DNA of 64,000 bases from Ulota crispa. Its lineage: Eukaryota; Streptophyta; Bryopsida; Orthotrichales; Orthotrichaceae. Positions 1 through 64,000 of the stretch are shown one piece after another. A program made the translations under genes and the position numbers. The notes beneath the pieces are model-generated. The model was not told the origin of the DNA, did no database searches, and was given only the letters and a program-made list of their open reading frames with translations. The DNA lies in NCBI GenBank assembly GCA_963920765.1, contig OY987242.1, positions 16,144,002-16,208,001 of the forward strand, in the 5' to 3' direction. Positions within the stretch are counted from its first letter, which is position 1. Each line of letters starts with the position of its first letter.

Positions 1-242
1 ACTTAATCACCTTCTTTACTTGATATTTTTTGAAGTTTCCAAGGCTTAATTATGGCCTCGAACTTCTTGACGTTTAGACACAAAAGAAAAGGTCCCTGTT
101 ATTCTCTTATTCTAATGAATGTTTGACGATGTTCTTGAAACCACGTTTACTAAAATTTTGGTTCGAAGGGCTCCAAATTTTGACTGAGCGGCCTTGAGAT
201 TTGGAGTAGAAGAATGAAGAACAATCAAGGTCAATGAAATAA
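1..242. other. Unassigned AT-rich start of window
   Basis: No gene or repeat end recognised. It runs directly into the first copy of MITE family A. Confidence 0.4.
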
Positions 243-553
243 GGGGAATTTTATGGATACCCCTGGAGTTTGCCATATTTGTATAGATATCCCTGATTTT
301 TCAGAAATTACACAAATATCCTTGGACCATAAAATTTAGGCATTTGTTTTATTGTGCATGTCACTTTTTTCTCCCTTGTACGTACTTTGCTTTTTTTTTT
401 GTTCTACTGCACTCCTTGCCTTAATATTGATCATGAAAAAATAGCATGCAAAACAAAAGGAATGCCAGAAAATTTTGGTCCAAGAGTATTTGTGTAAATT
501 ATGAAAAAGCAAAGATACAAATATGGCAAACTCCAAGGGTATCCATAAAATTT
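243..553. mobile_element. MITE family A, copy 1 (Mutator-like)
   Basis: About 310 bp with long terminal inverted repeats. The left arm reads GAATTTTATGGATACCCC and continues through TTTGTATAGATATCCC; the right arm is its reverse complement ending GGTATCCATAAAATT. The interior is T-rich and has no coding potential. Copies 3 and 4 show the 9-bp target duplication. This copy abuts copy 2 directly, as if one inserted at the edge of the other. Confidence 0.8.
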
Positions 554-882
554 AGGGAAAATTTTATGGATACCCTTTAAGTTTGCGATATTTGCATAGA
601 TATTCTTGCATTTTCATAATTTACACAAATATTCCTCAACAAAAAATTTCAAGCATTTGTTTTGTTCTGCATGTCACTTCCCTTCTTCCTTTGTGTGCAA
701 GTTACTTCTTTTTTGTTTCATTACATTCCCTTCTTCAACATTGGTCATGAAGGAAGTACAAGCACAACAAATAAACACCTAAAAATTATGGTCCAAGGGT
801 GTTTATGCAATTTCTGAAAAGGCAAGAGTATCTGACTTATGCAAATATTGCAAACTTTAGGGGTACCCATGAAAAAATTTCC
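554..882. mobile_element. MITE family A, copy 2
   Basis: Same arms and interior as copy 1, which it follows in the same orientation with no spacer. The frame on the - strand through this copy is a chance open frame. Confidence 0.8.
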
Positions 883-890
883 TAAAATTT

Positions 891-1427
891 GAGAATTGCT
901 AAATCCACCACAGTTTTTGCTAAATCCACCGCATCCACCACATTGCACCATGTGTAAGAGTTCCTAGAAAAATAATAATAATAAATTTGTGTATATTGAA
1001 TGACTACTTAATGATGTTGGCACTTGGTAGACATGTTCCACAATTTTTTTTCTTTTTTCTTTTCCTTATCCACAAGTTCTTGTTCCTTTTTCCTTTTCTT
1101 TGTTCACTCTTCCCTTTCTTCTTTCTTTTACTTGGTTTCACTTTCATAATTTAAAATATCCATGATCCTAAAATAAGTATGTTAACTACAAGGAAACTAT
1201 GGTCAAATTTACAAAAAGTTGATAAAGGATTGTGACTTAGGTTAGGTCACAATCTTTGTCAACTTTTTGTAAATTTGACCATGGGTTCTTTGTAGTGATG
1301 TTTGTCATCATCATTAAATGACCATCCAATAAATCTTAAATTTGCCCTTCTTTTCTTTCTTTAACTCCTAAACATGGTGGAATGTGGTGGATGTGGTGGA
1401 TTTAGTAAAAACAGCGGTGGATTTAAG
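891..1427. mobile_element. Inverted-repeat element family B, copy 1
   Basis: About 540 bp bounded by inverted repeats of about 55 bp made of GCTAAATCCACC-type units on the left and GGTGGATTTAGT-type units on the right. The interior holds a nested 113-bp hairpin element. A second copy at 22487-24000 is split by a TTAA element, and this copy provides the near-empty comparison site (CTCCTAAACATGG near 1366). Confidence 0.75.
1185..1297. mobile_element. Nested 113-bp hairpin MITE
   Basis: Two arms of about 50 bp starting ACTACAAGGAAACTATGG are nearly perfect inverted repeats with a loop of about 10 bp. It lies inside family B copy 1. A transcript would fold into one long stem. Confidence 0.75.
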
Positions 1428-1823
1428 GTAGTATGCTCATAAACCATTCGCACATTTTGAACGATCTAATAGCCAATGGTGGTTCTTAAATTGGCCTCTT
1501 ACAACTCATTGAATGCATAGAAGAAAAGATGTTTTTAATTGCAAGAGCCAATTATTCTCCTTGCTTCCCCAAATCTCTTCACAACTTGCAAGTGAACGGG
1601 TTTTGGAAGGTCTAAGGCCATTAATAGGTACCTATGACATATGCACTTTGAGAATTCATACGTAACTCAAAAAGGCTTCAAAATATATGAAACGACTTAT
1701 GTTACATTCTGCATCTATTTCTCTTTGTCCGAAAAATGAACTAAAAATCCTCTCATCCACGGAAAACCATGAAAAAGAGGGAAGAGCCCTTAGATGGGCG
1801 GTTTTCTAGCGTACTACCTTAGC
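1428..1823. mobile_element. MITE family G, copy 1
   Basis: About 395 bp with short imperfect ends, GGTAGTATGCTC at the left and GCGTACTACCTTAG at the right. Two similar copies lie at 31265-31668 (in an intron) and 45944-46349. They share the interior stretch beginning CAAAAAATATGAAA. Confidence 0.6.
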
Positions 1824-1833
1824 AATCCCCTAA

Positions 1834-2479
1834 AATTTGGGAATGACTAGGTGGACACCCCCCACAATCAAATCTATTAAATTTGAGATTATTATTACAC
1901 CAAAATATGAAATAAATCAAAGCAATACCTTAGCGTACATTTGCATTTACAAGTGTTGCAAACACACAACAAATTTGCCTCATTTGTGACACGGTTAGGA
2001 GTTAAACCAATTGCTCCTTTCATTTATTGGTTTGACTCTTGACCGTGTCACAAGGCAGATTTGTTGTATGTTTGAAGCGCTTATAAATGCAGATGTATGC
2101 TAAATTATTGCTTTGATTTTATTTCATATTTCAGCGTAATAATAATCTCAAATTTAATAGATTTGACTATGGGGTGTCCTCGTAGCAATTGGGGGTGTCC
2201 TCGTAGCAATTGGGGGTGTCCTCGTAGCAATTGGGGGTGTCCTCGTAGCAATTGGGGGTGTCTTCGTAACAATTGGGGGTGTCCTCGTAGCAATTGGGGG
2301 TGTCCTCGTAACAATTGGGGATGTCTTTATAGCAATTGGGGGTGTCCTCGTAGCAATTGGGGGTGTCCTCGTAGCAATTGGGGGTGTCCTCGTAGCAATT
2401 GGGGGTGTCCTCGTAGCAATTGGGGGTGTCCTCGTAGCAATTGGGGGTGTCCACCTAGTCGGTCCCTAAAATTTTCCCA
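1834..2479. mobile_element. Fold-back element with an expanded right arm
   Basis: The left end AATGACTAGGTGGACACC is mirrored at the right end by GGTGTCCACCTAGTCGG. Inner parts also pair: TAAATTTGAGATTATTATTA near 1878 and its complement near 2140, and the CGGTTAGGAGTTAAACC / GGTTTGACTCTTGACCG stretch in the centre. Only the right arm carries the 21-bp tandem repeat. It ends just upstream of the 5' leader of the WD40 gene, so it is part of that gene's promoter region. Confidence 0.7.
2169..2450. repeat. 21-bp minisatellite, about 13.5 units
   Basis: The unit GGGGTGTCCTCGTAGCAATTG is repeated 13 times plus a part unit, with a few point changes in units 5, 7 and 8. Because 21 is divisible by 3 and the unit lacks stops, long frames with a seven-residue period open on both strands; these are not evidence of a gene. 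Confidence 0.95.
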
Positions 2480-2484
2480 TGAAA

Positions 2485-3525
2485 TGAACAGTTTGTGAGG
2501 GCAGGCGAAGAAGTAGCGGGTGGCATAGCAGCGCACGAAGCGGTATACCGGGTCGGGTTCAGGGCCCGGCAAAAAGATACAGCGATACCGGCGAGTGCAC
2601 ACCTGGAGAATCTCCGACCCATTTCCCCCGTGAATCTGCTTCACTCTTCCGCCATTGCTGCCGCTGCCGTCGCTGTCGTCGCTGCTCCGGATTCATCCTC
2701 CTGGTAAGCGCATCTACTCCTTCCGCCATCCTTTGCCTTTCCGCAATTTCTTCAGATTACGACAACGAATTCCTCTATACAGCAGTCTTGTTAGCTGAAA
2801 TTCTCTTTAGAAATATCGGAGGGTGTTGGGAATCTTTCTTTTCGATCCTCTTGTGGAATTATCGGAGCATCCTCCGACGTAGATTTTCGTGAATTTGCGT
2901 TTTGGTCACGGGAGGTGGAGGTCGCTTTGTAAGGATTGGTTGTTTGTTAGTTTCGGAGCTGGACGGGAGTGTGAGGTTGCGCAATTGGTCACGTTTTGTA
3001 GCATCACATACTCATAAAGCCAAGCTTTTGATCCTTTTGAGGTTACGAAATTAATCTGGATGCACGTGGCTGGATTTGAAAAGACGTTTTATATGAGAGT
3101 CTATTGCGGAGGTCACGGCCCTTGGCAATCAACTGCACCAAGTCCAATTCCAGTTCCACTTTCTTAGGGTTAGCCTGCTCATGCTCATCGCAATGTCGAT
3201 TGCAAGCTTTGATGCTTGTGTTAGTCTTAGAGCTTGTTGCGAGTGGATGACAAGCTTTTTGTGAATGTTTCCAGGATGAAGATTGATGTGCCAACAGTGT
3301 AGCAGTACTTTCAAAAATGTTCCGGGACCGTCACAATCAAGTAGCTCATGAGATGCGAAATTGTATGCATTGAAGTGGCCAAGCACGAAATTCTGAGCCT
3401 TTAGGGTTTCTGCAGGTTTTTGCCAAGCTAGATGTTCCTCTTTATTGGAATGTCTAAGGAATTTTGTGTGGGAGACCGGGTGAAGGGAAGTGGAGTAGTG
3501 TTGTTATCTAAAAGAGACGAAGACC
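2485..3525 (+). other. Probable 5' leader and leader intron of the WD40 gene
   Basis: A locally GC-rich stretch to about 2703 ends in a good splice donor (CTG/GTAAGC). A pyrimidine-rich acceptor (TTTCTGCAG at 3407-3415) lies about 110 bases before the start codon. I infer a non-coding first exon near 2485-2703 and a leader intron of about 0.7 kb. The transcription start cannot be fixed from sequence. Confidence 0.45.
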
Positions 3526-6500
3526 ATGGCTGCTCCATCATCTCGCCTTTCTCTGTCGAGTGTCAACACGTCAGGATCGGAAGCTTATTACAAAAGCAAT
3601 CTTGACCTGGTGTTGAAGGAAAACAAGCAGCTTCGGCAGCGCCTTGACCAGCTGGAAAAGGAGAACCGGGGTCTAAAGAAAGCTGTATATGATCTTAGTG
3701 TCAGGTGCGTATTGAACACATCCTCTCCCGTATATTATTCTGCCATTACCCTTTTTTCAACGTCCATGTGCTGATGGTGCTAAGCTTTGCAGTTCTGTGT
3801 ATGAATTGTTCCTTTGCATTGTACAGTGGCCTACCAAAAAGATTGTTGCATTTTTTTTTATCACCCTCCTCACGCAGAGTAAAGTAACTTTTATGGTAGA
3901 AAACACATACCCCAAATTACAACTATGGCCACGACACTTCCCAATAAGTAGCTTGATAAAGTAAAAAAGCAACATGCTGAATGTTTTTGTTGCCAAAGGT
4001 GACCTTAAAAAAGGTGTAAAATTGGAAACGTGACAATCTTTTTGGTAGGGCACTGTGCAGTATTCTGGAATGACGAGGAGCCATATACAGATGTGGTGGT
4101 TCTTAACTTCTGTGCGGTTCTCAGTGGGCTTATGTATTATGTTTTGACGCAGCAGACATAGTGCGTGTATAGAGCTGTTGGGACGCACTGGGAAACCTTT
4201 TGACATAAACAGCATCATCACTCCGGAAAGCGCTGGTCCGGAGTCCCTAGAAACTGCTGATCTGCCTGACATAGTCCCTCAAAAAGTGGGAATCCCTAGT
4301 AGGTTTCTAGAACTTCTCTTAACAATATTCTTATAACAGTCTTTTTTACAAGTCTATACGATGCATCGTTTAATGTGGATTTTCTGCATTGTGTGAGTTA
4401 CGTTATGTATTTCTATCTCTTTATCAGCTGTCTTTTCCAATATCGCAAAGCATGCTGGGTAAGAGGTGAGAATAGCCGTCTTGAGATTCTCGATTTACAC
4501 CCCCACTCCTATTGTGCCACCTCCAGGTGTCGCTGTACCCAAAAGCAAACGAAAGGCAGATGCTCGACAATTTTATCTTGCTTGTGATTTGAAGGTACTT
4601 CGCCTCACCTTGTTCAGGATGAATTGCGAGTTCGAGAAAACCTAATGTAGACATGTGTATAGATTTTGCCATTCATGCAGTTGTAGATAGTTGGGTGTCA
4701 TTGAATGAAGATAATTTCTGACCCTCTTTTTTTTGTGGACAGGGTCATAAAGGACCAGTTTATGCTGCACAGTTTGCTAAAGCGAGCAACCTCTTGGCGT
4801 CAGGCTCTTTTGACCAAAGCGTCCGAATTTGGGATGTGCAAACACAGCGTGAGGTTTGTGATTTGAGTTGTTTCCACTTTCTTCTCCTTGATTCAAAGTG
4901 CTACTCTTGAAGACTCAAGAGTGCGTGTTCCTACAGTTTGCACTTAAAATTAATGAAGGCTACTTTACGTTGAATACAGTTTCAATGTAAGTTCACATCC
5001 AAATGTTCAAGATTGATACCTGAACGATGAAATTCTTCAACATTTTCTGAACCATTTCTATTGCCCTGCTGCTAAGTGAAGCTTCTCATGGCAGGATTTT
5101 GATTGTTTTTAACATGGTGTATGTCCGTGTGCATTTGTTGCTTAATAGGTGCAATGCTTTCAGGAGCATCAACAGAACGTGGCAGATGTTGACTGGTCTA
5201 GTGATGAAGCTCATTTACTTTCTGGTGGATTTGACCACTGTGTGAAGGACTGGGATGTAGTTGCAGGCAAAGCCGTGCATTCATACAGCGAGTTGCAAGG
5301 GTTTATTCAGACTGTCCGTTTCAATCCTGCAGGCCAGCAGTCCTAACACTTTCACCCTTTCTATGCACGTATAGTTTACGCATGGTCTCATCAATTATCC
5401 ATGGTTAAATATAAACCTTGTCAAGTAACTGTGGGAGCAAAGCCAAGAATCGCAACCATCGAAGCTTTTTGTTTTAGAATCTAGACAGTGACGCAGGAAT
5501 ACTAACTTGCTGGTCGGTGTTGTTTTAGGTACATTTCTATTCTAAGATACATATACTTTCCTAAAATATAAATAACTTTGTGGAGTGTTTTTTTTCTTCT
5601 TTTCTTTTGCCTGCAGATAATGTCATATTTTTGGCTGGAAGTACATCGAAGCATGTATATGTCCTGGACCGACGCTTACAAAGTTCCGGAGGGGTGGCAA
5701 TGCTCCTCACTGTTGATGCTAAAGTGGGTGCCCTTGTAATGAGCCCCAGTGGCAACACATGCCTTTCCGGAGATTCACATGGCGCAATGAAGCTTTGGGA
5801 TTTAAGGACCAAGCTCTGTGTAGAGACTGTGTATAATGAAGACGGCCATAAGCCTATCACATCTCTGTCCACGTCATCCGTGAATCCTGATGGTACAATT
5901 ATCCTATTGAATATTCGTTTTGAACTTGCATCTTGCATCCTATGATGTTTTTGTTTTTTTTGATGTTTTCATTTTCACAGCCTCGAATTTGTGAAATGAC
6001 TATGTTACAATTCATGTGGCTGCAGCTGCTAGCGACGAGGGCGTCCATCTGGCTGTCAACAGCTACGATAACGGTAATAGCACACATCCTTACTGTCTTC
6101 AGTACTCAGGTTCATCTTTGAAAATGCTTCAAAATTATCCATTTTTCTTTCCATGCTCCTGACAAGTGGCAACTGTGTTTCTTGCGGGAATTGCAGTTCT
6201 GCGAGTGTATGATAGATATTCTGTCACGGAACAACCCCCTGTAAGGCTGGGAAGCATGAGGCTTGTCCATGCTATCAATGGCACTCGTACAAAGAATTGG
6301 CCAATCAAAAGCTCTATGTTTCAAGGACATGACTGTAAGTTACCACATCATTTGGACCAATGGATGTTATATATTTCCGATCTTAATGCTTTTACCAGAA
6401 CTTCCCCTTTGGTCATCATCTACTATGTTCAAAATTGAAGTTTGGTGAAAGGTTGTGTGCAGTAAACAGAGCAAAACAGGTCATTTGTAGGACGTTCTAT

Positions 6501-7506
6501 GGGTTACGTCCCTGCTTTGAAGCATGCATGATAGTCACCCCTATTGTTTTTCTGTTTTAATATTCTTCAGATCAACATGCTGTCCGAAGGCGATGGCACA
6601 AGAGTAGTGACGGGTTATCAGCCAATGGAGATTTCAGACCTCGAAGTCCTGATACCTCGTAAGCATGTCTTATCCAGTGTGCTCTTTTTTGTAGAATGGC
6701 AATGAGTAGAAGTGCAACTTTCTAAAGGGTTTACCGTGTCCTTGCAGATCGTTTCAAGACGCCAGTGTGCAGGAAGCACTGCTGTTGGCAACGGGGAGCG
6801 CTGATAACTTTGCATATATCTTCGATGTTAGTGGTCCAAGTGTGAGTGCTCCTTATCGCTATAACCTTAAACCCTAAACCCTAAACCCTAAAACCACCAC
6901 TTGATCTTTCTCTAGAAATCGTGCAGCATCTACAAAGGGATGGGTGTGACAAATTTTCATGTCGACACCAGTTCCAAGCCCTTCTTTTGTGAGCTTCTCC
7001 AAACCTTAGGGCCGCTTCACACGATGGCCGACCAAGTCGAGAGGCCGTCAGATTGAGTGGTCAAACTTTGTTGAGAGGCCAAGAAAATCTGCTGAAAATA
7101 GTCAATAAATGCTGAAACTAATGGCTTCTCAACCATAGTTTGGGTCTCCATTTTTTGAGAGTCCGTCACTTTGGATGATAAAGTGCTGCCATGTAGGCAG
7201 TTTGGTGGATGATGGACTTTGGACTTTGGCCTCTAGTGTGAAGGGTTGAGAGGCCAAACTCTTGGTTTCTTGCAATGGAAACCGATGACCTCTTGACCTT
7301 TGGCCATAGAATGAAGTGGCCCTTAAACTCTCGTTTGGTTTGATGGTGTTTTCCAGGGGACTGCGGAGCTCGTGCAGCGGTTGGAAGGGCACAGCGACCG
7401 TGTGTGTGCCGCCGTGTTCCATCCGGTAGATCCGATCCTGTCAACCTGCTCTGCCGATTTCACGCTCAAAATCTGGACTCCTCGGCACTTGACAGAGATC
7501 GGCTAA
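3526..7506 (+). CDS. Coiled-coil and seven-blade WD40 repeat protein (WDR13-like layout)
   Basis: Twelve exons: 3526-3704, 4156-4285, 4428-4458, 4527-4594, 4743-4853, 5149-5332, 5617-5892, 6026-6073, 6197-6334, 6571-6658, 6748-6841, 7357-7506. They sum to 1497 nt, 498 residues plus TAA, with all phases consistent. Residues 21-60 form a leucine/charge-rich coiled coil (LKENKQLRQRLDQLEKENR). From about residue 137, seven WD-type strand ends follow: DQSVRIWDV, DHCVKDWDV, KHVYVLDRR, GAMKLWDL, NVLRVYDRY, NFAYIFDV and DFTLKIW, enough for a closed propeller. Such proteins scaffold complexes and have no catalytic residues. The size, seven blades and an insertion between blades 5 and 6 recall WDR13, from memory of the family; partners are unknown. 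The exon 6/7 join needs a GC donor, exon 2 has a tandem CAGCAG acceptor, and intron 11 carries a telomere-like tract and a MITE. The gene model is strong, the family name tentative. Confidence 0.88.
6862..6893. repeat. Telomere-type AAACCCT tract in intron 11
   Basis: About four consecutive AAACCCT-type units start about 20 bases after the splice donor at 6842. This is the Arabidopsis-type plant telomere repeat. At this length it may be an intronic telo-box or a small interstitial telomeric tract. Confidence 0.85.
7019..7322. mobile_element. PIF/Harbinger-like MITE in intron 11
   Basis: 304 bp with inverted ends (GGGCCGCTTCACACGATGGCC at the left; the right end reads GGGCCACTTCATTC in reverse complement). 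It is flanked on both sides by TTA (7016-7018 and 7323-7325), the usual three-base duplication of this superfamily. It ends 34 bases before the final exon, so it contributes most of the 515-bp intron. Confidence 0.8.
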
Positions 7507-8270
7507 CCTTGTTCCAGGTCTCTCTCTCTCTCTCTGGAAAGAAGCGACCAAATTGCGCTGTTCCAAGAGAGTAGTCACGCGTGCATTGGGATGCAGTGAA
7601 GCAAGTAAGCAAGCACGGTCGGCACAGTTCTGCACCTGGTGACGCCATGATGGACACTGCGGTTTCAATGCATGCCATGTCGCATTTACTGGCGATGGCG
7701 AGTTCACGTGCAGCACAGGGGAAGGCCGACATCAAGAAGCTTCAGCTTCATGCTGCAAGTGCAGACTGCAGAGGGCTTGCGGGTCTGCTGCAGGATTATT
7801 GGCAACTTTGGAGTGAAGGTCGTACCACCCTGGAAGCAGAGCAGAGCAGAGCAGAGCAGAGCAGAGGCAGAGGCAGAGGAAGAGGAAGAGGCAGAGGCAG
7901 GGCAGAGAATTGATGGTGCTGCCGGGGCGTTGCCAGGGAGTGCTGGAGTGCTTGTGGCGATGTTATAATGCTCCACAGCAGACAATGAAAACCCTTACCT
8001 GTGGTGCTGCAGTGTACCTCTTTCTCTCATTATGTGTGTGAGTAAGGGTCTCCCTTGCTTTTGAGAACCTTGTGGTTTATGGCCCTGGAGTCCCACTTTG
8101 CTTTTGTGTTGTCTTTTTTTTCTGTATTGTCTGTACAACATATTGTTGATGTTGGATCGGAAGAAGTTGATATCATGCCATGATGTAGTTTGTGCCCTGG
8201 TTGAGGTACCAGTGCAGTGGATACTGCTGCTTTTAAATACGTAGATATGTGGTTTTCCTCAAACTGAAGA
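7507..8270 (+). other. Probable 3' untranslated region of the WD40 gene
   Basis: The higher GC content of the gene continues to about 8250. No coding similarity is seen; the open frames at 7581-7968 are compositional. A poly(A) site cannot be fixed. The region ends at a TTAA element. Confidence 0.45.
7836..7906. repeat. CAGAG/GAGGCA purine-rich microsatellite
   Basis: GCAGA units repeat about six times and then grade into AGAGGC/AGAGGA hexamers. The tract lies in the probable 3' untranslated region. Confidence 0.9.
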
Positions 8271-8272
8271 GA

Positions 8273-8518
8273 TTAACCCTTCAGTCGTTTATGGATTGAC
8301 CCTTAAAAAACCGCTCTACGTATTACATATAACTGGCATTTGCTACCAACAAAAAGTTTTAATTTGGGAGCTTGACTAGCTCACTAGAATCGCATTGATT
8401 TATATTCTAACTTCTTTGTTGATCTCAAATGTAGTAAAGGTTTGGATGCATTCCAAATACAAGAAAATACTAAATATTGTATTGGCCGCAAAGGGCTCCT
8501 CAGTCCTTTAAGGGTTAA
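8273..8518. mobile_element. TTAA element, short type 1, copy 1
   Basis: 246 bp including the flanking TTAA on both sides. Ends are TTAACCCTTCAG and CCTTTAAGGGTTAA. Its interior (AATTTGGGAGCTTGACTAGC) matches the copy at 38869-39087 almost throughout, so the two are one family. Confidence 0.75.
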
Positions 8519-8571
8519 GCTTTCAGTGCTTTATGGATTACCTAATACCCTAACTTTTGTGGGATGGGTGT

Positions 8572-8777
8572 AGAGCAGCTCCAGTGGGAACTTGGCAACT
8601 CTGTTTGTAAAATCTTGATGTTTGTTGGAGTGGGAAATCTCGGTTGCACCTGCCATAGTCAAAGAATCTACATAAAGGGCTTCGCAACTTAATTCTTAGG
8701 TAGAGATTAACTCCATTCAATTCTAATTTCATCTATTTGGTGCAGGTAGTGGGTAATGGTTCTATTGGAGATGCTCT
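8572..8777. mobile_element. MITE family S (AGAGCATCTCC ends), copy 1
   Basis: About 206 bp between AGAGCAGCTCCAGTGGGAA and CTATTGGAGATGCTCT, an imperfect inverted pair. The same end motif bounds elements at 39088-40381 and 45251-45562. Confidence 0.6.
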
Positions 8778-9177
8778 TAGAACATTTTTAACGCACTTGG
8801 CAAACCAACCTAATGTATTGAAATATAACTTAAAGGACTATAGGACGTGGAAGTACGATTGCTAAAATTTCATCTAAAAGATAAACAAGATAAATTTTAA
8901 AAAGTGAATTTGGACACTCTATGATCAAGATACACCTCATTAGAAGCCAACATTTTTATATGACCATTCAAATTAAGCCTAAAAAATAGAAAATTCAATA
9001 CATTTGGTGGTTAAAGTTTTCCATTATATGCTAGATTTGAATAGCTTTCTAATTTGTTTATGGGATAGTTTAAGGATTCTCTTAGAAATGATTTCTTTGA
9101 ATTTTTGGGTATTGCTTTGTCCTTTAGTTAATTTGGCATCAATTTGTCAATCTTTCTTGGATTGAATCCCAAACCTT

Positions 9178-9493
9178 CTATATTGAATACTGCATTTAGG
9201 TTACCCCACACTAATTTACTGACATTTTACAAAAACTGACATTTTACAAAAAAACAAAAAAACTTATTCTATAGTAATTTCATCAACAACTACTACAATA
9301 ATCTTAATTAAAGGGCTTAGCAACAACAACAATGTTGCATAAAGACAAACTAGCGGCGTCCAAGTTGTAAACCATGTGAAATCTTAGTATCAAGAGAGTT
9401 ACATGTGCTTCCAAATGACCAAGTGATAAATCATGAGGTAAAATTTGAAGGCAAGGTAACCTAATTGTTAAGACAACCTAGATACAATATTTG
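9178..9493. mobile_element. Fold-back MITE family P, copy 1
   Basis: Begins TATTGAATACTGCATTTAGG and ends with the diverged complement CCTAGATACAATATT. The interior includes TTAGCAACAACAACAA. Related copies lie near 17411, 18455 and 26058. Confidence 0.6.
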
Positions 9494-9803
9494 GTGTAGG
9501 TATTAATCTTCACTTCTCTAGGAATTTATTTCTTAATCATTTAAGAACGTGCCTCTTTACTTGAATCATCATTCATTCTAAAGATTTTCAAGGTATTTTA
9601 TGGGCACTTCACACCACATTCCCAGTATGACATCATGATGCATTGTATTTTGCTTACATGGTAGTATTTTTTGGAAGTTTTAAAGCCAAAGACGGTGGGG
9701 TTCACTTCAGATTTGAATAATCCAATTTGCTAAACCTAAATTTTAACCACTAATATTTTTGCATAAAGTATCCAATGTCTTTCTTTGTTACTCCCTTTTG
9801 TCT

Positions 9804-10183
9804 TTAACCCTTAAACGCTGGGCGGGTAACCGCAGCCTGCCCCATTGTAGCTTCTACAATGTTTTCTACAGTGTTTATGAGTGTGTCCACTTGTAATATT
9901 GTTCCTAAAAGTTGTAAAAGTCAATAGTGCATGGTGATCTCATGAAAATTGCACTAAGGGCAACTTGGGACCTAACACTGTGATTCTAAATTTTCTCACA
10001 ATTTGAGTTACCAAAAAACATGAGTGCATTATGTGAGATTGTTTTTTACCTTCCATGTTGGACCATGTGTTTCTGATCACTTTTGAAAAAAAATCAAATG
10101 AAAAATAGCATTTTTCTTGCCATACAAAAGATTTTTAATTAGCTGAAGGACAAAAAACGTCCTCCTTGGCGTTTAGGGGTTAA
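9804..10183. mobile_element. TTAA element, type 2 (ACGCTGGGC), copy 1
   Basis: 380 bp. Left end TTAACCCTTAAACGCTGGGC; right end GGCGTTTAGGGGTTAA. The subterminal part (GGGTAACCGCAGCCTGCCCC) is GC-rich against an AT-rich interior. Copies of the same family lie at 15144-15519, 16554-16929 (inverted) and 27216-28798 (interrupted). Confidence 0.85.
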
Positions 10184-10530
10184 TCATCCAACAAAGTTAG
10201 GATCTCACATTAAAGTTGGAATTGCAAAGATGGGATGTGCCGGGACGTAGTGTGAATCATTTCTTGTAAGCAACTTGGAGAAATGCTTAAATGGTTTTTG
10301 AAAAGAATGTTGTAGATTGTGTATTTTGAATTATATTTTGCTACAGCGACTCACAAAACAGAGTTAGTGTTTGGATATTTTTCATTAAATAAGCAATATT
10401 ATCACATGGAGTGAACAATCCAACAGGTAAAAAATTGTTTTAGACAGTAGAAGCTTTATTGATTATTTACATGGAAATAAAAACAAAATACACATAATAT
10501 ATGGAAGCACTAAATTCTGAAATTAGACCC
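10184..10530. other. Unassigned spacer
   Basis: AT-rich, no open frame or repeat recognised. It separates a TTAA element from the Tc1-like element. Confidence 0.4.
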
Positions 10531-11745
10531 CTCACTGACTCAATTTTGGACTTGTGTGTCTATACACACTCAAAAATTAATTTACTTGCCCTATGCATAA
10601 CCAATTGCTTGCACTTTTTGTGGCATGCTCTCATAAAGGTTCTCACACTCAATGGAAGTGATAGAGTGGAAAATCTCAAACCCACGCTCTCACAATTCTA
10701 AAAGACCCTTTGGATGTGTTGATTAACAATTGAGCTTCCATCTTAGTGTTGCCCATAGATGTTTTATAGGGTTTAGGTCGGGTGATTGAGTATGTCACTT
10801 TAAAACATTGAAAAGTTGTTTAAATAATACTCTTTCATTGTTTTTGTTGTATGTTTCAGGTTGTTGTCATGTTGAAAAATGACTCTAGATGCATCTATGC
10901 CATACTTTAAAAAAACATCATTGAGAGATTAGTCTCTAATACCTCACAACAAACATATTGATTTATTGTACCTTCTATCTTGCAAATCAAACCAAGTCTA
11001 ATTGCACTTATGCAATCCCAAACTATTATAAAACCTTTTCCATGTTTTACACTTTTCTTCATTGTTCAATCTACAAGACCCTCTTTGTCTCAATCCCAAC
11101 ATTACTAACGACCATTTAAGCAGAAATGATTGATTAGAGTCTCATCTCAAAAAATCATTTGCTTCCAATTTGCAATAGTCTAATTCTCAAGAGTTATGGA
11201 ATTCTTTTAACAAACTTAAATATTGTTCTTTGAAAAAAATGGTTTTTTCTTCTTCACATAAAGTCTTTAAACTTGCAAATTCAATGCACATTGCATTGTA
11301 TGGACACTCATTTCATTGTTATACTGTTGCCTAATAAATTTGAATAGTTTTGGAGCAATATAAATCTTCTACATGTCATTACTCTCACACACACCCTCCC
11401 TAAGTGGTTTAAAATCTTAGTTGATTCTCCTTCTACAAATAGTTTAGTATAAAAAAGATGTTTCTTTTGGATTCTCTCAACATAAGACTAACTAACAACA
11501 ACTATTTTGTAACATTTTTTGTGATTTTCTTGTTTTGTAGCAATGATATTACACTATTTTTGTTTATTTGAAATAATCGCCTTATCATGTTATGGAACAA
11601 TTAAAAGTGCAATATACTATTAGAGAAGGAGTAGAAACACTCTTTCCTACTTATAACACTCACAACTAAATTTAAGTTCTATGATACATTATCAGGAGAT
11701 GGAGATATAGACATGCAAAACCAAAAGTGAGTCAGTGACTGACTC
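10531..11745 (-). mobile_element. Tc1-like DNA transposon, decayed
   Basis: About 1.2 kb. The left end CTCACTGACTCAATTTTGG and the reverse complement of the right end (TCACTGACTCACTTTTGG) are inverted repeats, and both continue into a GTCTATA stretch about 30 bases in. The transposase relic runs on the - strand between them. The flanking TA duplication is not clear. Size and ends fit the Tc1 branch of Tc1/mariner. Confidence 0.8.
10570..11310 (-). pseudogene. Tc1-type transposase relic
   Basis: Reading leftward on the - strand and allowing stops and frame changes, pieces match the Tc1 transposase core in order: WKQMIF-stop-DETL (first catalytic aspartate) near 11130-11165; VKHGKGFIIVWDCIS then GLICKIEGTINQYV near 10960-11050; FQHDNNLKHTTKTMKEYY (second catalytic aspartate) near 10830-10885; QSPDLNPIKHLW near 10750-10790; and ECENLYESMPQKVQAIGYA near 10585-10645. 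The third catalytic residue, normally the E of NPIENLW, is K here. Several in-frame stops and at least one frameshift make it dead. The match to the family is from knowledge of its motifs; no search was run. Confidence 0.88.
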
Positions 11746-12793
11746 TCTTTTGAAATGAAATATCTCACTCACTCTTGCAAATTTTTCATTGAGGTTTCCT
11801 TGCATTAGTAGGTACTTGAATACCTTTAATCTACTCTTTATGACACTTGGAAATATTTATTAATGCACTTGATATGACAAATTATATTAAGTAACAGTAA
11901 ACAGTGGCTCAATTTTGTGTCATTGTATATTATTAGTCTATCATAAAATAATTTACAAGTAAAATGAAAAGCTTGGGGTCTATTTGTTTTTTGTAAATAA
12001 TTTATATGTTGAATATTAGTAAAAAATCTATAAACAAAATTTGCAACACATTTGCAACTAAAAAACCCTCAAAAATTGTTAATCTATTTTTGAGATTTGT
12101 AAAATCAACTTGTAATGCTTGTATTTTGAAGTCGTTTTTGGAACTACAATAACATGTGCTTGGGCTTCACCTGATTCCAATTTCCAACCAATAGCATGTT
12201 AGTAGATTTTTTTTTGAGGATTTGTACATTTTAAGCATTATTTAGTGAGCACAAGGATTTAAGAAACTCTCTTTACATGAAAAATGCGTCATGTAGAGAG
12301 ATGAGGCCTTACAAAATCTGTTCTTTGTCCATAAAATGTACTATATAGATGCTTCATGGTTAAAGAAAAATCTCAAGATTTATTACAAGGCTGAGAATAT
12401 CACTATTTGTTGGCCAAATATTCCATACTCCTAATAGAAAAGAAGGGGAAGAACATACAAATGTGGTCAACTTCTCTGTTTTTTTTTTCAAACAAAATCA
12501 AAACAACAAGGCTATCATATAACCTATGAATGCATTGATGTCAATCTAAGTAATGACTAACATTTATTTTTATTTTTATTTTTTTGTTTTATTTTTTATT
12601 TTTTATTTTTTTATAGACATTGACAATTTGTGATAAACTAAGTTATTTACAATCGAAGATGTTTTAGAGTAAATATAATTCCACTCAATGGAAGAAGTTT
12701 GCTTATTAGAGTTGGTGTAAATTTGATTAAGCTTGTTTTCTTGATAAGATTGAATGCAGATTTTATTCCTTATGCTATTGATATTAGCTCTAA
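11746..12793. other. Unassigned AT-rich spacer with a T-rich tract
   Basis: No gene seen. A T/A-rich simple tract (TTTATTTTTATTTTT) occupies about 12560-12615. The frame on the - strand through 12603-12830 is low complexity and runs into MITE A copy 3. Confidence 0.4.
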
Positions 12794-13116
12794 GGGAGAA
12801 TTTTATGGACACCCGTAAAGTTTGCGACATTTATATAGATACCCCTAGTTTTTCAGAAATTGCACAGATACCCTTGTATCGTAATTTTTAGGGGTTTGTT
12901 TTATAGTGCATGCCACTCCTTTTTCCCTTTATAGAAATGTTGCTTCTTTTTTATTCTATCCCACTTCTTGCTTCAGTATTGGTCATTAAGGAAGTAGCCT
13001 GCACAACAAAACAAATGCCTGAAACTTATGGCCTAAGGTTCTTTGTGTAATTTCTGAAAAATCAAGGGTATCTGTACAAATATAGCAAATTGTAGGGGTA
13101 TCAATGAAATTTTTCC
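12794..13116. mobile_element. MITE family A, copy 3
   Basis: 323 bp with the family A arms (TTTTATGGACACCC at the left). The flanks TAGCTCTAA (12785-12793) and GAGCTTTAA (13117-13125) agree at 7 of 9 positions, consistent with a decayed 9-bp duplication. Confidence 0.8.
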
Positions 13117-13247
13117 GAGCTTTAATGTTGGATTTGTATTGGTTCTAGGTTATACCAATGCTGGATTTTTTGTTCTCTTTTGGATATTTTAAAGTACGGA
13201 TTGCTACCTATGGATTGTTTTTTGTATTTTTATATTTTTGATCATTA

Positions 13248-13539
13248 GGAAAAATATGGGGCCTTCAAAAGGCCTTTAAAAACGAACTGGCAGCCCCCCA
13301 TTGTTTTGGTTCCCGATGTGGGGAACCAGCCTGCTGATGGCCAGAAAACTTGCATTAAATAAATCCGAAAAAAAAAAAACTGTTTTTTTTATTTTTTTTA
13401 TTTTTATAATAAAAAATTCAAAAAAGCTGAGGTGGCATCAATGATGCCACCTTAGCCTACGCATGATTTTATTGGGAACTGGGTTCCCATGGCTAAAGAC
13501 CCCCAAACTCAGGGCCTTATTGGGGCCCCATATTTTTCC
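13248..13539. mobile_element. MITE family L
   Basis: 292 bp with perfect inverted ends, GGAAAAATATGGGGCC at the left and its complement at the right, and TA on both sides. The pairing extends outside the TA (CAT/ATG), so the exact border is uncertain. A central palindrome (GGTGGCATCAATGATGCCACC, about 13430-13452) follows a poly-A/poly-T stretch. Confidence 0.75.
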
Positions 13540-13541
13540 TA

Positions 13542-15143
13542 ATGCTACTTGTTTTCCTTTTTTTGTTTTGGAACAAGGAGATGACAAGTACTTTTATGTT
13601 TTGAAAATGTTGAGGTGATTGAGTTCAAAGGGTGTTGATATTGAAGATGTAAAGAGATGCACAGGAATACTGGTTGTATCTTCTTGGGTTGGTTTCTAAA
13701 CCAAACTTAAGTTAGGTTCATAATTTTACACTTTTTTATGACTGGTTGGATTGCTTGGGTTTGAGTACAATTTAGAAAAGACAAATTTTATGTTTATTAT
13801 TTATGGTATTGTGCTTTTCTAAATAATGCATCAAATTTTTACATTTGGAGAATCTTTATGAAAACTAGTTGAAGTGCTAGAAATTTTGTCTTGGTGCTTG
13901 AAAATAGGTTAGAACGGTTGTTTACAAATAAGGAAAATGGGGTGGTTTGCAAACAAGGAATATAATGTGGTTTATAAACAACTAATATAAGATGGTTCAA
14001 AAATTATGAAGAAGATTCCAATAGAAAAATTGGTAGATGACTTAGAAGTCATTGAATGAACATTTTGGAGAGCAAGATAAGGTAACAAATGAAACTACTT
14101 TGAGGATGTTTGAAGCACTTGGCTTGATTAGACCCAAAGAAAGAAGTCATTGGAAACAAGGTCATCTAATATTTTTGTTCATAAAATGGATATGTTCAAT
14201 GAAAAAGTTGAATAAAAGTACATTCAAATGTATGCATAAAATTTGGAAGCAAATAGGGATTTTGAGGTGAAAATAGTTGTGAGATTGAACTTTGGGTTGG
14301 AATTTTGCAAGCCAACAAGGAAGCAACAAAGACTAATATGGAGAGTTGAGAATTTCTTATCCAAACACTAAAAGGTAACTTCTTGTAAGACATTTAAAGG
14401 AAGAATTTAAGAGAATATTTTGTAAAGGATTTATTCCTAGAAAAATGCTTATCAACTAAGGAGCTCTTGGAAAAGATTGAACATGCACATTAACAACTAA
14501 CACAAAGTGAGAAAACTCTTTTGGAGGTAGCAAAACAGAATTATATCTATAAAAAACTAATACATGGACATAGGAGAAGCCTAAGTTGGTTTTGTTAAAT
14601 TGTGAAGGAGAATGTGGTTTGAAATTTGATTAGAAAGATATAAAACTAGTGCTATTTTTATTACAGTAAGTCAATAACACTATATGTAAAGAAGTAATGA
14701 AATCTTTTAGATTTGAAAGTAAAAAGAGTTGGGGACAAAAGTTGCAATCCTTACTCAAACTCCTCTCATGCCCCTCCTATGCAGTCAAATTTTCACCAAA
14801 TTAAAAACTACTTACATATTTGAAAAGCTTAAAAAGGGAGACAAACTTTAATAAAATTTAACATGAATCTAACTAGGAGAAGTGCCAGTAAGAAAATAAT
14901 TGAAAAAAATAAATTTAATCATGATCAAAATGCTCTTGAAACCATTACAAGTTTTTTACGAGATAATCACCTCCAACATGTTCTCAATCTATTCTCAATT
15001 TACAAGAGGCTTGCTTGAGTTGAGATAATCTCAAGTTCTAAAAGATAGTTATGAGGACCAACATTTAATAGAATATTAACCCATTAACGACTAGATGGTC
15101 CTGAAATACATTGGGAATTGACCACATATTGGTTGCTTGGTTG
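13542..15143. other. Unassigned 1.6-kb AT-rich region
   Basis: A few medium frames (14052-14270 on the + strand) have near-coding composition but no motif I recognise. It could be a decayed transposon. No termini were found. Confidence 0.35.
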
Positions 15144-15519
15144 TTAACCCTTAAACGTCGAGCTGGTCCCCACGACCAGCCTGCTACAATGACTTCTATA
15201 GTATTTTTTAAGGATTTCAATACTATGATTGGTGTAACAAGTGCCCAACTTTTATATTTTTTCCAAAAGCTGCAAAAGTGAACAATACAAGTTGACCTCA
15301 CAAAAATTGTAGGAAGGGCAATATGAACTTTCTCACAATTTGGATTGTCTAAAAGTATGAATGTATTTGATGAAGTTGTTTTTTACCTTCCATGATGAAG
15401 CATGTGTTTATGATAACTTCTGGGAAAAAATCAAATGAAAATCTTGTTTATTCTGTCATACAAAATGTTTTTTCAGAGGCAAAGGATGAAAAACATCCTT
15501 ATGAACGTTTAGGGGTTAA
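15144..15519. mobile_element. TTAA element, type 2, copy 2
   Basis: 376 bp. Left end TTAACCCTTAAACGTCGAGC; right end GAACGTTTAGGGGTTAA. Same family and nearly the same length as 9804-10183. Confidence 0.85.
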
Positions 15520-15661
15520 ATGGGTTAACACTTGGTTGGATTTTAACTCTACACCGCCCCCAAGTATCACAAAATTCAAGGGACATGTAACATGTTTTGA
15601 CCCTTGCAACAATTAGGGGTTAAAATTCAACCAAGTGTTTGGTCACTATATCAGTTAATAT

Positions 15662-16070
15662 GGGAATCAATATGCGTACCACACCTTCTTGACTATCCCA
15701 CCACACCCCGGGGTAAATTTTAGATTTCTACCATCAAAATGCTGAATTTGAAAATTTGGAATTCAGATTTGGACTTAGAGACCGTGATTTTGTCTAGAAT
15801 CACAAAAAAAGTTCTAATTGAACAACACTCAATGACAAAGCTCATATTTTTTATAAACAAAAGTAAAAGTTATACCTTTCCCCCAAGCTAAACTTTTTCA
15901 TTAGGTGTTGTTAAGTTACAACATTTTTTTGGTTCTAAACAAAATCTAAGTTTCTAAGTCCAAATCTGAATTCCAAATTCTCAAATTCAACTTTTTGATG
16001 ATGGAAATCTAAAATTTACCCCGGAGTGTGATGAGATAGTCAAGAAGGTGTGGTACGCATATCATTTCCC
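15662..16070. mobile_element. Fold-back MITE family E, copy 1
   Basis: 409 bp made of two arms of about 190 bp in inverted orientation. Left end GGGAATCAATATGCGTACC; the right arm ends GGTACGCATATCATTTCCC. The direct duplication AGTTAATAT flanks both sides (15653-15661 and 16071-16079), a 9-bp match. Confidence 0.9.
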
Positions 16071-16553
16071 AGTTAATATTCTATTAAACTAAGATTCTAT
16101 TAAATGCTGGTCCTTCCTAGACGGCTAGACATAGTAATGTTGTGATAAACATCACTCATGCCAAAACTACACATGCCAAAAGCAGCCAGTTTGGAACAAA
16201 TAAAGAATTAGAATATATTTTTGGAGTATTGTGGGGACAACAATTTTGGTCAAGGCTTCATGCATTGTTTTATTATAAAAAAAACTCCTATTCAAGGACA
16301 AGAGTTTGGAAACAACAATTCCTAAAGACCCAAAACTGCCGGTTTCAAATGGAACCAAAACTTGAGTGTAATAGTTATATGGATTTACTTTTACACAACA
16401 AAATAAATGCAACCGATTACTTTTTACAAAACGCCCTTTTAAAATAGCCTTTTATTTTGGTGTGAGTTGGCCTTCAGGAAATGGGTCCAACAGGAGTTCC
16501 TTCGTGCCAAACTTTGGCTCCCCATTTTGGTCTTGTCAAAATGCTAGCCAAGA

Positions 16554-16929
16554 TTAACCCCTAAATGTCGAGGAGGACAAAAAATTGTCCTTCTGCTCTG
16601 AAAAAAGATTTTGTGATTCAGAAAAAAGTCATTTTTCTTTTTTTTTTTTTTTTTTTTCCAGAAGTGACCATAAACAAGTGGTTCATCATAGAAGACAAAA
16701 AATTACCTCTTGAGATGCATTTTTTTTTTTTTGTAACCCAAATTGTGATAAGATTTAGAAACATGGTGTTAGCTCCCAAGCTGCCCTTCTTGCAATTTTC
16801 ATGAGGGCATCATGCACTGTTGGCTTTTTCAACTTTTTGAAGTAATACTATTGGTACCCATGTGCAAAACACTATAGACTGCTATAGACAAGACAAACCA
16901 CGGTGATTCATCTGTCTTTTAAGGGTTAA
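16554..16929. mobile_element. TTAA element, type 2, copy 3 (inverted)
   Basis: 376 bp from TTAACCCCTAAATGTCGAGG to GTCTTTTAAGGGTTAA, with the interior in the opposite orientation to copies 1 and 2. A run of about 20 T lies near 16640. Confidence 0.8.
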
Positions 16930-17410
16930 GGCAGATAAGCTTAGAGGGGATTTGCCTTTGGTTATTTTGGAACAAAGTATTGCCAAAGTGCACCAGCTAA
17001 ATGTTATCAGGTTGCATCGTTAAATATTTCCATTTTTAAATAGCATAAGAAGTCAAAACTTGAAAATTGTATTGCCAAATGCACTTCCATTTTTGGTCTT
17101 GAATGAAATTGTTACGCTGAGACAAAATTGGTATAGCTCATAAATGAACTAGAGACCTCCATTCCAAATATATGTCACGTTTCATTAAATATGGATTATC
17201 CAAGCTCCATAAGTAATAATCAAAAACTCAATTTGGTTTGCAAAACATACAAACGTATTTGTAAAACATTGAGAAAAACTTGCATGTATCAAGAGATGTG
17301 TTGAAAGTAAACCCTATTTTTTTTTGAGAAAACATATGTATAATATGAGAAATCTTCAATGTTTGGAGGTAAAGAAAGTCCATAACTACACGAATAGCCT
17401 ATATTCACAT
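16930..17410. other. Unassigned AT-rich spacer
   Basis: No gene or element end recognised. Confidence 0.35.
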
Positions 17411-17692
17411 TAAGTATATTGCATTTAGATTGCCCTAACAATTAGGTTACCTTATCCTAGAAGGTTACCTCGTGTCTCATTGCTTGACCACTTGGAGGTG
17501 CATGCAACTCTCTTTATACTAGGAGTTCACATGATTTATGACATGAATGTTGTTAGTTTGCTCTTTTGCAACTTTTTGTTTGTTACTAAACTTAAAAAAA
17601 ATGCAATTATCATTGATGAAAATCAATGCAATATCAGTAAGTATTTGTATAGTGTAAATGTCAAGAAACTACGTGGGGCAACCTAATAGTGT
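17411..17692. mobile_element. Fold-back MITE family P, copy 2
   Basis: Starts TATATTGCATTTAGATTGCCC and closes with GGGGCAACCTAATAGT. Resembles copy 1 in inverse orientation. A short AT microsatellite follows at about 17702-17717. Confidence 0.55.
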
Positions 17693-17776
17693 AGTTAAAT
17701 ATGATATATATATATAGACATGAATGTACCAACTTGCAGTTCTATGATGGTATTTACTTTTGATGTTTTGACACTA

Positions 17777-18103
17777 AGGTAGGAGGCTCAAAATTGGAGC
17801 AGGCTCAAATTTGGAGCACCTCCTCAAATGTACTCTTTTTGTACATCTGGTTTTTCATAGCCCTTCAACAATGTACAGCTCATGTACATTTGAGGAGGTG
17901 TTCCATTATAGAGCCCTATGGCCTTTCCACTTCAAATATTCACAACTAATTCCACAAAGTTCCAAAAAATATGAAACAACTTGGGTTAGATGCCAATTCT
18001 TCTTGTCTTTCAAGGAAAGTTTATTGAAAATCATTTCAAGGAGTTTCACCTACCCAAATTTCAGTTTCAGCCCTTAGATGCTCCATTTATGAGCCTCCTA
18101 CCT
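17777..18103. mobile_element. MITE family F, copy 1
   Basis: About 327 bp with ends GGTAGGAGGCTCAAAA and TATGAGCCTCCTACC. An internal inverted pair (CCTCCTCAAATGTAC / GTACATTTGAGGAGG, about 17819-17900) forms a second hairpin. A second copy lies at 57837-58172. Confidence 0.8.
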
Positions 18104-18192
18104 TATCTAAAATACAATTTTTTTTAACCAAGACAACATTGCTTGATTGGTTAATTGGGGAGGGAATGTAAGAGCCGGTCCAATTCAATAGT

Positions 18193-18410
18193 AAGAGCCA
18201 ATTCCCATGGGGGGCTGGAGGGGTCCAGGCCTGGACGTCCAACCTCATGTCCTGTAAAAGCGGAACTACACGACTGGAAGGCCTCGACCCAAAATCGGAG
18301 GTTGCTTTCCAAACTCTCTCCATTCTGAACATTTCAAGATTTTTGCTTTGTTCTGCTCGGGTTAGCCTGGAGGGGCCTCTAGTTCCGGTCCCCCATGGAA
18401 ACTGGCTCTA
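18193..18410. mobile_element. MITE family K
   Basis: About 218 bp, GC-rich for the region. Ends are AGAGCCAATTCCCATGGGGG and CCCCCATGGAAACTGGCTCT. A decayed relative of the right end is seen near 34080-34132. Confidence 0.7.
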
Positions 18411-18454
18411 AAAATACCATGCCTAGCGCATGGCTAGCTCATCACATCTAATAC

Positions 18455-18715
18455 ACTGAACATTGCATTTAGGTTGAATATTGCATTTAGGTTGTCATGA
18501 CAATTGGGTTGCCTTACCCTAAAAAGTTATGTCATGACTTATTGTTTAGCCACGTGGTGGTGCATACAATTTTCTAGATCCTATAATTTCACAAGATTTA
18601 CAATGTGTACGCCGTTAATTCATTTTTTTGCAATATCATTGTTGTTGCCAGTATCTTTAAAAAAACTGCAATAATTACTAATGAAAATTAACGTAGCAAC
18701 TTTGTTGTTGTTGCT
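18455..18715. mobile_element. Fold-back MITE family P, copy 3
   Basis: Starts with a duplicated end unit (ATTGCATTTAGGTTG twice) and shares the TTAGCCACGTGG and GCAATATC interior segments with copy 2. The right end is not clear. Confidence 0.5.
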
Positions 18716-18782
18716 AGGCCCTGTAAATTTTATAAATTAAAAATATATAAATATATAAAAATAAAATTATATATATATACAT

Positions 18783-19479
18783 AGAATTACTACAGTGACA
18801 CCCTAAATTGCTAACATGACACCCCCTTTGAGCATGGAAATGTGATTTTTAATGCTAATTTTGCTGATTTTTTTTTATTTGGATCAAAAGATTTGTTTCA
18901 TCTTTATCATTCTAAGGCTATACTAAAAAAGAGGTGTGCTTAAATTTCAAATTAAAAATATAAGACTTTTGAGTTACATAAAGCAAAAGCATATCAATAA
19001 ATAGTATTGGTGCAATAATATTTAATTTTTTTTGTATTTATCATGTTTTCTTTCAAAGAGGTGGTAATGTTGTGTTTGAATGAATGATGGACCACTTAAT
19101 AAATAAAAAATAGCACTAAATTATTAAATTTCATGATAATTTAGTGCTATTTTTGATTTATTAAGTGGTCCATCATTCATTCAATCACAACATAACCACC
19201 TCCTTGAAAGAAAACATGACAAATACAAATTTTTGTTGAAATATTGTTGCACCAATACTATTTTTTGATGTATTTTTGCTTCAAGTAACTCAAAAGTCCT
19301 ATATTTTTAGTTTCAAATTTAAGCACACCTTCTTTTTTTTAGTATAGCCTTAGAATGATAAAGGTGAAACAAATCTTTTGATCCAATTAAAAAAATCAGC
19401 AAAACTAATATTAAAAATCACATGTTCTTGCTAAAAGGGGGTGTCTTGTAAGCAATTTAGGGTGTCGCTATAGCAACTC
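18783..19479. mobile_element. Large fold-back element, 0.7 kb
   Basis: Two arms of about 340 bp are near-perfect inverted repeats around a centre close to 19128 (TTTAGTGCTATTTTT on both sides). Terminal sequence is AGTGACACCCTAAATTGCT on the left and AGCAATTTAGGGTGTCGCT on the right. No coding content. A (CT)n run starts at the right end. Confidence 0.85.
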
Positions 19480-19973
19480 TCTCTCTCTCTCTAGACACAC
19501 ATTTAACTTTTCAATAAGTCAATACGTGCTTATGCGTAAAATGTTGAGAAATTAGTGTGAGGCAACTTAAAAGCAATATTAAGTGTAGAAAAAATGGTGA
19601 TGCATTCACACACTCAATGAAGGTCTCCAACCACAAGAAGAGTGAAAGCAAGAAGAGGGAGATGAAAAAGAGACATGCATCAATAAAAACGTCACATGCA
19701 AAAGCTTCTTCATGCCTATTCTTCTCCTTTGGAGGTGAAGAAAAATCCTTCTCAATTTTCAAGAAAATGGGATCTCTATAAATCAAGGAAATAGTGCCAT
19801 ATCCCTATTCTTTAAAGTTTGAGAATAAGGGCGAAAAAGGTGTGACTGCCCCTAATGTTTTACAGAAACATGGAGATTTCATCCATTGAAAATAGTGGAA
19901 TTCTCTACACTCTCATAATATTACCATCACTTTACAAACTAAGTTTTGCAATTTGCCACTCAAGGCGTCCTTC
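19480..19973. other. Unassigned region
   Basis: Overlapping frames on both strands (19557-19781 and 19511-19786) cannot both be genes and neither has a known motif. The part near 19500-19600 resembles family P. Confidence 0.35.
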
Positions 19974-20106
19974 CATGTGAGGGATGTTTGGTGGAGCTCA
20001 CCAACAATCGGTCAGATAGGATTCCAAAAAAACCGGAACTCTCACTTAGCCGGTTATCGATAATATATAGTGAGCTTCACCAGCCACCCCTCACATGGAG
20101 GACGCC
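19974..20106. mobile_element. MITE family N, copy 1
   Basis: About 133 bp with arms of about 38 bp: GGCGTCCTTCCATGTGAGG at the left and CCTCACATGGAGGACGCC at the right. The inner part GTGGAGCTCACC also pairs with GTGAGCTTCACC. Confidence 0.75.
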
Positions 20107-20439
20107 ATGAGAGCGTCTGCATCCTTGCATTCAACTTGGAGCTCTTGAAAGTAGGTGTCCAAAGTGCTTCTACAATTGCATGCTTGCTTAAATCTTTGAT
20201 GCCCCAACCTTGCACTCAAGCACTTACATGCAAGCATTGAGTGCATATCACAAAGGATAGGTGTTGAGCTTCAATTGTGGACCTCTTGTGTCCACCAATC
20301 AACAAGTTTTGATTGTCATGGATTTGGGCGCACTAACAATTTATCAAACCCTGAACCAAGGTCCAGAAAATATTTGAGTTTTTTGGTTGATTTCCTTCAA
20401 TTCCCGTATTTATGAAGGAACTATTTTGGGTTTGTTCTT

Positions 20440-20442
<3 letters not shown>
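20107..20442. other. Unassigned spacer
   Basis: No gene or repeat end recognised. Confidence 0.35.

Positions 20443-20477
<35 letters not shown>
20443..20477. repeat. (AT)n microsatellite
   Basis: About 17 AT dinucleotides in a row. Confidence 0.95.
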
Positions 20478-20481
<4 letters not shown>

Positions 20482-20719
20482 AAGATTAGTAACAGGTTTT
20501 CAGCTAATGTTTATAAACTGCAAACGATTTTTTTCTCATTTCAACTAGCTAGCTTTGAACTAGCGGGTGATTCTTCCTAGACCTTGCCCTAAACATTTCA
20601 ATGTTTGAGCTACAATGGAGCAAGCCTTATCTTGTATAAGGCATTGGCGTGTTTGCGCTAAGCCGCGCCAAACGAAGTGGCCAAGCAAAGAGGCCATGCA
20701 AAGTGCTATTGAGGGCCTA

Positions 20720-20840
20720 ACACCATGTTCATTAAGTTGAAAATTTTGTAACATTTTGGGATTAAGTTGACCAACTTAAACCGGCCATGACAATAAAGCT
20801 TGGAAATTTGGTTTTCCCAATTTAATGAATATGGTGTTGC
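20720..20840. mobile_element. Short family J-like MITE
   Basis: About 120 bp between AACACCATGTTCATTAAGTTG and CCAATTTAATGAATATGGTG, the inverted ends shared with the longer family J copies. Confidence 0.6.
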
Positions 20841-20946
20841 CCTGTTTCACATACAATGGTGTGGATGCCCTAGACCTCCCGCACAAGGGATTGAGCAAGC
20901 AAGGGCAATTCTCAAGTGCCAACAATCCAGGATTTTTTTGTGGCGT

Positions 20947-21896
20947 TTAACCCCTAAAGGACCAACTGTCCCCTCAAGGGACAAATGGATTTCAAGCATG
21001 TCCCTACAACTAATCTACTTATTTGAAACTTTTATTGAAGGTGGGGAATTCAAAGATCTACGTGGACATCTAAATTTTTCTTCAGTCCAACAATTATTGA
21101 AGAAGTTATGCATGAATTTTTGAAAAAGTGGGAGGGCGGGTAGCAAGAAAAAAAATCAAAATTGCAAATTTTAAAAATAAAAATCTGAAATTGGTTCTTT
21201 GGAATTATACAAATGTGGAAATCTTTGAATCATTCAATTTTAATTGATGAGATGAAAGTTATAAGAAGTTTTAGTTTGCGGGTAGGTAAGGGACTCCCAA
21301 ACCTCCATTCTTTTTGCCCCTTGTAAACTTTGTTACTTTACTTTTTTGAGCTCTTTGTGAATTTGTTTTTTGATTTGTTTTTTTTCTTCAAATTGTAATA
21401 GACTAAGATTCCTTGGATTTTACCATTTGGATCAAAGTAATTCAGATTTCCCAATTTTACATAAATCCTCCAATTTTGCCTAGTGTATGTGCAAACTTCA
21501 TGGCCTTACGGCATTGCAAGATTTTACAAAGTATGATTCACACCTCCAATTCATTTGAAAATTCTCCCACACATACCTAACTTAGTCTTCTACATGGGAA
21601 AAATAAACCTCAACTTTGCATAGAGCAACTTTTTTGATATAGAAGCCTTCAAAGGCTTTTGAAATTTTTGGACAATAGGGAAAAAAACTATTTTTTTCAC
21701 TTTGGATGTCAATATCTCACTCCTCTACTTCTAGAATGAGCTGAAATTTTTCCCACAAGTACCTCCCATAGTTTAGGACAAGATCCTACAATTGAATTTT
21801 CAAAAAAAAAAAATTCCTACCTTTCTACTCATTTCCCTAAAAGTGAAAATTTTCAGTGATTTTTGAAGAAAAAAGAACTTGATCCTTTAGAGTTAA
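20947..21896. mobile_element. TTAA element, type C (0.95 kb), copy 1
   Basis: 950 bp including both TTAA. Left end TTAACCCCTAAAGGACCA; right end ATCCTTTAGAGTTAA. It interrupts a family J-type repeat: the flanks TGGCG and ACGCCAGATTC rejoin as TGGCG-TTTAA-ACGCCTGATTC in the uninterrupted copy at about 25845-25865. The interior (GATGAGATGAAAGTTATAAG) is shared with the other type C copies. No transposase frame. Confidence 0.88.
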
Positions 21897-22019
21897 ACGC
21901 CAGATTCGAAGTATCTAGATTTGCTATCAACGAATGCACATTTGTCCCTCAAAAAATCGTCCTCACCTCAGAAGGCATGTAGTGATTAACTGTAGAGCTA
22001 CTGTATCAAAAAAAAAAAC

Positions 22020-22486
22020 GCTGCAGCAATCACGTTCGCCATGCGTGGCCGTGCCCTTGGCCGCGCCCTTGGCTGCCTCCACATCCACATCGACAAGCGT
22101 CGGCCTGCTTGCTCCTCCTCTCCTCCTTTTCTCCTCTTCACCTTCTCCTCCGCTTCTCCTTTTCTTCTCCTTTTCTTTCAACATTTCTTCTCCTTTTCTT
22201 CTCCTTTTCTTTCAACAATTCTTCTCCTTTCCATAAACTTTTCTTCTACTTTCCTCCGTGGCGGACGACTTCGAGCGGTTTCACGGCACCTATTCTTCAA
22301 CGGTCCCGATTCTCCACCTCCCACGCCCCAAGCCCCGCCTCTTGTCCAGTGGCACTCTTTCGTCTCTCGTCAGCCTTCAGCACCAGTGTTTGGGGACAAA
22401 CCTTCCTCTCACCGGCCAAGATCCCGCATCTCCCATTTCTCAACCGGTTTTTCCTATGGATTGGACTGCACGTTTCCTTATCTTTA
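22020..22486. other. GC-rich, pyrimidine-rich island in a gene desert
   Basis: A GC-rich start (CCGTGCCCTTGGCCGCGCCC) is followed by CT-rich repeats (CTTCTCCTTTTCTTTCAACA repeated, 22110-22250) and a moderately GC-rich stretch. Several + strand frames of 100-148 codons overlap in all three phases, which indicates composition rather than coding. The last 50 bases resemble 33088-33130. It may be a captured or decayed gene fragment. Confidence 0.4.
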
Positions 22487-22617
22487 GGGAATTGCTAAAG
22501 TCACCATACTTTTTGCTAAAGTCATCTCACGATTTGTTACATTTGTCACATTGCATTATGTTTAGGAGCTTTGTAAAGAAAAGAAGGGTGAATTTCATAT
22601 TTATCAAATGATTCTTT

Positions 22618-22776
22618 AGGACATCATTTCATGCTAGCTCGGTGACCGGTGAAGGCAAAAATAGTTGACCGATAATTGGTCAAATCGGGTATTGGTTTTC
22701 TAAAACTTGATCCGACTGATTATTGGTCGGTTATTTTTGCCTTCACTAGCCACTAGGCTAGCACAGAAGGACGCCC
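22618..22776. mobile_element. Hairpin MITE inside family B copy 2
   Basis: Arms of about 60 bp: GGTGAAGGCAAAAATAGTTG at the left pairs with GGTTATTTTTGCCTTCAC at the right, with outer GCTAGC pairs and a GGACGCC-type outer end as in family N. Confidence 0.65.
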
Positions 22777-23004
22777 TTAGTGATGATAATAAACTTACTC
22801 CACTCTTTCCCTTCTTTTTTTCCTTGGTCCATAATTATTTTCTTCTTTCATCTCTTTGTCCATCACTCCCTTTCTTCTTTCTTTTACTTGACCTAACTTC
22901 CATGACTTTGAGTATGTATAATCTTAGATAAGTACGTCCATCAAATTCATTAAATTGTCTTCCAATGAATATGATATTTGTCCTTCTTTTCTTCATAAAA
23001 CTCC

Positions 23005-23936
23005 TTAATCCCTAAAGAACTATTGTCCCTTCAAGGGACAAGTGGGAGTTTGGGCATGTACCTTTGGATAAGCTACTTTGTATGATTTTTTGAAACTTTT
23101 ATTGAAGGTGGAGAATTCAAAGATCTACGTGGGCATCTAATTTTTTCCTCATTCTGACAATTATTGAAGAAGTTACGCAAGAATTTCTGAAAAGTTGGGG
23201 AGGACTGCCCGCCTGGGCAGCCCAAAAACTTCTTTAATTTTCTTTTTAACTAAAATTTGAAATTGGTTCTGTAGATTTTTTTACAAGTGAGAAGCTTTGA
23301 ATCATTCAATTTCAATCAATGACATCAAAGTTATGAGGAGTTTTTGTTTACGGGTAGTTATGGATTCTCTACTCTAAAATAAACTTTGAAGTCCTTTATT
23401 TTATTCAATTTTCAATATTTTGGAAAAAAAATTGAACCAAAGGAAGTAGATTGTTTATCTTAACATTTTGACCATTAGGATTTTGCAATTTTCATTTTAA
23501 TAATTAAATTCTTAGCAATTTAGTGATTTAACTCATTCTCTACTTCTTTTTACTTACTAATTTTTCCCATGTGTTGTGTAGTTCCAATTGATTTGAAAAT
23601 TCTCCCACACATAGCTAATTTGATCTCCTACATAGGAAAAATAAAGCACAAAGTTGGGTAGAGCAATTATTTTCATGTAAGAATGGTCAAAGGCTTCTGA
23701 AATTTTGGGGCAGCATGAAAAAATACTTTTCTTTTCACTTTAGATGTAAATATCTCACTCATGTCCATCTAGAATGACCTGATTTTTTTCCACAAGTACC
23801 TAATCCAATTTAAGGCAAGATCCCATGGTTGGATTTCTCAAATTTTTTTTAAAAAAAATACCTTCTTACTAACCCCCAAAAGTGGCAATTTTGAGTGATT
23901 TTCACTGAAAAAATGGCTCAGTCCTTCAAGGGTTAA
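23005..23936. mobile_element. TTAA element, type C, copy 2
   Basis: 932 bp. Left end TTAATCCCTAAAGAACTATTG; right end AGTCCTTCAAGGGTTAA. Flanks ACTCC and CATGG rejoin as ACTCC-TAAA-CATGG in family B copy 1 (1361-1374), so one TTAA was gained on insertion. Confidence 0.88.
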
Positions 23937-24003
23937 CATGGTACGATGTGGTGGATTTAGCAAAAAGTGTGGTAGATTTAGCAAATAGTGTGGTAGATTA
24001 TCT

Positions 24004-24363
24004 ATGTTTGTAAATATAGTGCAGTATGCTATGATCAGTCTTTTGAAAGATCTGATCGGTTGTTTAGCCGGTAGTTCAAGTTTCAACCTGACTTCTGCCT
24101 ATACATTATTGGTCCACACGGCGCCCCTTGTCAGCAACTTCAGAGCCAACTTCGATGTCCATGGGTCGCTGCACCACTTTTTTGTATGTTTTTATTTCAT
24201 TTTAAACTTAATAATTCCCACGGCCCACGCCCACGGGCCTCTTCCATCTTCACCCCTTCCAGTGCACTCGGAGCCACAAAATGGCTTCTTTTGCGAAATT
24301 CTGGATGGATTGGAGCTTTTGAATGGGTTTGGAGTTGACAGGGGTGGAAAATTCCCTCATTGA
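24004..24363 (+). other. Open frame of 119 codons, unassigned
   Basis: ATG at 24004, immediately after the family B copy 2 end. The translation is hydrophobic in the middle (FVCFYFILNLIIP) and has no motif I know. Its first 100 bases resemble 33170-33230, which argues for repeat rather than gene. Coding is unlikely. Confidence 0.2.
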
Positions 24364-24662
24364 TGTTTCATTTGACTTATCTCCAAAAGAAGAAGACACT
24401 AGATTATCGGATCCCAATTAGCTTCTCCTCTTTTGGTATGTTTTGGAAACTTGCACTTCACTGCTCTCCTTATAGCTTTTAGCCATAACTACCACCTTTT
24501 CCCTAAAAGTTTGAGGGCCCCAAACTAAATGAGGCTCACGTGGGTCGGGTTTTGACCCCAATTTCGAAAGGTTGAATATGATATAGCAAATTAGCAATTT
24601 GAAATTTATGTCTATAACCGTGGACTATTGATACTCTGGTTATGGGTGTACAAGGAAGTTTA

Positions 24663-25071
24663 GGGAATTGATATGTGTACCACACCCTTTCAATTACTGT
24701 ACCACACCTCCAAAGTAAATTTTAGATTTTTACCATCAAAAATTGAATTTGAGAATTTGAAATTCAAATTTGGACTTAGAGATCATGATTTAGTCTAAAC
24801 CACAGAAAAAGTTGCAATGCAACAGCACCCAATGAAAAAATTTATCTTTTTTATAAACAAAAGTAAAAGTAACATTTTTCTCCCTAACTAAACTTTCTCA
24901 TTGGATGTTGTTGAATTGCAACTTTTTTTGTGGTTCTAGATTAAATGATGATCTCTAAGTCCACATCTGCCTTCCAAATTCTCAAATTCAACTTTTTGAT
25001 GATAGAAATCTAAAATTTACTCTAGGATGTGGTACAGTAATTGAAAAGGTGTGGTACACATATCAATTCCC
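24663..25071. mobile_element. Fold-back MITE family E, copy 2
   Basis: 409 bp, GGGAATTGATATGTGTACC to CATATCAATTCCC. The duplication GAAGTTTA flanks both sides (24655-24662 and 25073-25080), with 8 of 9 positions equal if one more base is counted. Confidence 0.9.
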
Positions 25072-25080
25072 AGAAGTTTA

Positions 25081-25751
25081 ATGTACATTATGATGTCCTA
25101 CATTATAATGTACACTCTTGATACAAATCTCAAACCTTGAAGCTTATTTGTATTTAACATGCTATATTTTCAATTGTTCTAAAAATAATTATAACGTACG
25201 GTTTCAAAATTCACAATTTTTATTGAGAATTTGAGTACATGTTGAGAGTACGTAAGTTTGCCTTTGAGGAGTAGTGAAAACAATTATTCATATTTAGTGG
25301 AGAGTAAGGAGAGGTTCACAATTGTATGTCTCAACTCTAAGTCTCACTTTCCATTTAAATTTAAGAATATGATTGGTGTAGAGTTAAAAGTTGGAACTTG
25401 GCAATTCACATCACATCTCAAGTCTTAGGTCTAGGTTCATTGCATTTTGCCTACATGGTAGCATTTTTTAGAAGTTTTGGTGTCAAAAAAGGTGGGACCA
25501 TGTACTCCTTTTTCTCCTTCAAAACATCTTCATCCCCATTAAAAGCACTAGGACTACGGAGACTTTTGGATGAAATAGGAGCAATTAATGCATGAACCTA
25601 CCAAAATATTCTCCTTGACATATCAAAAATTGCCACATTGTATAGCAACTCCTTCAAATACTACTTTTCTTTGAACAATCAATAGGTTGAATAAGCAACA
25701 ATGTGAAACAGAAGGTGTATTGTTGGTTGAAAGTTGTTTCACTTAGTTAGA
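25081..25751. other. Unassigned spacer
   Basis: No gene motif. The frame at 25398-25595 on the + strand has no recognised feature. Confidence 0.35.
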
Positions 25752-26032
25752 AACGCCATATTCATGAAATTGGAAAAATCAGATTCCCAAGTTCGGCAAG
25801 TTGTACTTCACCTTAAACCCAATGTTTCTCCTTTGGCGTTTAAACGCCTGATTCAAAGGTATCAAATTTGGTTTGAGCCACTGAGTTTTTGTCCCTCATA
25901 AATTCCTCCTCCCAGGTGAGATCACGAGTACCAAAAAATTGCTCAAATCTAGAGCTTGGTTTAAGGTGATCATCTTAAACGTAGTTTATTCCCAAAATTG
26001 GGGTTTATTCCCAAATTAACAAATATGGCATT
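25752..26032. mobile_element. Family J repeat, uninterrupted copy
   Basis: About 280 bp with ends AAACGCCATATTCATGAAATT and TTAACAAATATGGCATTT. Contains CACCTTAAACCC and GGCGTTTAAACGCC, the two TTAA sites that carry insertions in other copies (35936 and 20947). It is therefore an internal reference for empty sites. Confidence 0.75.
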
Positions 26033-26057
26033 TAGACAGGTGGGAGAAATTCTACCT

Positions 26058-26331
26058 TGAATACTGCTTTTAGATTGCCCCACACCAATTTCTCAACATT
26101 TCCATTGTATAAATACTTGTTGTTACTACAATGATAAGTTTTTTCAATAATTATTACAATGTACAGTTTTAAAAAAACCTAGCAACAACAACAAAGCTGC
26201 AAGAAAAAAATACTATTGACTTTCAAGTTGTAAACAATGTGAGGGCCTAATATCTTGATAGGTGCATACTCCTCCAAGTGGCCAAGCCATGATCATGAGG
26301 TAACTTTTGGCAACAATCTAAATGCAATATT
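26058..26331. mobile_element. Fold-back MITE family P, copy 4
   Basis: Starts TTGAATACTGCTTTTAGATTG and ends CAACAATCTAAATGCAATATT. Shares TAGCAACAACAACAA with copy 1. Confidence 0.55.
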
Positions 26332-26479
26332 TAGAGCTGAGCTGTCAGTAGAGGTCGGCTCAAAATGCTCTAAAAACCCAACAAAACCCAACCGAAACAT
26401 AAGGTCCAGCATTCAGGTGGGACTTGCAGAAATGGGACGTAGTGTGAACTGCTCCTTAGAGGATATCGGGCAAAGAATC

Positions 26480-27219
26480 TTAACCCCTCAAGGTCCAAGT
26501 AGCGTTTTTTGGGCTGTGTAGTGACTTTGGGCAGGCCACTACAAATGGGTTTTGAATTCTTTTTTAATTTTGTTTTCACACATGAAGTATCTAAGGAGTA
26601 GCTTGAAGGCCCAACAATTTTCATAACTTTGGACTATATGGTTCAAAAGTTATTGCATGATTTGTTGTTTTCTTAGCTCGTCAGGGCACCCCGGGCAGCT
26701 CAAAAACTTCTTTAAAAATTATATTCCAAGTTTTTTTTAAATTTTAAATTGGTTTTTTAGATTTACATGTAGGTGGGAAGCTTTGAATCATTCAATTTCC
26801 ATTAATGAGATGAAAGTTATGAGAAGTTTTAGTTTGCGGGTAGGTAGACTCCACACCTACCCGCAAACTAAAACTTCTCATAACTTTCATCTCATTAATG
26901 GAAATTGAATGATTCAAAGCTTCCCACCTATATGTAGATCTAAAGAACCAATTTAAAATTAATAAAAATTTGAAATGCAATTTTTAAAGAATTTTTTGAA
27001 CTGCCCCGGCTGCCCTAATGAGCAAAGAAAACAACAAATCATGCAATAACTTTTGAACCATGTAGTCCAAAGTTATGAAAATTGTTGGGCCTTAAAGCTA
27101 CTCCTTGGATACTTCATGTGTGAAAATTTAAAAAAAAACAAATTCAAAGCCCGTTTGTAATGGCCTGCCCAAAATCACTACACAGCTCAAAAATCGCTGC
27201 TTGGGTGTTGAGGGATTAA
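26480..27219. mobile_element. TTAA element, type C fold-back dimer
   Basis: 740 bp between TTAACCCCTCAAGGTCC and GTGTTGAGGGATTAA. The two halves are near-perfect inverted copies of the left half of a type C element, meeting at about 26852 (GCGGGTAGGTAG / CACACCTACCCGC). Each arm is about 365 bp. A transcript would form one long double-stranded hairpin. Confidence 0.85.
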
Positions 27220-27566
27220 ACGTAGGGCTGGTTATTGTAACTAGCCCGTCACAGTTTTCTCTATAGTAGCGGTAAGCACACACCCTATAATATTGTTTCC
27301 TAAAGTTCCAAAAGTCAATTGTGCATGACTGCATGCAGTGCATGGTGCCCTATTAAAAATTGCAAGAAGGGCAGTTTGGGACCTAATTCCATGTCTCTGT
27401 ATCTTTTCACAATTTGGGTTACTTAAAAATATGAGTGCATCTAATGAGATATTTTTTTGCATTCCATGATGGATCATGTGTTTATGATCACTTCTGAAAA
27501 CAAATTGAATGAAAAACAAATTTTTTTTCTTCTGTAAATTAGAATCTTTTTTCAGAGCATGCAACG

Positions 27567-28757
27567 CCATATTCAATAACTTGGGAAAAACAAAGGTACC
27601 ATTTTGTACTCCACCTCAATCCAAAATACTCACCTCAAACCAGATTCAAAAGTATCAAGTTCAGTCTAAGCCACTAAGATTTTTTCCCTCCCAAATTCCT
27701 CCTCTTAGGTGAGGACATGTGTACCAAAAAAATAGCTGGAGCTTGGTTTGGGGCATGCTTTGGGATAATCACCCCAAACCTTTAAAAGTCCCAAAATGAC
27801 CATTTTGGCCCAATTTAGCCCCTAAAGGACCAAGCCATTTTTTTCTGCAAAAAACACAAAAAACTGCCGCTTTTGGGAAGCAAGTACAATGGTAAGAAAA
27901 AAAGTTTTTTACAAGAATTTAACTATAACATCTTACATTAAACTACAAAAGGTACAAGTGGTAAAAAAATCAGCTCAATCTACACCAAAATTAGTGAGAT
28001 ATTTACATTTGAACTGCAAAAAAAAATTCTTTTTTGCTGCTGCCCAGAAATTTCAGAAGGCTTTGACCACTCTTAGATTAAAAAAATTTCTGTACACAAA
28101 GTTGAGGTTTATTTTTCCCATGTAGGAGATCAAGTTAGGTATGTGTGGGAGAATTTTCAAATCAATTGGAACTATACAACACATGGGAAAAAATAGTAAG
28201 TAAAAAGAAGTAGAGAATGAGTCAAAACACTAAATTGTTAAGAACTTAATTATTAAAATGAAAAATGCAATCTCAATTGTCATAATGTTGTGATAAACAA
28301 TCTATATCCTTTGGTTTTGATTTTTTTCCAAAATATTGAAAATCGAGTAAAAGAAAGGACTTCAACGTTTATTTTAGAGTAGAGAATCTAAAACTGCCCG
28401 CAAACAAAAACTCCTTGTAACTTTCATTTCATCTATCAAAATTGAATGTTTCAAAGCTCCCCACGTCTATATAAGTCTAAAGAACCTATTTCAGATTTTT
28501 ATTTGAATAAAATGAAAATTTTAAAGAAGTTTTTGGCTACCCAAGGAGCAGCATTTTCCAGATTTTCATGCATAACTTCTTCAATAAATGTTAAAATGAA
28601 GAAAAAGTTACATTCCCCACATAGATTTTTGAATCCTCGCCTTTAATGAAAGTTTCAAAAAATCATGCAAATTAGTTTAGCCATAGGTACATGCCCGAAA
28701 TCCCAATTGTCCCCCGAACGGACAATGGTCCTTTAGGGTTAATGAATATGACAATGT
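27567..28757. mobile_element. Family J repeat, nested and itself interrupted
   Basis: Left end CGCCATATTCAATAACTTGGG; right end TTAATGAATATGACAATGTG. The type C element sits in the TTAA-like site of its right end. Confidence 0.7.
27815..28742. mobile_element. TTAA element, type C, copy 3 (inverted)
   Basis: 928 bp, left end TTAGCCCCTAAAGGACCAAGC, right end GGTCCTTTAGGGTTAA. The left target copy has one change (TTAG). It is the innermost of three nested elements. Confidence 0.82.
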
Positions 28758-28948
28758 GCGGACGTTTTTTGTCTGCCTGGACATTTAGGGGTTAAACTGA
28801 TTACACGGTCGTAGGGTGCATCTTTTGAGGGTCTTTAGCTATTCAGCTGCTGACAGCACTGCGCGAAAGCACTTTGTTGAAGATATGGGTTTGTGACAAA
28901 TGCCAATGACGCTGACCCTTGAAGTTCAATCTCCAATTTACTAAAGTG

Positions 28949-29340
28949 GAAGCACCCATATCCAATAACTTAAGAGATTTTGTAGAAATCTACAAAGAGT
29001 TTGAGGCAAAAAATGTTTTCCCCAAGTAGGAAGATAAGAAATATTGGGATTGCAGTTTTTTCATAATTTTATTTGCAAAATTGAAATTATTGTGAATTTA
29101 GGGAGTCAAAAAGTGTTCCACACCCATTGCCTATATCTAGATGTATACAATTCTGATACTAGCCAAGCTAACTTTAGCTCATTACTTCCTACCTCACTTT
29201 GGGACATGTGGCATGACTTTAGTAGCTCCAATCTTGAAAAAGTCAAAAAAATGCATTCCAAAGCACCTATCTTTGCTCATGGTGGAAATAGCATCCCCTA
29301 CTAGTTGGGAATGGGGCATTGGCAATGGGTGCTTCCACCT
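28949..29340. mobile_element. MITE with TGGAAGCACCCAT ends
   Basis: About 390 bp. GTGGAAGCACCCATATCCAAT at the left pairs with ATTGGCAATGGGTGCTTCCAC at the right. Only about 22 bp pair; the interior frames are not supported as genes. Confidence 0.6.
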
Positions 29341-29699
29341 TACTCGAAGTTCAATTTTTTTTTGGCAACAATTTTGAAAGATTTCTCTTGATGAATTTCT
29401 TTCCCTCTGGCTAATCTCCAATGTTGAGGGGACAACAAAGCATTCATTAGGGGGTTTCAAACATAAAATCTGGCCTTCAAACTTCTCACCTCACAAGATC
29501 TCCTCTCACTAGTGAATTGATTTCTTTTCCTTGCACACGCAAAGTTTGAGACACCCATGAGATTGCGGAAATTTCTATGAAATAAGTTTTGAGATTTAAG
29601 GACACAGGTGAATGAGCCCCACAAAGCCACAAAAGTGAGTTTATGAAATTCACTCCTTACGTGAATCACGTTAGGAGTGAAGTCCAAAAGTGAGCCACC

Positions 29700-29826
29700 T
29701 CACAATTCACTAGTGAATTCACAGAGGTCACAGAGGTGAATGCAAAGAGGTGAATTCACAAAGGTGAATTCAGAGAGGTGAATTCACAAAGATGAATTCA
29801 TAGAAGTGAATTCACAGAGGTAAATC
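29700..29826. repeat. 16-bp GTGAATTCACA-type tandem repeat
   Basis: About eight diverged copies of AGGTGAATTCACAAAG, each containing the palindrome GTGAATTCAC or a variant. The tract lies about 0.5 kb upstream of the ACT-domain gene. Confidence 0.85.
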
Positions 29827-30319
29827 GCAACATGAGTCACCTGAAAAAGTTGATGTTGAAGCCCTCTATTAACCAGAAATAAAAACCGAACTTCCAACCC
29901 CAGCATTCGAGAAAGGTTCCCTTTTCCTGCATAATTAGTCTGAAATCCAGCGAAACGTATCAGTGTTCGATTTGTCGGTGACAGAAAACAGTTCTAAAAA
30001 ACGGGGAGAAAAGTAACGAGCTAGAGTCAAACAAACACCCGTACGCGTGTTTCTGACCGTGGAACCAAATTAAATCCCGGAGAAAAAAGTGGATGTTGTT
30101 TGTTTTTCATGGTGTCCCATGCGTAACATGCAGGGGCGCTCTTTTGGTGATACTCGATAGTCGGATACTAATGGCTGTTGCCATTTCGGGACTGCAAGAT
30201 CTGCACGCCTGGTGTCTATAAGCTCAGAATGAGCCATTTGTAGCAAGTCCGGCTCCTGCTCCTTTGAATCAGCAGTCACCGAGATTGCAACTGCTGCGGC
30301 TTTCTTCTTCGTCGTCACC
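29827..30319 (+). promoter_or_regulatory. Probable promoter and 5' leader of the ACT-domain gene
   Basis: The stretch is more GC-balanced than its surroundings. In the reading frame of the gene a TGA stop lies near 30230 and there is no ATG between it and 30320, which fixes the start. The start context ACCATGG is strong. The open frame on the - strand (30070-30321) is taken to be a shadow. No TATA box could be assigned with confidence. Confidence 0.4.
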
Positions 30320-32603
30320 ATGGGTGCTGCTGTTGCAACCCGTGAGCGTGGACCGGAGCTGCAAGAGACACTCTTGCGATATGAAACCGGTGCTGGTGAC
30401 TACTTAGATTGGTCGACCTTAGAGATGTCGGATTCCGAGAGCGGTAGCAGCTCCTCCACTACTATCAAATCTAACGTCGCTGTGGACGAGCCAGACGTTT
30501 CAAATCGAACTCACGGCGTTGCAAACTCGTCTTTGGAATCTAGACAGACGACGTCGGAGACGCTTGATGAGTTACGAGCAGTTCTTCTAGATAATACCAC
30601 CTGCAGGGTAAGCATGTAATAATCCCTGCTTCATAACGTCCTGTTAGCCTGTGGTTGCTATTAGTTCCCAAGATTTCTTCGCTTGAAGTCTGACTTCGGG
30701 ATTGCTTTAGTTTCTGATACTGACTGAAGCTTACACTACAAGAGAAGCATGCAATAAACGACTAGGTCGCAACAACTGAAACAATTATACAACAAATAAA
30801 CGACTAGGTCACAACAACTGAAACGATTATACAACAACTAAGTATGCAACAATTATAAAATGACGCAATACATTTGTGCAGTTATTATGACTTATTGTAT
30901 ATTTTTCTTCTGGTGTTATTTCTGATGGACTGGAACTTTGAGTAGTGGTCTTCATTCAGGTACAGTTCGGTGACGTTTGTGTTTAGATTAATACCGAGCT
31001 CATCCGATGTACAGTCAAGTGTGTGTCTGGACTTGATGATGTTGTTCTGTTGGTGCAGAACAAAGAAAGAACGACTACGGTTGAGGATGTGTACCACTAC
31101 ATTGCAACGTTACAACGACAAGTGGAAGTCCTGAAAGCTGAGCTCCTGGATGTCGATGCTTCGTTGAATTCTGCCCAAACCCGGCCTGATGATGAGCTTT
31201 ACTACTGTGAAGCTCAATGGACAGCGTCGTGTCACCGCGGAGAGCCTCGGGTGAGTTCCACTTGCTAAGGTAGTAACGGTTTGCTCAAATTGCGACCCCT
31301 GTCACACAAAGCTTTCCATAAGTTCCCAAGAACGGTAATGTAGTGCCCCTGGAATGGACCTCTTTAAATCATAAAAGAAAAGGTGTTAGTATTCTCCTGC
31401 AAGAGACAATCATACTCCTTGATTTCACTTCAACTTTTCATAAGTTACAAGAAATAGTTTATGGAAGATCTAGAGTGTCAATAATAGGTGTATACTACTA
31501 CATAAAATTTTGAAAATTTATCAACAATTCAATAATGCTTCAAAAAATATGAAAAAAATTGTGTTACATTTGGCATCTATTTCTCTTTATCTGAGACAAA
31601 AAAACTTGAAAAGCTCATAAAAATCCAGACCGGCTCTAAATTGACGATTTTAGAGCATATTAGCTTAGTTTAGTTCAGGCTGAGAATGCGCGGTCTGTTG
31701 CAGTCGATCATTGGGAATTGGGATGATTAGTAAGAGTCGTACTAGATCTGGATGGAATGATCCCCTCTGATTTCAGTTGCTTGATAAGACGTGCAGGTGG
31801 ACGTGGTGAAACGGCATGGACTCTTGGAGGTAAGGATTGTGTGTGCCAATCGGCCTGGGCTTCTGGTGGATATCATGCAAGCAATTGAGTCTACAGGTCT
31901 TACCATCCTGCACACCAGCATCGCTCGCCACGACGAAGTCGTGATCGAGTATTTGAACCTCGAGGTAAACGAACGGTATCACTCACTCACAACTTTGGTA
32001 TTCAAACGGTATTGATTAACTTGGGAAAAGCTACCGATTTTAAGACTTCTGAATTGTTCACTTTTTAGAGTTATTTTTGGTGGTTTAGAGTGAATTTTAT
32101 GATGTTTCTTTCAAAATCTTACAATAGTGATGAAATCTTTAAGGAATTATCAAAAACTCATTTTAAATCACCAAATTATTCTCACAAATGCAAAATCCAG
32201 TATCCTCAAACACAGCAAACTTTTGTTAATTTCCCTCCGTCAGTTTCAGGAATTCTTCAAATTTTCTTTCTGAGCGGTTAAACATTTATGACTATTTCTT
32301 CTGTAATTTTTCCCTCCGTCACATTTCCCTGTTAGTACACAGGGAATTCATATGCAAATCCATACAAGACAATTGACGAAAGTTTGCTGTGAGAATCCCT
32401 TTTGGGAAAGACCTTTTCCCGAATTAACGAATATCATGTGGCACACTATAATAAAAACTTCAATTTTCTGAAGTTGTTGAAATGCGCAGCTGAACGAGGA
32501 GACAGAAGAAGCAGAAGGAGAAGATGAGAGAGTGAAGACGATGCTTTTACGTGCCATCCACCTGTCAAGTAGCAATTGGCTCTCCTCTTCCCCGACCCTT
32601 TAA
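30320..32603 (+). CDS. ACT-like domain protein with partial HLH, lacking a basic region
   Basis: Four exons, 30320-30607, 31059-31250, 31797-31964 and 32490-32603, all in phase 0: 762 nt, 253 residues plus TAA. Residues 1-96 are acidic and serine-rich. Residues 97-125 (TVEDVYHYIATLQRQVEVLK) resemble helix 2 and the start of the zipper of plant bHLH factors. Residues 161-216 are an ACT-like fold of the bHLH-linked type, with the hallmark CANRPGLLVDIMQAIESTGL. In plants this fold follows the HLH in many bHLH regulators and mediates dimerisation. The usual basic region (H-E-R residues) and a convincing helix 1 are absent, so I infer a nuclear partner or inhibitor of a bHLH factor, not a DNA binder. 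The acidic C-terminus (EETEEAEGEDER) is unusual. Introns 2 and 3 carry repeats. The structure is strong, the role inferred. Confidence 0.85.
31265..31668. mobile_element. MITE family G, copy 2, in intron 2
   Basis: Left end AAGGTAGTAACGGTTTGCTC, right end TTTTAGAGCATATTAGCTTAG. Aligns with 45944-46349 along its length. It begins 14 bases after the splice donor at 31251. Confidence 0.7.
32213..32360. repeat. Dispersed repeat O, copy 1, in intron 3
   Basis: Contains TTAATTTCCCTCCGTCAG and GTACACAGGGAATTCATATG. The reverse complement occurs at 42430-42597 in the first intron of the membrane-protein gene. Confidence 0.75.
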
Positions 32604-33597
32604 ATTTCCCCGCTGAAGATCGATCGATGCTTACGCTCTCAAGCCTCAAGCCTTACATCAGTGCTGCTTTGCCTCAACAGACACAGGATTCAAACACGAA
32701 GACAGACACTAATCAAGTCGCCCTCTCACTCGCTTCATAATTATTATTAATATTCTTTCCTGATCGGACTCAATGAAACCCTGTTGACGAGTAGTAGACA
32801 TTATAATTTATAGCCCTTTTGTACAACATTCAATCTATGCCGCATTTTGGGTTTCACGCACCCAGCATTGCTGCAGTTCGTGCTGTCGCAAGCCATCCTG
32901 TTTAGATGAACTTTCCAATACCGGAAGCAATCTAACCAAGGATTTTTTATGCATGTAGCTTGTAGCCCAGTCTCTCTAGAACTAGTTAAACTCCACACCA
33001 GATAGATTTTATTATGAGATCAACTCCCGATTGGAATAGATCCGGAGTTTTTAGTGGAATGTGCTTACATCCAGTTTCATAATCCGGCATTTCTCATTCT
33101 CAACCGGTTTTTCATTGGATTGCACCGGATAGCTCCTATATTTATACCGGAATGTACTATACTTAGTATTATGAAAAACCTGATCGGTATTTCAGCCGAT
33201 GGTTTGAACTCCAACAGGCTTTTTTGCAATTTCAACCGATTTCTTTGCAGTTTTAACCGGCTGACAACACACAAAATGCCGATTTTCCTGGTTTTATCCG
33301 AACACTGGTTCCATCTCTATCAGGATGGACGGAATGTTGTGGTGATGTGGGAGTCTAGTTTGATACGTACCAACACTAGATTCGGCAGGACAAGCGATCG
33401 AGCGAGGCGCACACGGAAAGCGTGTCAACGAAAAGCTCTTGATTGAGCTGCAAGTGGTAATTTGTTTAAGATTCTGTTCACACACGTAAATTGTATGACT
33501 ATAGCGTTGGACCGCAGCAGGCAGATCACGGGTAGGTGTCGATGTTTTGTTGGGACCAGATCGAATTAATTGATGTGATTTTTCCTGCTCCTGCCGC
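32604..33597. other. Probable 3' end of the ACT-domain gene, then unassigned repeat
   Basis: About 32604-32780 is probably 3' untranslated. From about 33080 a stretch rich in AACCGG motifs (TTCTCAACCGGTTTTTC) matches the sequences on either side of family B copy 2 (22435-22480 and 24040-24110), so it is a repeat that was split there. The 130-codon frame at 33054-33446 is not supported as a gene. Confidence 0.4.
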
Positions 33598-33866
33598 AAA
33601 TGGAGCATTCACAGGTAAAGTGGGCAAAAGAGCACATTTTGGGACTTCTGAAGGGTTTCCTGAAGGTTTGAGGTGATCACCTCAAGCTGAGCTCTAGTGT
33701 TTTTTTGGCTCATCTGAGAGGAGAAATTTGAGAGGGAAAAAATTATAGTGATTTATATTAAATATAATACCTTTGAATCTAGTATAAGATAATTTTTTGG
33801 GTTTAAGGTGGAGTACAAAATGCTGGTACCTCCATTTCTCCCAATTTACCTAATATGGCGTTTCAC
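33598..33866. mobile_element. Family J repeat, inverted copy
   Basis: Reverse orientation relative to 25752-26032. The right end CCCAATTTACCTAATATGGCG is the family J terminus. Interior matches include GGTTTAAGGTGGAGTACAAAATG. Confidence 0.65.
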
Positions 33867-34076
33867 ACTTTGGTTGGTTTTACCATAACCAGGATTTTGA
33901 GCCCTCCAAGCGCCCCTTGGCGCCAGTTTTCATTGTGGACCAAAGTTGGAGGCCCATCCAGGTTGCCCACAGGTAGAGAGAAAAGAAAAAGCTTTGAAAT
34001 CTCAAGGAGACATACATTTTTGAAAGCAAGCTCTTGTCTAAGGACTGGAAGGTCCACAAATGTTATTCAACTTTAG

Positions 34077-34132
34077 TTGGAGGCTGGAGGTCCAAGCTTG
34101 GACCCCTCTAGCCCCCAATGGAAACAAGCTCT
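34077..34132. repeat. Decayed family K end
   Basis: GGAGGTCCAAGCTTGGACCCC and CCCCCAATGGAAACAAGCTC resemble the right half of MITE K at 18193-18410. The other end is uncertain. Confidence 0.4.
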
Positions 34133-34589
34133 TCAAGCATCTCCACTACGGGGCATTAGGAAAGGTTTGAATCCTCGAAGAGCCTCCTAAGGTTTGACAA
34201 ACCAAGCTATTAATTGGCTAGTGTGAGTATAAAAAGGGCACCCATACCCATGATTGCTACCTTGTATGAAGGACCTAAGTCAAATGCACAACCCAAAACA
34301 ACAAAAAAGCATTGTACTCATACTCAATACTCACTATCCAAGTACTTCACTCATCTATTCAAATAGAGTAAAGTGGAATTTATGGTCCTATTGTACATTT
34401 GTACCCATAGTTTTTGTCCAATAGGGATAACAAAATAGTATAATTTTCATTATTGCATTGAATTCAAAGGGTGAGCAAAAACAGGGGATTATTTAGTGAT
34501 TTGTTTGTTGTAGCAAATACATGTTGTAAGACCCCTTTAGAGACCTTGTAAGGGGCTCTTGGAGGGCTCAAAACTTTGCAACAATATTA

Positions 34590-34725
34590 TCATGAATTAG
34601 TAGTTTTGACTTTGGCACACCAATGAGGTGGTCATGAGTTCAAACCAAGGTCTAAACTTGCACGTTGGCTTCTTAGCTAAGTGCTTAAACCACCATAGCA
34701 CACCCAACTATGATGGGGTCAAATG
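34590..34725 (-). mobile_element. Candidate tRNA-derived SINE head
   Basis: On the - strand an A-box-like GTGGTTTAAGCACTTAGC is followed about 35 bases later by a B-box-like TTGGTTTGAACTC, the spacing of a Pol III promoter in a tRNA-like sequence. The 3' end and a poly-A or T tail were not identified. A decayed tRNA gene is the alternative. Confidence 0.5.
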
Positions 34726-35021
34726 ACCTAATTGTCATATGAAACTTGAGAATTCTTTGGAAAAAAGAATATGTCAAATTCTCTACAAGATCTAGTCCTT
34801 CTTACAACTGAACATCAAGGATAAAATTTGCAGGCTTAGATTGATGAACCATTCTCAACAAATGCTTCATATGTCACACTAGTCTTTCAGATTGATAAAA
34901 CTTTCTATGGTATTGAAAACTATGTCAATATCATTTCAAAGTTTTGGAAGATCCACATGGCATCAAAGAATTGCCGCTTAGGGCCTTCTACAAGGCACAA
35001 CATTAGCCACCGGTCACGAGG

Positions 35022-35651
35022 TTGACCCCTAAATGCCTGAGACCTTTTTGGAGCTTCTAGGAATTTGTTCTGAATTGAACAAAAATCTAACATTTTAATA
35101 TATTGTATAGGTCTTTTTAAAATGGTAATCACACAAATTCAAACTAGATATGTTAGAGATCACATAGGAAAAGAACTCAATAATATCACTTATGGATAGG
35201 AAGATTATAATGTTTGATCATGAGGGTGTTAAAAGTGCAAAATTGACTTAAAGTCTTTCAATCCTCTTTTCACATGTTGAATTTAAAAATTTGGTCACTA
35301 AAAAAACATGATTAAAAGACATAACATACATAACTCCAATCACATTATAGCTTTTCAAAATCTCTTCTACAGTTTCTTTAAATGAATTTTTAGTGTAATT
35401 TTTTCTCCAAGTAATTGAGGCTCATTTCTAAGAGCTCTCAACACTATGGAAAGTCAAGACCCTTGCACAAAATGTTGAATAGAAAAATCATAATCAATTA
35501 TTTTTCAAAATCAAGATTTTGATGCTAAAATTGGACTTCAAAAAGAATAGTTCATAGATATAAACTACTAAAAATGGCAATTTTGTTAAATTTAGTGAAC
35601 TTCAAAGTATTGTCAACACTAAATTTGGTGCCTTCTGCATTTAGGGGTTAA
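35022..35651. mobile_element. TTAA element, type 3
   Basis: About 630 bp from TTGACCCCTAAATGCC to TGCATTTAGGGGTTAA. The left TTAA is changed to TTGA. The interior is unlike types C and 2. Confidence 0.6.
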
Positions 35652-35881
35652 AGGCTCCATGTGGATCTAGAACCTCCACAAACTTTCCATTGGGGGAGGG
35701 GGCACTTTTGAACATATGAGATTTTTCCAAATTTATCATTATTTGTAGTTCTTACTTATTCATAGAGAACTAGATTAAATAACACTAATAAATTGAACAA
35801 TTTATTTTAGTTGAATTTATAAAAGCACATATATTTCTTATGGTGAACTTTCTAATTTTTTGATAAACACATTTTATATAT
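35652..35881. other. Unassigned spacer
   Basis: AT-rich, no feature recognised. Confidence 0.35.
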
Positions 35882-36916
35882 AAAACACCATACTCATTAA
35901 ATTGGGAATTTCTGATTCCCAAACTGAACTTCACCTTAACCCTTAAAGGACCAAACCCCCTTTTTTAGAAACATAGCAATTTTGGGCAGGTACATATGAT
36001 TGGAGCTTTTTGTATTCTAGACTAAAATTTTTATAGAATGTGGGGACGGGGTTTATCTTTCATATGCACTAAACTTCATGGCATTTGGAATTATGAGTAA
36101 AAAGTTATGGTCCAATATGTTGCTTTTTATGTTCCTCGGGCAGCTTGGGCAGATTTCTAAAATTTACTTTTTCAAAAAACAAATTAAATGGATTTAGGAG
36201 ATTCATGTGAATGTAAGAAGCTTTGAATCATTTCGTTTGGATCAACGAGATGAAAGATATGAGGATTTTTTGTTTACGGGCAATTATGGATTCTCTACTC
36301 CAAAATAAACTTTGAAGTCCTTTCTTTTACTCAATTTTCAGCATTTTGGAAAAAGAACAAAACCAAAGGATGAAGACTGCTTATGAAAACATTATGACCA
36401 TTGGGATTGGCAATTTCATTTCCATAATTAAATTCTTAACAATTTAATGTTTTGAATCATTCTTTACTTCTTTTTACTTACTAATTTTTTTCCATATGTT
36501 ATACAACTCCAAATGATTTGAAACTTTTTTGACATGTACTTTACTTAGGTGGAATAAGGAATTTAGAGAAGCACCACCCACATGGCCTTTTTTCCTTAGA
36601 AATTTCACCTTCCAAAGGGTAGTTGCCTGGTTTTTCACAAGACATTTTTGAATATTCAAACCATTCTAACTTCCAATCCACGTAGTGGAAAACTCTGAAT
36701 TTTTTTCTACATCTTCTAAAACCATTCTTCTACAAGATCCTACGGTCACATCTACATGAAAATCTTTTTGTTTTTAAAGTTGGTTGATGCTCTAAAAATA
36801 GCAGTTTTGAACAGTTTTGGGTGAAAACTTTGCTCCAAACATGGTTAGGGGATCAACTAAAATCTTCAAAAGTCCCAAAATGTTCAAAAATTCCCAATTT
36901 AATGAATATGATGTTA
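35882..36916. mobile_element. Family J repeat split by a type C TTAA element
   Basis: Left end AAACACCATACTCATTAAATT; right end AATTTAATGAATATGATG. The insertion is at CACC-TTAA, which reads CACC-TTAA-ACCC in the uninterrupted copy near 25811. Confidence 0.7.
35936..36856. mobile_element. TTAA element, type C, copy 4
   Basis: Left end TTAACCCTTAAAGGACCA is clear. Interior matches type C (TTTGAATCATTTCGTTTGGA, then AATTTCCTTAGTTAG-like parts are diverged). The right end, near ATGGTTAGGGGATCAA, is eroded. Confidence 0.7.
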
Positions 36917-37027
36917 TAATTGGAATTTGATGCTTGAGTTTTCTTTCTTTTAAATTAAAAAAATAGATAAATTACCAGATTTTTCTTATTTTCTGTAGTT
37001 GTGCTTGTTTTTTATTGTCTATATATT

Positions 37028-37053
37028 AAAATATTATATATATATATATATAT
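37028..37053. repeat. (AT)n microsatellite
   Basis: A run of about ten AT dinucleotides just upstream of a TTAA element. Confidence 0.9.
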
Positions 37054-37144
37054 AGTACCCAAATTTGAATATTGTAAAGTGTTTTACAATTCTAGTGTAT
37101 CAAATATATAACATTGAAAGTTTAACAAAAACTCATGAAACATT

Positions 37145-38061
37145 TTAACCCCTAAAGGACTATTTGTCCATTCAACAAGCAAATGGGATTTTGGGCAGGT
37201 ACCTACGACCTCAATTTGGTCCTGATTTTTTGAAACTTTTTTTGAAGATAGGAAAACACATTAGCTTTTGGGGGATTTAATTTTTATTCCAATTGGTGCC
37301 AGGGAGCAAAAGCTAAGCCCAAATAAGCACAAATTTGGGGACTCCGGGTAGCAAAATAAAATCTCATAAAAACTTGAATTTCTTTTTCTCATAGGCTATA
37401 TGTTTGTCTACATCTAAAGCTTTGATTTATTCCATTTGGACTAGTTATGAGAAAGTTATGGACTATCTTGTTTTCTGGGCAATTCAAGCATCTTCTTGAA
37501 AAAATAACTTATAACTTTATTTTTGAATGTAAGTATAACATTTTTTCAAAAAAAGCTGTTTGAGAGTGTGAAGTCTGCTTTCTAGAACAATCTCACCATT
37601 GGGATTATTGCATTTCAATTCCATTGCAGGGTTATTAGCAATTTAAGTTTTTGTTCAATCTCATACCATCTTCTACCAAATATTATTTTTAAAGGATGAA
37701 ATTAATTTTTTTTTATTGGTTTTTTTCCCAAGATTACCAACTTAACCTCCCACCATGCAAAAATAGAATTCCAAACTCTATGGTGCAAAAAATTTAAGTT
37801 AAAAAAGTTCAAAGTCAAATAATCTAATTAGGCAAGGTGCAAAAAGAAGCTATTTTTTACAATTTAAACTCAAATATCTTCCAATCTATGTCGTCATAGT
37901 TCTTGAGTTTTGTAAGACACACTTCTATACTAGTCTAGTACAAGATCATATGGTCAAATATGCAAAAAGATTAATTTTCAAACTTTTTTACTCTTTGCCA
38001 TAGAGGTAGCAGTTTTGAGTGTCTTTTGACAAAATAAAGGCCATGGTCCTTTAGGGGTTAT
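37145..38061. mobile_element. TTAA element, type C, copy 5
   Basis: 917 bp, TTAACCCCTAAAGGACTATTTG to ATGGTCCTTTAGGGGTTAT. The right target copy has one change (TTAT). The interior is a diverged type C. Confidence 0.82.
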
Positions 38062-38225
38062 TCCATTTAGAATCATTTTTTTTCATTTTGCTAGATAGAT
38101 GAGAAAAATATGATATCAAAATTTCTCATGCAAGTTTCACACTTCCACTATCATTAACATCATTAAAATACTTCAAAAAATCAGTCATTACTATTTGATC
38201 AAGATTGAAATATATGTTCAATTTA

Positions 38226-38547
38226 GAGAAGATTTGATGGATATCTTCAAAGTTTGCAATATTTGTATAGATACCCCTATTTTTTCAGAAATTGCTCAAA
38301 TACCCTTGGACTATAATTCTCATACATTTGTTTTGATGAGCATGCTACCTTCTTTTTTCTTTGTGCGCGCATTGCTTCTTTTTTGTTCCATTGCACTCCC
38401 TTCTTCAACATTGGTCATGAAAGAAGTAAGAAGCATAACAAATAAATGCCTAAACATCATTGTCCAAGGATATTTGTGCGTTTTCTGAAAAACCAAGGGT
38501 ATTTATACAAATATTGCAAACACAAGAGATATCCATGAAAATTTCCC
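38226..38547. mobile_element. MITE family A, copy 4, with 9-bp duplication
   Basis: 322 bp with family A arms (GATGGATATCTTCAAAGTTTG at the left). Perfect 9-bp direct repeats TTCAATTTA flank it (38217-38225 and 38548-38556). This length is typical of Mutator-like elements and classifies the whole family. Confidence 0.92.
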
Positions 38548-38868
38548 TTCAATTTATAATGAATATTGAACATCACTTGTTTTATAAGAAAAAAAAAAAA
38601 CTCAAATAAATTCTCTAAAATATTTTTGTTTAAATATTTTCAATTTTCTTTCAACCTACTAGGTGGCATTATGAGGTCCCCTTACATGTTAAAGTCCAAG
38701 TTTTCCAATCTTGCAAAGCTGAAATGCACAAAAGAAAGTAGATGGCTGATTGGAGGAGAGGCTAGATGACTAAGTAGAGGGGAAGTTGGACCCCTGTAGC
38801 AATGAAAAGCCGCTTGAAGGTCAAAAGCCCCATAGAAATGCACATGTTCGTTAACAGATTAACCCTTA

Positions 38869-39087
38869 AACATCCATAGGGTATAATATACTCTGACAAA
38901 TTGTCATTTGCTACCAATAAGAAATTTTAATTTGGGATCTCAAGTAGCTCACTAGAATTGCATTGATATATTCTCTACCTTCTTTGTTGGTCTCAAATGT
39001 AGTAGAGGTGTGGATCCATTCCAAATACAAGAAAAATACCCCGTATTGTATTGGTTGCAGTGGCATGCTAGGAAGTTTAGGGGTTAA
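38869..39087. mobile_element. TTAA element, short type 1, copy 2
   Basis: 219 bp, TTAACCCTTAAACATCC to AGTTTAGGGGTTAA. The interior matches 8273-8518. Confidence 0.85.
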
Positions 39088-40381
39088 GAGCATCTCCACC
39101 GGTTTGGAGAATAGCAAATGTGCTAGAGCAATTTGGGAGGGCTTGTGGAGGCAAAAGTGCCTAGGCAGTCGTCGCATTGTCCACCAAGGTTTTGTTTAGG
39201 CTTTTAAACACTAAATAGCTACAAAAAAAATTCAAAATACAAGCTTGTACAAAAAAATGAAGAAAAAATAGCATCATGAAGCCAGATGTTGGTCAACATT
39301 CCAAATCTAGGTGCTTGCCACACATTAGAAAAATTAATATGTTGTTGTTTGTAGCCAGTCAACTAGCTAAGCTAGGGACTTTGACTGAAAAACTACACGA
39401 TCTTCACAACATGTGGAGTCATATTATTTGAGAATCAAGTTTTCTTTAAGTTTCTTTGAGATAGTGCCTCTTTTGTTTTAAAAAATTTGGGTTTTGTAAC
39501 CCACATTTTCATAAAGTTCATTCTTGCAATACTAGTTTTTAATTTTAAGAAAATTTAGCCACAATCAACAAACTCAAAGTGTATATACTTGTAGCCTAAT
39601 TTAGCACTTAAAAAATATCTCATGTGACCAGATCTGCACCATTAAAAATTACCATATGGCGTTAGAAGCGGCCGGTCCAAAACAAAACAAAAAAACCCTG
39701 GTGTCCACTGGTTCATTTTGCACCAAGTGATTGCAAAAATCAGAGCAGCAGATAAATCTGGTTGCGGTTTCTAATCAACTTGTGCTTTGCTTGCTATGCA
39801 TGCATGTAGGGCCTAAGGACAGCTCAGTGATAGAGTTATTGTTGAGTAATTCGCAAATAGAGACAAGGACAATCTATAAACCAAGCGCGCTATGAAACAT
39901 CAAAGTCCCGGTAACTCCATGTCCCTTGACCCTTGTATGGTGAGGCCGCCCGAGAACTTGGCCTCAGTGTGTCACCCACTACAGATAAAAAATGTGAACA
40001 ATTAGGCCCGGATTAGACTAGCAGTCGGGCAAAACATGAAAACTAGCACCATGTTCGGTGTTTCTTCCGCTAGGGTCATTTTCATGTCATTTGGTTGTTG
40101 GGTGTGCTATTTCAGAAGTGTTTGTCTACCAGCCAAGTTAGATAACACCCTTGGAACAAGCACCCAAACTTTACTATCTTATCCGCTGATGTGGACATTT
40201 AGGTTAGTGACATGACAAGTTGAAGTATTGGACAAACCCTCTAAGTATGAATCCTTTGAGAGACAGAACTGATATTTCAACCAATGACGTTTGAGATGAT
40301 TTGTCTGATCACTAGACTGAACCAGGCCTAACTTGCGGCCCACCTCAAACCGCGTCTGTGGCAAACTGGTGGAGATGCTCT
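39088..40381. mobile_element. Family S element, 1.3 kb
   Basis: Ends AGAGCATCTCCACCGGTTT and AAACTGGTGGAGATGCTCT are inverted repeats. It abuts the TTAA element on its left and contains the Harbinger-like MITE at 40003-40330. No transposase frame was found in the interior. Confidence 0.65.
40003..40330. mobile_element. Harbinger-like MITE family I, copy 1
   Basis: Ends TTAGGCCCGGATTAGACTAG and CTAGACTGAACCAGGCCTAA. Shares AAACCCTCTAAGT(A/G)TGAA and GA(C)ATTTCAACCAATGA-type segments with 44890-45222. Confidence 0.7.
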
Positions 40382-40427
40382 AAGGCAATGGGGGCAGTAG
40401 AGAAACTTGGTAGGAATTGTTGAGAGT

Positions 40428-40890
40428 AGGGGTAGTCACGGTTGGTCTAAGACGGAATTTTTCGTAAAGATTGAGAAATTGTTGAGGGAATGTAGGAGCC
40501 AATGGGAGCAGTTCTCCATGGAAGGAGGTGTGACACCCCTTTTGTGGGTGATGGAGAATGGAGAATATTTTATTTAGAGAAAGGGCAGATGGGAGCAGTG
40601 ACAGCGACAGGAGCAATAAAAACGACGGGAGCTGCGACGGGAGGGTAGAAACGACGAGAGCCGCAATGGGATAGTGAAAATGACGGGAGTTGCGACAGGA
40701 GAGTAAAAACAATGAGAGCGGCGTGAAAGTTCTGTCGCGAAAACTTGACGGAAACCCATTTCTCCACGCCTGGGCGATAATAAAAAAAATTATCAATCTT
40801 CATGCAAACCACTCCCTCCAGTCGCGGATTGACCACCACATCAATTTTCCGTGAACATTGAGAATGTGTAAATTGAACCGTGACTACCCT
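40428..40890. mobile_element. MITE family D, copy 1
   Basis: About 463 bp with ends GGGGTAGTCACGGTT and AACCGTGACTACCC and TA outside both. The interior contains a four-unit minisatellite. A second copy, in reverse orientation, lies at 62034-62414 and shares GTGTGACACC and GGAGCCAATGG segments. Confidence 0.75.
40604..40720. repeat. 29-bp minisatellite, four units
   Basis: Four diverged units beginning GCGACAGGAG or GCGACGGGAG, each with an AAAACGACGGGAG-like second half. It lies inside MITE D copy 1 and is not seen in copy 2. Confidence 0.8.
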
Positions 40891-41679
40891 TAATTCCACC
40901 CATGGCCTTGTTCAAGTCAGTGTCCACGCGGGCCTCGGCCATGGCCAACCATCGAAACCGCATTGCCAATGCCGGCACTCACCACCAGCTGCACAACAAA
41001 CGCCTGCTCCTCCCTTAATTGGAAGACGCAGATTCTATGCTAGTGACGGTGGTTGCATCACTTGCCAGCGCCAGCCAGGCTCACGGATGTTGTCAGGCGC
41101 TGCTTAGATCCATGCATTTCCGTGACCCGCCCCGTCTATTTCTGCAGTCCGACGACGACGTTGTGCACTTAATTTATGCCTAGCTAGGTTGAAAGGCTCT
41201 GTGGGGTTTGTTACTACTGCCTGCCTCTCTAGTCTCTACAGCAGCAGCAACATATAAGCTCACCTACGCTAGCTTTGCCGAGTACTGTATCAATGTTAGG
41301 ACACTGCTCCTGCTGCAGCCCCTAGCCTCCAAGAGTACCCACATTCTGACCCACATTCTGACCCACATTCTGATCCACATTCTGGATGGCCGTGTCAGAT
41401 CTAATGGCTGCTCGTGGGATACTGCGATCGGTGCTGCGACCTTGGATGGACGGAGTTTCGAGCCATGGGATCAAAGTCTTCGGTACCAGTAGTGGTAATA
41501 GTAGTATACATGTGCATGCAAGCCATGGCCGGAGCATCAGCTGCAGCAGGGATCATGCATTGGTAGGGACGGCATTGTAGTCACGAAAGTCGAAGTAGGT
41601 GCAGATCATGCATGCATCGTTATTACCAATTTATTCAACGGGCGTGAGTGGTCGAAGTTCATCTAACTTGCATTTACTT
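40891..41679 (+). promoter_or_regulatory. Upstream region and possible 5' leader of the membrane-protein gene
   Basis: GC content rises sharply right after the family D MITE. A short tandem repeat (CACATTCTGACC, four units, 41339-41386) lies in it. The open frames here (40880-41107, 41208-41492) have no recognised motif. The transcription start is unknown. Confidence 0.4.
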
Positions 41680-44292
41680 ATGGTTGCACCTGTTTTGAAC
41701 CGATGGCTGCCGGAGCACCAGCGCCATCACAACCACCACCCGTCGTTGTCGCGGCATTCCTCGCACCGGCTCAATTTCTATCTGGGGATCGTGCTGGCGG
41801 TGTTCATGGCCGTGAGCGTCGTGGCGCTGGTGTGCTGTTGCTATCACTTGGAGTGGCGCTTGCGCCTGCAGGCTCGAAACGCCGCGCGGCGGGTGAACCG
41901 AGGCAATAATGCGGTGTTGCAGGGGTCTCACGAGATGATCACTCGCGTTGGGAAGAAAATCAAGCAGGTAAGCTTACTAGGGTTTCTCTTCTCTCCTCTC
42001 CTCTCCTCCTTTTTCTTCTTAATTAATCTCTGCTTCCTCAAGTAATGTGGGTTTTGATGCTTACATGGATCGTAAGCATGGTTTTCATATTGGACCAATC
42101 CTAAATCGCCTGTTTGTTCAATGCAAACCCAAAGAGTTAAAGCGCAGACGCAAGCATTTTTTGTTAGGTAAGGGCACGGACGCAACCTTGCAATTGGGCT
42201 TCGATGTCACAGCATGATTCTAGCATGGAGAACCACCCCACTTGATCCAATCTGTCCATCCGCCTGTCCAATCTCGCCTGATGTGACAACTATGGTTGTA
42301 AGTTGCAGTATGTTGCAATTGCAAGCAGTGTAAGCGGAAACGTGGGGTTGGATGTACATGCATCCTTCTCTTTGAATTCCCGCTTCTGAATGCTGTTGAA
42401 TCACAGCAATCTCTAGTCAATTTTCTTGTAGGGATCTGTATATGAATTCCCTGTGTACTAACAGGGAAATTTGACTGAGAGAAAAATCACAGGGAAAAGT
42501 CACAGAAGGAATAGTTAGAAATGTTTAACCGCTCTCAGGGAAAATGTAAAGAATTTTTGAAACTGACAGAGGGAAATCAACAAAATTTTGCTATGTAATG
42601 ACTCTTTGAATAATCGCACCTGCTTGCTAATTGCTAGCAAACATGAAACTCCGAATGTTAAGGAGATGTTACATGGGAGGATGGATTTTGGTCCAGTCCT
42701 CGAACTTCGGCGACTTGTTGACGAGATTGCTAGTAGAGTCTGATGATCCCACTGAGAGGCAATGTACCTAATTGCTTGGATGCTTTAGAGACACCCAAAA
42801 CCGCTCTTTTTGCTGTAAGAAGCTGGTCAAATGTTTTGAATTTTGTTAGGGGTGTGAAAGAGGATTCCAACGCACCCAAGGTTGCATTACTTGCATACCG
42901 TATGCAAAAGTTATGAAGAGATAAGTCTCTGTTTGATAAGTAGATGTTGGGAGATTCTACCTTACGACGTTTTAGGATTGTTGATTACCATCGTATACAT
43001 ACGTTATGTGGTTGTGTAATAGGTTGATGGTTGAGGGTTTATGAAGGCAGTTAATGTTTTTTAACAAGGTATGTGTCTATTGATTTATAAGGGTTTCAAT
43101 TGCATTGACCATCTGTTCACGAATGAACATGATTTAAAACTAGCTGTAAGGGTCAGTTTGATATAGACCCTAGCAAACTATCCAAATTTTTTTGTAGTGA
43201 AAAACAATAAGTGGGTAATTTCTTTCGATAGTATGGGTAATTTTAACATAAAAAATTTGAGCGTGATCCAATTTGTTTAAATGCCAATGACTTTTGCTTA
43301 TAACTTGAGAGTAATTGTGAGGAAGTTGGAGTTAGCTTTTCTTTTTTTTTGACTATATTAGGAACCATAGAGCTTGGAGATTTACCGCTCTCTAGGTGCA
43401 AAAGAGAGAATTATGATAAAGACTAAAAAACTGTAACATTTGAAGCCCTGCCAAGCCTTGGTTGCCTTCCACAGGAGCATTCGCGGGATTGCAAGGTGTA
43501 CCGGCTTGTCTTACATGAAGAACTGAGGCACCATTTATCCAACTGCAAGTAGTAACTGATGCTCCAATTGATGCTATATTTCTAATGCTTATACCTTACG
43601 CCACTATAGTGCTACTTGAAAATACATATGAATACATATGTAAATGTAGCTTGAACAAAATCATTTTTATTTTTGGTTGCCCTCATACTTGTGAACGTAA
43701 CGACCAAAACTGCTAAGTGGTGTCACGTTACATAACGTTACTCATGCCGTTAGAAAGGACACGTGGCAGAAACATTTAGGTAGGCTAAGAGCCTCATGCA
43801 AGTGCATTCTCATGTTTGCGCCATTAGTTACTCAATCTTTGCTCTTGTTCCTAATGACTTGAACATGAGAATGCCCTTGCATGAAATCCTTACCCTACAC
43901 AATATGAGGCGTCAATAGTGGAACTTCTGCCTGAAGATTGAAAATCTAGTATGCCTGATAACCAACCAAGTCATTGAAATTTTTTTCTTGACAAACTTGC
44001 AAGTAGCAACAATGGGGTCGTCAAAGTTCTTTTCTAGTTTTGTTTGTCTAGACTTTCTAGTCCGTTCGTTGATCACATGCGTGTAAATGACCGAGGTTGG
44101 TTTTCATTCCGGAATGGTTGGCACTTTTTGCAGGAGACAAATTTGTCGGTGATGATGCCGGGAGACAGCATTCCAAGCTTCCTGGCAAAAGCCAAGCCTC
44201 ATGGCTCAGCTGCTGCCATGTCAGATTTTCTTGCATCCGGAGCCAAAGCTGGTGCACCATCATCCCACTCACACTCGTCCCTGATAGCTTAG
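41680..44292 (+). CDS. Small single-pass membrane protein with VMMPGD motif
   Basis: Three exons: 41680-41967, 43475-43495 and 44134-44292, 468 nt, 155 residues plus TAG, all in phase 0. An earlier in-frame ATG at 41608 would add 24 residues; I cannot decide between them. Residues 8-30 are His/Arg/Ser-rich, residues 31-54 form one membrane segment (YLGIVLAVFMAVSVVALVCC), then a strongly basic stretch (RLRLQARNAARRVNR) suggests this side faces the cytosol. After the seven-codon exon EHSRDCK comes SVMMPGDSIPSFLAKAKP. A V-x-MPG-(D/E)-x-x-P-(S/T)-F motif near the C-terminus is known to me from small uncharacterised plant membrane proteins, which supports the splice model. No enzymatic residues are seen. 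Intron 1 carries dispersed repeat O and intron 2 a hairpin MITE. The function is unknown. Confidence 0.75.
42430..42597. repeat. Dispersed repeat O, copy 2, in intron 1
   Basis: Reverse complement of 32213-32360 (ATATGAATTCCCTGTGTAC ... CTGACAGAGGGAAATC). No inverted ends were identified. Confidence 0.75.
43790..43897. mobile_element. Hairpin MITE in intron 2
   Basis: About 108 bp. AGAGCCTCATGCAAGTGCATT with CTCATGTT on the left pairs with AACATGAGAATGCCCTTGCATG on the right. Confidence 0.65.
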
Positions 44293-44519
44293 CTTGCTCG
44301 AAAGCCCGCTGCAGCTGTGCGCGTTGACAGTCTCGTTAAACCCTGGCTGGCCTTGCCTCCTGTGAAGCTTCGACCGGCTTTGAAGTTCAGTAAACCGTGG
44401 CAAGTTTCCATGAAGATCTGGAGCTCTTTCAGGTAAACTACAGTGGCCTGCTAAGATTTTCAGACAAAAGATCTTCCATTTTTGCAAGGTTTTTTTTCTT
44501 TTCTTCTTCCATGTCTACG
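44293..44519 (+). other. Probable 3' untranslated region of the membrane-protein gene
   Basis: GC-balanced sequence between the TAG stop and the next TTAA element. No further coding exon recognised. Confidence 0.4.
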
Positions 44520-44885
44520 TTAACCCCTGAGCGCCCGGAGTTGTTTTAGGGTTTAGGAGAAAATGGAGGGTATAATGGCCACAAGAGCTTGGAAAATTAC
44601 ATTCAGAAAAAGTGAATGTAGGATTTGAAAAAGGATTACCATCTTTGCTAATGGGGACTAGCCACGACTGTTTTCACCTTACAAATCAAAAGAAAAAGTG
44701 AGATCAAGTTGTGATCCCCAACAACAGGATCCCACTGGGGTTCTTAAGGTTTAATTGATTTAGAGCCATGGTTGAAGAATGCACAAGAATAGCTTTCTGA
44801 ACATAATGGGATGTATTTCATCTGTTTCAGACAGCTTGAGAATGTTCATACTCCACCTAGTGAACCTTGGTACTAATGGGGTTAA
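44520..44885. mobile_element. TTAA element, type 4
   Basis: 366 bp, TTAACCCCTGAGCGCC to ACTAATGGGGTTAA. The interior is unlike the other types. Directly followed by a Harbinger-like MITE. Confidence 0.7.
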
Positions 44886-44889
44886 CTTA

Positions 44890-45222
44890 GGCCCGGTTCA
44901 GACTAGCAACTAGAAGAAACACAAAAAGTGGCACTTTGTTTTGTCTTTCATCTTCTAGAATACTTTCACATCATTCAAGAGTGTTGTTGAAGAAAGTTGC
45001 TACAAAGTAGGAGTGTTCATCCACAGGACAAGTTTGGAGTCACCTTTGTAGCAAGCCCCAAAATTTCACTATCTTGTTTGTTGACGTGGCTATATTGACT
45101 AGTGCCATGCAAATTGAAGTATTAGACAAACCCTAAGTGTGAACACTTTAGTGGACAAAACTAATATTTCAACCAATAAGGTTTGAGATAATTTTGTCTA
45201 GTCGTTGGTTTGAACCGAGCCC
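44890..45222. mobile_element. Harbinger-like MITE family I, copy 2
   Basis: Ends GGCCCGGTTCAGACTAGCAAC and GTTGGTTTGAACCGAGCCC. The left flank is TTA; the right flank is not a clean match. Confidence 0.7.
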
Positions 45223-45250
45223 TATAATGTTGGGAAACTTGTGGAATTAA

Positions 45251-45562
45251 TGCATCTCCAACATTGTCCTCAGAGGGTTTGACACACTTCAAGCATGCAT
45301 GGATGATAAGTATTGTGAGTCCCTCAACAAATTCTCATGACACTCCATCCTAGTGTATCAAGCAATGATTTTTCAAAAAATTAATCATCCAAAGTTTAGT
45401 AAGCTTTATCCTATATTTCCCTTGGTGAATGGTCAAATATATATTTGTGGGACTTGCTTAAAGTGCAAGGGTCACATTTGAAGTGCAAGGGTGGAGAACA
45501 AGAATTTTGAGGGTTTTTTAAAAACAAAGTGTCAGGTTTGAAGTGCAACGCTGGAGATGCTC
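45251..45562. mobile_element. Family S MITE, copy 3
   Basis: TGCATCTCCAACATTGTCC at the left and GTGCAACGCTGGAGATGC at the right. The AAGTGCAAGGGT segment is repeated inside. Confidence 0.6.
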
Positions 45563-45943
45563 TCACTTACCATGCCCGGGTAGCAGCTGAGATTACTGAA
45601 TTATGTTGTTGTGAGTAGTAGTGATTTCTATTCGAAAAATAATTCTTTGGAACTTCAAGAGAAGGTGTACAGTCCTGAGCTTTTCTATTTTCCGACCTTG
45701 TACAGGAATCTTTGGAATTACAGGAGGGGTGCTGCTGAAAAATATCAGTTGAAAATATTGCTTATGCCAATTGGGGTGACTTTGTCAAATAGTCTTTGGT
45801 AAGTCCATTACACTTGAGCATCTGGGTCTTTCTCTCCACGAAACTGCCCAGCTGAACCCTTTTTTGGATGACAAATTGACAATCCTTCCACTTTGAAAAT
45901 CTACTAGGTTATTGTGTGGGTGGAATCCATAACGTTTTTATTA
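45563..45943. other. Unassigned spacer
   Basis: The 63-codon frame at 45611-45802 has no known motif. Confidence 0.3.
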
Positions 45944-46349
45944 TAAGTTAGTGTGCTCAAATTGCAACCCTCTCCTGTAAAACGTCCCATATATAGCTCA
46001 AGAATGGATGTGAAGTGGTTTTTGAATGGACCTCTTTAAGTCATAGAAGAAAAGGTGTATTTTATTGTAAAAGTCAATGATATTCTTTGGTCTCACCTCA
46101 TTTAATTACAAGTTGCAAGGTAGCTGTTTATGGGAGATCAAGAGTCACAAATAGGTGCATACTATAGAAAAATTTGAAAATTTGTCAACAATTCAATAAT
46201 GTTTCAAAAAACATGAAAAAAATTGTGTGACATTTGGCATTCATTTCTCCTTGCTTGAAAATTGAACATAATAAACTCCATGTCTTGGAAAACCCATAAA
46301 AAGGCAGACTAACCCTTGAAGTGATGGTTTTAGAGCATACTATCTTACA
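45944..46349. mobile_element. MITE family G, copy 3
   Basis: AAGTTAGTGTGCTCAAATTG to TTTTAGAGCATACTATCTT; full-length match to 31265-31668. Confidence 0.7.
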
Positions 46350-47188
46350 AGTTGTTTCGATTTTGAATAATACAAGACCCCTTCTCACTAATTTGGGTGA
46401 ACAATTAGTATGAAAATGTGACATGTCTTGTGTTTGTGTTTTCCATATAGGGTTTTGGTCACAACCTTACACTGTCCCTCAATCAGCAACTTGGTGGTGG
46501 AACATTTGTGATGTGGCATCCTTCACACACTCTTTAACTGAGCTTGGTGCTTGCAAAATCCTCTTGAAAAACCCTCCATATACTGAATTAACCAAAAAAT
46601 TTGGTGAAATATTTTATTAGTGTGTTTTGCAAATTCCCATGCAAGGTAGCATTACTAGTGCAAGGCAGACGACTTGATGATTCAAATAACTTGTGTAACT
46701 ACTAATATGATACTTGAAATGTTTTTCAACGTAAAGATTTTTCTTTTGTAAAGCTAGCTGCGTGTGAATCAATAATTAATAGCAAACTTGTGTAGCAAAT
46801 TTATTTCCAGTGTGTATACATATATAAATATAATGTGTCTCACTATAATTCATAAGTAATATGTGACACCTATTAAATCTACCATTTGAAAAAAGATGTC
46901 TATATCATACATGTTACCCAAAATTCAAAAATAATTGATTTTACTCAAAATCCTTATTAGGTTTGCAATGTATTCTTTTCTCACACTACATGCAAACTTA
47001 TTAAGGGTACGAAATTGAACCCTTATACAATAATATGATTCTAAAGAAATTTTGATCCCTAGTCATGTGTTTGGGTTTTGGGTCAAATACAAATCCCTTT
47101 TCCATTTTTGCACGCTTCATTTTTGTTTTTTATATGTCTCCTTTTTTTCCTTTTAACATAACATTCAGTAGCACTATTGTGAGCTGTC
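46350..47188. other. Unassigned AT-rich spacer
   Basis: No repeat ends or motifs recognised; the 65-codon frame at 46423-46620 is not supported. Confidence 0.35.
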
Positions 47189-47272
47189 TTGGAGGGTGTG
47201 GAATATTCCACATCATTCCAGCCACAAGATGGAATGGTTGGATGAAATGGTGTGGAATATTTCACACCCATT
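47189..47272. repeat. 80-bp hairpin
   Basis: GGGTGTGGAATATTCCACA at the left pairs with TGTGGAATATTTCACACCC at the right, with further pairing of CATTCCA / TGGAATG inside. Confidence 0.75.
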
Positions 47273-47382
47273 TTTAGTTATGGGGACACTTAGTTGAATT
47301 TGTCAAAGAGTTTATGAAAGAAAGGCTTAATTCAGTGCACATATGTTAATGTGGGGGGCCTGCCATGTCAAAATAAATAAAT

Positions 47383-47417
47383 TATATATATATATATATA
47401 TATATTTGTGTGTGTGT
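47383..47417. repeat. (AT)n(GT)n microsatellite
   Basis: About ten AT units followed by a short GT run. Confidence 0.9.
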
Positions 47418-47485
47418 CAAGATGAAGTTTAGGATGATACCTGAAGAAAGGGAAAGGCAACCTCTCTTCAGGCTACTGAATGTTA

Positions 47486-48289
47486 TGAACCCCTAAGCGT
47501 CTTGCTAAGAAAATTTAGCATACCTTCAATATAGAACCTTCAACACACTCCCTTAATTTTTAAAAGTTGAACAAGTATTCACACAATCCAAACTGGTCAT
47601 TCTATACCCAACTATAAATTAAAAGTTTAAGGTTAGTCTAATTTCAAATCAAAATAAATTTGCAAAGTCCCCACCCTTGAGAATCTCATATTTGTTAATT
47701 TGGGTAGCAGTTCACAATATGATTTTGGACTTTGATGTGATTTTTTCCCATAAAAAAACTACCTAATGGTTGATCCCATGAGACCGTGTCTACCTATACT
47801 TGATGGAAAAAAGAAAAAAAGAAAAAAAAAGAAAAAAAGAAGACCCCCCAAATGGGAAAAAACTCCAAAACTTATGGTCATTCAAAGTAAGTGGATCTAG
47901 CTACCTTACTACTTTAGAGCTACAAAAACCTTGCCCAATCAAGAGAGAAAAAAGTGACACATCACCAACCTTCTCCTCTATACATGGGAGTGTGGGCTTC
48001 CAACACATCCCGTCCAAAATTCCTCCATCCACTCAATGCAATGTACAATGCCTATATACACTTCCACTAATAGTTTTAATATTAAAAATAATAAACTCAA
48101 GTGTTTGGGTGCAAAATCTAGAGGCTTTAAGGAACAAAACGCCGATCCAAAAGTTTTGTTGGACTTTTATCTCCATTTGAACTTGAGTGGCAGACCAAAA
48201 CTTGAACATGCAATGCCTTTTTTGTCTACTTTTACACCTCCAAGGACCCCATTTGACCATGTTGGGCTCTTTGGTCCTTTAGGGGTTAA
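47486..48289. mobile_element. TTAA element, type 5
   Basis: About 800 bp from GAACCCCTAAGCGTC (left TTAA lost) to TTGGTCCTTTAGGGGTTAA. The right end is exactly that of type C, the left differs. The + strand frame at 47800-48180 lies inside and is A-rich; no known motif. Confidence 0.55.
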
Positions 48290-50449
48290 TAAACATAGAA
48301 TGTCTCTTTAGAACATGTTTGAACTTTGTCAAACTCTTGAAATAAACTTCATGAATGTCAAGTTTAACACTACATGTCAATAAAAGCTGTCTAGTAATTG
48401 AATTTCATAGAAAACTGCCAACATTTATACATCATATAACATATTTTTGAAACTGATTGTAGAATCTTTATGTGATATTTTGTGTTGTGGTATCACATAA
48501 AAACAAAGTTTTAAAAAATCAAGAACATGCATCTTTTATTATATATAGTTGATATAACCGGATTGTTGGGTAAATTTACTTCTAGGATTTATTATCCTTA
48601 CGTTTTAGAAAGGATATTTTTTAATGATAACTTTTGCATTTTATGCCCAGTAGGATTTGAGTTTCATCAAATAGGTACATTGAATTATTCTATGCTTTAA
48701 TTATCCTTTCATAAATTCTAAAAACATACATTAGTATTAAGCATCCCTGTATTAAAATTCTACTTATGAAATTTTGGGAGTTTTCAATGTTGTTTTTGGT
48801 CCAAAAAAAGAGTTTGAAGTTTAAAATTGGGTCATTATGTTTTCCATAAGTCACTCAAGCAATTAGAGAGTTTTTGAAACATCTTTGTTAATTTCTTCCA
48901 AGTATTTTTATTTTTACATGTTTGTTAGTTTGGGGAGACGAAGAAAACTCAACTCTTAGAAACAAATTAACATGCCCAATTTATCTCTTACTCAAGAAAA
49001 CATGCCCATTTGTTGTGGTCTATTTATTTTTTAATATTTCAAAAAAGGGACCAAAGTGTCTAATTATTTTTCCTTTTTAATGCGGCAATCTTGATAAACT
49101 AAAAAGAATGTTGTATTACAAAGACTCAAAAAGATGAATATCCTATTATAAATTAATTATTTCCTAATAAAATGAAGACATGTAAATAGGGAAAGACACT
49201 AGTGCAAAGAATTTAATCAACTTTCTACATTGCAAAAGTGTACATATTTATTCTTTTTGATGATGTCTATTAAAATTGATTATGGACGTTTTTGTTGTTG
49301 AGTTTGTTTGTAAGTTGTTCCAACTTGCAATTAAATATTGTAAAAAGTACTTTGATGGAAATTGGATAAAAACTGAGTATAATAACGAGCCTTAGTGAGT
49401 TTAGCAATTTGTGGATGCACAAACTTAGTTAAAGCAATTTCAATGTGATGGTTCATTGTTCAAATCAGAATTCAAAATACTTTATGAACACCATGCCATA
49501 TCAACAATATAATCAACATCAAATCTAATTTGATGATTCCTTATTGAAGTAAAAATGCAAAGAACCCAATGAGTGTCATGCCATATTCACTTAATCCTGA
49601 CATGTTTTTGTCTCAATGATTTCTTCACTTCCAAGTTTTAAGCCTATTATGAGACTTGACTCTCATTACTTATCTATTGTATTATTGATTCTTCAAACTC
49701 ATCTATCAAGGTAGAATTTGTACTCCAATCTATTAGCAAAATTTAACACCTCCTCCAACTATTTTGTATTGTTTGAATACCCGTTTTTATAGCTTTACAT
49801 AATGGCTTCCCTTTCATTTGCCACCACTTTCTTTACTCTTGCTTGTTATTAAATTTTATTTGCAAATTTCCAACATACCACGTACCCAAAAGCTTTGAAC
49901 TTTTTATAACCCCATCAATTTTGAGTATTATTCACCTCCACTAAATGACTATTGAACCTTAAAATGTTGTTTCACAAGTGTCACCTTGTAGCAATTGTAT
50001 TATTGAGGTAAGTTAACTATAATTTTGGTTGACCAAAACTCAATCTTATAATTGAGGTTGTTGTATTACCAAGTGTTCTATTGTCAAGATTAGATTGCAG
50101 TTCCTTGAAATTTACATGTTGACTATTATTGTGCTTATCTTTTGAAAATGTGCTTTCTCAAATTGAAGTTCTAATCCTCTATCATATTCAGAATTTTAGT
50201 GATTTCTGAAATTCAGGGTATTTTTCAAAACAAAATTTCAAAAGCTGTTGAAGGAATTGATTTCCTTTGAACCAACCACTATATTTTTCTTGTAATAGTG
50301 GGTGTTTAGAAATTAGTCGTAAACATTTTTTAATATATTCTATATTTCAGTAAAAATACAAAACAATTTGAATTTTTAAGTGTAGTCTTGAAGCTACCGG
50401 ACACTTTGTCAAATATTCAAGATGCAACACTAATCACAAATCATGATCT
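48290..50449. other. Unassigned 2.2-kb AT-rich region
   Basis: No open frame of note, no termini and no known motif were recognised. Confidence 0.4.
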
Positions 50450-50604
50450 ACCACTAGTAGAAAACTCCGTCCAAAACAACAAAAAACCAATAGTTTCTTG
50501 TTGTTTTGGGCACTTGCCCACGCTAATGGATTCATTTAACAGAATTCTGTAAAAAACTAAATACGTTCTGTTGATTTGCACACCATTATCTAAATCAATA
50601 AAAA

Positions 50605-51320
50605 AATTGGAATCTTTGAGAATCTTTTAGGAATCTTTAAGAATTTTTTGGGAATCATTAAGAATCTTTTCATGATTTTTAAGAATGTTTAAGAATCTTT
50701 TCAAGATTTTAGAATCTTTGAAAATCTTCTTGGAATTTTTGGAAATCTTTGGAAATCTTTGGGAATCTTTTCAAAATTTTTTGGAATCTTTGAAAATGTT
50801 TGAGAATGTTCAAGAATCTTCTTGGAATCTTTGAGAATATTTGAGAATTCTTGAGAATCTTTGAGAATAGTTTGGAATATTTGAGAATAGTTTGGAATAT
50901 TTGAGAATCTTTGGAGATGTTCTAGGAATTTTGAATTTTTTTGAGAATTTTTGAAAATCTTTAAGAATCTTCTTGGAATCTTCTTAGAAGCTTTGAGAAT
51001 CTTTAAAAATCTTTGGGAATATTTGGGAATCTTTGGGAATCTTTTGAGAATCTTTTTGGAAATTTTAAAAATCTTTGAGAATCTCTGAGAATTTTTAAGA
51101 ACCTTTTTGGAGTCTTTGAGAATCTTTTTAAAATCTTTATGAAATTTGTTAAAGTATTTCAAAATATTTTTAGAAATAGAATCTCTTAGACTAAATTAGA
51201 GTCCTTTAGGAATCTTTTTGTAAATCATCAAATTACTTTAAAATATTTTTAATAAAAAATCTATTACAATAGTTTAGGTTTGTTTTTGAAATCTTTCTAG
51301 AATCTTTTAGGACCTCATTA
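50605..51320. repeat. Degenerate GAATCTTTGA array inside the CACTA element
   Basis: About 700 bp of 9-12 bp units based on GAATCTTTGA or GAATCTTTTAG, irregular in length. It opens a 153-codon frame on the - strand (50701-51162, K/I/F/S-rich, KILKDSKK-type repeats), which I take as a by-product of the array. Confidence 0.85.
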
Positions 51321-52094
51321 AAATGTTTTGAAGTCTTAAGAAATAAAAGAAGTTTTCAAAAAAAAAAGAATCTTTTAGAAGTTTGGGTGTACATTGACTG
51401 GTTTTATTTTCTTTACTTTTCACAATTTGGTTAGATTTAAAATTAGCAACCTTTAAAGTCAAGTAAAAATATGACCACAATAACAAAAAAAACAACAGTT
51501 TTCTGTTGATTTGGACACTTTTGGACACAATTTCACTATTTCAACAAAATTTTATATAAAAAGTACAACATTTTCTTGTTTTAAATACCAAAATTTCTTT
51601 ACAAACAAATACAAAAGATGCTCCTCAATTCTTTGAAAAAATCATATATATCCCTCAAGGATTAAAAGTACCAAAAATATCTTTCCTTTTTGTATAAATA
51701 TCAACAATGCATCTAATATATTGGGAAAATATTAAAATGCTCCTCAACTATTTTAAATTATTTATATCTTTGTGTTATATGATAACCAAGTGTATAGTTT
51801 AATGCAAATTCTTACAAAAAACCAAAGGTGATTTTTACATTTCAAATAACACAAGGATATATTTAAAATTTCAAAATAGAAGAGCTTTTTTATTATTTTT
51901 CCAAAATAATAGGAGTATAATTGATATCCCTACAAAAAATAAGGAATATTTTTTATGTTTCAAATATTTTCAGCGTAAACTTGATATTTTGAAAGACTTA
52001 AAGGGTATTTTTAGTATTTTCCTTCTATTACTAACCAAATAAATTTTTAAAAAAAAAACAATCTTATAAAATATTTTTATAAACTTTAAAATAT

Positions 52095-52506
52095 GGGAAT
52101 TGATATGTGTACCACACCCTTCCAATTACTATACCACACCATGGGGTAAATTTTAGATTTCTACCATCAGAAAGCTAGATTTGAAAATTTTGAATTCAGA
52201 TTTGGACTTAGAGACCATGATTTAGTCTAGAACCATAAAAAAAGTTGCAGTTCAACAACACCCAATGAAAAAGTTTAATTAGGGAAACATGTGTTACTTT
52301 TACTTTTGTTTGTAAAAAAAGATAAGCTTTTTCATTGGGTGTTGTTGAATTGCAACTTTTTTTATGGTCCTAGACAATATCATGGTCTCTAAGTCCAAAT
52401 TTGAATTCAAAATTTTCAAACTCTAATTTTTGATGGTAGAAATCTAAAATCTACCCCGAGGGTGTGGTACAGTAGTTCAAAGGGTGTGGTTCACATATTA
52501 ATGTCC
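52095..52506. mobile_element. Fold-back MITE family E, copy 3, inside the CACTA element
   Basis: 412 bp starting GGGAATTGATATGTGTACC, with a decayed right end. The flanks TAAAATAT and TTAAAAAAT resemble a mutated 8-9 bp duplication. It must have inserted after the CACTA sequence was in place. Confidence 0.85.
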
Positions 52507-53029
52507 TTAAAAAATATCCAAAACTATTCAAAAGTCTATAGAATTTTGATTTTATAATTGCAAGGTTTAATTCCGTAACTTTTCACAATTTCATGTTATT
52601 TAAAGCTATCAAACTATGGAGGCTATTTTAACAAATTATGGTTCTTTTTACAAAAAAACTAGCACTAAATAATAATTATTAATGAATCCAACCTTCGCCT
52701 ACAGCAATCCTTTTGAGATTTGTGAATTCCAATAAAATTTTATAAACAAAATCAAAAGGATGGAAATAAACCATTTTTAAAAAATTGCTAAATATCTTCT
52801 CTGATTTTAGCTCACAATTTTTGACAAAAAGATTGAAATCCAAAAAAAATTGTTAGAAGTGAAAGTTAAATACATTTACCAATCTTTTTTAGTTATAAGT
52901 TTTTTGAAAAAATTTTCTTTAATGGGCCGAAATAGCCTCCAAAGTCTACTAGCTTATTAAAAACATGAACATTTAATATACAAATACAATCATGATTCTA
53001 TTGTGCTCATATGTGAGTGCATGTGTGCT

Positions 53030-53170
53030 AGTAGTTGTGAATGATGTGGTACTCTTGTGGTTTGCAGACCTGGTGGTGAGGGGTTTGAACCCCACTGCCG
53101 ACAGCCCTGCTTGGCGTCGTGGGCAACAGCTCGGCCCAAAAAAAATTTTGATTTTTTTATTAAAAAAAAG
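53030..53170 (+). mobile_element. Candidate tRNA-derived SINE
   Basis: A B-box-like GGGGTTTGAACCCCAC (perfect T-arm pairing) is preceded by ATGTGGTACTCTTGTGG, which could be a weak A box, and followed by an A/T-rich tail after CGGCCC. GC content contrasts with the surrounding AT-rich DNA. A decayed tRNA gene is the alternative. Confidence 0.4.
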
Positions 53171-53413
53171 AAATTTCTATGAAAAAAATAAATTTTAAAT
53201 TAAAAAAAAATTGAACAACATAAAATAAGTGAAAATTAACAGAAAATCAACAGAAAATTAACAAAAAACAACAAATAATCAACAAAAATTAACAGAAAAT
53301 CAACATACTCTTGTTGAGAAGTACCCAAATCAACTTAACCAAATCAACAGAAAAAATCAACAATTTTTGGTTGAAATTCTGTTGATTTTGTGTTAAATTT
53401 TCTACTAGTGTAC

Positions 53414-54837
53414 TTGGATTTTGTTTCTAGAACAATAAAACACTAGTATAAAGTGAATTCAATTTACAAGCTTAAACATTACATAGAACTAATGATATTG
53501 AACATTTTGAAGTAAGTAGTTAAAGCGCAAAGAAACGAATTATGTAAGTATGATTCAAAAATTATTGATTGCATTTTGTCACATACCATTACTAATTTAG
53601 CTTAATTCACATCTGTTGCAAAATTCAATTTCATTAGCAAGTGTTACAGAAATTAATATAAGTTTCATGCCAATTAATGTTCTTTTGTTCTTTTTTCTTT
53701 ATGAGTGCGATTTAAAAACTTGAAGGAATTTATTGCAACCAAATGCTAAGTCTAATATGAATTGCTAATTGCCCTTAATTTTTTATAAACTACTGTAGTC
53801 AAAATTTAGTATGAAGTAGTTACATATCCATGTGTTGAATTCAATTTTGCACGTTCTGTTTGGACATGATGCGAAATATAATGTTTTTGAGTTCAAAGAA
53901 GTACAGAGGAAATCAGACAAATGGCATTTGAATTATTTCCCAAAATTTTAAAGTGGGTGAAATCACTTGTAAAAAAACGATTTCTCAAAGACAACCACAT
54001 CATTTTTGCACTCATTAGGAAAATTGTCCTACCGCTTATATGAAAAAGTCCAAAGCCTATAAAACCCATATTTTAAATGCTTATTCAATATCATTTCTAA
54101 ATTTGGAGACGTTCAAATAGCTAAAACGTCTCATCCTTGAGACATTGGTACTCATATTGATGTTGATATTGGTATTGATATTAGTATTGGCAATGAGTTA
54201 CTAGTACATTGAGCCATTGATCTATTAGACCATAGAATATATCAAGGTACTAAGTTATATTATTTTCAATTTGGTAAGGGAGAAATTTAGTTTCTTAGCA
54301 TTTAGATGCAAAACCAGCAATGAATAATTTGACCCACCTTCAAAGTTGTCCTGGTTGCTTCAAAAGAAAAAGTAGTTAGAACATTCACTTATCCTACTTA
54401 TCTTTTCTAAGTAACATGTTGATATAATCAACAATAGTATACTAAGACTTGAAAATTGCTTGAAGTGTATGTGGTGAATTATGAATAAACAACTGACCCA
54501 CCTTTTAAATCTAACACCACGTTGTTTAATGTTGGTGAGGTTCTTTTACAAATTAACGAGGCTTGTAATTAGTGTCTACGTGTATCTAGTGGTTATGTTC
54601 ATTGTAATCAAGGCTTATCGTATTTGTAATGGTACATTAAAGTTGCACCAAATATGTATAATGTTATTTTCCTCATTTCAAATATAGACATGAGGTTGTG
54701 TAATGCGTATTTATAAAATAAATAAAAACTTGATGCCCTGCTGCTTAACATAGTAAATTTTTGCCACCCATATTTAAAATTATGCAACAATTCTTCACAT
54801 GACCTTTGGTCATTGCCAATCTTTATGTAGACTTTCT
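53414..54837. other. Unassigned 1.4-kb AT-rich region
   Basis: No motif or inverted ends recognised; the frame 54481-54687 is unsupported. Confidence 0.4.
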
Positions 54838-55053
54838 TTAACCCTTGAAGGGCCCTTGGGCTTTGGAGATATAGTACCAAATACAGTTGCAACCACTATT
54901 CAGAAGTTTGAATTAGCTGGAAATTAAATGTTACAACCATACAGATGATGGGTGCATAAAAAAATTTGGAAAGCCCTTAGAGCAACTCAAATATGTCTGT
55001 ATACAAGACCATACATACGGCCGCAAAGGGCTTTTGGGACGTTCTCGGGTTAA
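54838..55053. mobile_element. TTAA element, short type 6
   Basis: 216 bp, TTAACCCTTGAAGGGCCC to GGGACGTTCTCGGGTTAA. Perfect TTAA at both flanks; the interior is not shared with other types except GCCGCAAAGGGCT, also near the end of the 8273-8518 element. Confidence 0.78.
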
Positions 55054-56482
55054 AGGCAACAAAATCATTGTCCGTGAATGCCTAGTTGGAATAATTCCGT
55101 GGTCCCTTTTGGATCTGATTTATAACATTAAATTTGTTGGGGTTCATTCTTTTGGATAGTTTGAATGTTGAAATGAATTTTAATTTGAGGTTACATCTCT
55201 TGTTACATTGAAAGATCCTTCATTTGTTTCAACCGAATAGAATAAAAGAAAAAGACTTGAGGTTTGGTTAAATTTTAATTCCTAAAGGTAAGATCACAAC
55301 ACACAAAAATAGGATGGCCTTTGTCAAACTTAATTTTGGTTTTTGAAAACCTGTTTTTTTTGTTTACTTAAGTTACAAAACATAAAATAACACATCTTGT
55401 TATTATTGCATTTTGGAAATTTTGGAAACCATAAAAATCAACGACTTATGGTATTTGCATGCTTCAGGAATTCAAATCCATATTACACAATAGTACGTGT
55501 TTTTAATTTCATCTTTCATTATTTGTAATATGCGATTTACTGATTTTTTATATTAGCCTAGCCTTAATTATTTTTTACACTTTTAAATTCTTACAAATAC
55601 ATGTTTGCATGTTTGAAGAAAGAAATTGAGACAAATTTAAATAAATCCGAACACATATTTTGAAAAAAATTAAGGTACATAGAGAGGATGCTTTTTACAC
55701 TTTGAATTATTACATAATGATACAAACACTAAGTTTTAGCTTGATAGAAGAAAAATTAATTGAAGGCCATCATTAAGGCTGTAAAAAGTAAAAATAGATC
55801 TTCAACAAACTGGTGACTCTTGTTCATTGTTACTTACTTGCAACATGATTCCATATGAATCAAATTCACATTTTGAATATTAGCTAAATGTAACTAGGTC
55901 CTATACATATGAATACTTGACTTTTTATCCATCTACGTATTGTAAGTTTCTTGCGTTCTTTTTTTAACATTTTTGTTGTATAAGTCTTTAAAAATATTAT
56001 TTGAAAACTTTTGACACTCCAGAAAGTACAGGTATGATTGACCTTAAAAACTCCCTTTCCAAGTTCAAATAAAGGTCTTTCAAAATGACCTCAGAAAGTA
56101 AGTATCACATGAATTTTTAGAAGCTCTATCATTTCTAGGTATTTTATAACTCAATAGAACAAAATAACAACTCTTATAAAAATATGTTAACTCTCAATCC
56201 ACTATTAACTCTAAAAGAAAATTCAAATTCAAATTGCTGGTTTCAAGTTGTATTTATAAACATTGATGACGGCAACAATACATTTATTCAAATGAAAATG
56301 ATCCATGAGTCGAAATCATGAAATACTGACTATTCTATAGACATCATCCAGTCAGGCATCTACTTGTACAATTCATTGCTCATCTTTTAATTTTTGGACA
56401 TTTGGGCATACCTTGATATATGAGGTATTAAGAAAAAAATTAGATAAAAATATATTTAAAAACATCTGGTCAATTTAAATAA
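55054..56482. other. Unassigned 1.4-kb AT-rich region
   Basis: Nothing recognised. Confidence 0.4.
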
Positions 56483-56887
56483 GGGAATTGATATGTGCAA
56501 ACCGAGGGTTTGATATATACACACCTAGGTGATAAATTTTAGTTTTATACAATCAACAAGTGGAATTTGGAAAGTTTGAATTTAGATTTGGATTTAGAGA
56601 CCTTGCTTTTGTTTAGAACCATAAAAGAGGTTACAATTGAACAATGTCTAGTGGAAAAGCTTAGTGTTTTTACAAACAAGGGGAAAAGTAATAATTTTGT
56701 CCCTATCTAAGTTTTTCCACCAAATATTGTCCAATTGTAACCTCATTTGTAATTCTAAATAAAATTAAGGTCTCTAAATCCAAATCTAAATACAAAATTT
56801 TCAAATTCCACTTGTTGATGGTGAAAAACTAAAATTTACCCCCTAATATGCATATATCAAACCCTAGGTGTGCACATATCAATTCCC
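56483..56887. mobile_element. Fold-back MITE family E, copy 4
   Basis: 405 bp, GGGAATTGATATGTGCAAACC to CACATATCAATTCCC. It is more diverged, but the central CCTTGCTTTTGTTTAGAACC and its complement are kept. Confidence 0.85.
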
Positions 56888-57836
56888 TTTAGTAACATCT
56901 TGTTATAGAAATGATCGCAACTACGTATTTAAACTAAAGCAATAAAATTTCCTTACGTGGGTAAAGAACATATTCTTGTATGTAATTAAAATGGGATTAA
57001 AATCAAAGTAAATTGAAAAACACTAAAACTGAGTTTTATCCTGATATTTGGGTGTGCAAGCATGGAGTCAAATCCATAAGGGTTTGACTCATGGTGTTGG
57101 AGTGTCTTTGACGATAAATGTAGCTAACACAAGCATCGCATCATAGGCAAGGTTCGAAGAAAATTGGCATTTTAGTGTATTGACTTGCAAACAAATTGGT
57201 TGAAACTGAAATCACCATATAAAAAACCGGTCAAAATTTTCAACATAATACATTCCAATATGAATACACAAAATTCATAAAATATAACTGGTGCATGTCC
57301 ATAAAACTAGTTGAAAATGAAGAATGCTGAATTTTAGCCGATGAAGCTAAAATTTATCCTCAAAAGCTGATCACAAGTGGAAGAGTCCAACAATTAAAAC
57401 ATGTAATATTTGCACTTGATCAACAATGTAATGCCCAATGAGCAGAGGTATCAAAAAAAACAAAACAAAAAACAATAGAAAGTCAATTAAACGAAATGTA
57501 AAGAATTCGGTTGAAATTTGAATGTATTTGATAAATTCTAGCAACATGGAATCATCTTCAGCAAACTACCAATGGAGTGCCCATGTAGATGGTGTTGTCA
57601 TTTGCAAAATCCGCTACGCTTCGCACCATTGGATGTTGCTTGATCAAAGAATCCTATACAATGTAGGGAAAATCATGGTTCACACTAGTATTTTCAAATT
57701 TGTCATAGTTGCAGATGAGATTTTTGATAATATATCCTTACAGTATAGATATATAGACAATAATCAATGTATGCATTAAAGAAGTCCATTGAAAACGAGA
57801 GATTTGGGAGTTTTACAAGGAGGCTCAAAATCTCCA
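56888..57836. other. Unassigned AT-rich region
   Basis: The 85-codon frame at 57522-57779 has no known motif and is not called. Confidence 0.35.
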
Positions 57837-58172
57837 CAAACACTAAATTAGGAGGTTCTAAAAAGCGTCTAGGCTCTAAAATGGTTGACCTCCTCAAATG
57901 TACAAAATTTGTACATGTTATTTTGCATAGGTTTCAATAATGTACAAATAATGTACATTTGAGGAAGTGGACCCTTTTAAAGCCCTATGGCCTTTCAACT
58001 TCAAAATTTCATAACTAATCCCACAAAGCTCCAAAAAATATGAAACAACTTGAGTTAAATGCCAATTCCTCGTGACTTTCAAGAAAAAATTACAAAAAGT
58101 TATTTCAAGAAGTTTCACCTCCCCAAAATTCAGTTTCAGCCCTAGATGGTCCATTCATGAGCCTCTTACCTT
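57837..58172. mobile_element. MITE family F, copy 2
   Basis: AAGGAGGCTCAAAATC to CATGAGCCTCTTACC. The inner hairpin CCTCCTCAAATGTAC / GTACATTTGAGGAAG is conserved, as is CAAAAAATATGAAACAACTTG. Confidence 0.78.
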
Positions 58173-58645
58173 AGGTATGCCAAAAAAAAATCTTTTCCCT
58201 TTCTTCTTCTTTTCTTTTTCCCGTTTATTTCTTTCTTTTTTCTTTATTTTTCCTTTATTTTTCCTTTAAGGTAGGATGCAATATTTCTCATTATGACAAC
58301 TTCGTGCAGGGGAGCATATTTGGAAGAATCCACCTTGAAAACCTGGAAGACTGTGAGTTCATGGGGACTAGAGCAAGGATACCCAATTAATGGTAGAGAT
58401 TACAGTCATAAGCATTAAAACACCTAAGACGACTGACCAAGCAAATCTTTGACCCATCTTTTGTAAGGGGCTGCCCATGCCCAATTGTCCAGATCTCCCG
58501 ATTTGGCTCCATTTCAGAGCCTTCCTTACGTCCAGACCTCCTTGACCTCACCTTTTGTAAAGAGGTTCCGTGTTCTAATTCCAAAGTTCCATTTCCACCC
58601 CCTAAAGCTCTGAATTCAATTTTCTGACCATTTTTTCACTTTCGG

Positions 58646-58702
58646 GCAGGTCCTCCCTACAAGAAATGTTTGCCAGGAATTTCTAAAAGTTTGATTGGAG
58701 AT
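58646..58702. repeat. Direct repeat flanking MITE A copy 5, left
   Basis: GGGCAGGTCCTCCCTA then GAAATGTTTGCCAGGAATTTC is repeated at about 59096-59150 on the other side of the MITE. Confidence 0.6.
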
Positions 58703-58750
58703 ATATTTTTGGACATTTTTAACCTTTTGGGCAGGTACTACCTACATATA

Positions 58751-59082
58751 GGGAAAATTTCATGAATACCCCTGAAGTTTGCGATATTTGTATAGATATC
58801 CCTGTTTTTTCAGAGATTGCTCAAATACCTTTGGACCATAATTTTTAGGCATTTATTTGTTGTGCTTGTACTTCCTTCATGACCAATGTTGAAGAAGGGA
58901 ACGTAATGAAACAAAAAAGAAGCAATACGTGCACAAAGGAAGAAGGAAAGTGGCATGCACTACAAAACAAATGCCTCAAAAGTTTGGTCCAAGGGTAAGG
59001 CTTATTTGTGCAATTTCTGAAAAAGCACAGGTATCTATGCAAATATTGCAAACTTTAGAAGTATCCATGAAATTTTCCTTGA
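58751..59082. mobile_element. MITE family A, copy 5
   Basis: About 330 bp with family A arms (GGGAAAATTTCATGAATACC at the left; GTATCCATGAAATTTTCC at the right). No clean 9-bp duplication, but longer direct repeats lie outside. Confidence 0.78.
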
Positions 59083-59150
59083 TTTTTATCTTTTGGGCAG
59101 GTCCTCCCTATGTGAAATGTTTGGCAAGAATTTCTAAAAGTTTGACTACA

Positions 59151-60687
59151 AATGTGTTTTACTACTTGGTAAATTATAGCAATATGGATTGTAGTTCAAT
59201 AGGCATGTTTCAAAAAGAGTTTATTTTTGAGATTATGGCAATTGAGTGAGTCACAATAGATTGATCCCATTGGTTTGAGAATTTCACACATACTCTCAAC
59301 ATGCATATGTAACAAAATCTCAAGTATGCCAAGTACACAAGCACAAGATCTGGACTTAGAAGTTGTTGAAATTAGGCTTTTAGTTTCTAAGCAATGATTG
59401 AGTAAGTTAACCAAAATGGTTGCAGCCAATAAAAAGAGACTTTCACATGATCAGAGGGTTTACTTGATTGTATAGATGACTATGTAGGATTTTGATATGC
59501 TTGGTTTAATTTTATAAGTGGTTTCTAGATGCAATTTTCTTCACTTCATGGTACACTATTGGATTGATTATCTCAGTTTAATAGTCTATAATTTGCCAGT
59601 TGTTGTAATTTCACTCTTGTTATTTGGCATTAACTGCTATTATGAAATTCTAAAGTATAAAAAGAATTCACTCATTACTCTCATTTACAAGATGAATGGG
59701 CTTTTGTCACTCTTATTGGTACTCTATTGCATTGACTTTCTAAGGCTTTATGTGTGCCAATTTGTCATTGTAATGCAATTTCCTTTTTTGATCTAGTTGT
59801 TAATTTTGTTTTCACAATCACAATCTGATCAATGAGGTTGACTTTTTGCACCTAGCTTTGGTGCAACAAGCCATTTTCCAAATCATCTGAATATGTGAAG
59901 GTTTTTTTAATTGGATTTTAAGCCTTGTTTACAAGATGGGATTTGCTAGAGTTTTATGAACAATTCTTTCAAAATGTGTTATTCAAGGTGCAACAGTTAA
60001 AAGTAATTTATATGCAATGCATTTGTTCAAAAGTAGAATTTTAAAATTCATGATTGCTTAAAGATTTTTTTGATAAAATGCCAACAAGTTTCTTATTTAT
60101 ATTTTTAATTTAGTTTCTACTTCTACAAAGTTAGTCAAAGACACACTATTGTTTTGAAGATTTTTTAGAGCATTGAACATTTTTTATAAAGAGTTTCAAG
60201 ATGCAAGTAGGTTTAGGCTTGCCTAGCAACTTTCATGTCAAGACTTAATTTGCATATCAAGATCTAATAACAATGGCATAGGATTAAAGCCTCTCTACCT
60301 AAAGAGTAAAAACACGTCCTCTTTTCCTAGTGTATTAGGAGAGACCTAAAGGTTGCACCAATACAATCAACAACATCTTTCAGTCATTGTATAGGTTCAT
60401 CCCACTTTTTGATTTGAGGACCTTGTCACCCTCACTATATCTACCTAGAAGATCAATCAAGACTCAAATCATTTTGAATGTCAAAGGAGATTTCATCAAA
60501 ACTATAACTACTCATGGAAATATATAGGGACATGTAATCTTGGAAGAGGATTTGAAAGGCCGGCTATACTTACAAAAAATGGCACCTTGGTTTGAGCAAC
60601 TCTAGCAAAGGAGGGCCTTTTTATCCATTTTGGTGTGTGTCATACCTTTATATAAGTTGCATTGATGATGCTATAAGGGTGTCCGCT
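59151..60687. other. Unassigned 1.5-kb region
   Basis: The 92-codon frame at 59518-59796 is hydrophobic with no known motif. No element ends were found. Confidence 0.35.
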
Positions 60688-61000
60688 ATGCACCCAATAT
60701 ACAAGCCCAATATGCTAAATTTGATTTATTAATAAACATTCAACAGTTATACAACAAAAATGCAGTTGCTATCCTTTTCGGTGAATTTTGAGTTTTGAGG
60801 TTTGATTTTTAAAAACCTCATAGTTCTTTTTGGAAGTTAGCAAACATTTGATGGAGTGGATCTAAATCAACTAGTACCCAAAACCATGTTTTTTAAGTTC
60901 TCACAAAAAAACTTTCATTGCCCCTCAAAATTTATTTTTTCCCATATAATTATTCATGTTTATTAATTAATTGGATTTAACATATTGGGCTTGTGCACCA
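60688..61000. mobile_element. MITE with TGCAC...CAAGCCCAATATG ends
   Basis: About 313 bp. CAAGCCCAATATGCTAAATTT at the left pairs with AAATCCAATTAATTAA-side sequence AACATATTGGGCTTGTGCAC at the right; ATTAATAAACAT also pairs with ATGTTTATTAAT. Confidence 0.7.
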
Positions 61001-61563
61001 GGTGCTCAAAGACCCTGAACTATTAAGGTCAAGATCTAGGAAGAACCAACGACTAGTTCAAAGCTAGCCAATTGAAGTGAAAAAACAGTTTGTAATTTAT
61101 ATACATCAGCTTAAAAATCAGTTTTAAATCTTTACGAAAAAAAATTACAGTATGAAATAGAGAAAGTAACCAAAATAACATATTGATAATCTGGTTCGGT
61201 ACTGGAACTGAAGGAAATCAACCCAAAAAACTCAAATAATTCCAGGACCCTGAGGTCATGGGATTGACCGTAGGTATTGACTATGGTCAATTAGTGTAAG
61301 ATCGCCAAAAGCTTTGATTTATTTTGCTCAGTGCATTTAATTTGGAGCTAGACCACAATCAGTATTGGATTGAGCAAAGAGGTGGCAGACTGTGGGGAAA
61401 TGGACAAGCAAGACCTTTTAATGAGCATTGTTTGAGTTAATCCTCAAATAATATTATAGGTTCTTTTTATAAGAAGCTTATATAGAGGTTGGGCATGCAC
61501 TCATTACCAATCACAATAAAGAAACATTAAAATAAAAGAATTAACTGAAGAATCGGGCAAGAA

Positions 61564-62846
61564 TTAGTCTTTAAAGTACTAAGCTCAAATTTTCATCAAA
61601 ACTGCTTCAAAATTGCCAATTCTAATACAAGTACCAAATTTTAGATTTTTTTTTTTGACAAATATAGCCGTAAGATCTTGTACCAAACTAGTATTAAAAG
61701 ATGTGAAAAAAAATTCAGGAGTTTTCACTATGTAGATTATTAGATACTTGAGTTTGAATTGACAAAAAGTCATTTTTTGTCTATGCAAAAATCCGGGTAG
61801 CTGCACTTCACAAGGTCATATTTGTATGAAAAAAACTCCAAAATGGTTGTAATTTTTTGGATTTTTTCTCCAAAGCAAGCTGGGTACACACTTGAATTTT
61901 GAAAATCATTTGGAATTGTAAATCACATAGAAAAACAATAACAAGTAAAAAGAAGTAAAGAATAATTCAAACCACTAAATTGTTAAGAACTTAATTATGA
62001 AAATGAAAAATTTCAATCCCAATGGTTATAATAGGGGTAGTCAGGGAACCCCAGGGATTTTCTCCAAGGTCAGGGAATGTAGCCGTGGTGCTGCAAGAGC
62101 GTTTCAAGGGGAGGCTATTCACTGACCTCAGGGAAAATTTTCTCTCCACCCCCCAAGCCAGAGAAGTCCTATCGAGGAAGTTTTCACCTTGGGCCCACTC
62201 AATTTCACCGCATGATGTACAATTTTTCACTGCTTCTTTGGTGTTCTTGGGCTTTGGTTTTTACCCCTCTTCATTCTCCATTCTCTGTTCTCCACCATCA
62301 CAAAAGAGGTGTCACACCTTCTCCACAGAAAATTGATGCCATTGGCTCCTATTTTCACTCAACAATTCTCCATCTCTAGAGAATTTCCAGTCTTCGAGAA
62401 CATGTGACTACCACTACCTTTGGGTTTTGTTTTTTTCTAAAATACTAAAAATTGAGTAAATTAATGGACTTCAAAGTTTATTTTAGAGTAGAGAATCTGC
62501 CTGTAAACAAAATCTCCTCATAAATTTCATCTTGTAGATCAAAATGGAATGATTCAAAGCTTCCCAAGTATACATAAATCTACAGAACTGATTTCAAAAA
62601 AAAAATTCAAAAAATTAAATTTTTAAAGAAGTTTTTGACTGCCCGCCAAGCAAAGAAAATTACATATCATGCAATAACTTTTGAACCATGAAGTCAAAAA
62701 TTATTAAAATTGTTGAATTGTAAAGCTACTCCTTGGACACATCATGTGTGAAAATTTCAAAGAAAAAGAATGAAAACCCCATTAATAGTGAATTGCCCAA
62801 AATTGCTATATTACCAAAAAAGGGTGTTTAGTGCTTTAGGAGTTAA
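61564..62846. mobile_element. TTAA element, type C, copy 6 (inverted), split by a MITE
   Basis: Left end TTAGTCTTTAAAGTACT (eroded), right end GTGCTTTAGGAGTTAA. Interior is type C in reverse (GGAATGATTCAAAGCTTCCC, GTTAAGAACTTAATTA). Removing the family D insertion leaves about 900 bp. Confidence 0.7.
62034..62414. mobile_element. MITE family D, copy 2
   Basis: GGGGTAGTCAGGGAACC at the left and GTGACTACC at the right, inserted in the type C element where other copies read continuously (compare 28290-28320). It is GC-rich against its host. The frame 62022-62336 lies in it and is not supported. Confidence 0.72.
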
Positions 62847-64000
62847 ACAATCTCTTAAACTTCTCATGTAAACATTGTAAGTAAATTTGAAGTTGTCAAC
62901 TAAGCACAATGGATGGCTCACATTGAGGTGAACTAAAGGGATAAAGAATCCCTTCCTAAGGTACCACAACCTAAATGGTACCTTGCACAAAGAAAGATTT
63001 TACAAACATCAGGTCCTTGGGGCTGCGTATGATGTTCAAGGATTGACTCATGGTCAATTGAGTTGTAGTTTGTGGAATAACCCTAAGATGTGCTAGCCTT
63101 TACGATGTGGACAATGGAAGTCATAATGCTTGTATGAAACAAATGAAATATATCCAAGTATGAACAATCAACAGTGCTTGACTATTTTTGAACAGTGTGA
63201 CTAATTGTATCATTGGATTGTTCATCAACTTTGAGCAAGGCTCTAAATTAGTTCATGTAGAGATGGAAGAAGGAAAAAGGACTTGCAAATTTAAGGCAAT
63301 ATCTTGTTTTTTTGAATTATTCTTAAACCATAAAATATTTTGCTTCAAAAGCTTTAAATTCATATGCTACCCACCTTTGCACTCACAAGGGGGAAAGAGA
63401 TCAAGGGCGTCCGCAAATGAGGATATAGTAACAGTACAGTGGAGGTGGGTTCATGTGTAACAAGAAAGAATTGTTCTTGATCTAGTGGCAAAGCCAAATG
63501 GGAAGCTCATGGCTTGGGTGCAATAGCTATCCTTGTTGGCACTCACAAAAGACTTGCGAAGTCCAAAGACTTGGTTGGTATTAATCTGATTGGCAAGTGT
63601 TAGTGATTCTTCAACAAGTTCTTTTGCAATCCTTCCATCCCTCTTGCAATCAGCCTCATTAACCATGCTCTCTCACGTCCCTAGCAACTTTAAAGCCATT
63701 TGCGCATTGGGACCAAAGATTCCTTGAGAAGGCTGCTACAAATTTTTCAATTGTAATAAGGCTCTTGTTTTACTAATTTTAGGGCTACTAATTCAACCTT
63801 GACTAATGATGCCCTAAGTTTTGGTTCATGGGTTGAGTTCTGGTGCATCAGCAGCCTTATAAAGTAGAATTAGCTAACCATTGAGCATGTGCATTATCAA
63901 TAGATACTCATCGTAGAAAATTTAACCCATGTATAGAGTAGTACACTTGGTTTACGAATTTTTTTGCAGGAACCTGTCAAAAAATTCAGGAACTTTCGGA
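62847..64000. other. Unassigned end of window
   Basis: Frames at 63188-63460 (+) and 63451-63666 (-) have no motif I recognise. An unseen gene or transposon continuing past the window is possible. Confidence 0.35.

Follow-up and report, generated by a model that had tools for sequence, protein, structure and literature searches.

The TTAA-bounded intervals scattered along a 64,000-nucleotide stretch of the Ulota crispa nuclear genome (the whole stretch analysed, here called the window) are almost certainly non-autonomous miniature piggyBac transposons (MITEs), in a plant genome where several divergent transposase lineages coexist. piggyBac is best known from insects and bats; the elements are of a known kind, but their abundance and diversity are unusual for a plant. 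The piggyBac identity proposed in an earlier, sequence-only reading of the window stands, because TTAA duplication is seen at empty sites and DDD piggyBac transposases lie between such ends. The plant host is supported by a 112.5-kb contig with rbcL, rbcL fragments in the chromosomes, a plant-type bHLH ACT-like domain inside the window and a bias of C-to-T decay towards CG and CHG.

The earlier reading listed 17 element starts, of which 10 carry the exact TTAACCCYT while a few edges need correcting. Start 38869 moves to 38859, also an exact tip, and 8273 has the exact motif, but the tip belonging to family C is probably 8296 (TTGACCC), 23 bp inward, as judged by eye from a family C copy adjoining locus L059. 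Five starts are decayed tips, namely 23005 (TTAATCCCT), 27815 (TTAGCCCCT), 35022 (TTGACCCCT), 47486 (TGAACCCCT) and 61564 (TTAGTCTTT). We rejected 27216 as the exact tip of an element of its own: the TTAA there has no CCC tip and closes the right side of the element at 26480. A family B-like remnant nonetheless comes after it. Intervals can be drawn for 16 elements of 216-1283 bp:

8296..8518, plus strand: E1, family C piggyBac MITE; left end TTGACCCTTAAAAAACCGCTCTACG like the family C end beside L059 (by eye), right end AAGGGTTAA
9804..10183, minus strand: E2, family B-related MITE, 380 bp; both tips exact
15144..15519, minus strand: E3, family B-related MITE, 376 bp; both tips exact, palindromes following both
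16554..16929, plus strand: E4, family B MITE, 376 bp; query for the family B copy search
20947..21897, plus strand: E5, family A MITE, about 951 bp; left tip exact, right tip decayed (15/20) and out of TTAA register
23005..23936, plus strand: E6, family A MITE, 932 bp; query for the family A copy search
26480..27219, no strand: E7, fold-back element; 278-bp arms, 86% complementary
27815..28742, minus strand: E8, family A MITE, 928 bp; 82.5% to E6 over 807 bp
35022..35651, minus strand: E9, MITE, 630 bp; tied to the L012/L021 autonomous lineage by end matches
35936..36850, no strand: E10, family A-related element; left tip exact, right end approximate, interior 84% to E6 over 313 bp
37145..38061, plus strand: E11, family A-related MITE, 917 bp; tips 17/20 alike, right tip ATAACCCCT
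38859..39087, plus strand: E12, family C MITE, 229 bp; both tips exact
44520..44885, plus strand: E13, candidate MITE, 366 bp; left tip exact, right tip TTAACCCCAT, ends only 10/20 alike
47486..48289, plus strand: E14, MITE, 804 bp; left tip decayed, ends 12/20 alike
54838..55053, plus strand: E15, candidate MITE, 216 bp; right tip TTAACCCGA, ends 14/20 alike
61564..62846, minus strand: E16, 1283-bp element related to family A; the two ends agree at 13/20, left tip decayed, parts of the interior 75-85% to family A

The right end is poor in two of them (20947 and 35936), and the two ends of the other 14 agree at 10-17 of 20 bases. BLAST of the interiors within the window gives family A (about 930 bp; 20947, 23005 and 27815, with 35936, 61564, 37145 and the fold-back 26480 partly related), family B (about 376 bp; 9804, 15144 and 16554) and family C (8296 and 38859), while 35022, 44520, 47486 and 54838 have no match elsewhere in the window; the estimate of about seven interior types therefore holds. 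E1 and E12 are 85% identical over 156 bp, and E2 matches E3, E4 and 27337-27525 at 77-79% over parts.

Both families queried against the genome return copies with sharp edges. Among the best 40 of 2,515 first-look candidates scored for family B, 39 span positions 1-376 or 2-376, and all 12 copies whose edges were examined (the window copy plus 11) are bounded by TTAA on both sides. For family A, the best 40 of 9,341 first-look candidates scored are 86-91% identical to the query, itself excluded, and TTAA bounds both sides in 6 of 8 copies, L058 having none at its right end and L060 a shortened one there. By eye, the flanks differ between copies in both families. The elements are short, have no transposase ORF, occur in many copies and end sharply in terminal inverted repeats, features by which MITEs are recognised. 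Unoccupied counterparts were sought for 32 insertions (24 + 8) and listed for three, with 18, 8 and 33 rows; the other 29 joined sites had no unoccupied copy among the 40 candidates scored per search. All 23 empty sites fetched (9, 8 and 6 per insertion) run straight across a single 4-bp target, which is TTAA in 18 (8/9, 4/8 and 6/6) and differs by one substitution in five. Thus the duplication check proposed with the original reading gave TTAA at both ends of filled sites and once in empty ones.

The second check, for a DDD piggyBac transposase between the same ends, was likewise positive. The Pfam profile DDE_Tnp_1_7 (PF13843) has at least 120 matches in the genome, all above the cut-off, with 116 of 528 candidates scored, and zero matches in 14 control genomes. 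In phmmer comparisons with PDB structures, piggyBac 6x67 was hit at 4.1e-20 and piggyBat 9c0f at 5.8e-17. Across sampled loci the three D columns of the DDD triad are kept in 19/20, 15/19 and 17/18, and a Cys motif, CxxC..CxxC..C/S..C..H, lies C-terminal of the DDE domain in 12 of 20 (two with Ser replacing one Cys), 60-70 aa beyond the DDE match in 11 of the 12, with 0/20 in both upstream and antisense controls. A search for the zinc ribbon zf-Tnp_2 (PF13842) found no match here nor in the controls. The match of some transposases is split into two pieces, and stops are present in 110 of the 120 PF13843 matches; since most matches carry stops and MITE copies stand 6-12% apart, the bulk of the amplification looks old.

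Around the transposase, usable matching end pairs 5-7 kb apart were found at 11 of 20 loci examined by a scan that also yields AT-rich pairs of similar score, and in 10 of the 11 paired loci 12-16 of the first 16 bases are alike between ends. A convincing pair could not be assigned at 8 of 20 loci (9 without L020). Three candidate tips were dropped as their stretches are similar to family A MITEs: the L020 right tip at 7815 (6850 was used), the L021 left tip at 165 and the L011 right tip at 6937. Most of the left ends share a palindrome: in 12 left ends with uncorrected boundaries, the top symmetry axis is 28.0 (bp 25 after the TTAA; z 5.6), a test that predates any shift of boundaries, including the 8-bp shift of the L018 left end (to 626), made with the palindrome already seen. 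At bp 25, at least 5 of 7 pairs are complementary in 7 of 11 left ends and in 0 of 11 right ends; four of the 11 left ends have no clear palindrome there, and the peaks of right ends are lower and lie elsewhere (axis 98.0, z 4.0; axis 17.5, z 3.1). An excerpt of the Trichoplusia ni piggyBac structure paper places a CRD-bound palindrome at bp 17-33 of the left end, with the minor groove centred near bp 25 (PMC7351741). A CRD-dimer palindrome at bp 17-33 is known for T. ni piggyBac and is not a universal piggyBac trait.

If these transposases act as their homologues T. ni piggyBac and piggyBat do, a dimer formed by the C-terminal zinc domain would bind the palindrome that lies immediately inward of the left tip; the transposase would pair the left end with the right, cut at the tips through hairpins and insert into TTAA, and MITEs retaining both ends would be moved in trans. 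The outer tip is common to all sampled lineages, and specificity probably resides in the next 30 bp. Which transposase would move which MITE is clearest for the 35022 type: the right end of E9 best matches the left end of L012, with a score reached in 0 of 500 shuffles, its left end gives p 0.002, and a related copy in L009 matches the L021 right end and the L012 left end. In an earlier matching with 11 autonomous elements, only the 35022 right end fell below 0.005, and the E9 left end scored higher against the L012 left end than against a right end. On these end matches, the 35022 type can be placed firmly in the L012/L021 lineage. Family B may tentatively be assigned to a second lineage: the left end of 16554 best matches L017, whose left end was listed with the palindrome in view, and the link is tentative because a second family B copy, L037, best matches L009. 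For L015, L017 and L020, the left ends entering this partner matching were all listed with the palindrome in view and stand outside the 11 tested for it. The right end of 47486 gave p 0.018 with 22 ends tested; families A and C, as well as 44520 and 54838, have no matching partner among the sampled autonomous ends, so that families A and C may still be mobilised in trans.

The claim that one transposase mobilises many unrelated passengers is not supported, as the 20 sampled transposases fall into about eleven groups with a median identity of 36%. A single piggyBac transposase acting on all MITE types through their outer tip would account for the TTAACCC[CT]T common to every type, for the failure of families A and C to match any sampled autonomous subterminal region and for the unsettled partner of family B; we nevertheless hold it unlikely, given this transposase diversity, the match of the 35022 type to L012/L021 ends and the bases following the tip, which differ widely. 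Kolobok, the other superfamily with TTAA duplications, is far less probable still: it shares the target, but an excerpt of PMC9587614 gives its termini as 5'-RR...YY-3', against CCC...GGG here, the enclosed transposase is DDE_Tnp_1_7, and the tips argue against it even for MITE families without a partner. Terminal inverted repeats starting CC[C/T], as found here, belong to the piggyBac definition in the part of PMC2872659 cited. PIF/Harbinger (Tourist-like) MITEs are common in plants, and their TTA/TAA is contained in TTAA, yet an excerpt of PMC10004981 gives a 3-bp duplication, whereas here the whole TTAA stands at both ends when filled and once when empty, and the enclosed transposases are piggyBac; we give this reading next to no weight.

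Chance inverted motifs in AT-rich DNA might be suspected, the motif being short and some window tips lacking a good partner, but this is about as improbable as PIF/Harbinger in view of the full-length, sharp-edged copies and the counts. The window holds 21 exact tips (11 TTAACCC[CT]T and 10 A[AG]GGGTTAA) against 0-5 for both motifs together in twenty first-order Markov shuffles, so the tip intervals first noticed there are real; about 16 elements carry them and cover 16% of window bases. Genome-wide (275 Mb), TTAACCCYT occurs 35,466+35,495 = 70,961 times against 8,931+9,028 = 17,959 for the reversed control, and the stricter 17-base tip TTAACCCYTWAMNGNCC 10,729+10,755 = 21,484 times against 1+2 = 3, all element numbers for the genome being pattern counts and first-look candidates as distinct from a full annotation.

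The piggyBac MITEs of U. crispa can be compared with known systems as described in excerpts of the cited papers. With T. ni piggyBac (6x67/6x68; PMC7351741) they and their transposases share the TTAA target, CCC tip, DDD transposase, left palindrome centred at bp 25 and C-terminal Cys-rich domain; there, however, the palindrome is on both ends, asymmetrically, and the 594-aa transposase is a single ORF, in contrast to the right ends and the interrupted matches above. Myotis lucifugus piggyBat (9c0f; PMC11707139) likewise has an imperfect left-end palindrome with no right-end counterpart, and adds three left-end palindromes and GCGGGA repeats, our comparison covering subterminal palindromes only. 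Acropora CMITEs (PMC2872659) are also piggyBac MITEs with TTAA duplication, CCC tips and a MITE inserted by another, but in an animal host. That piggyBac is little described in land plants fits the literature found, although it is not unheard of: the C-fern repeat table has 1,230 copies, together 122 kb (PMC6890710), against tens of thousands of tips and at least 120 transposase matches here, and the consulted parts of a survey and two reviews also name piggyBac for land plants, angiosperm MITEs or plants.

A wider reading, which we consider possible yet doubtful, is that in this land plant piggyBac radiated into about ten deep lineages alongside many MITE families, all sharing one outer tip able to hold two TTAA targets (TTAACCCTTAA), with elements nesting preferentially in the tips of others as chains of abutting ends. 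If so, the left-end palindrome at bp 25 would mark an arrangement that moth and plant elements have both retained. piggyBac is among the most used transposons in genome engineering. The studies of its natural history that we found deal almost entirely with animals. A plant genome in which about ten lineages coexist and tips number in the tens of thousands would offer a natural comparison set for asking which end positions covary with the transposase, why the palindrome is centred on bp 25 and whether insertions are drawn to tips; plant repeat annotation may also miss a major MITE class. A lineage with its own MITEs was seen for one type only. Abutting tips (ARGGGTTAACCCYT) occur at 2,204 sites genome-wide, some of which may be composite units copied together, against 4 for the reversed control. 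Of the 17 fetched copies whose edges are clear (leaving out L058 and L060), 6 had inserted at a TTAA that is the tip of another element, as had 8 of 19 overall, against 6.0% of background TTAA sites in the window and 7.8% in 9-kb loci picked round transposases rather than at random (binomial 0.0003-0.0013). Within the window, E8 sits between family B remnant pieces at 27336-27559 and 28760-28795, with 255 unassigned bp at 27560-27814, and 47488-47577, inside E14, is 85% identical to DNA beside a family B copy in L043.

The elements of the window are piggyBac MITEs, short elements without a transposase ORF, and autonomous piggyBac relatives are present in the same genome; membership of the piggyBac superfamily, proposed by the sequence-only reading, was tested and holds. 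In the window (16,144,002-16,208,001 of the 41.4-Mb contig C1; assembly 274.8 Mb, 157 contigs), the exact tips TTAACCC[CT]T and A[AG]GGGTTAA occur 11 and 10 times, and 20 first-order shuffles of the window gave 0-5 tips, both orientations together. Ten of the 17 element starts previously claimed carry exact tips and five carry decayed ones, one was shifted by 10 bp, and 27216 was rejected as a start, being a TTAA without CCC tip that forms the right TTAA of the neighbouring element. Tip pairing and BLAST defined 16 intervals, which make up 16% of the window and comprise three multi-member families, A (~930 bp), B (~376 bp) and C (~225 bp), together with relatives of family A and four types represented once. 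The fold-back element at 26480-27219 has 278-bp arms that are 86% complementary, and parts of it are similar to family A interiors. By eye, the flanks of the first element (E1) show an apparent imperfect direct repeat of ~25 bp, TTCAGT..TTTATGGATT, within 8273-8545. A stretch of 255 bp (27560-27814), flanked by a remnant of family B and by E8, a family A MITE, belongs to neither and is possibly a further insertion.

Searching the genome with the Pfam profile DDE_Tnp_1_7 gave at least 120 matches, all above the curated cut-off (116 scored of 528 candidates), and matches in 0 of 14 control genomes; 10 of 120 rows lack an internal stop. One transposase copy compared with PDB sequences matched piggyBac (6x67, 4.1e-20) and piggyBat (9c0f, 5.8e-17), and no other PDB sequence at E up to 1. 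Among 20 transposase loci, each fetched at 9 kb, the presumed catalytic D columns (the first two aligned to 6x67, the third to piggyBat) are kept in 19/20, 15/19 and 17/18, respectively. After the DDE domain, 12 of the 20 loci have a Cys pattern, with Ser replacing one Cys in two of these, and the same search found it in 0/20 upstream and 0/20 on the opposite strand. Pfam zf-Tnp_2 had no match here, in a search that also matched nowhere else. As had been anticipated, the transposase lies between the same kind of ends: in 11 of 20 loci, TTAAC-type tips at a spacing of 5.0-7.0 kb form a usable inverted pair around it, the right end of L020 being added later, outside these 11. Pairs were picked by their CCC tips, since the scan also yields AT-rich pairs of similar score.

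The left ends of these autonomous elements tend to carry a palindrome. With the first T of TTAA as the origin, axis 28.0 (bp 25 after TTAA) ranked top among all axes tested in 12 left ends (z 5.6), and at least five of seven pairs were formed there by 7/11 left ends vs 0/11 right ends (L018 end corrected, L020 left out). Right ends gave weaker peaks at axes 98.0 (z 4.0) and 17.5 (z 3.1). Across the fetched DNA, axis 28.0 was again top (z 3.7; second 18.5, z 3.1) for 99 distinct tips, a set that includes the autonomous ends already tested and many MITE copies; at least five of seven pairs occurred in 23 of them at axis 28, compared with 0 at axis 40, 1 at axis 60 and 4 at axis 80. At 2,613 other TTAA sites axis 28 was not distinct (63 vs 58-65). 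According to the structure paper on T. ni piggyBac, a CRD dimer sits on left-end bp 17-33 and the minor groove is narrowed at ~bp 25 (PMC7351741), so that the palindrome here is centred where the CRD binds there; piggyBat, too, has palindromes at its left end and none at its right (PMC11707139).

Insertion at TTAA was examined from both edges and empty sites. TTAA stands on both sides in each of the 12 family B copies examined, one of which is that of the window, and in 6/8 of family A, where L058 has lost its right TTAA and that of L060 is shortened and abuts another tip. The joined flanks of 32 insertions (24 + 8) were sought in the genome, with 40 candidates scored per search, and unoccupied copies were listed for three, L037 (family B), L061 (family A) and a copy in L009 resembling the element at 35022; all three lie in repeats of which other copies are unoccupied. 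Rows spanning the join numbered at least 18, 8 and 33, respectively. The proposed TTAA duplication was borne out: all 23 fetched empty sites (9, 8 and 6) continue straight over the join, with TTAA in 18 (8/9, 4/8 and 6/6) and a one-base change in the other five. For the remaining 29 joined sites no unoccupied copy appeared among the 40 scored candidates per search, which says little. The copies L039, L045 and L059 occupy the inner TTAA of a TTAACCCTTAA-type tip, and their joined flanks restore such a tip, with one tip base changed in L039 and L045.

In 8 of 19 fetched copies, or 6 of 17 without the two of unclear edge (L058, L060), the target TTAA is an outer or inner tip of another element, and 6-8% of background TTAA sites lie in tips (29/487 in the window, 50/642 in the 9-kb loci). 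Two tips stand back to back on one TTAA at 2,204 genome sites vs 4 for the reversed pattern. These counts offer a lead that elements occupy the tips of others more often than expected. The instances are as follows.
Self-nesting copies: L036, L038, L039, L043, L045, L059

Exact matches to the 17-base tip TTAACCCYTWAMNGNCC number 21,484 genome-wide vs 3 for the reversed pattern, and those to the 9-base tip 70,961 vs 17,959. First-look candidates, which are not confirmed copies, numbered 2,515 for the 376-bp element (16554, family B) and 9,341 for the 932-bp element (23005, family A). Forty were scored for each; the former spanned bases 1-376 in 38, 2-376 in one and 1-369 in one, and the latter covered at least bases 15-925 in all 40. 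Among the top matches in the open-access literature, no title is devoted to native plant piggyBac elements. PiggyBac has one row in an annotation table of the C-fern (PMC6890710), a survey places it in all groups, land plants included, a review names piggyBac MITEs for angiosperms, and a plant review lists the superfamily. We regard the abundance and diversity here as unusual and claim no first sighting.

The sequence-only reading had one transposase moving many unrelated passengers. This is not supported, given the diversity of transposases and the match of one MITE type to a particular lineage. The 20 enzymes have a median pairwise identity of 36% (range 28-81%) and form about eleven groups, in a tree with strong support for 6/17 inner branches and weak deepest forks. 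Bases 13-50 of 22 MITE ends were matched to 28 autonomous ends, with 500 shuffles each. The right end of the 35022 type matches the L012 left end, and the related copy in L009 matches the L021 right end and the L012 left end (0/500 shuffles as good in either case), which ties this type to the L012/L021 lineage. Family B may tentatively be linked to L017, whose left end matches that of the window copy (0/500); the left end of copy L037 is nearer L009 (p 0.002), and among the 28 there is no match for the right end of either copy. Families A, C and most other MITE types gave no convincing match among these ends, so a partner of its own is suggested for few MITE types rather than for each family.

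Copies of families A and B diverge by 6-12% from one another, with 0.185-0.233 C-to-T changes per CG or CHG site vs 0.037-0.044 at CHH. We infer that methylated CG and CHG sites have decayed, which is to be expected of a plant genome; the same decay could explain the many TAG and TGA stops of the transposases. In the host DNA of the window, an open frame at 31788-32012 encodes a plant bHLH ACT-like domain (PF22754, 1.7e-9), three open frames with WD40 repeats at 4722-5942 are probably exons of one gene, and a short tandem repeat at 2170-2460, with GCPRSNW units, has more than one open frame. Away from the TTAACCC intervals, long nested inverted repeats (18770-19493, 52092-52509 and 56481-56889) are probably other fold-back elements. 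Contig C157 (112.5 kb) carries rbcL followed by tRNA-Arg(CCG) and a 317-aa frame which we take to be accD, and rbcL fragments are present on five chromosomes. By its sequence, rbcL may be that of a bryophyte. At L030 (contig C97), a bacterial-looking frame is joined to a partial plastid rbcL and the frame after rbcL, probably an assembly chimera or contamination.
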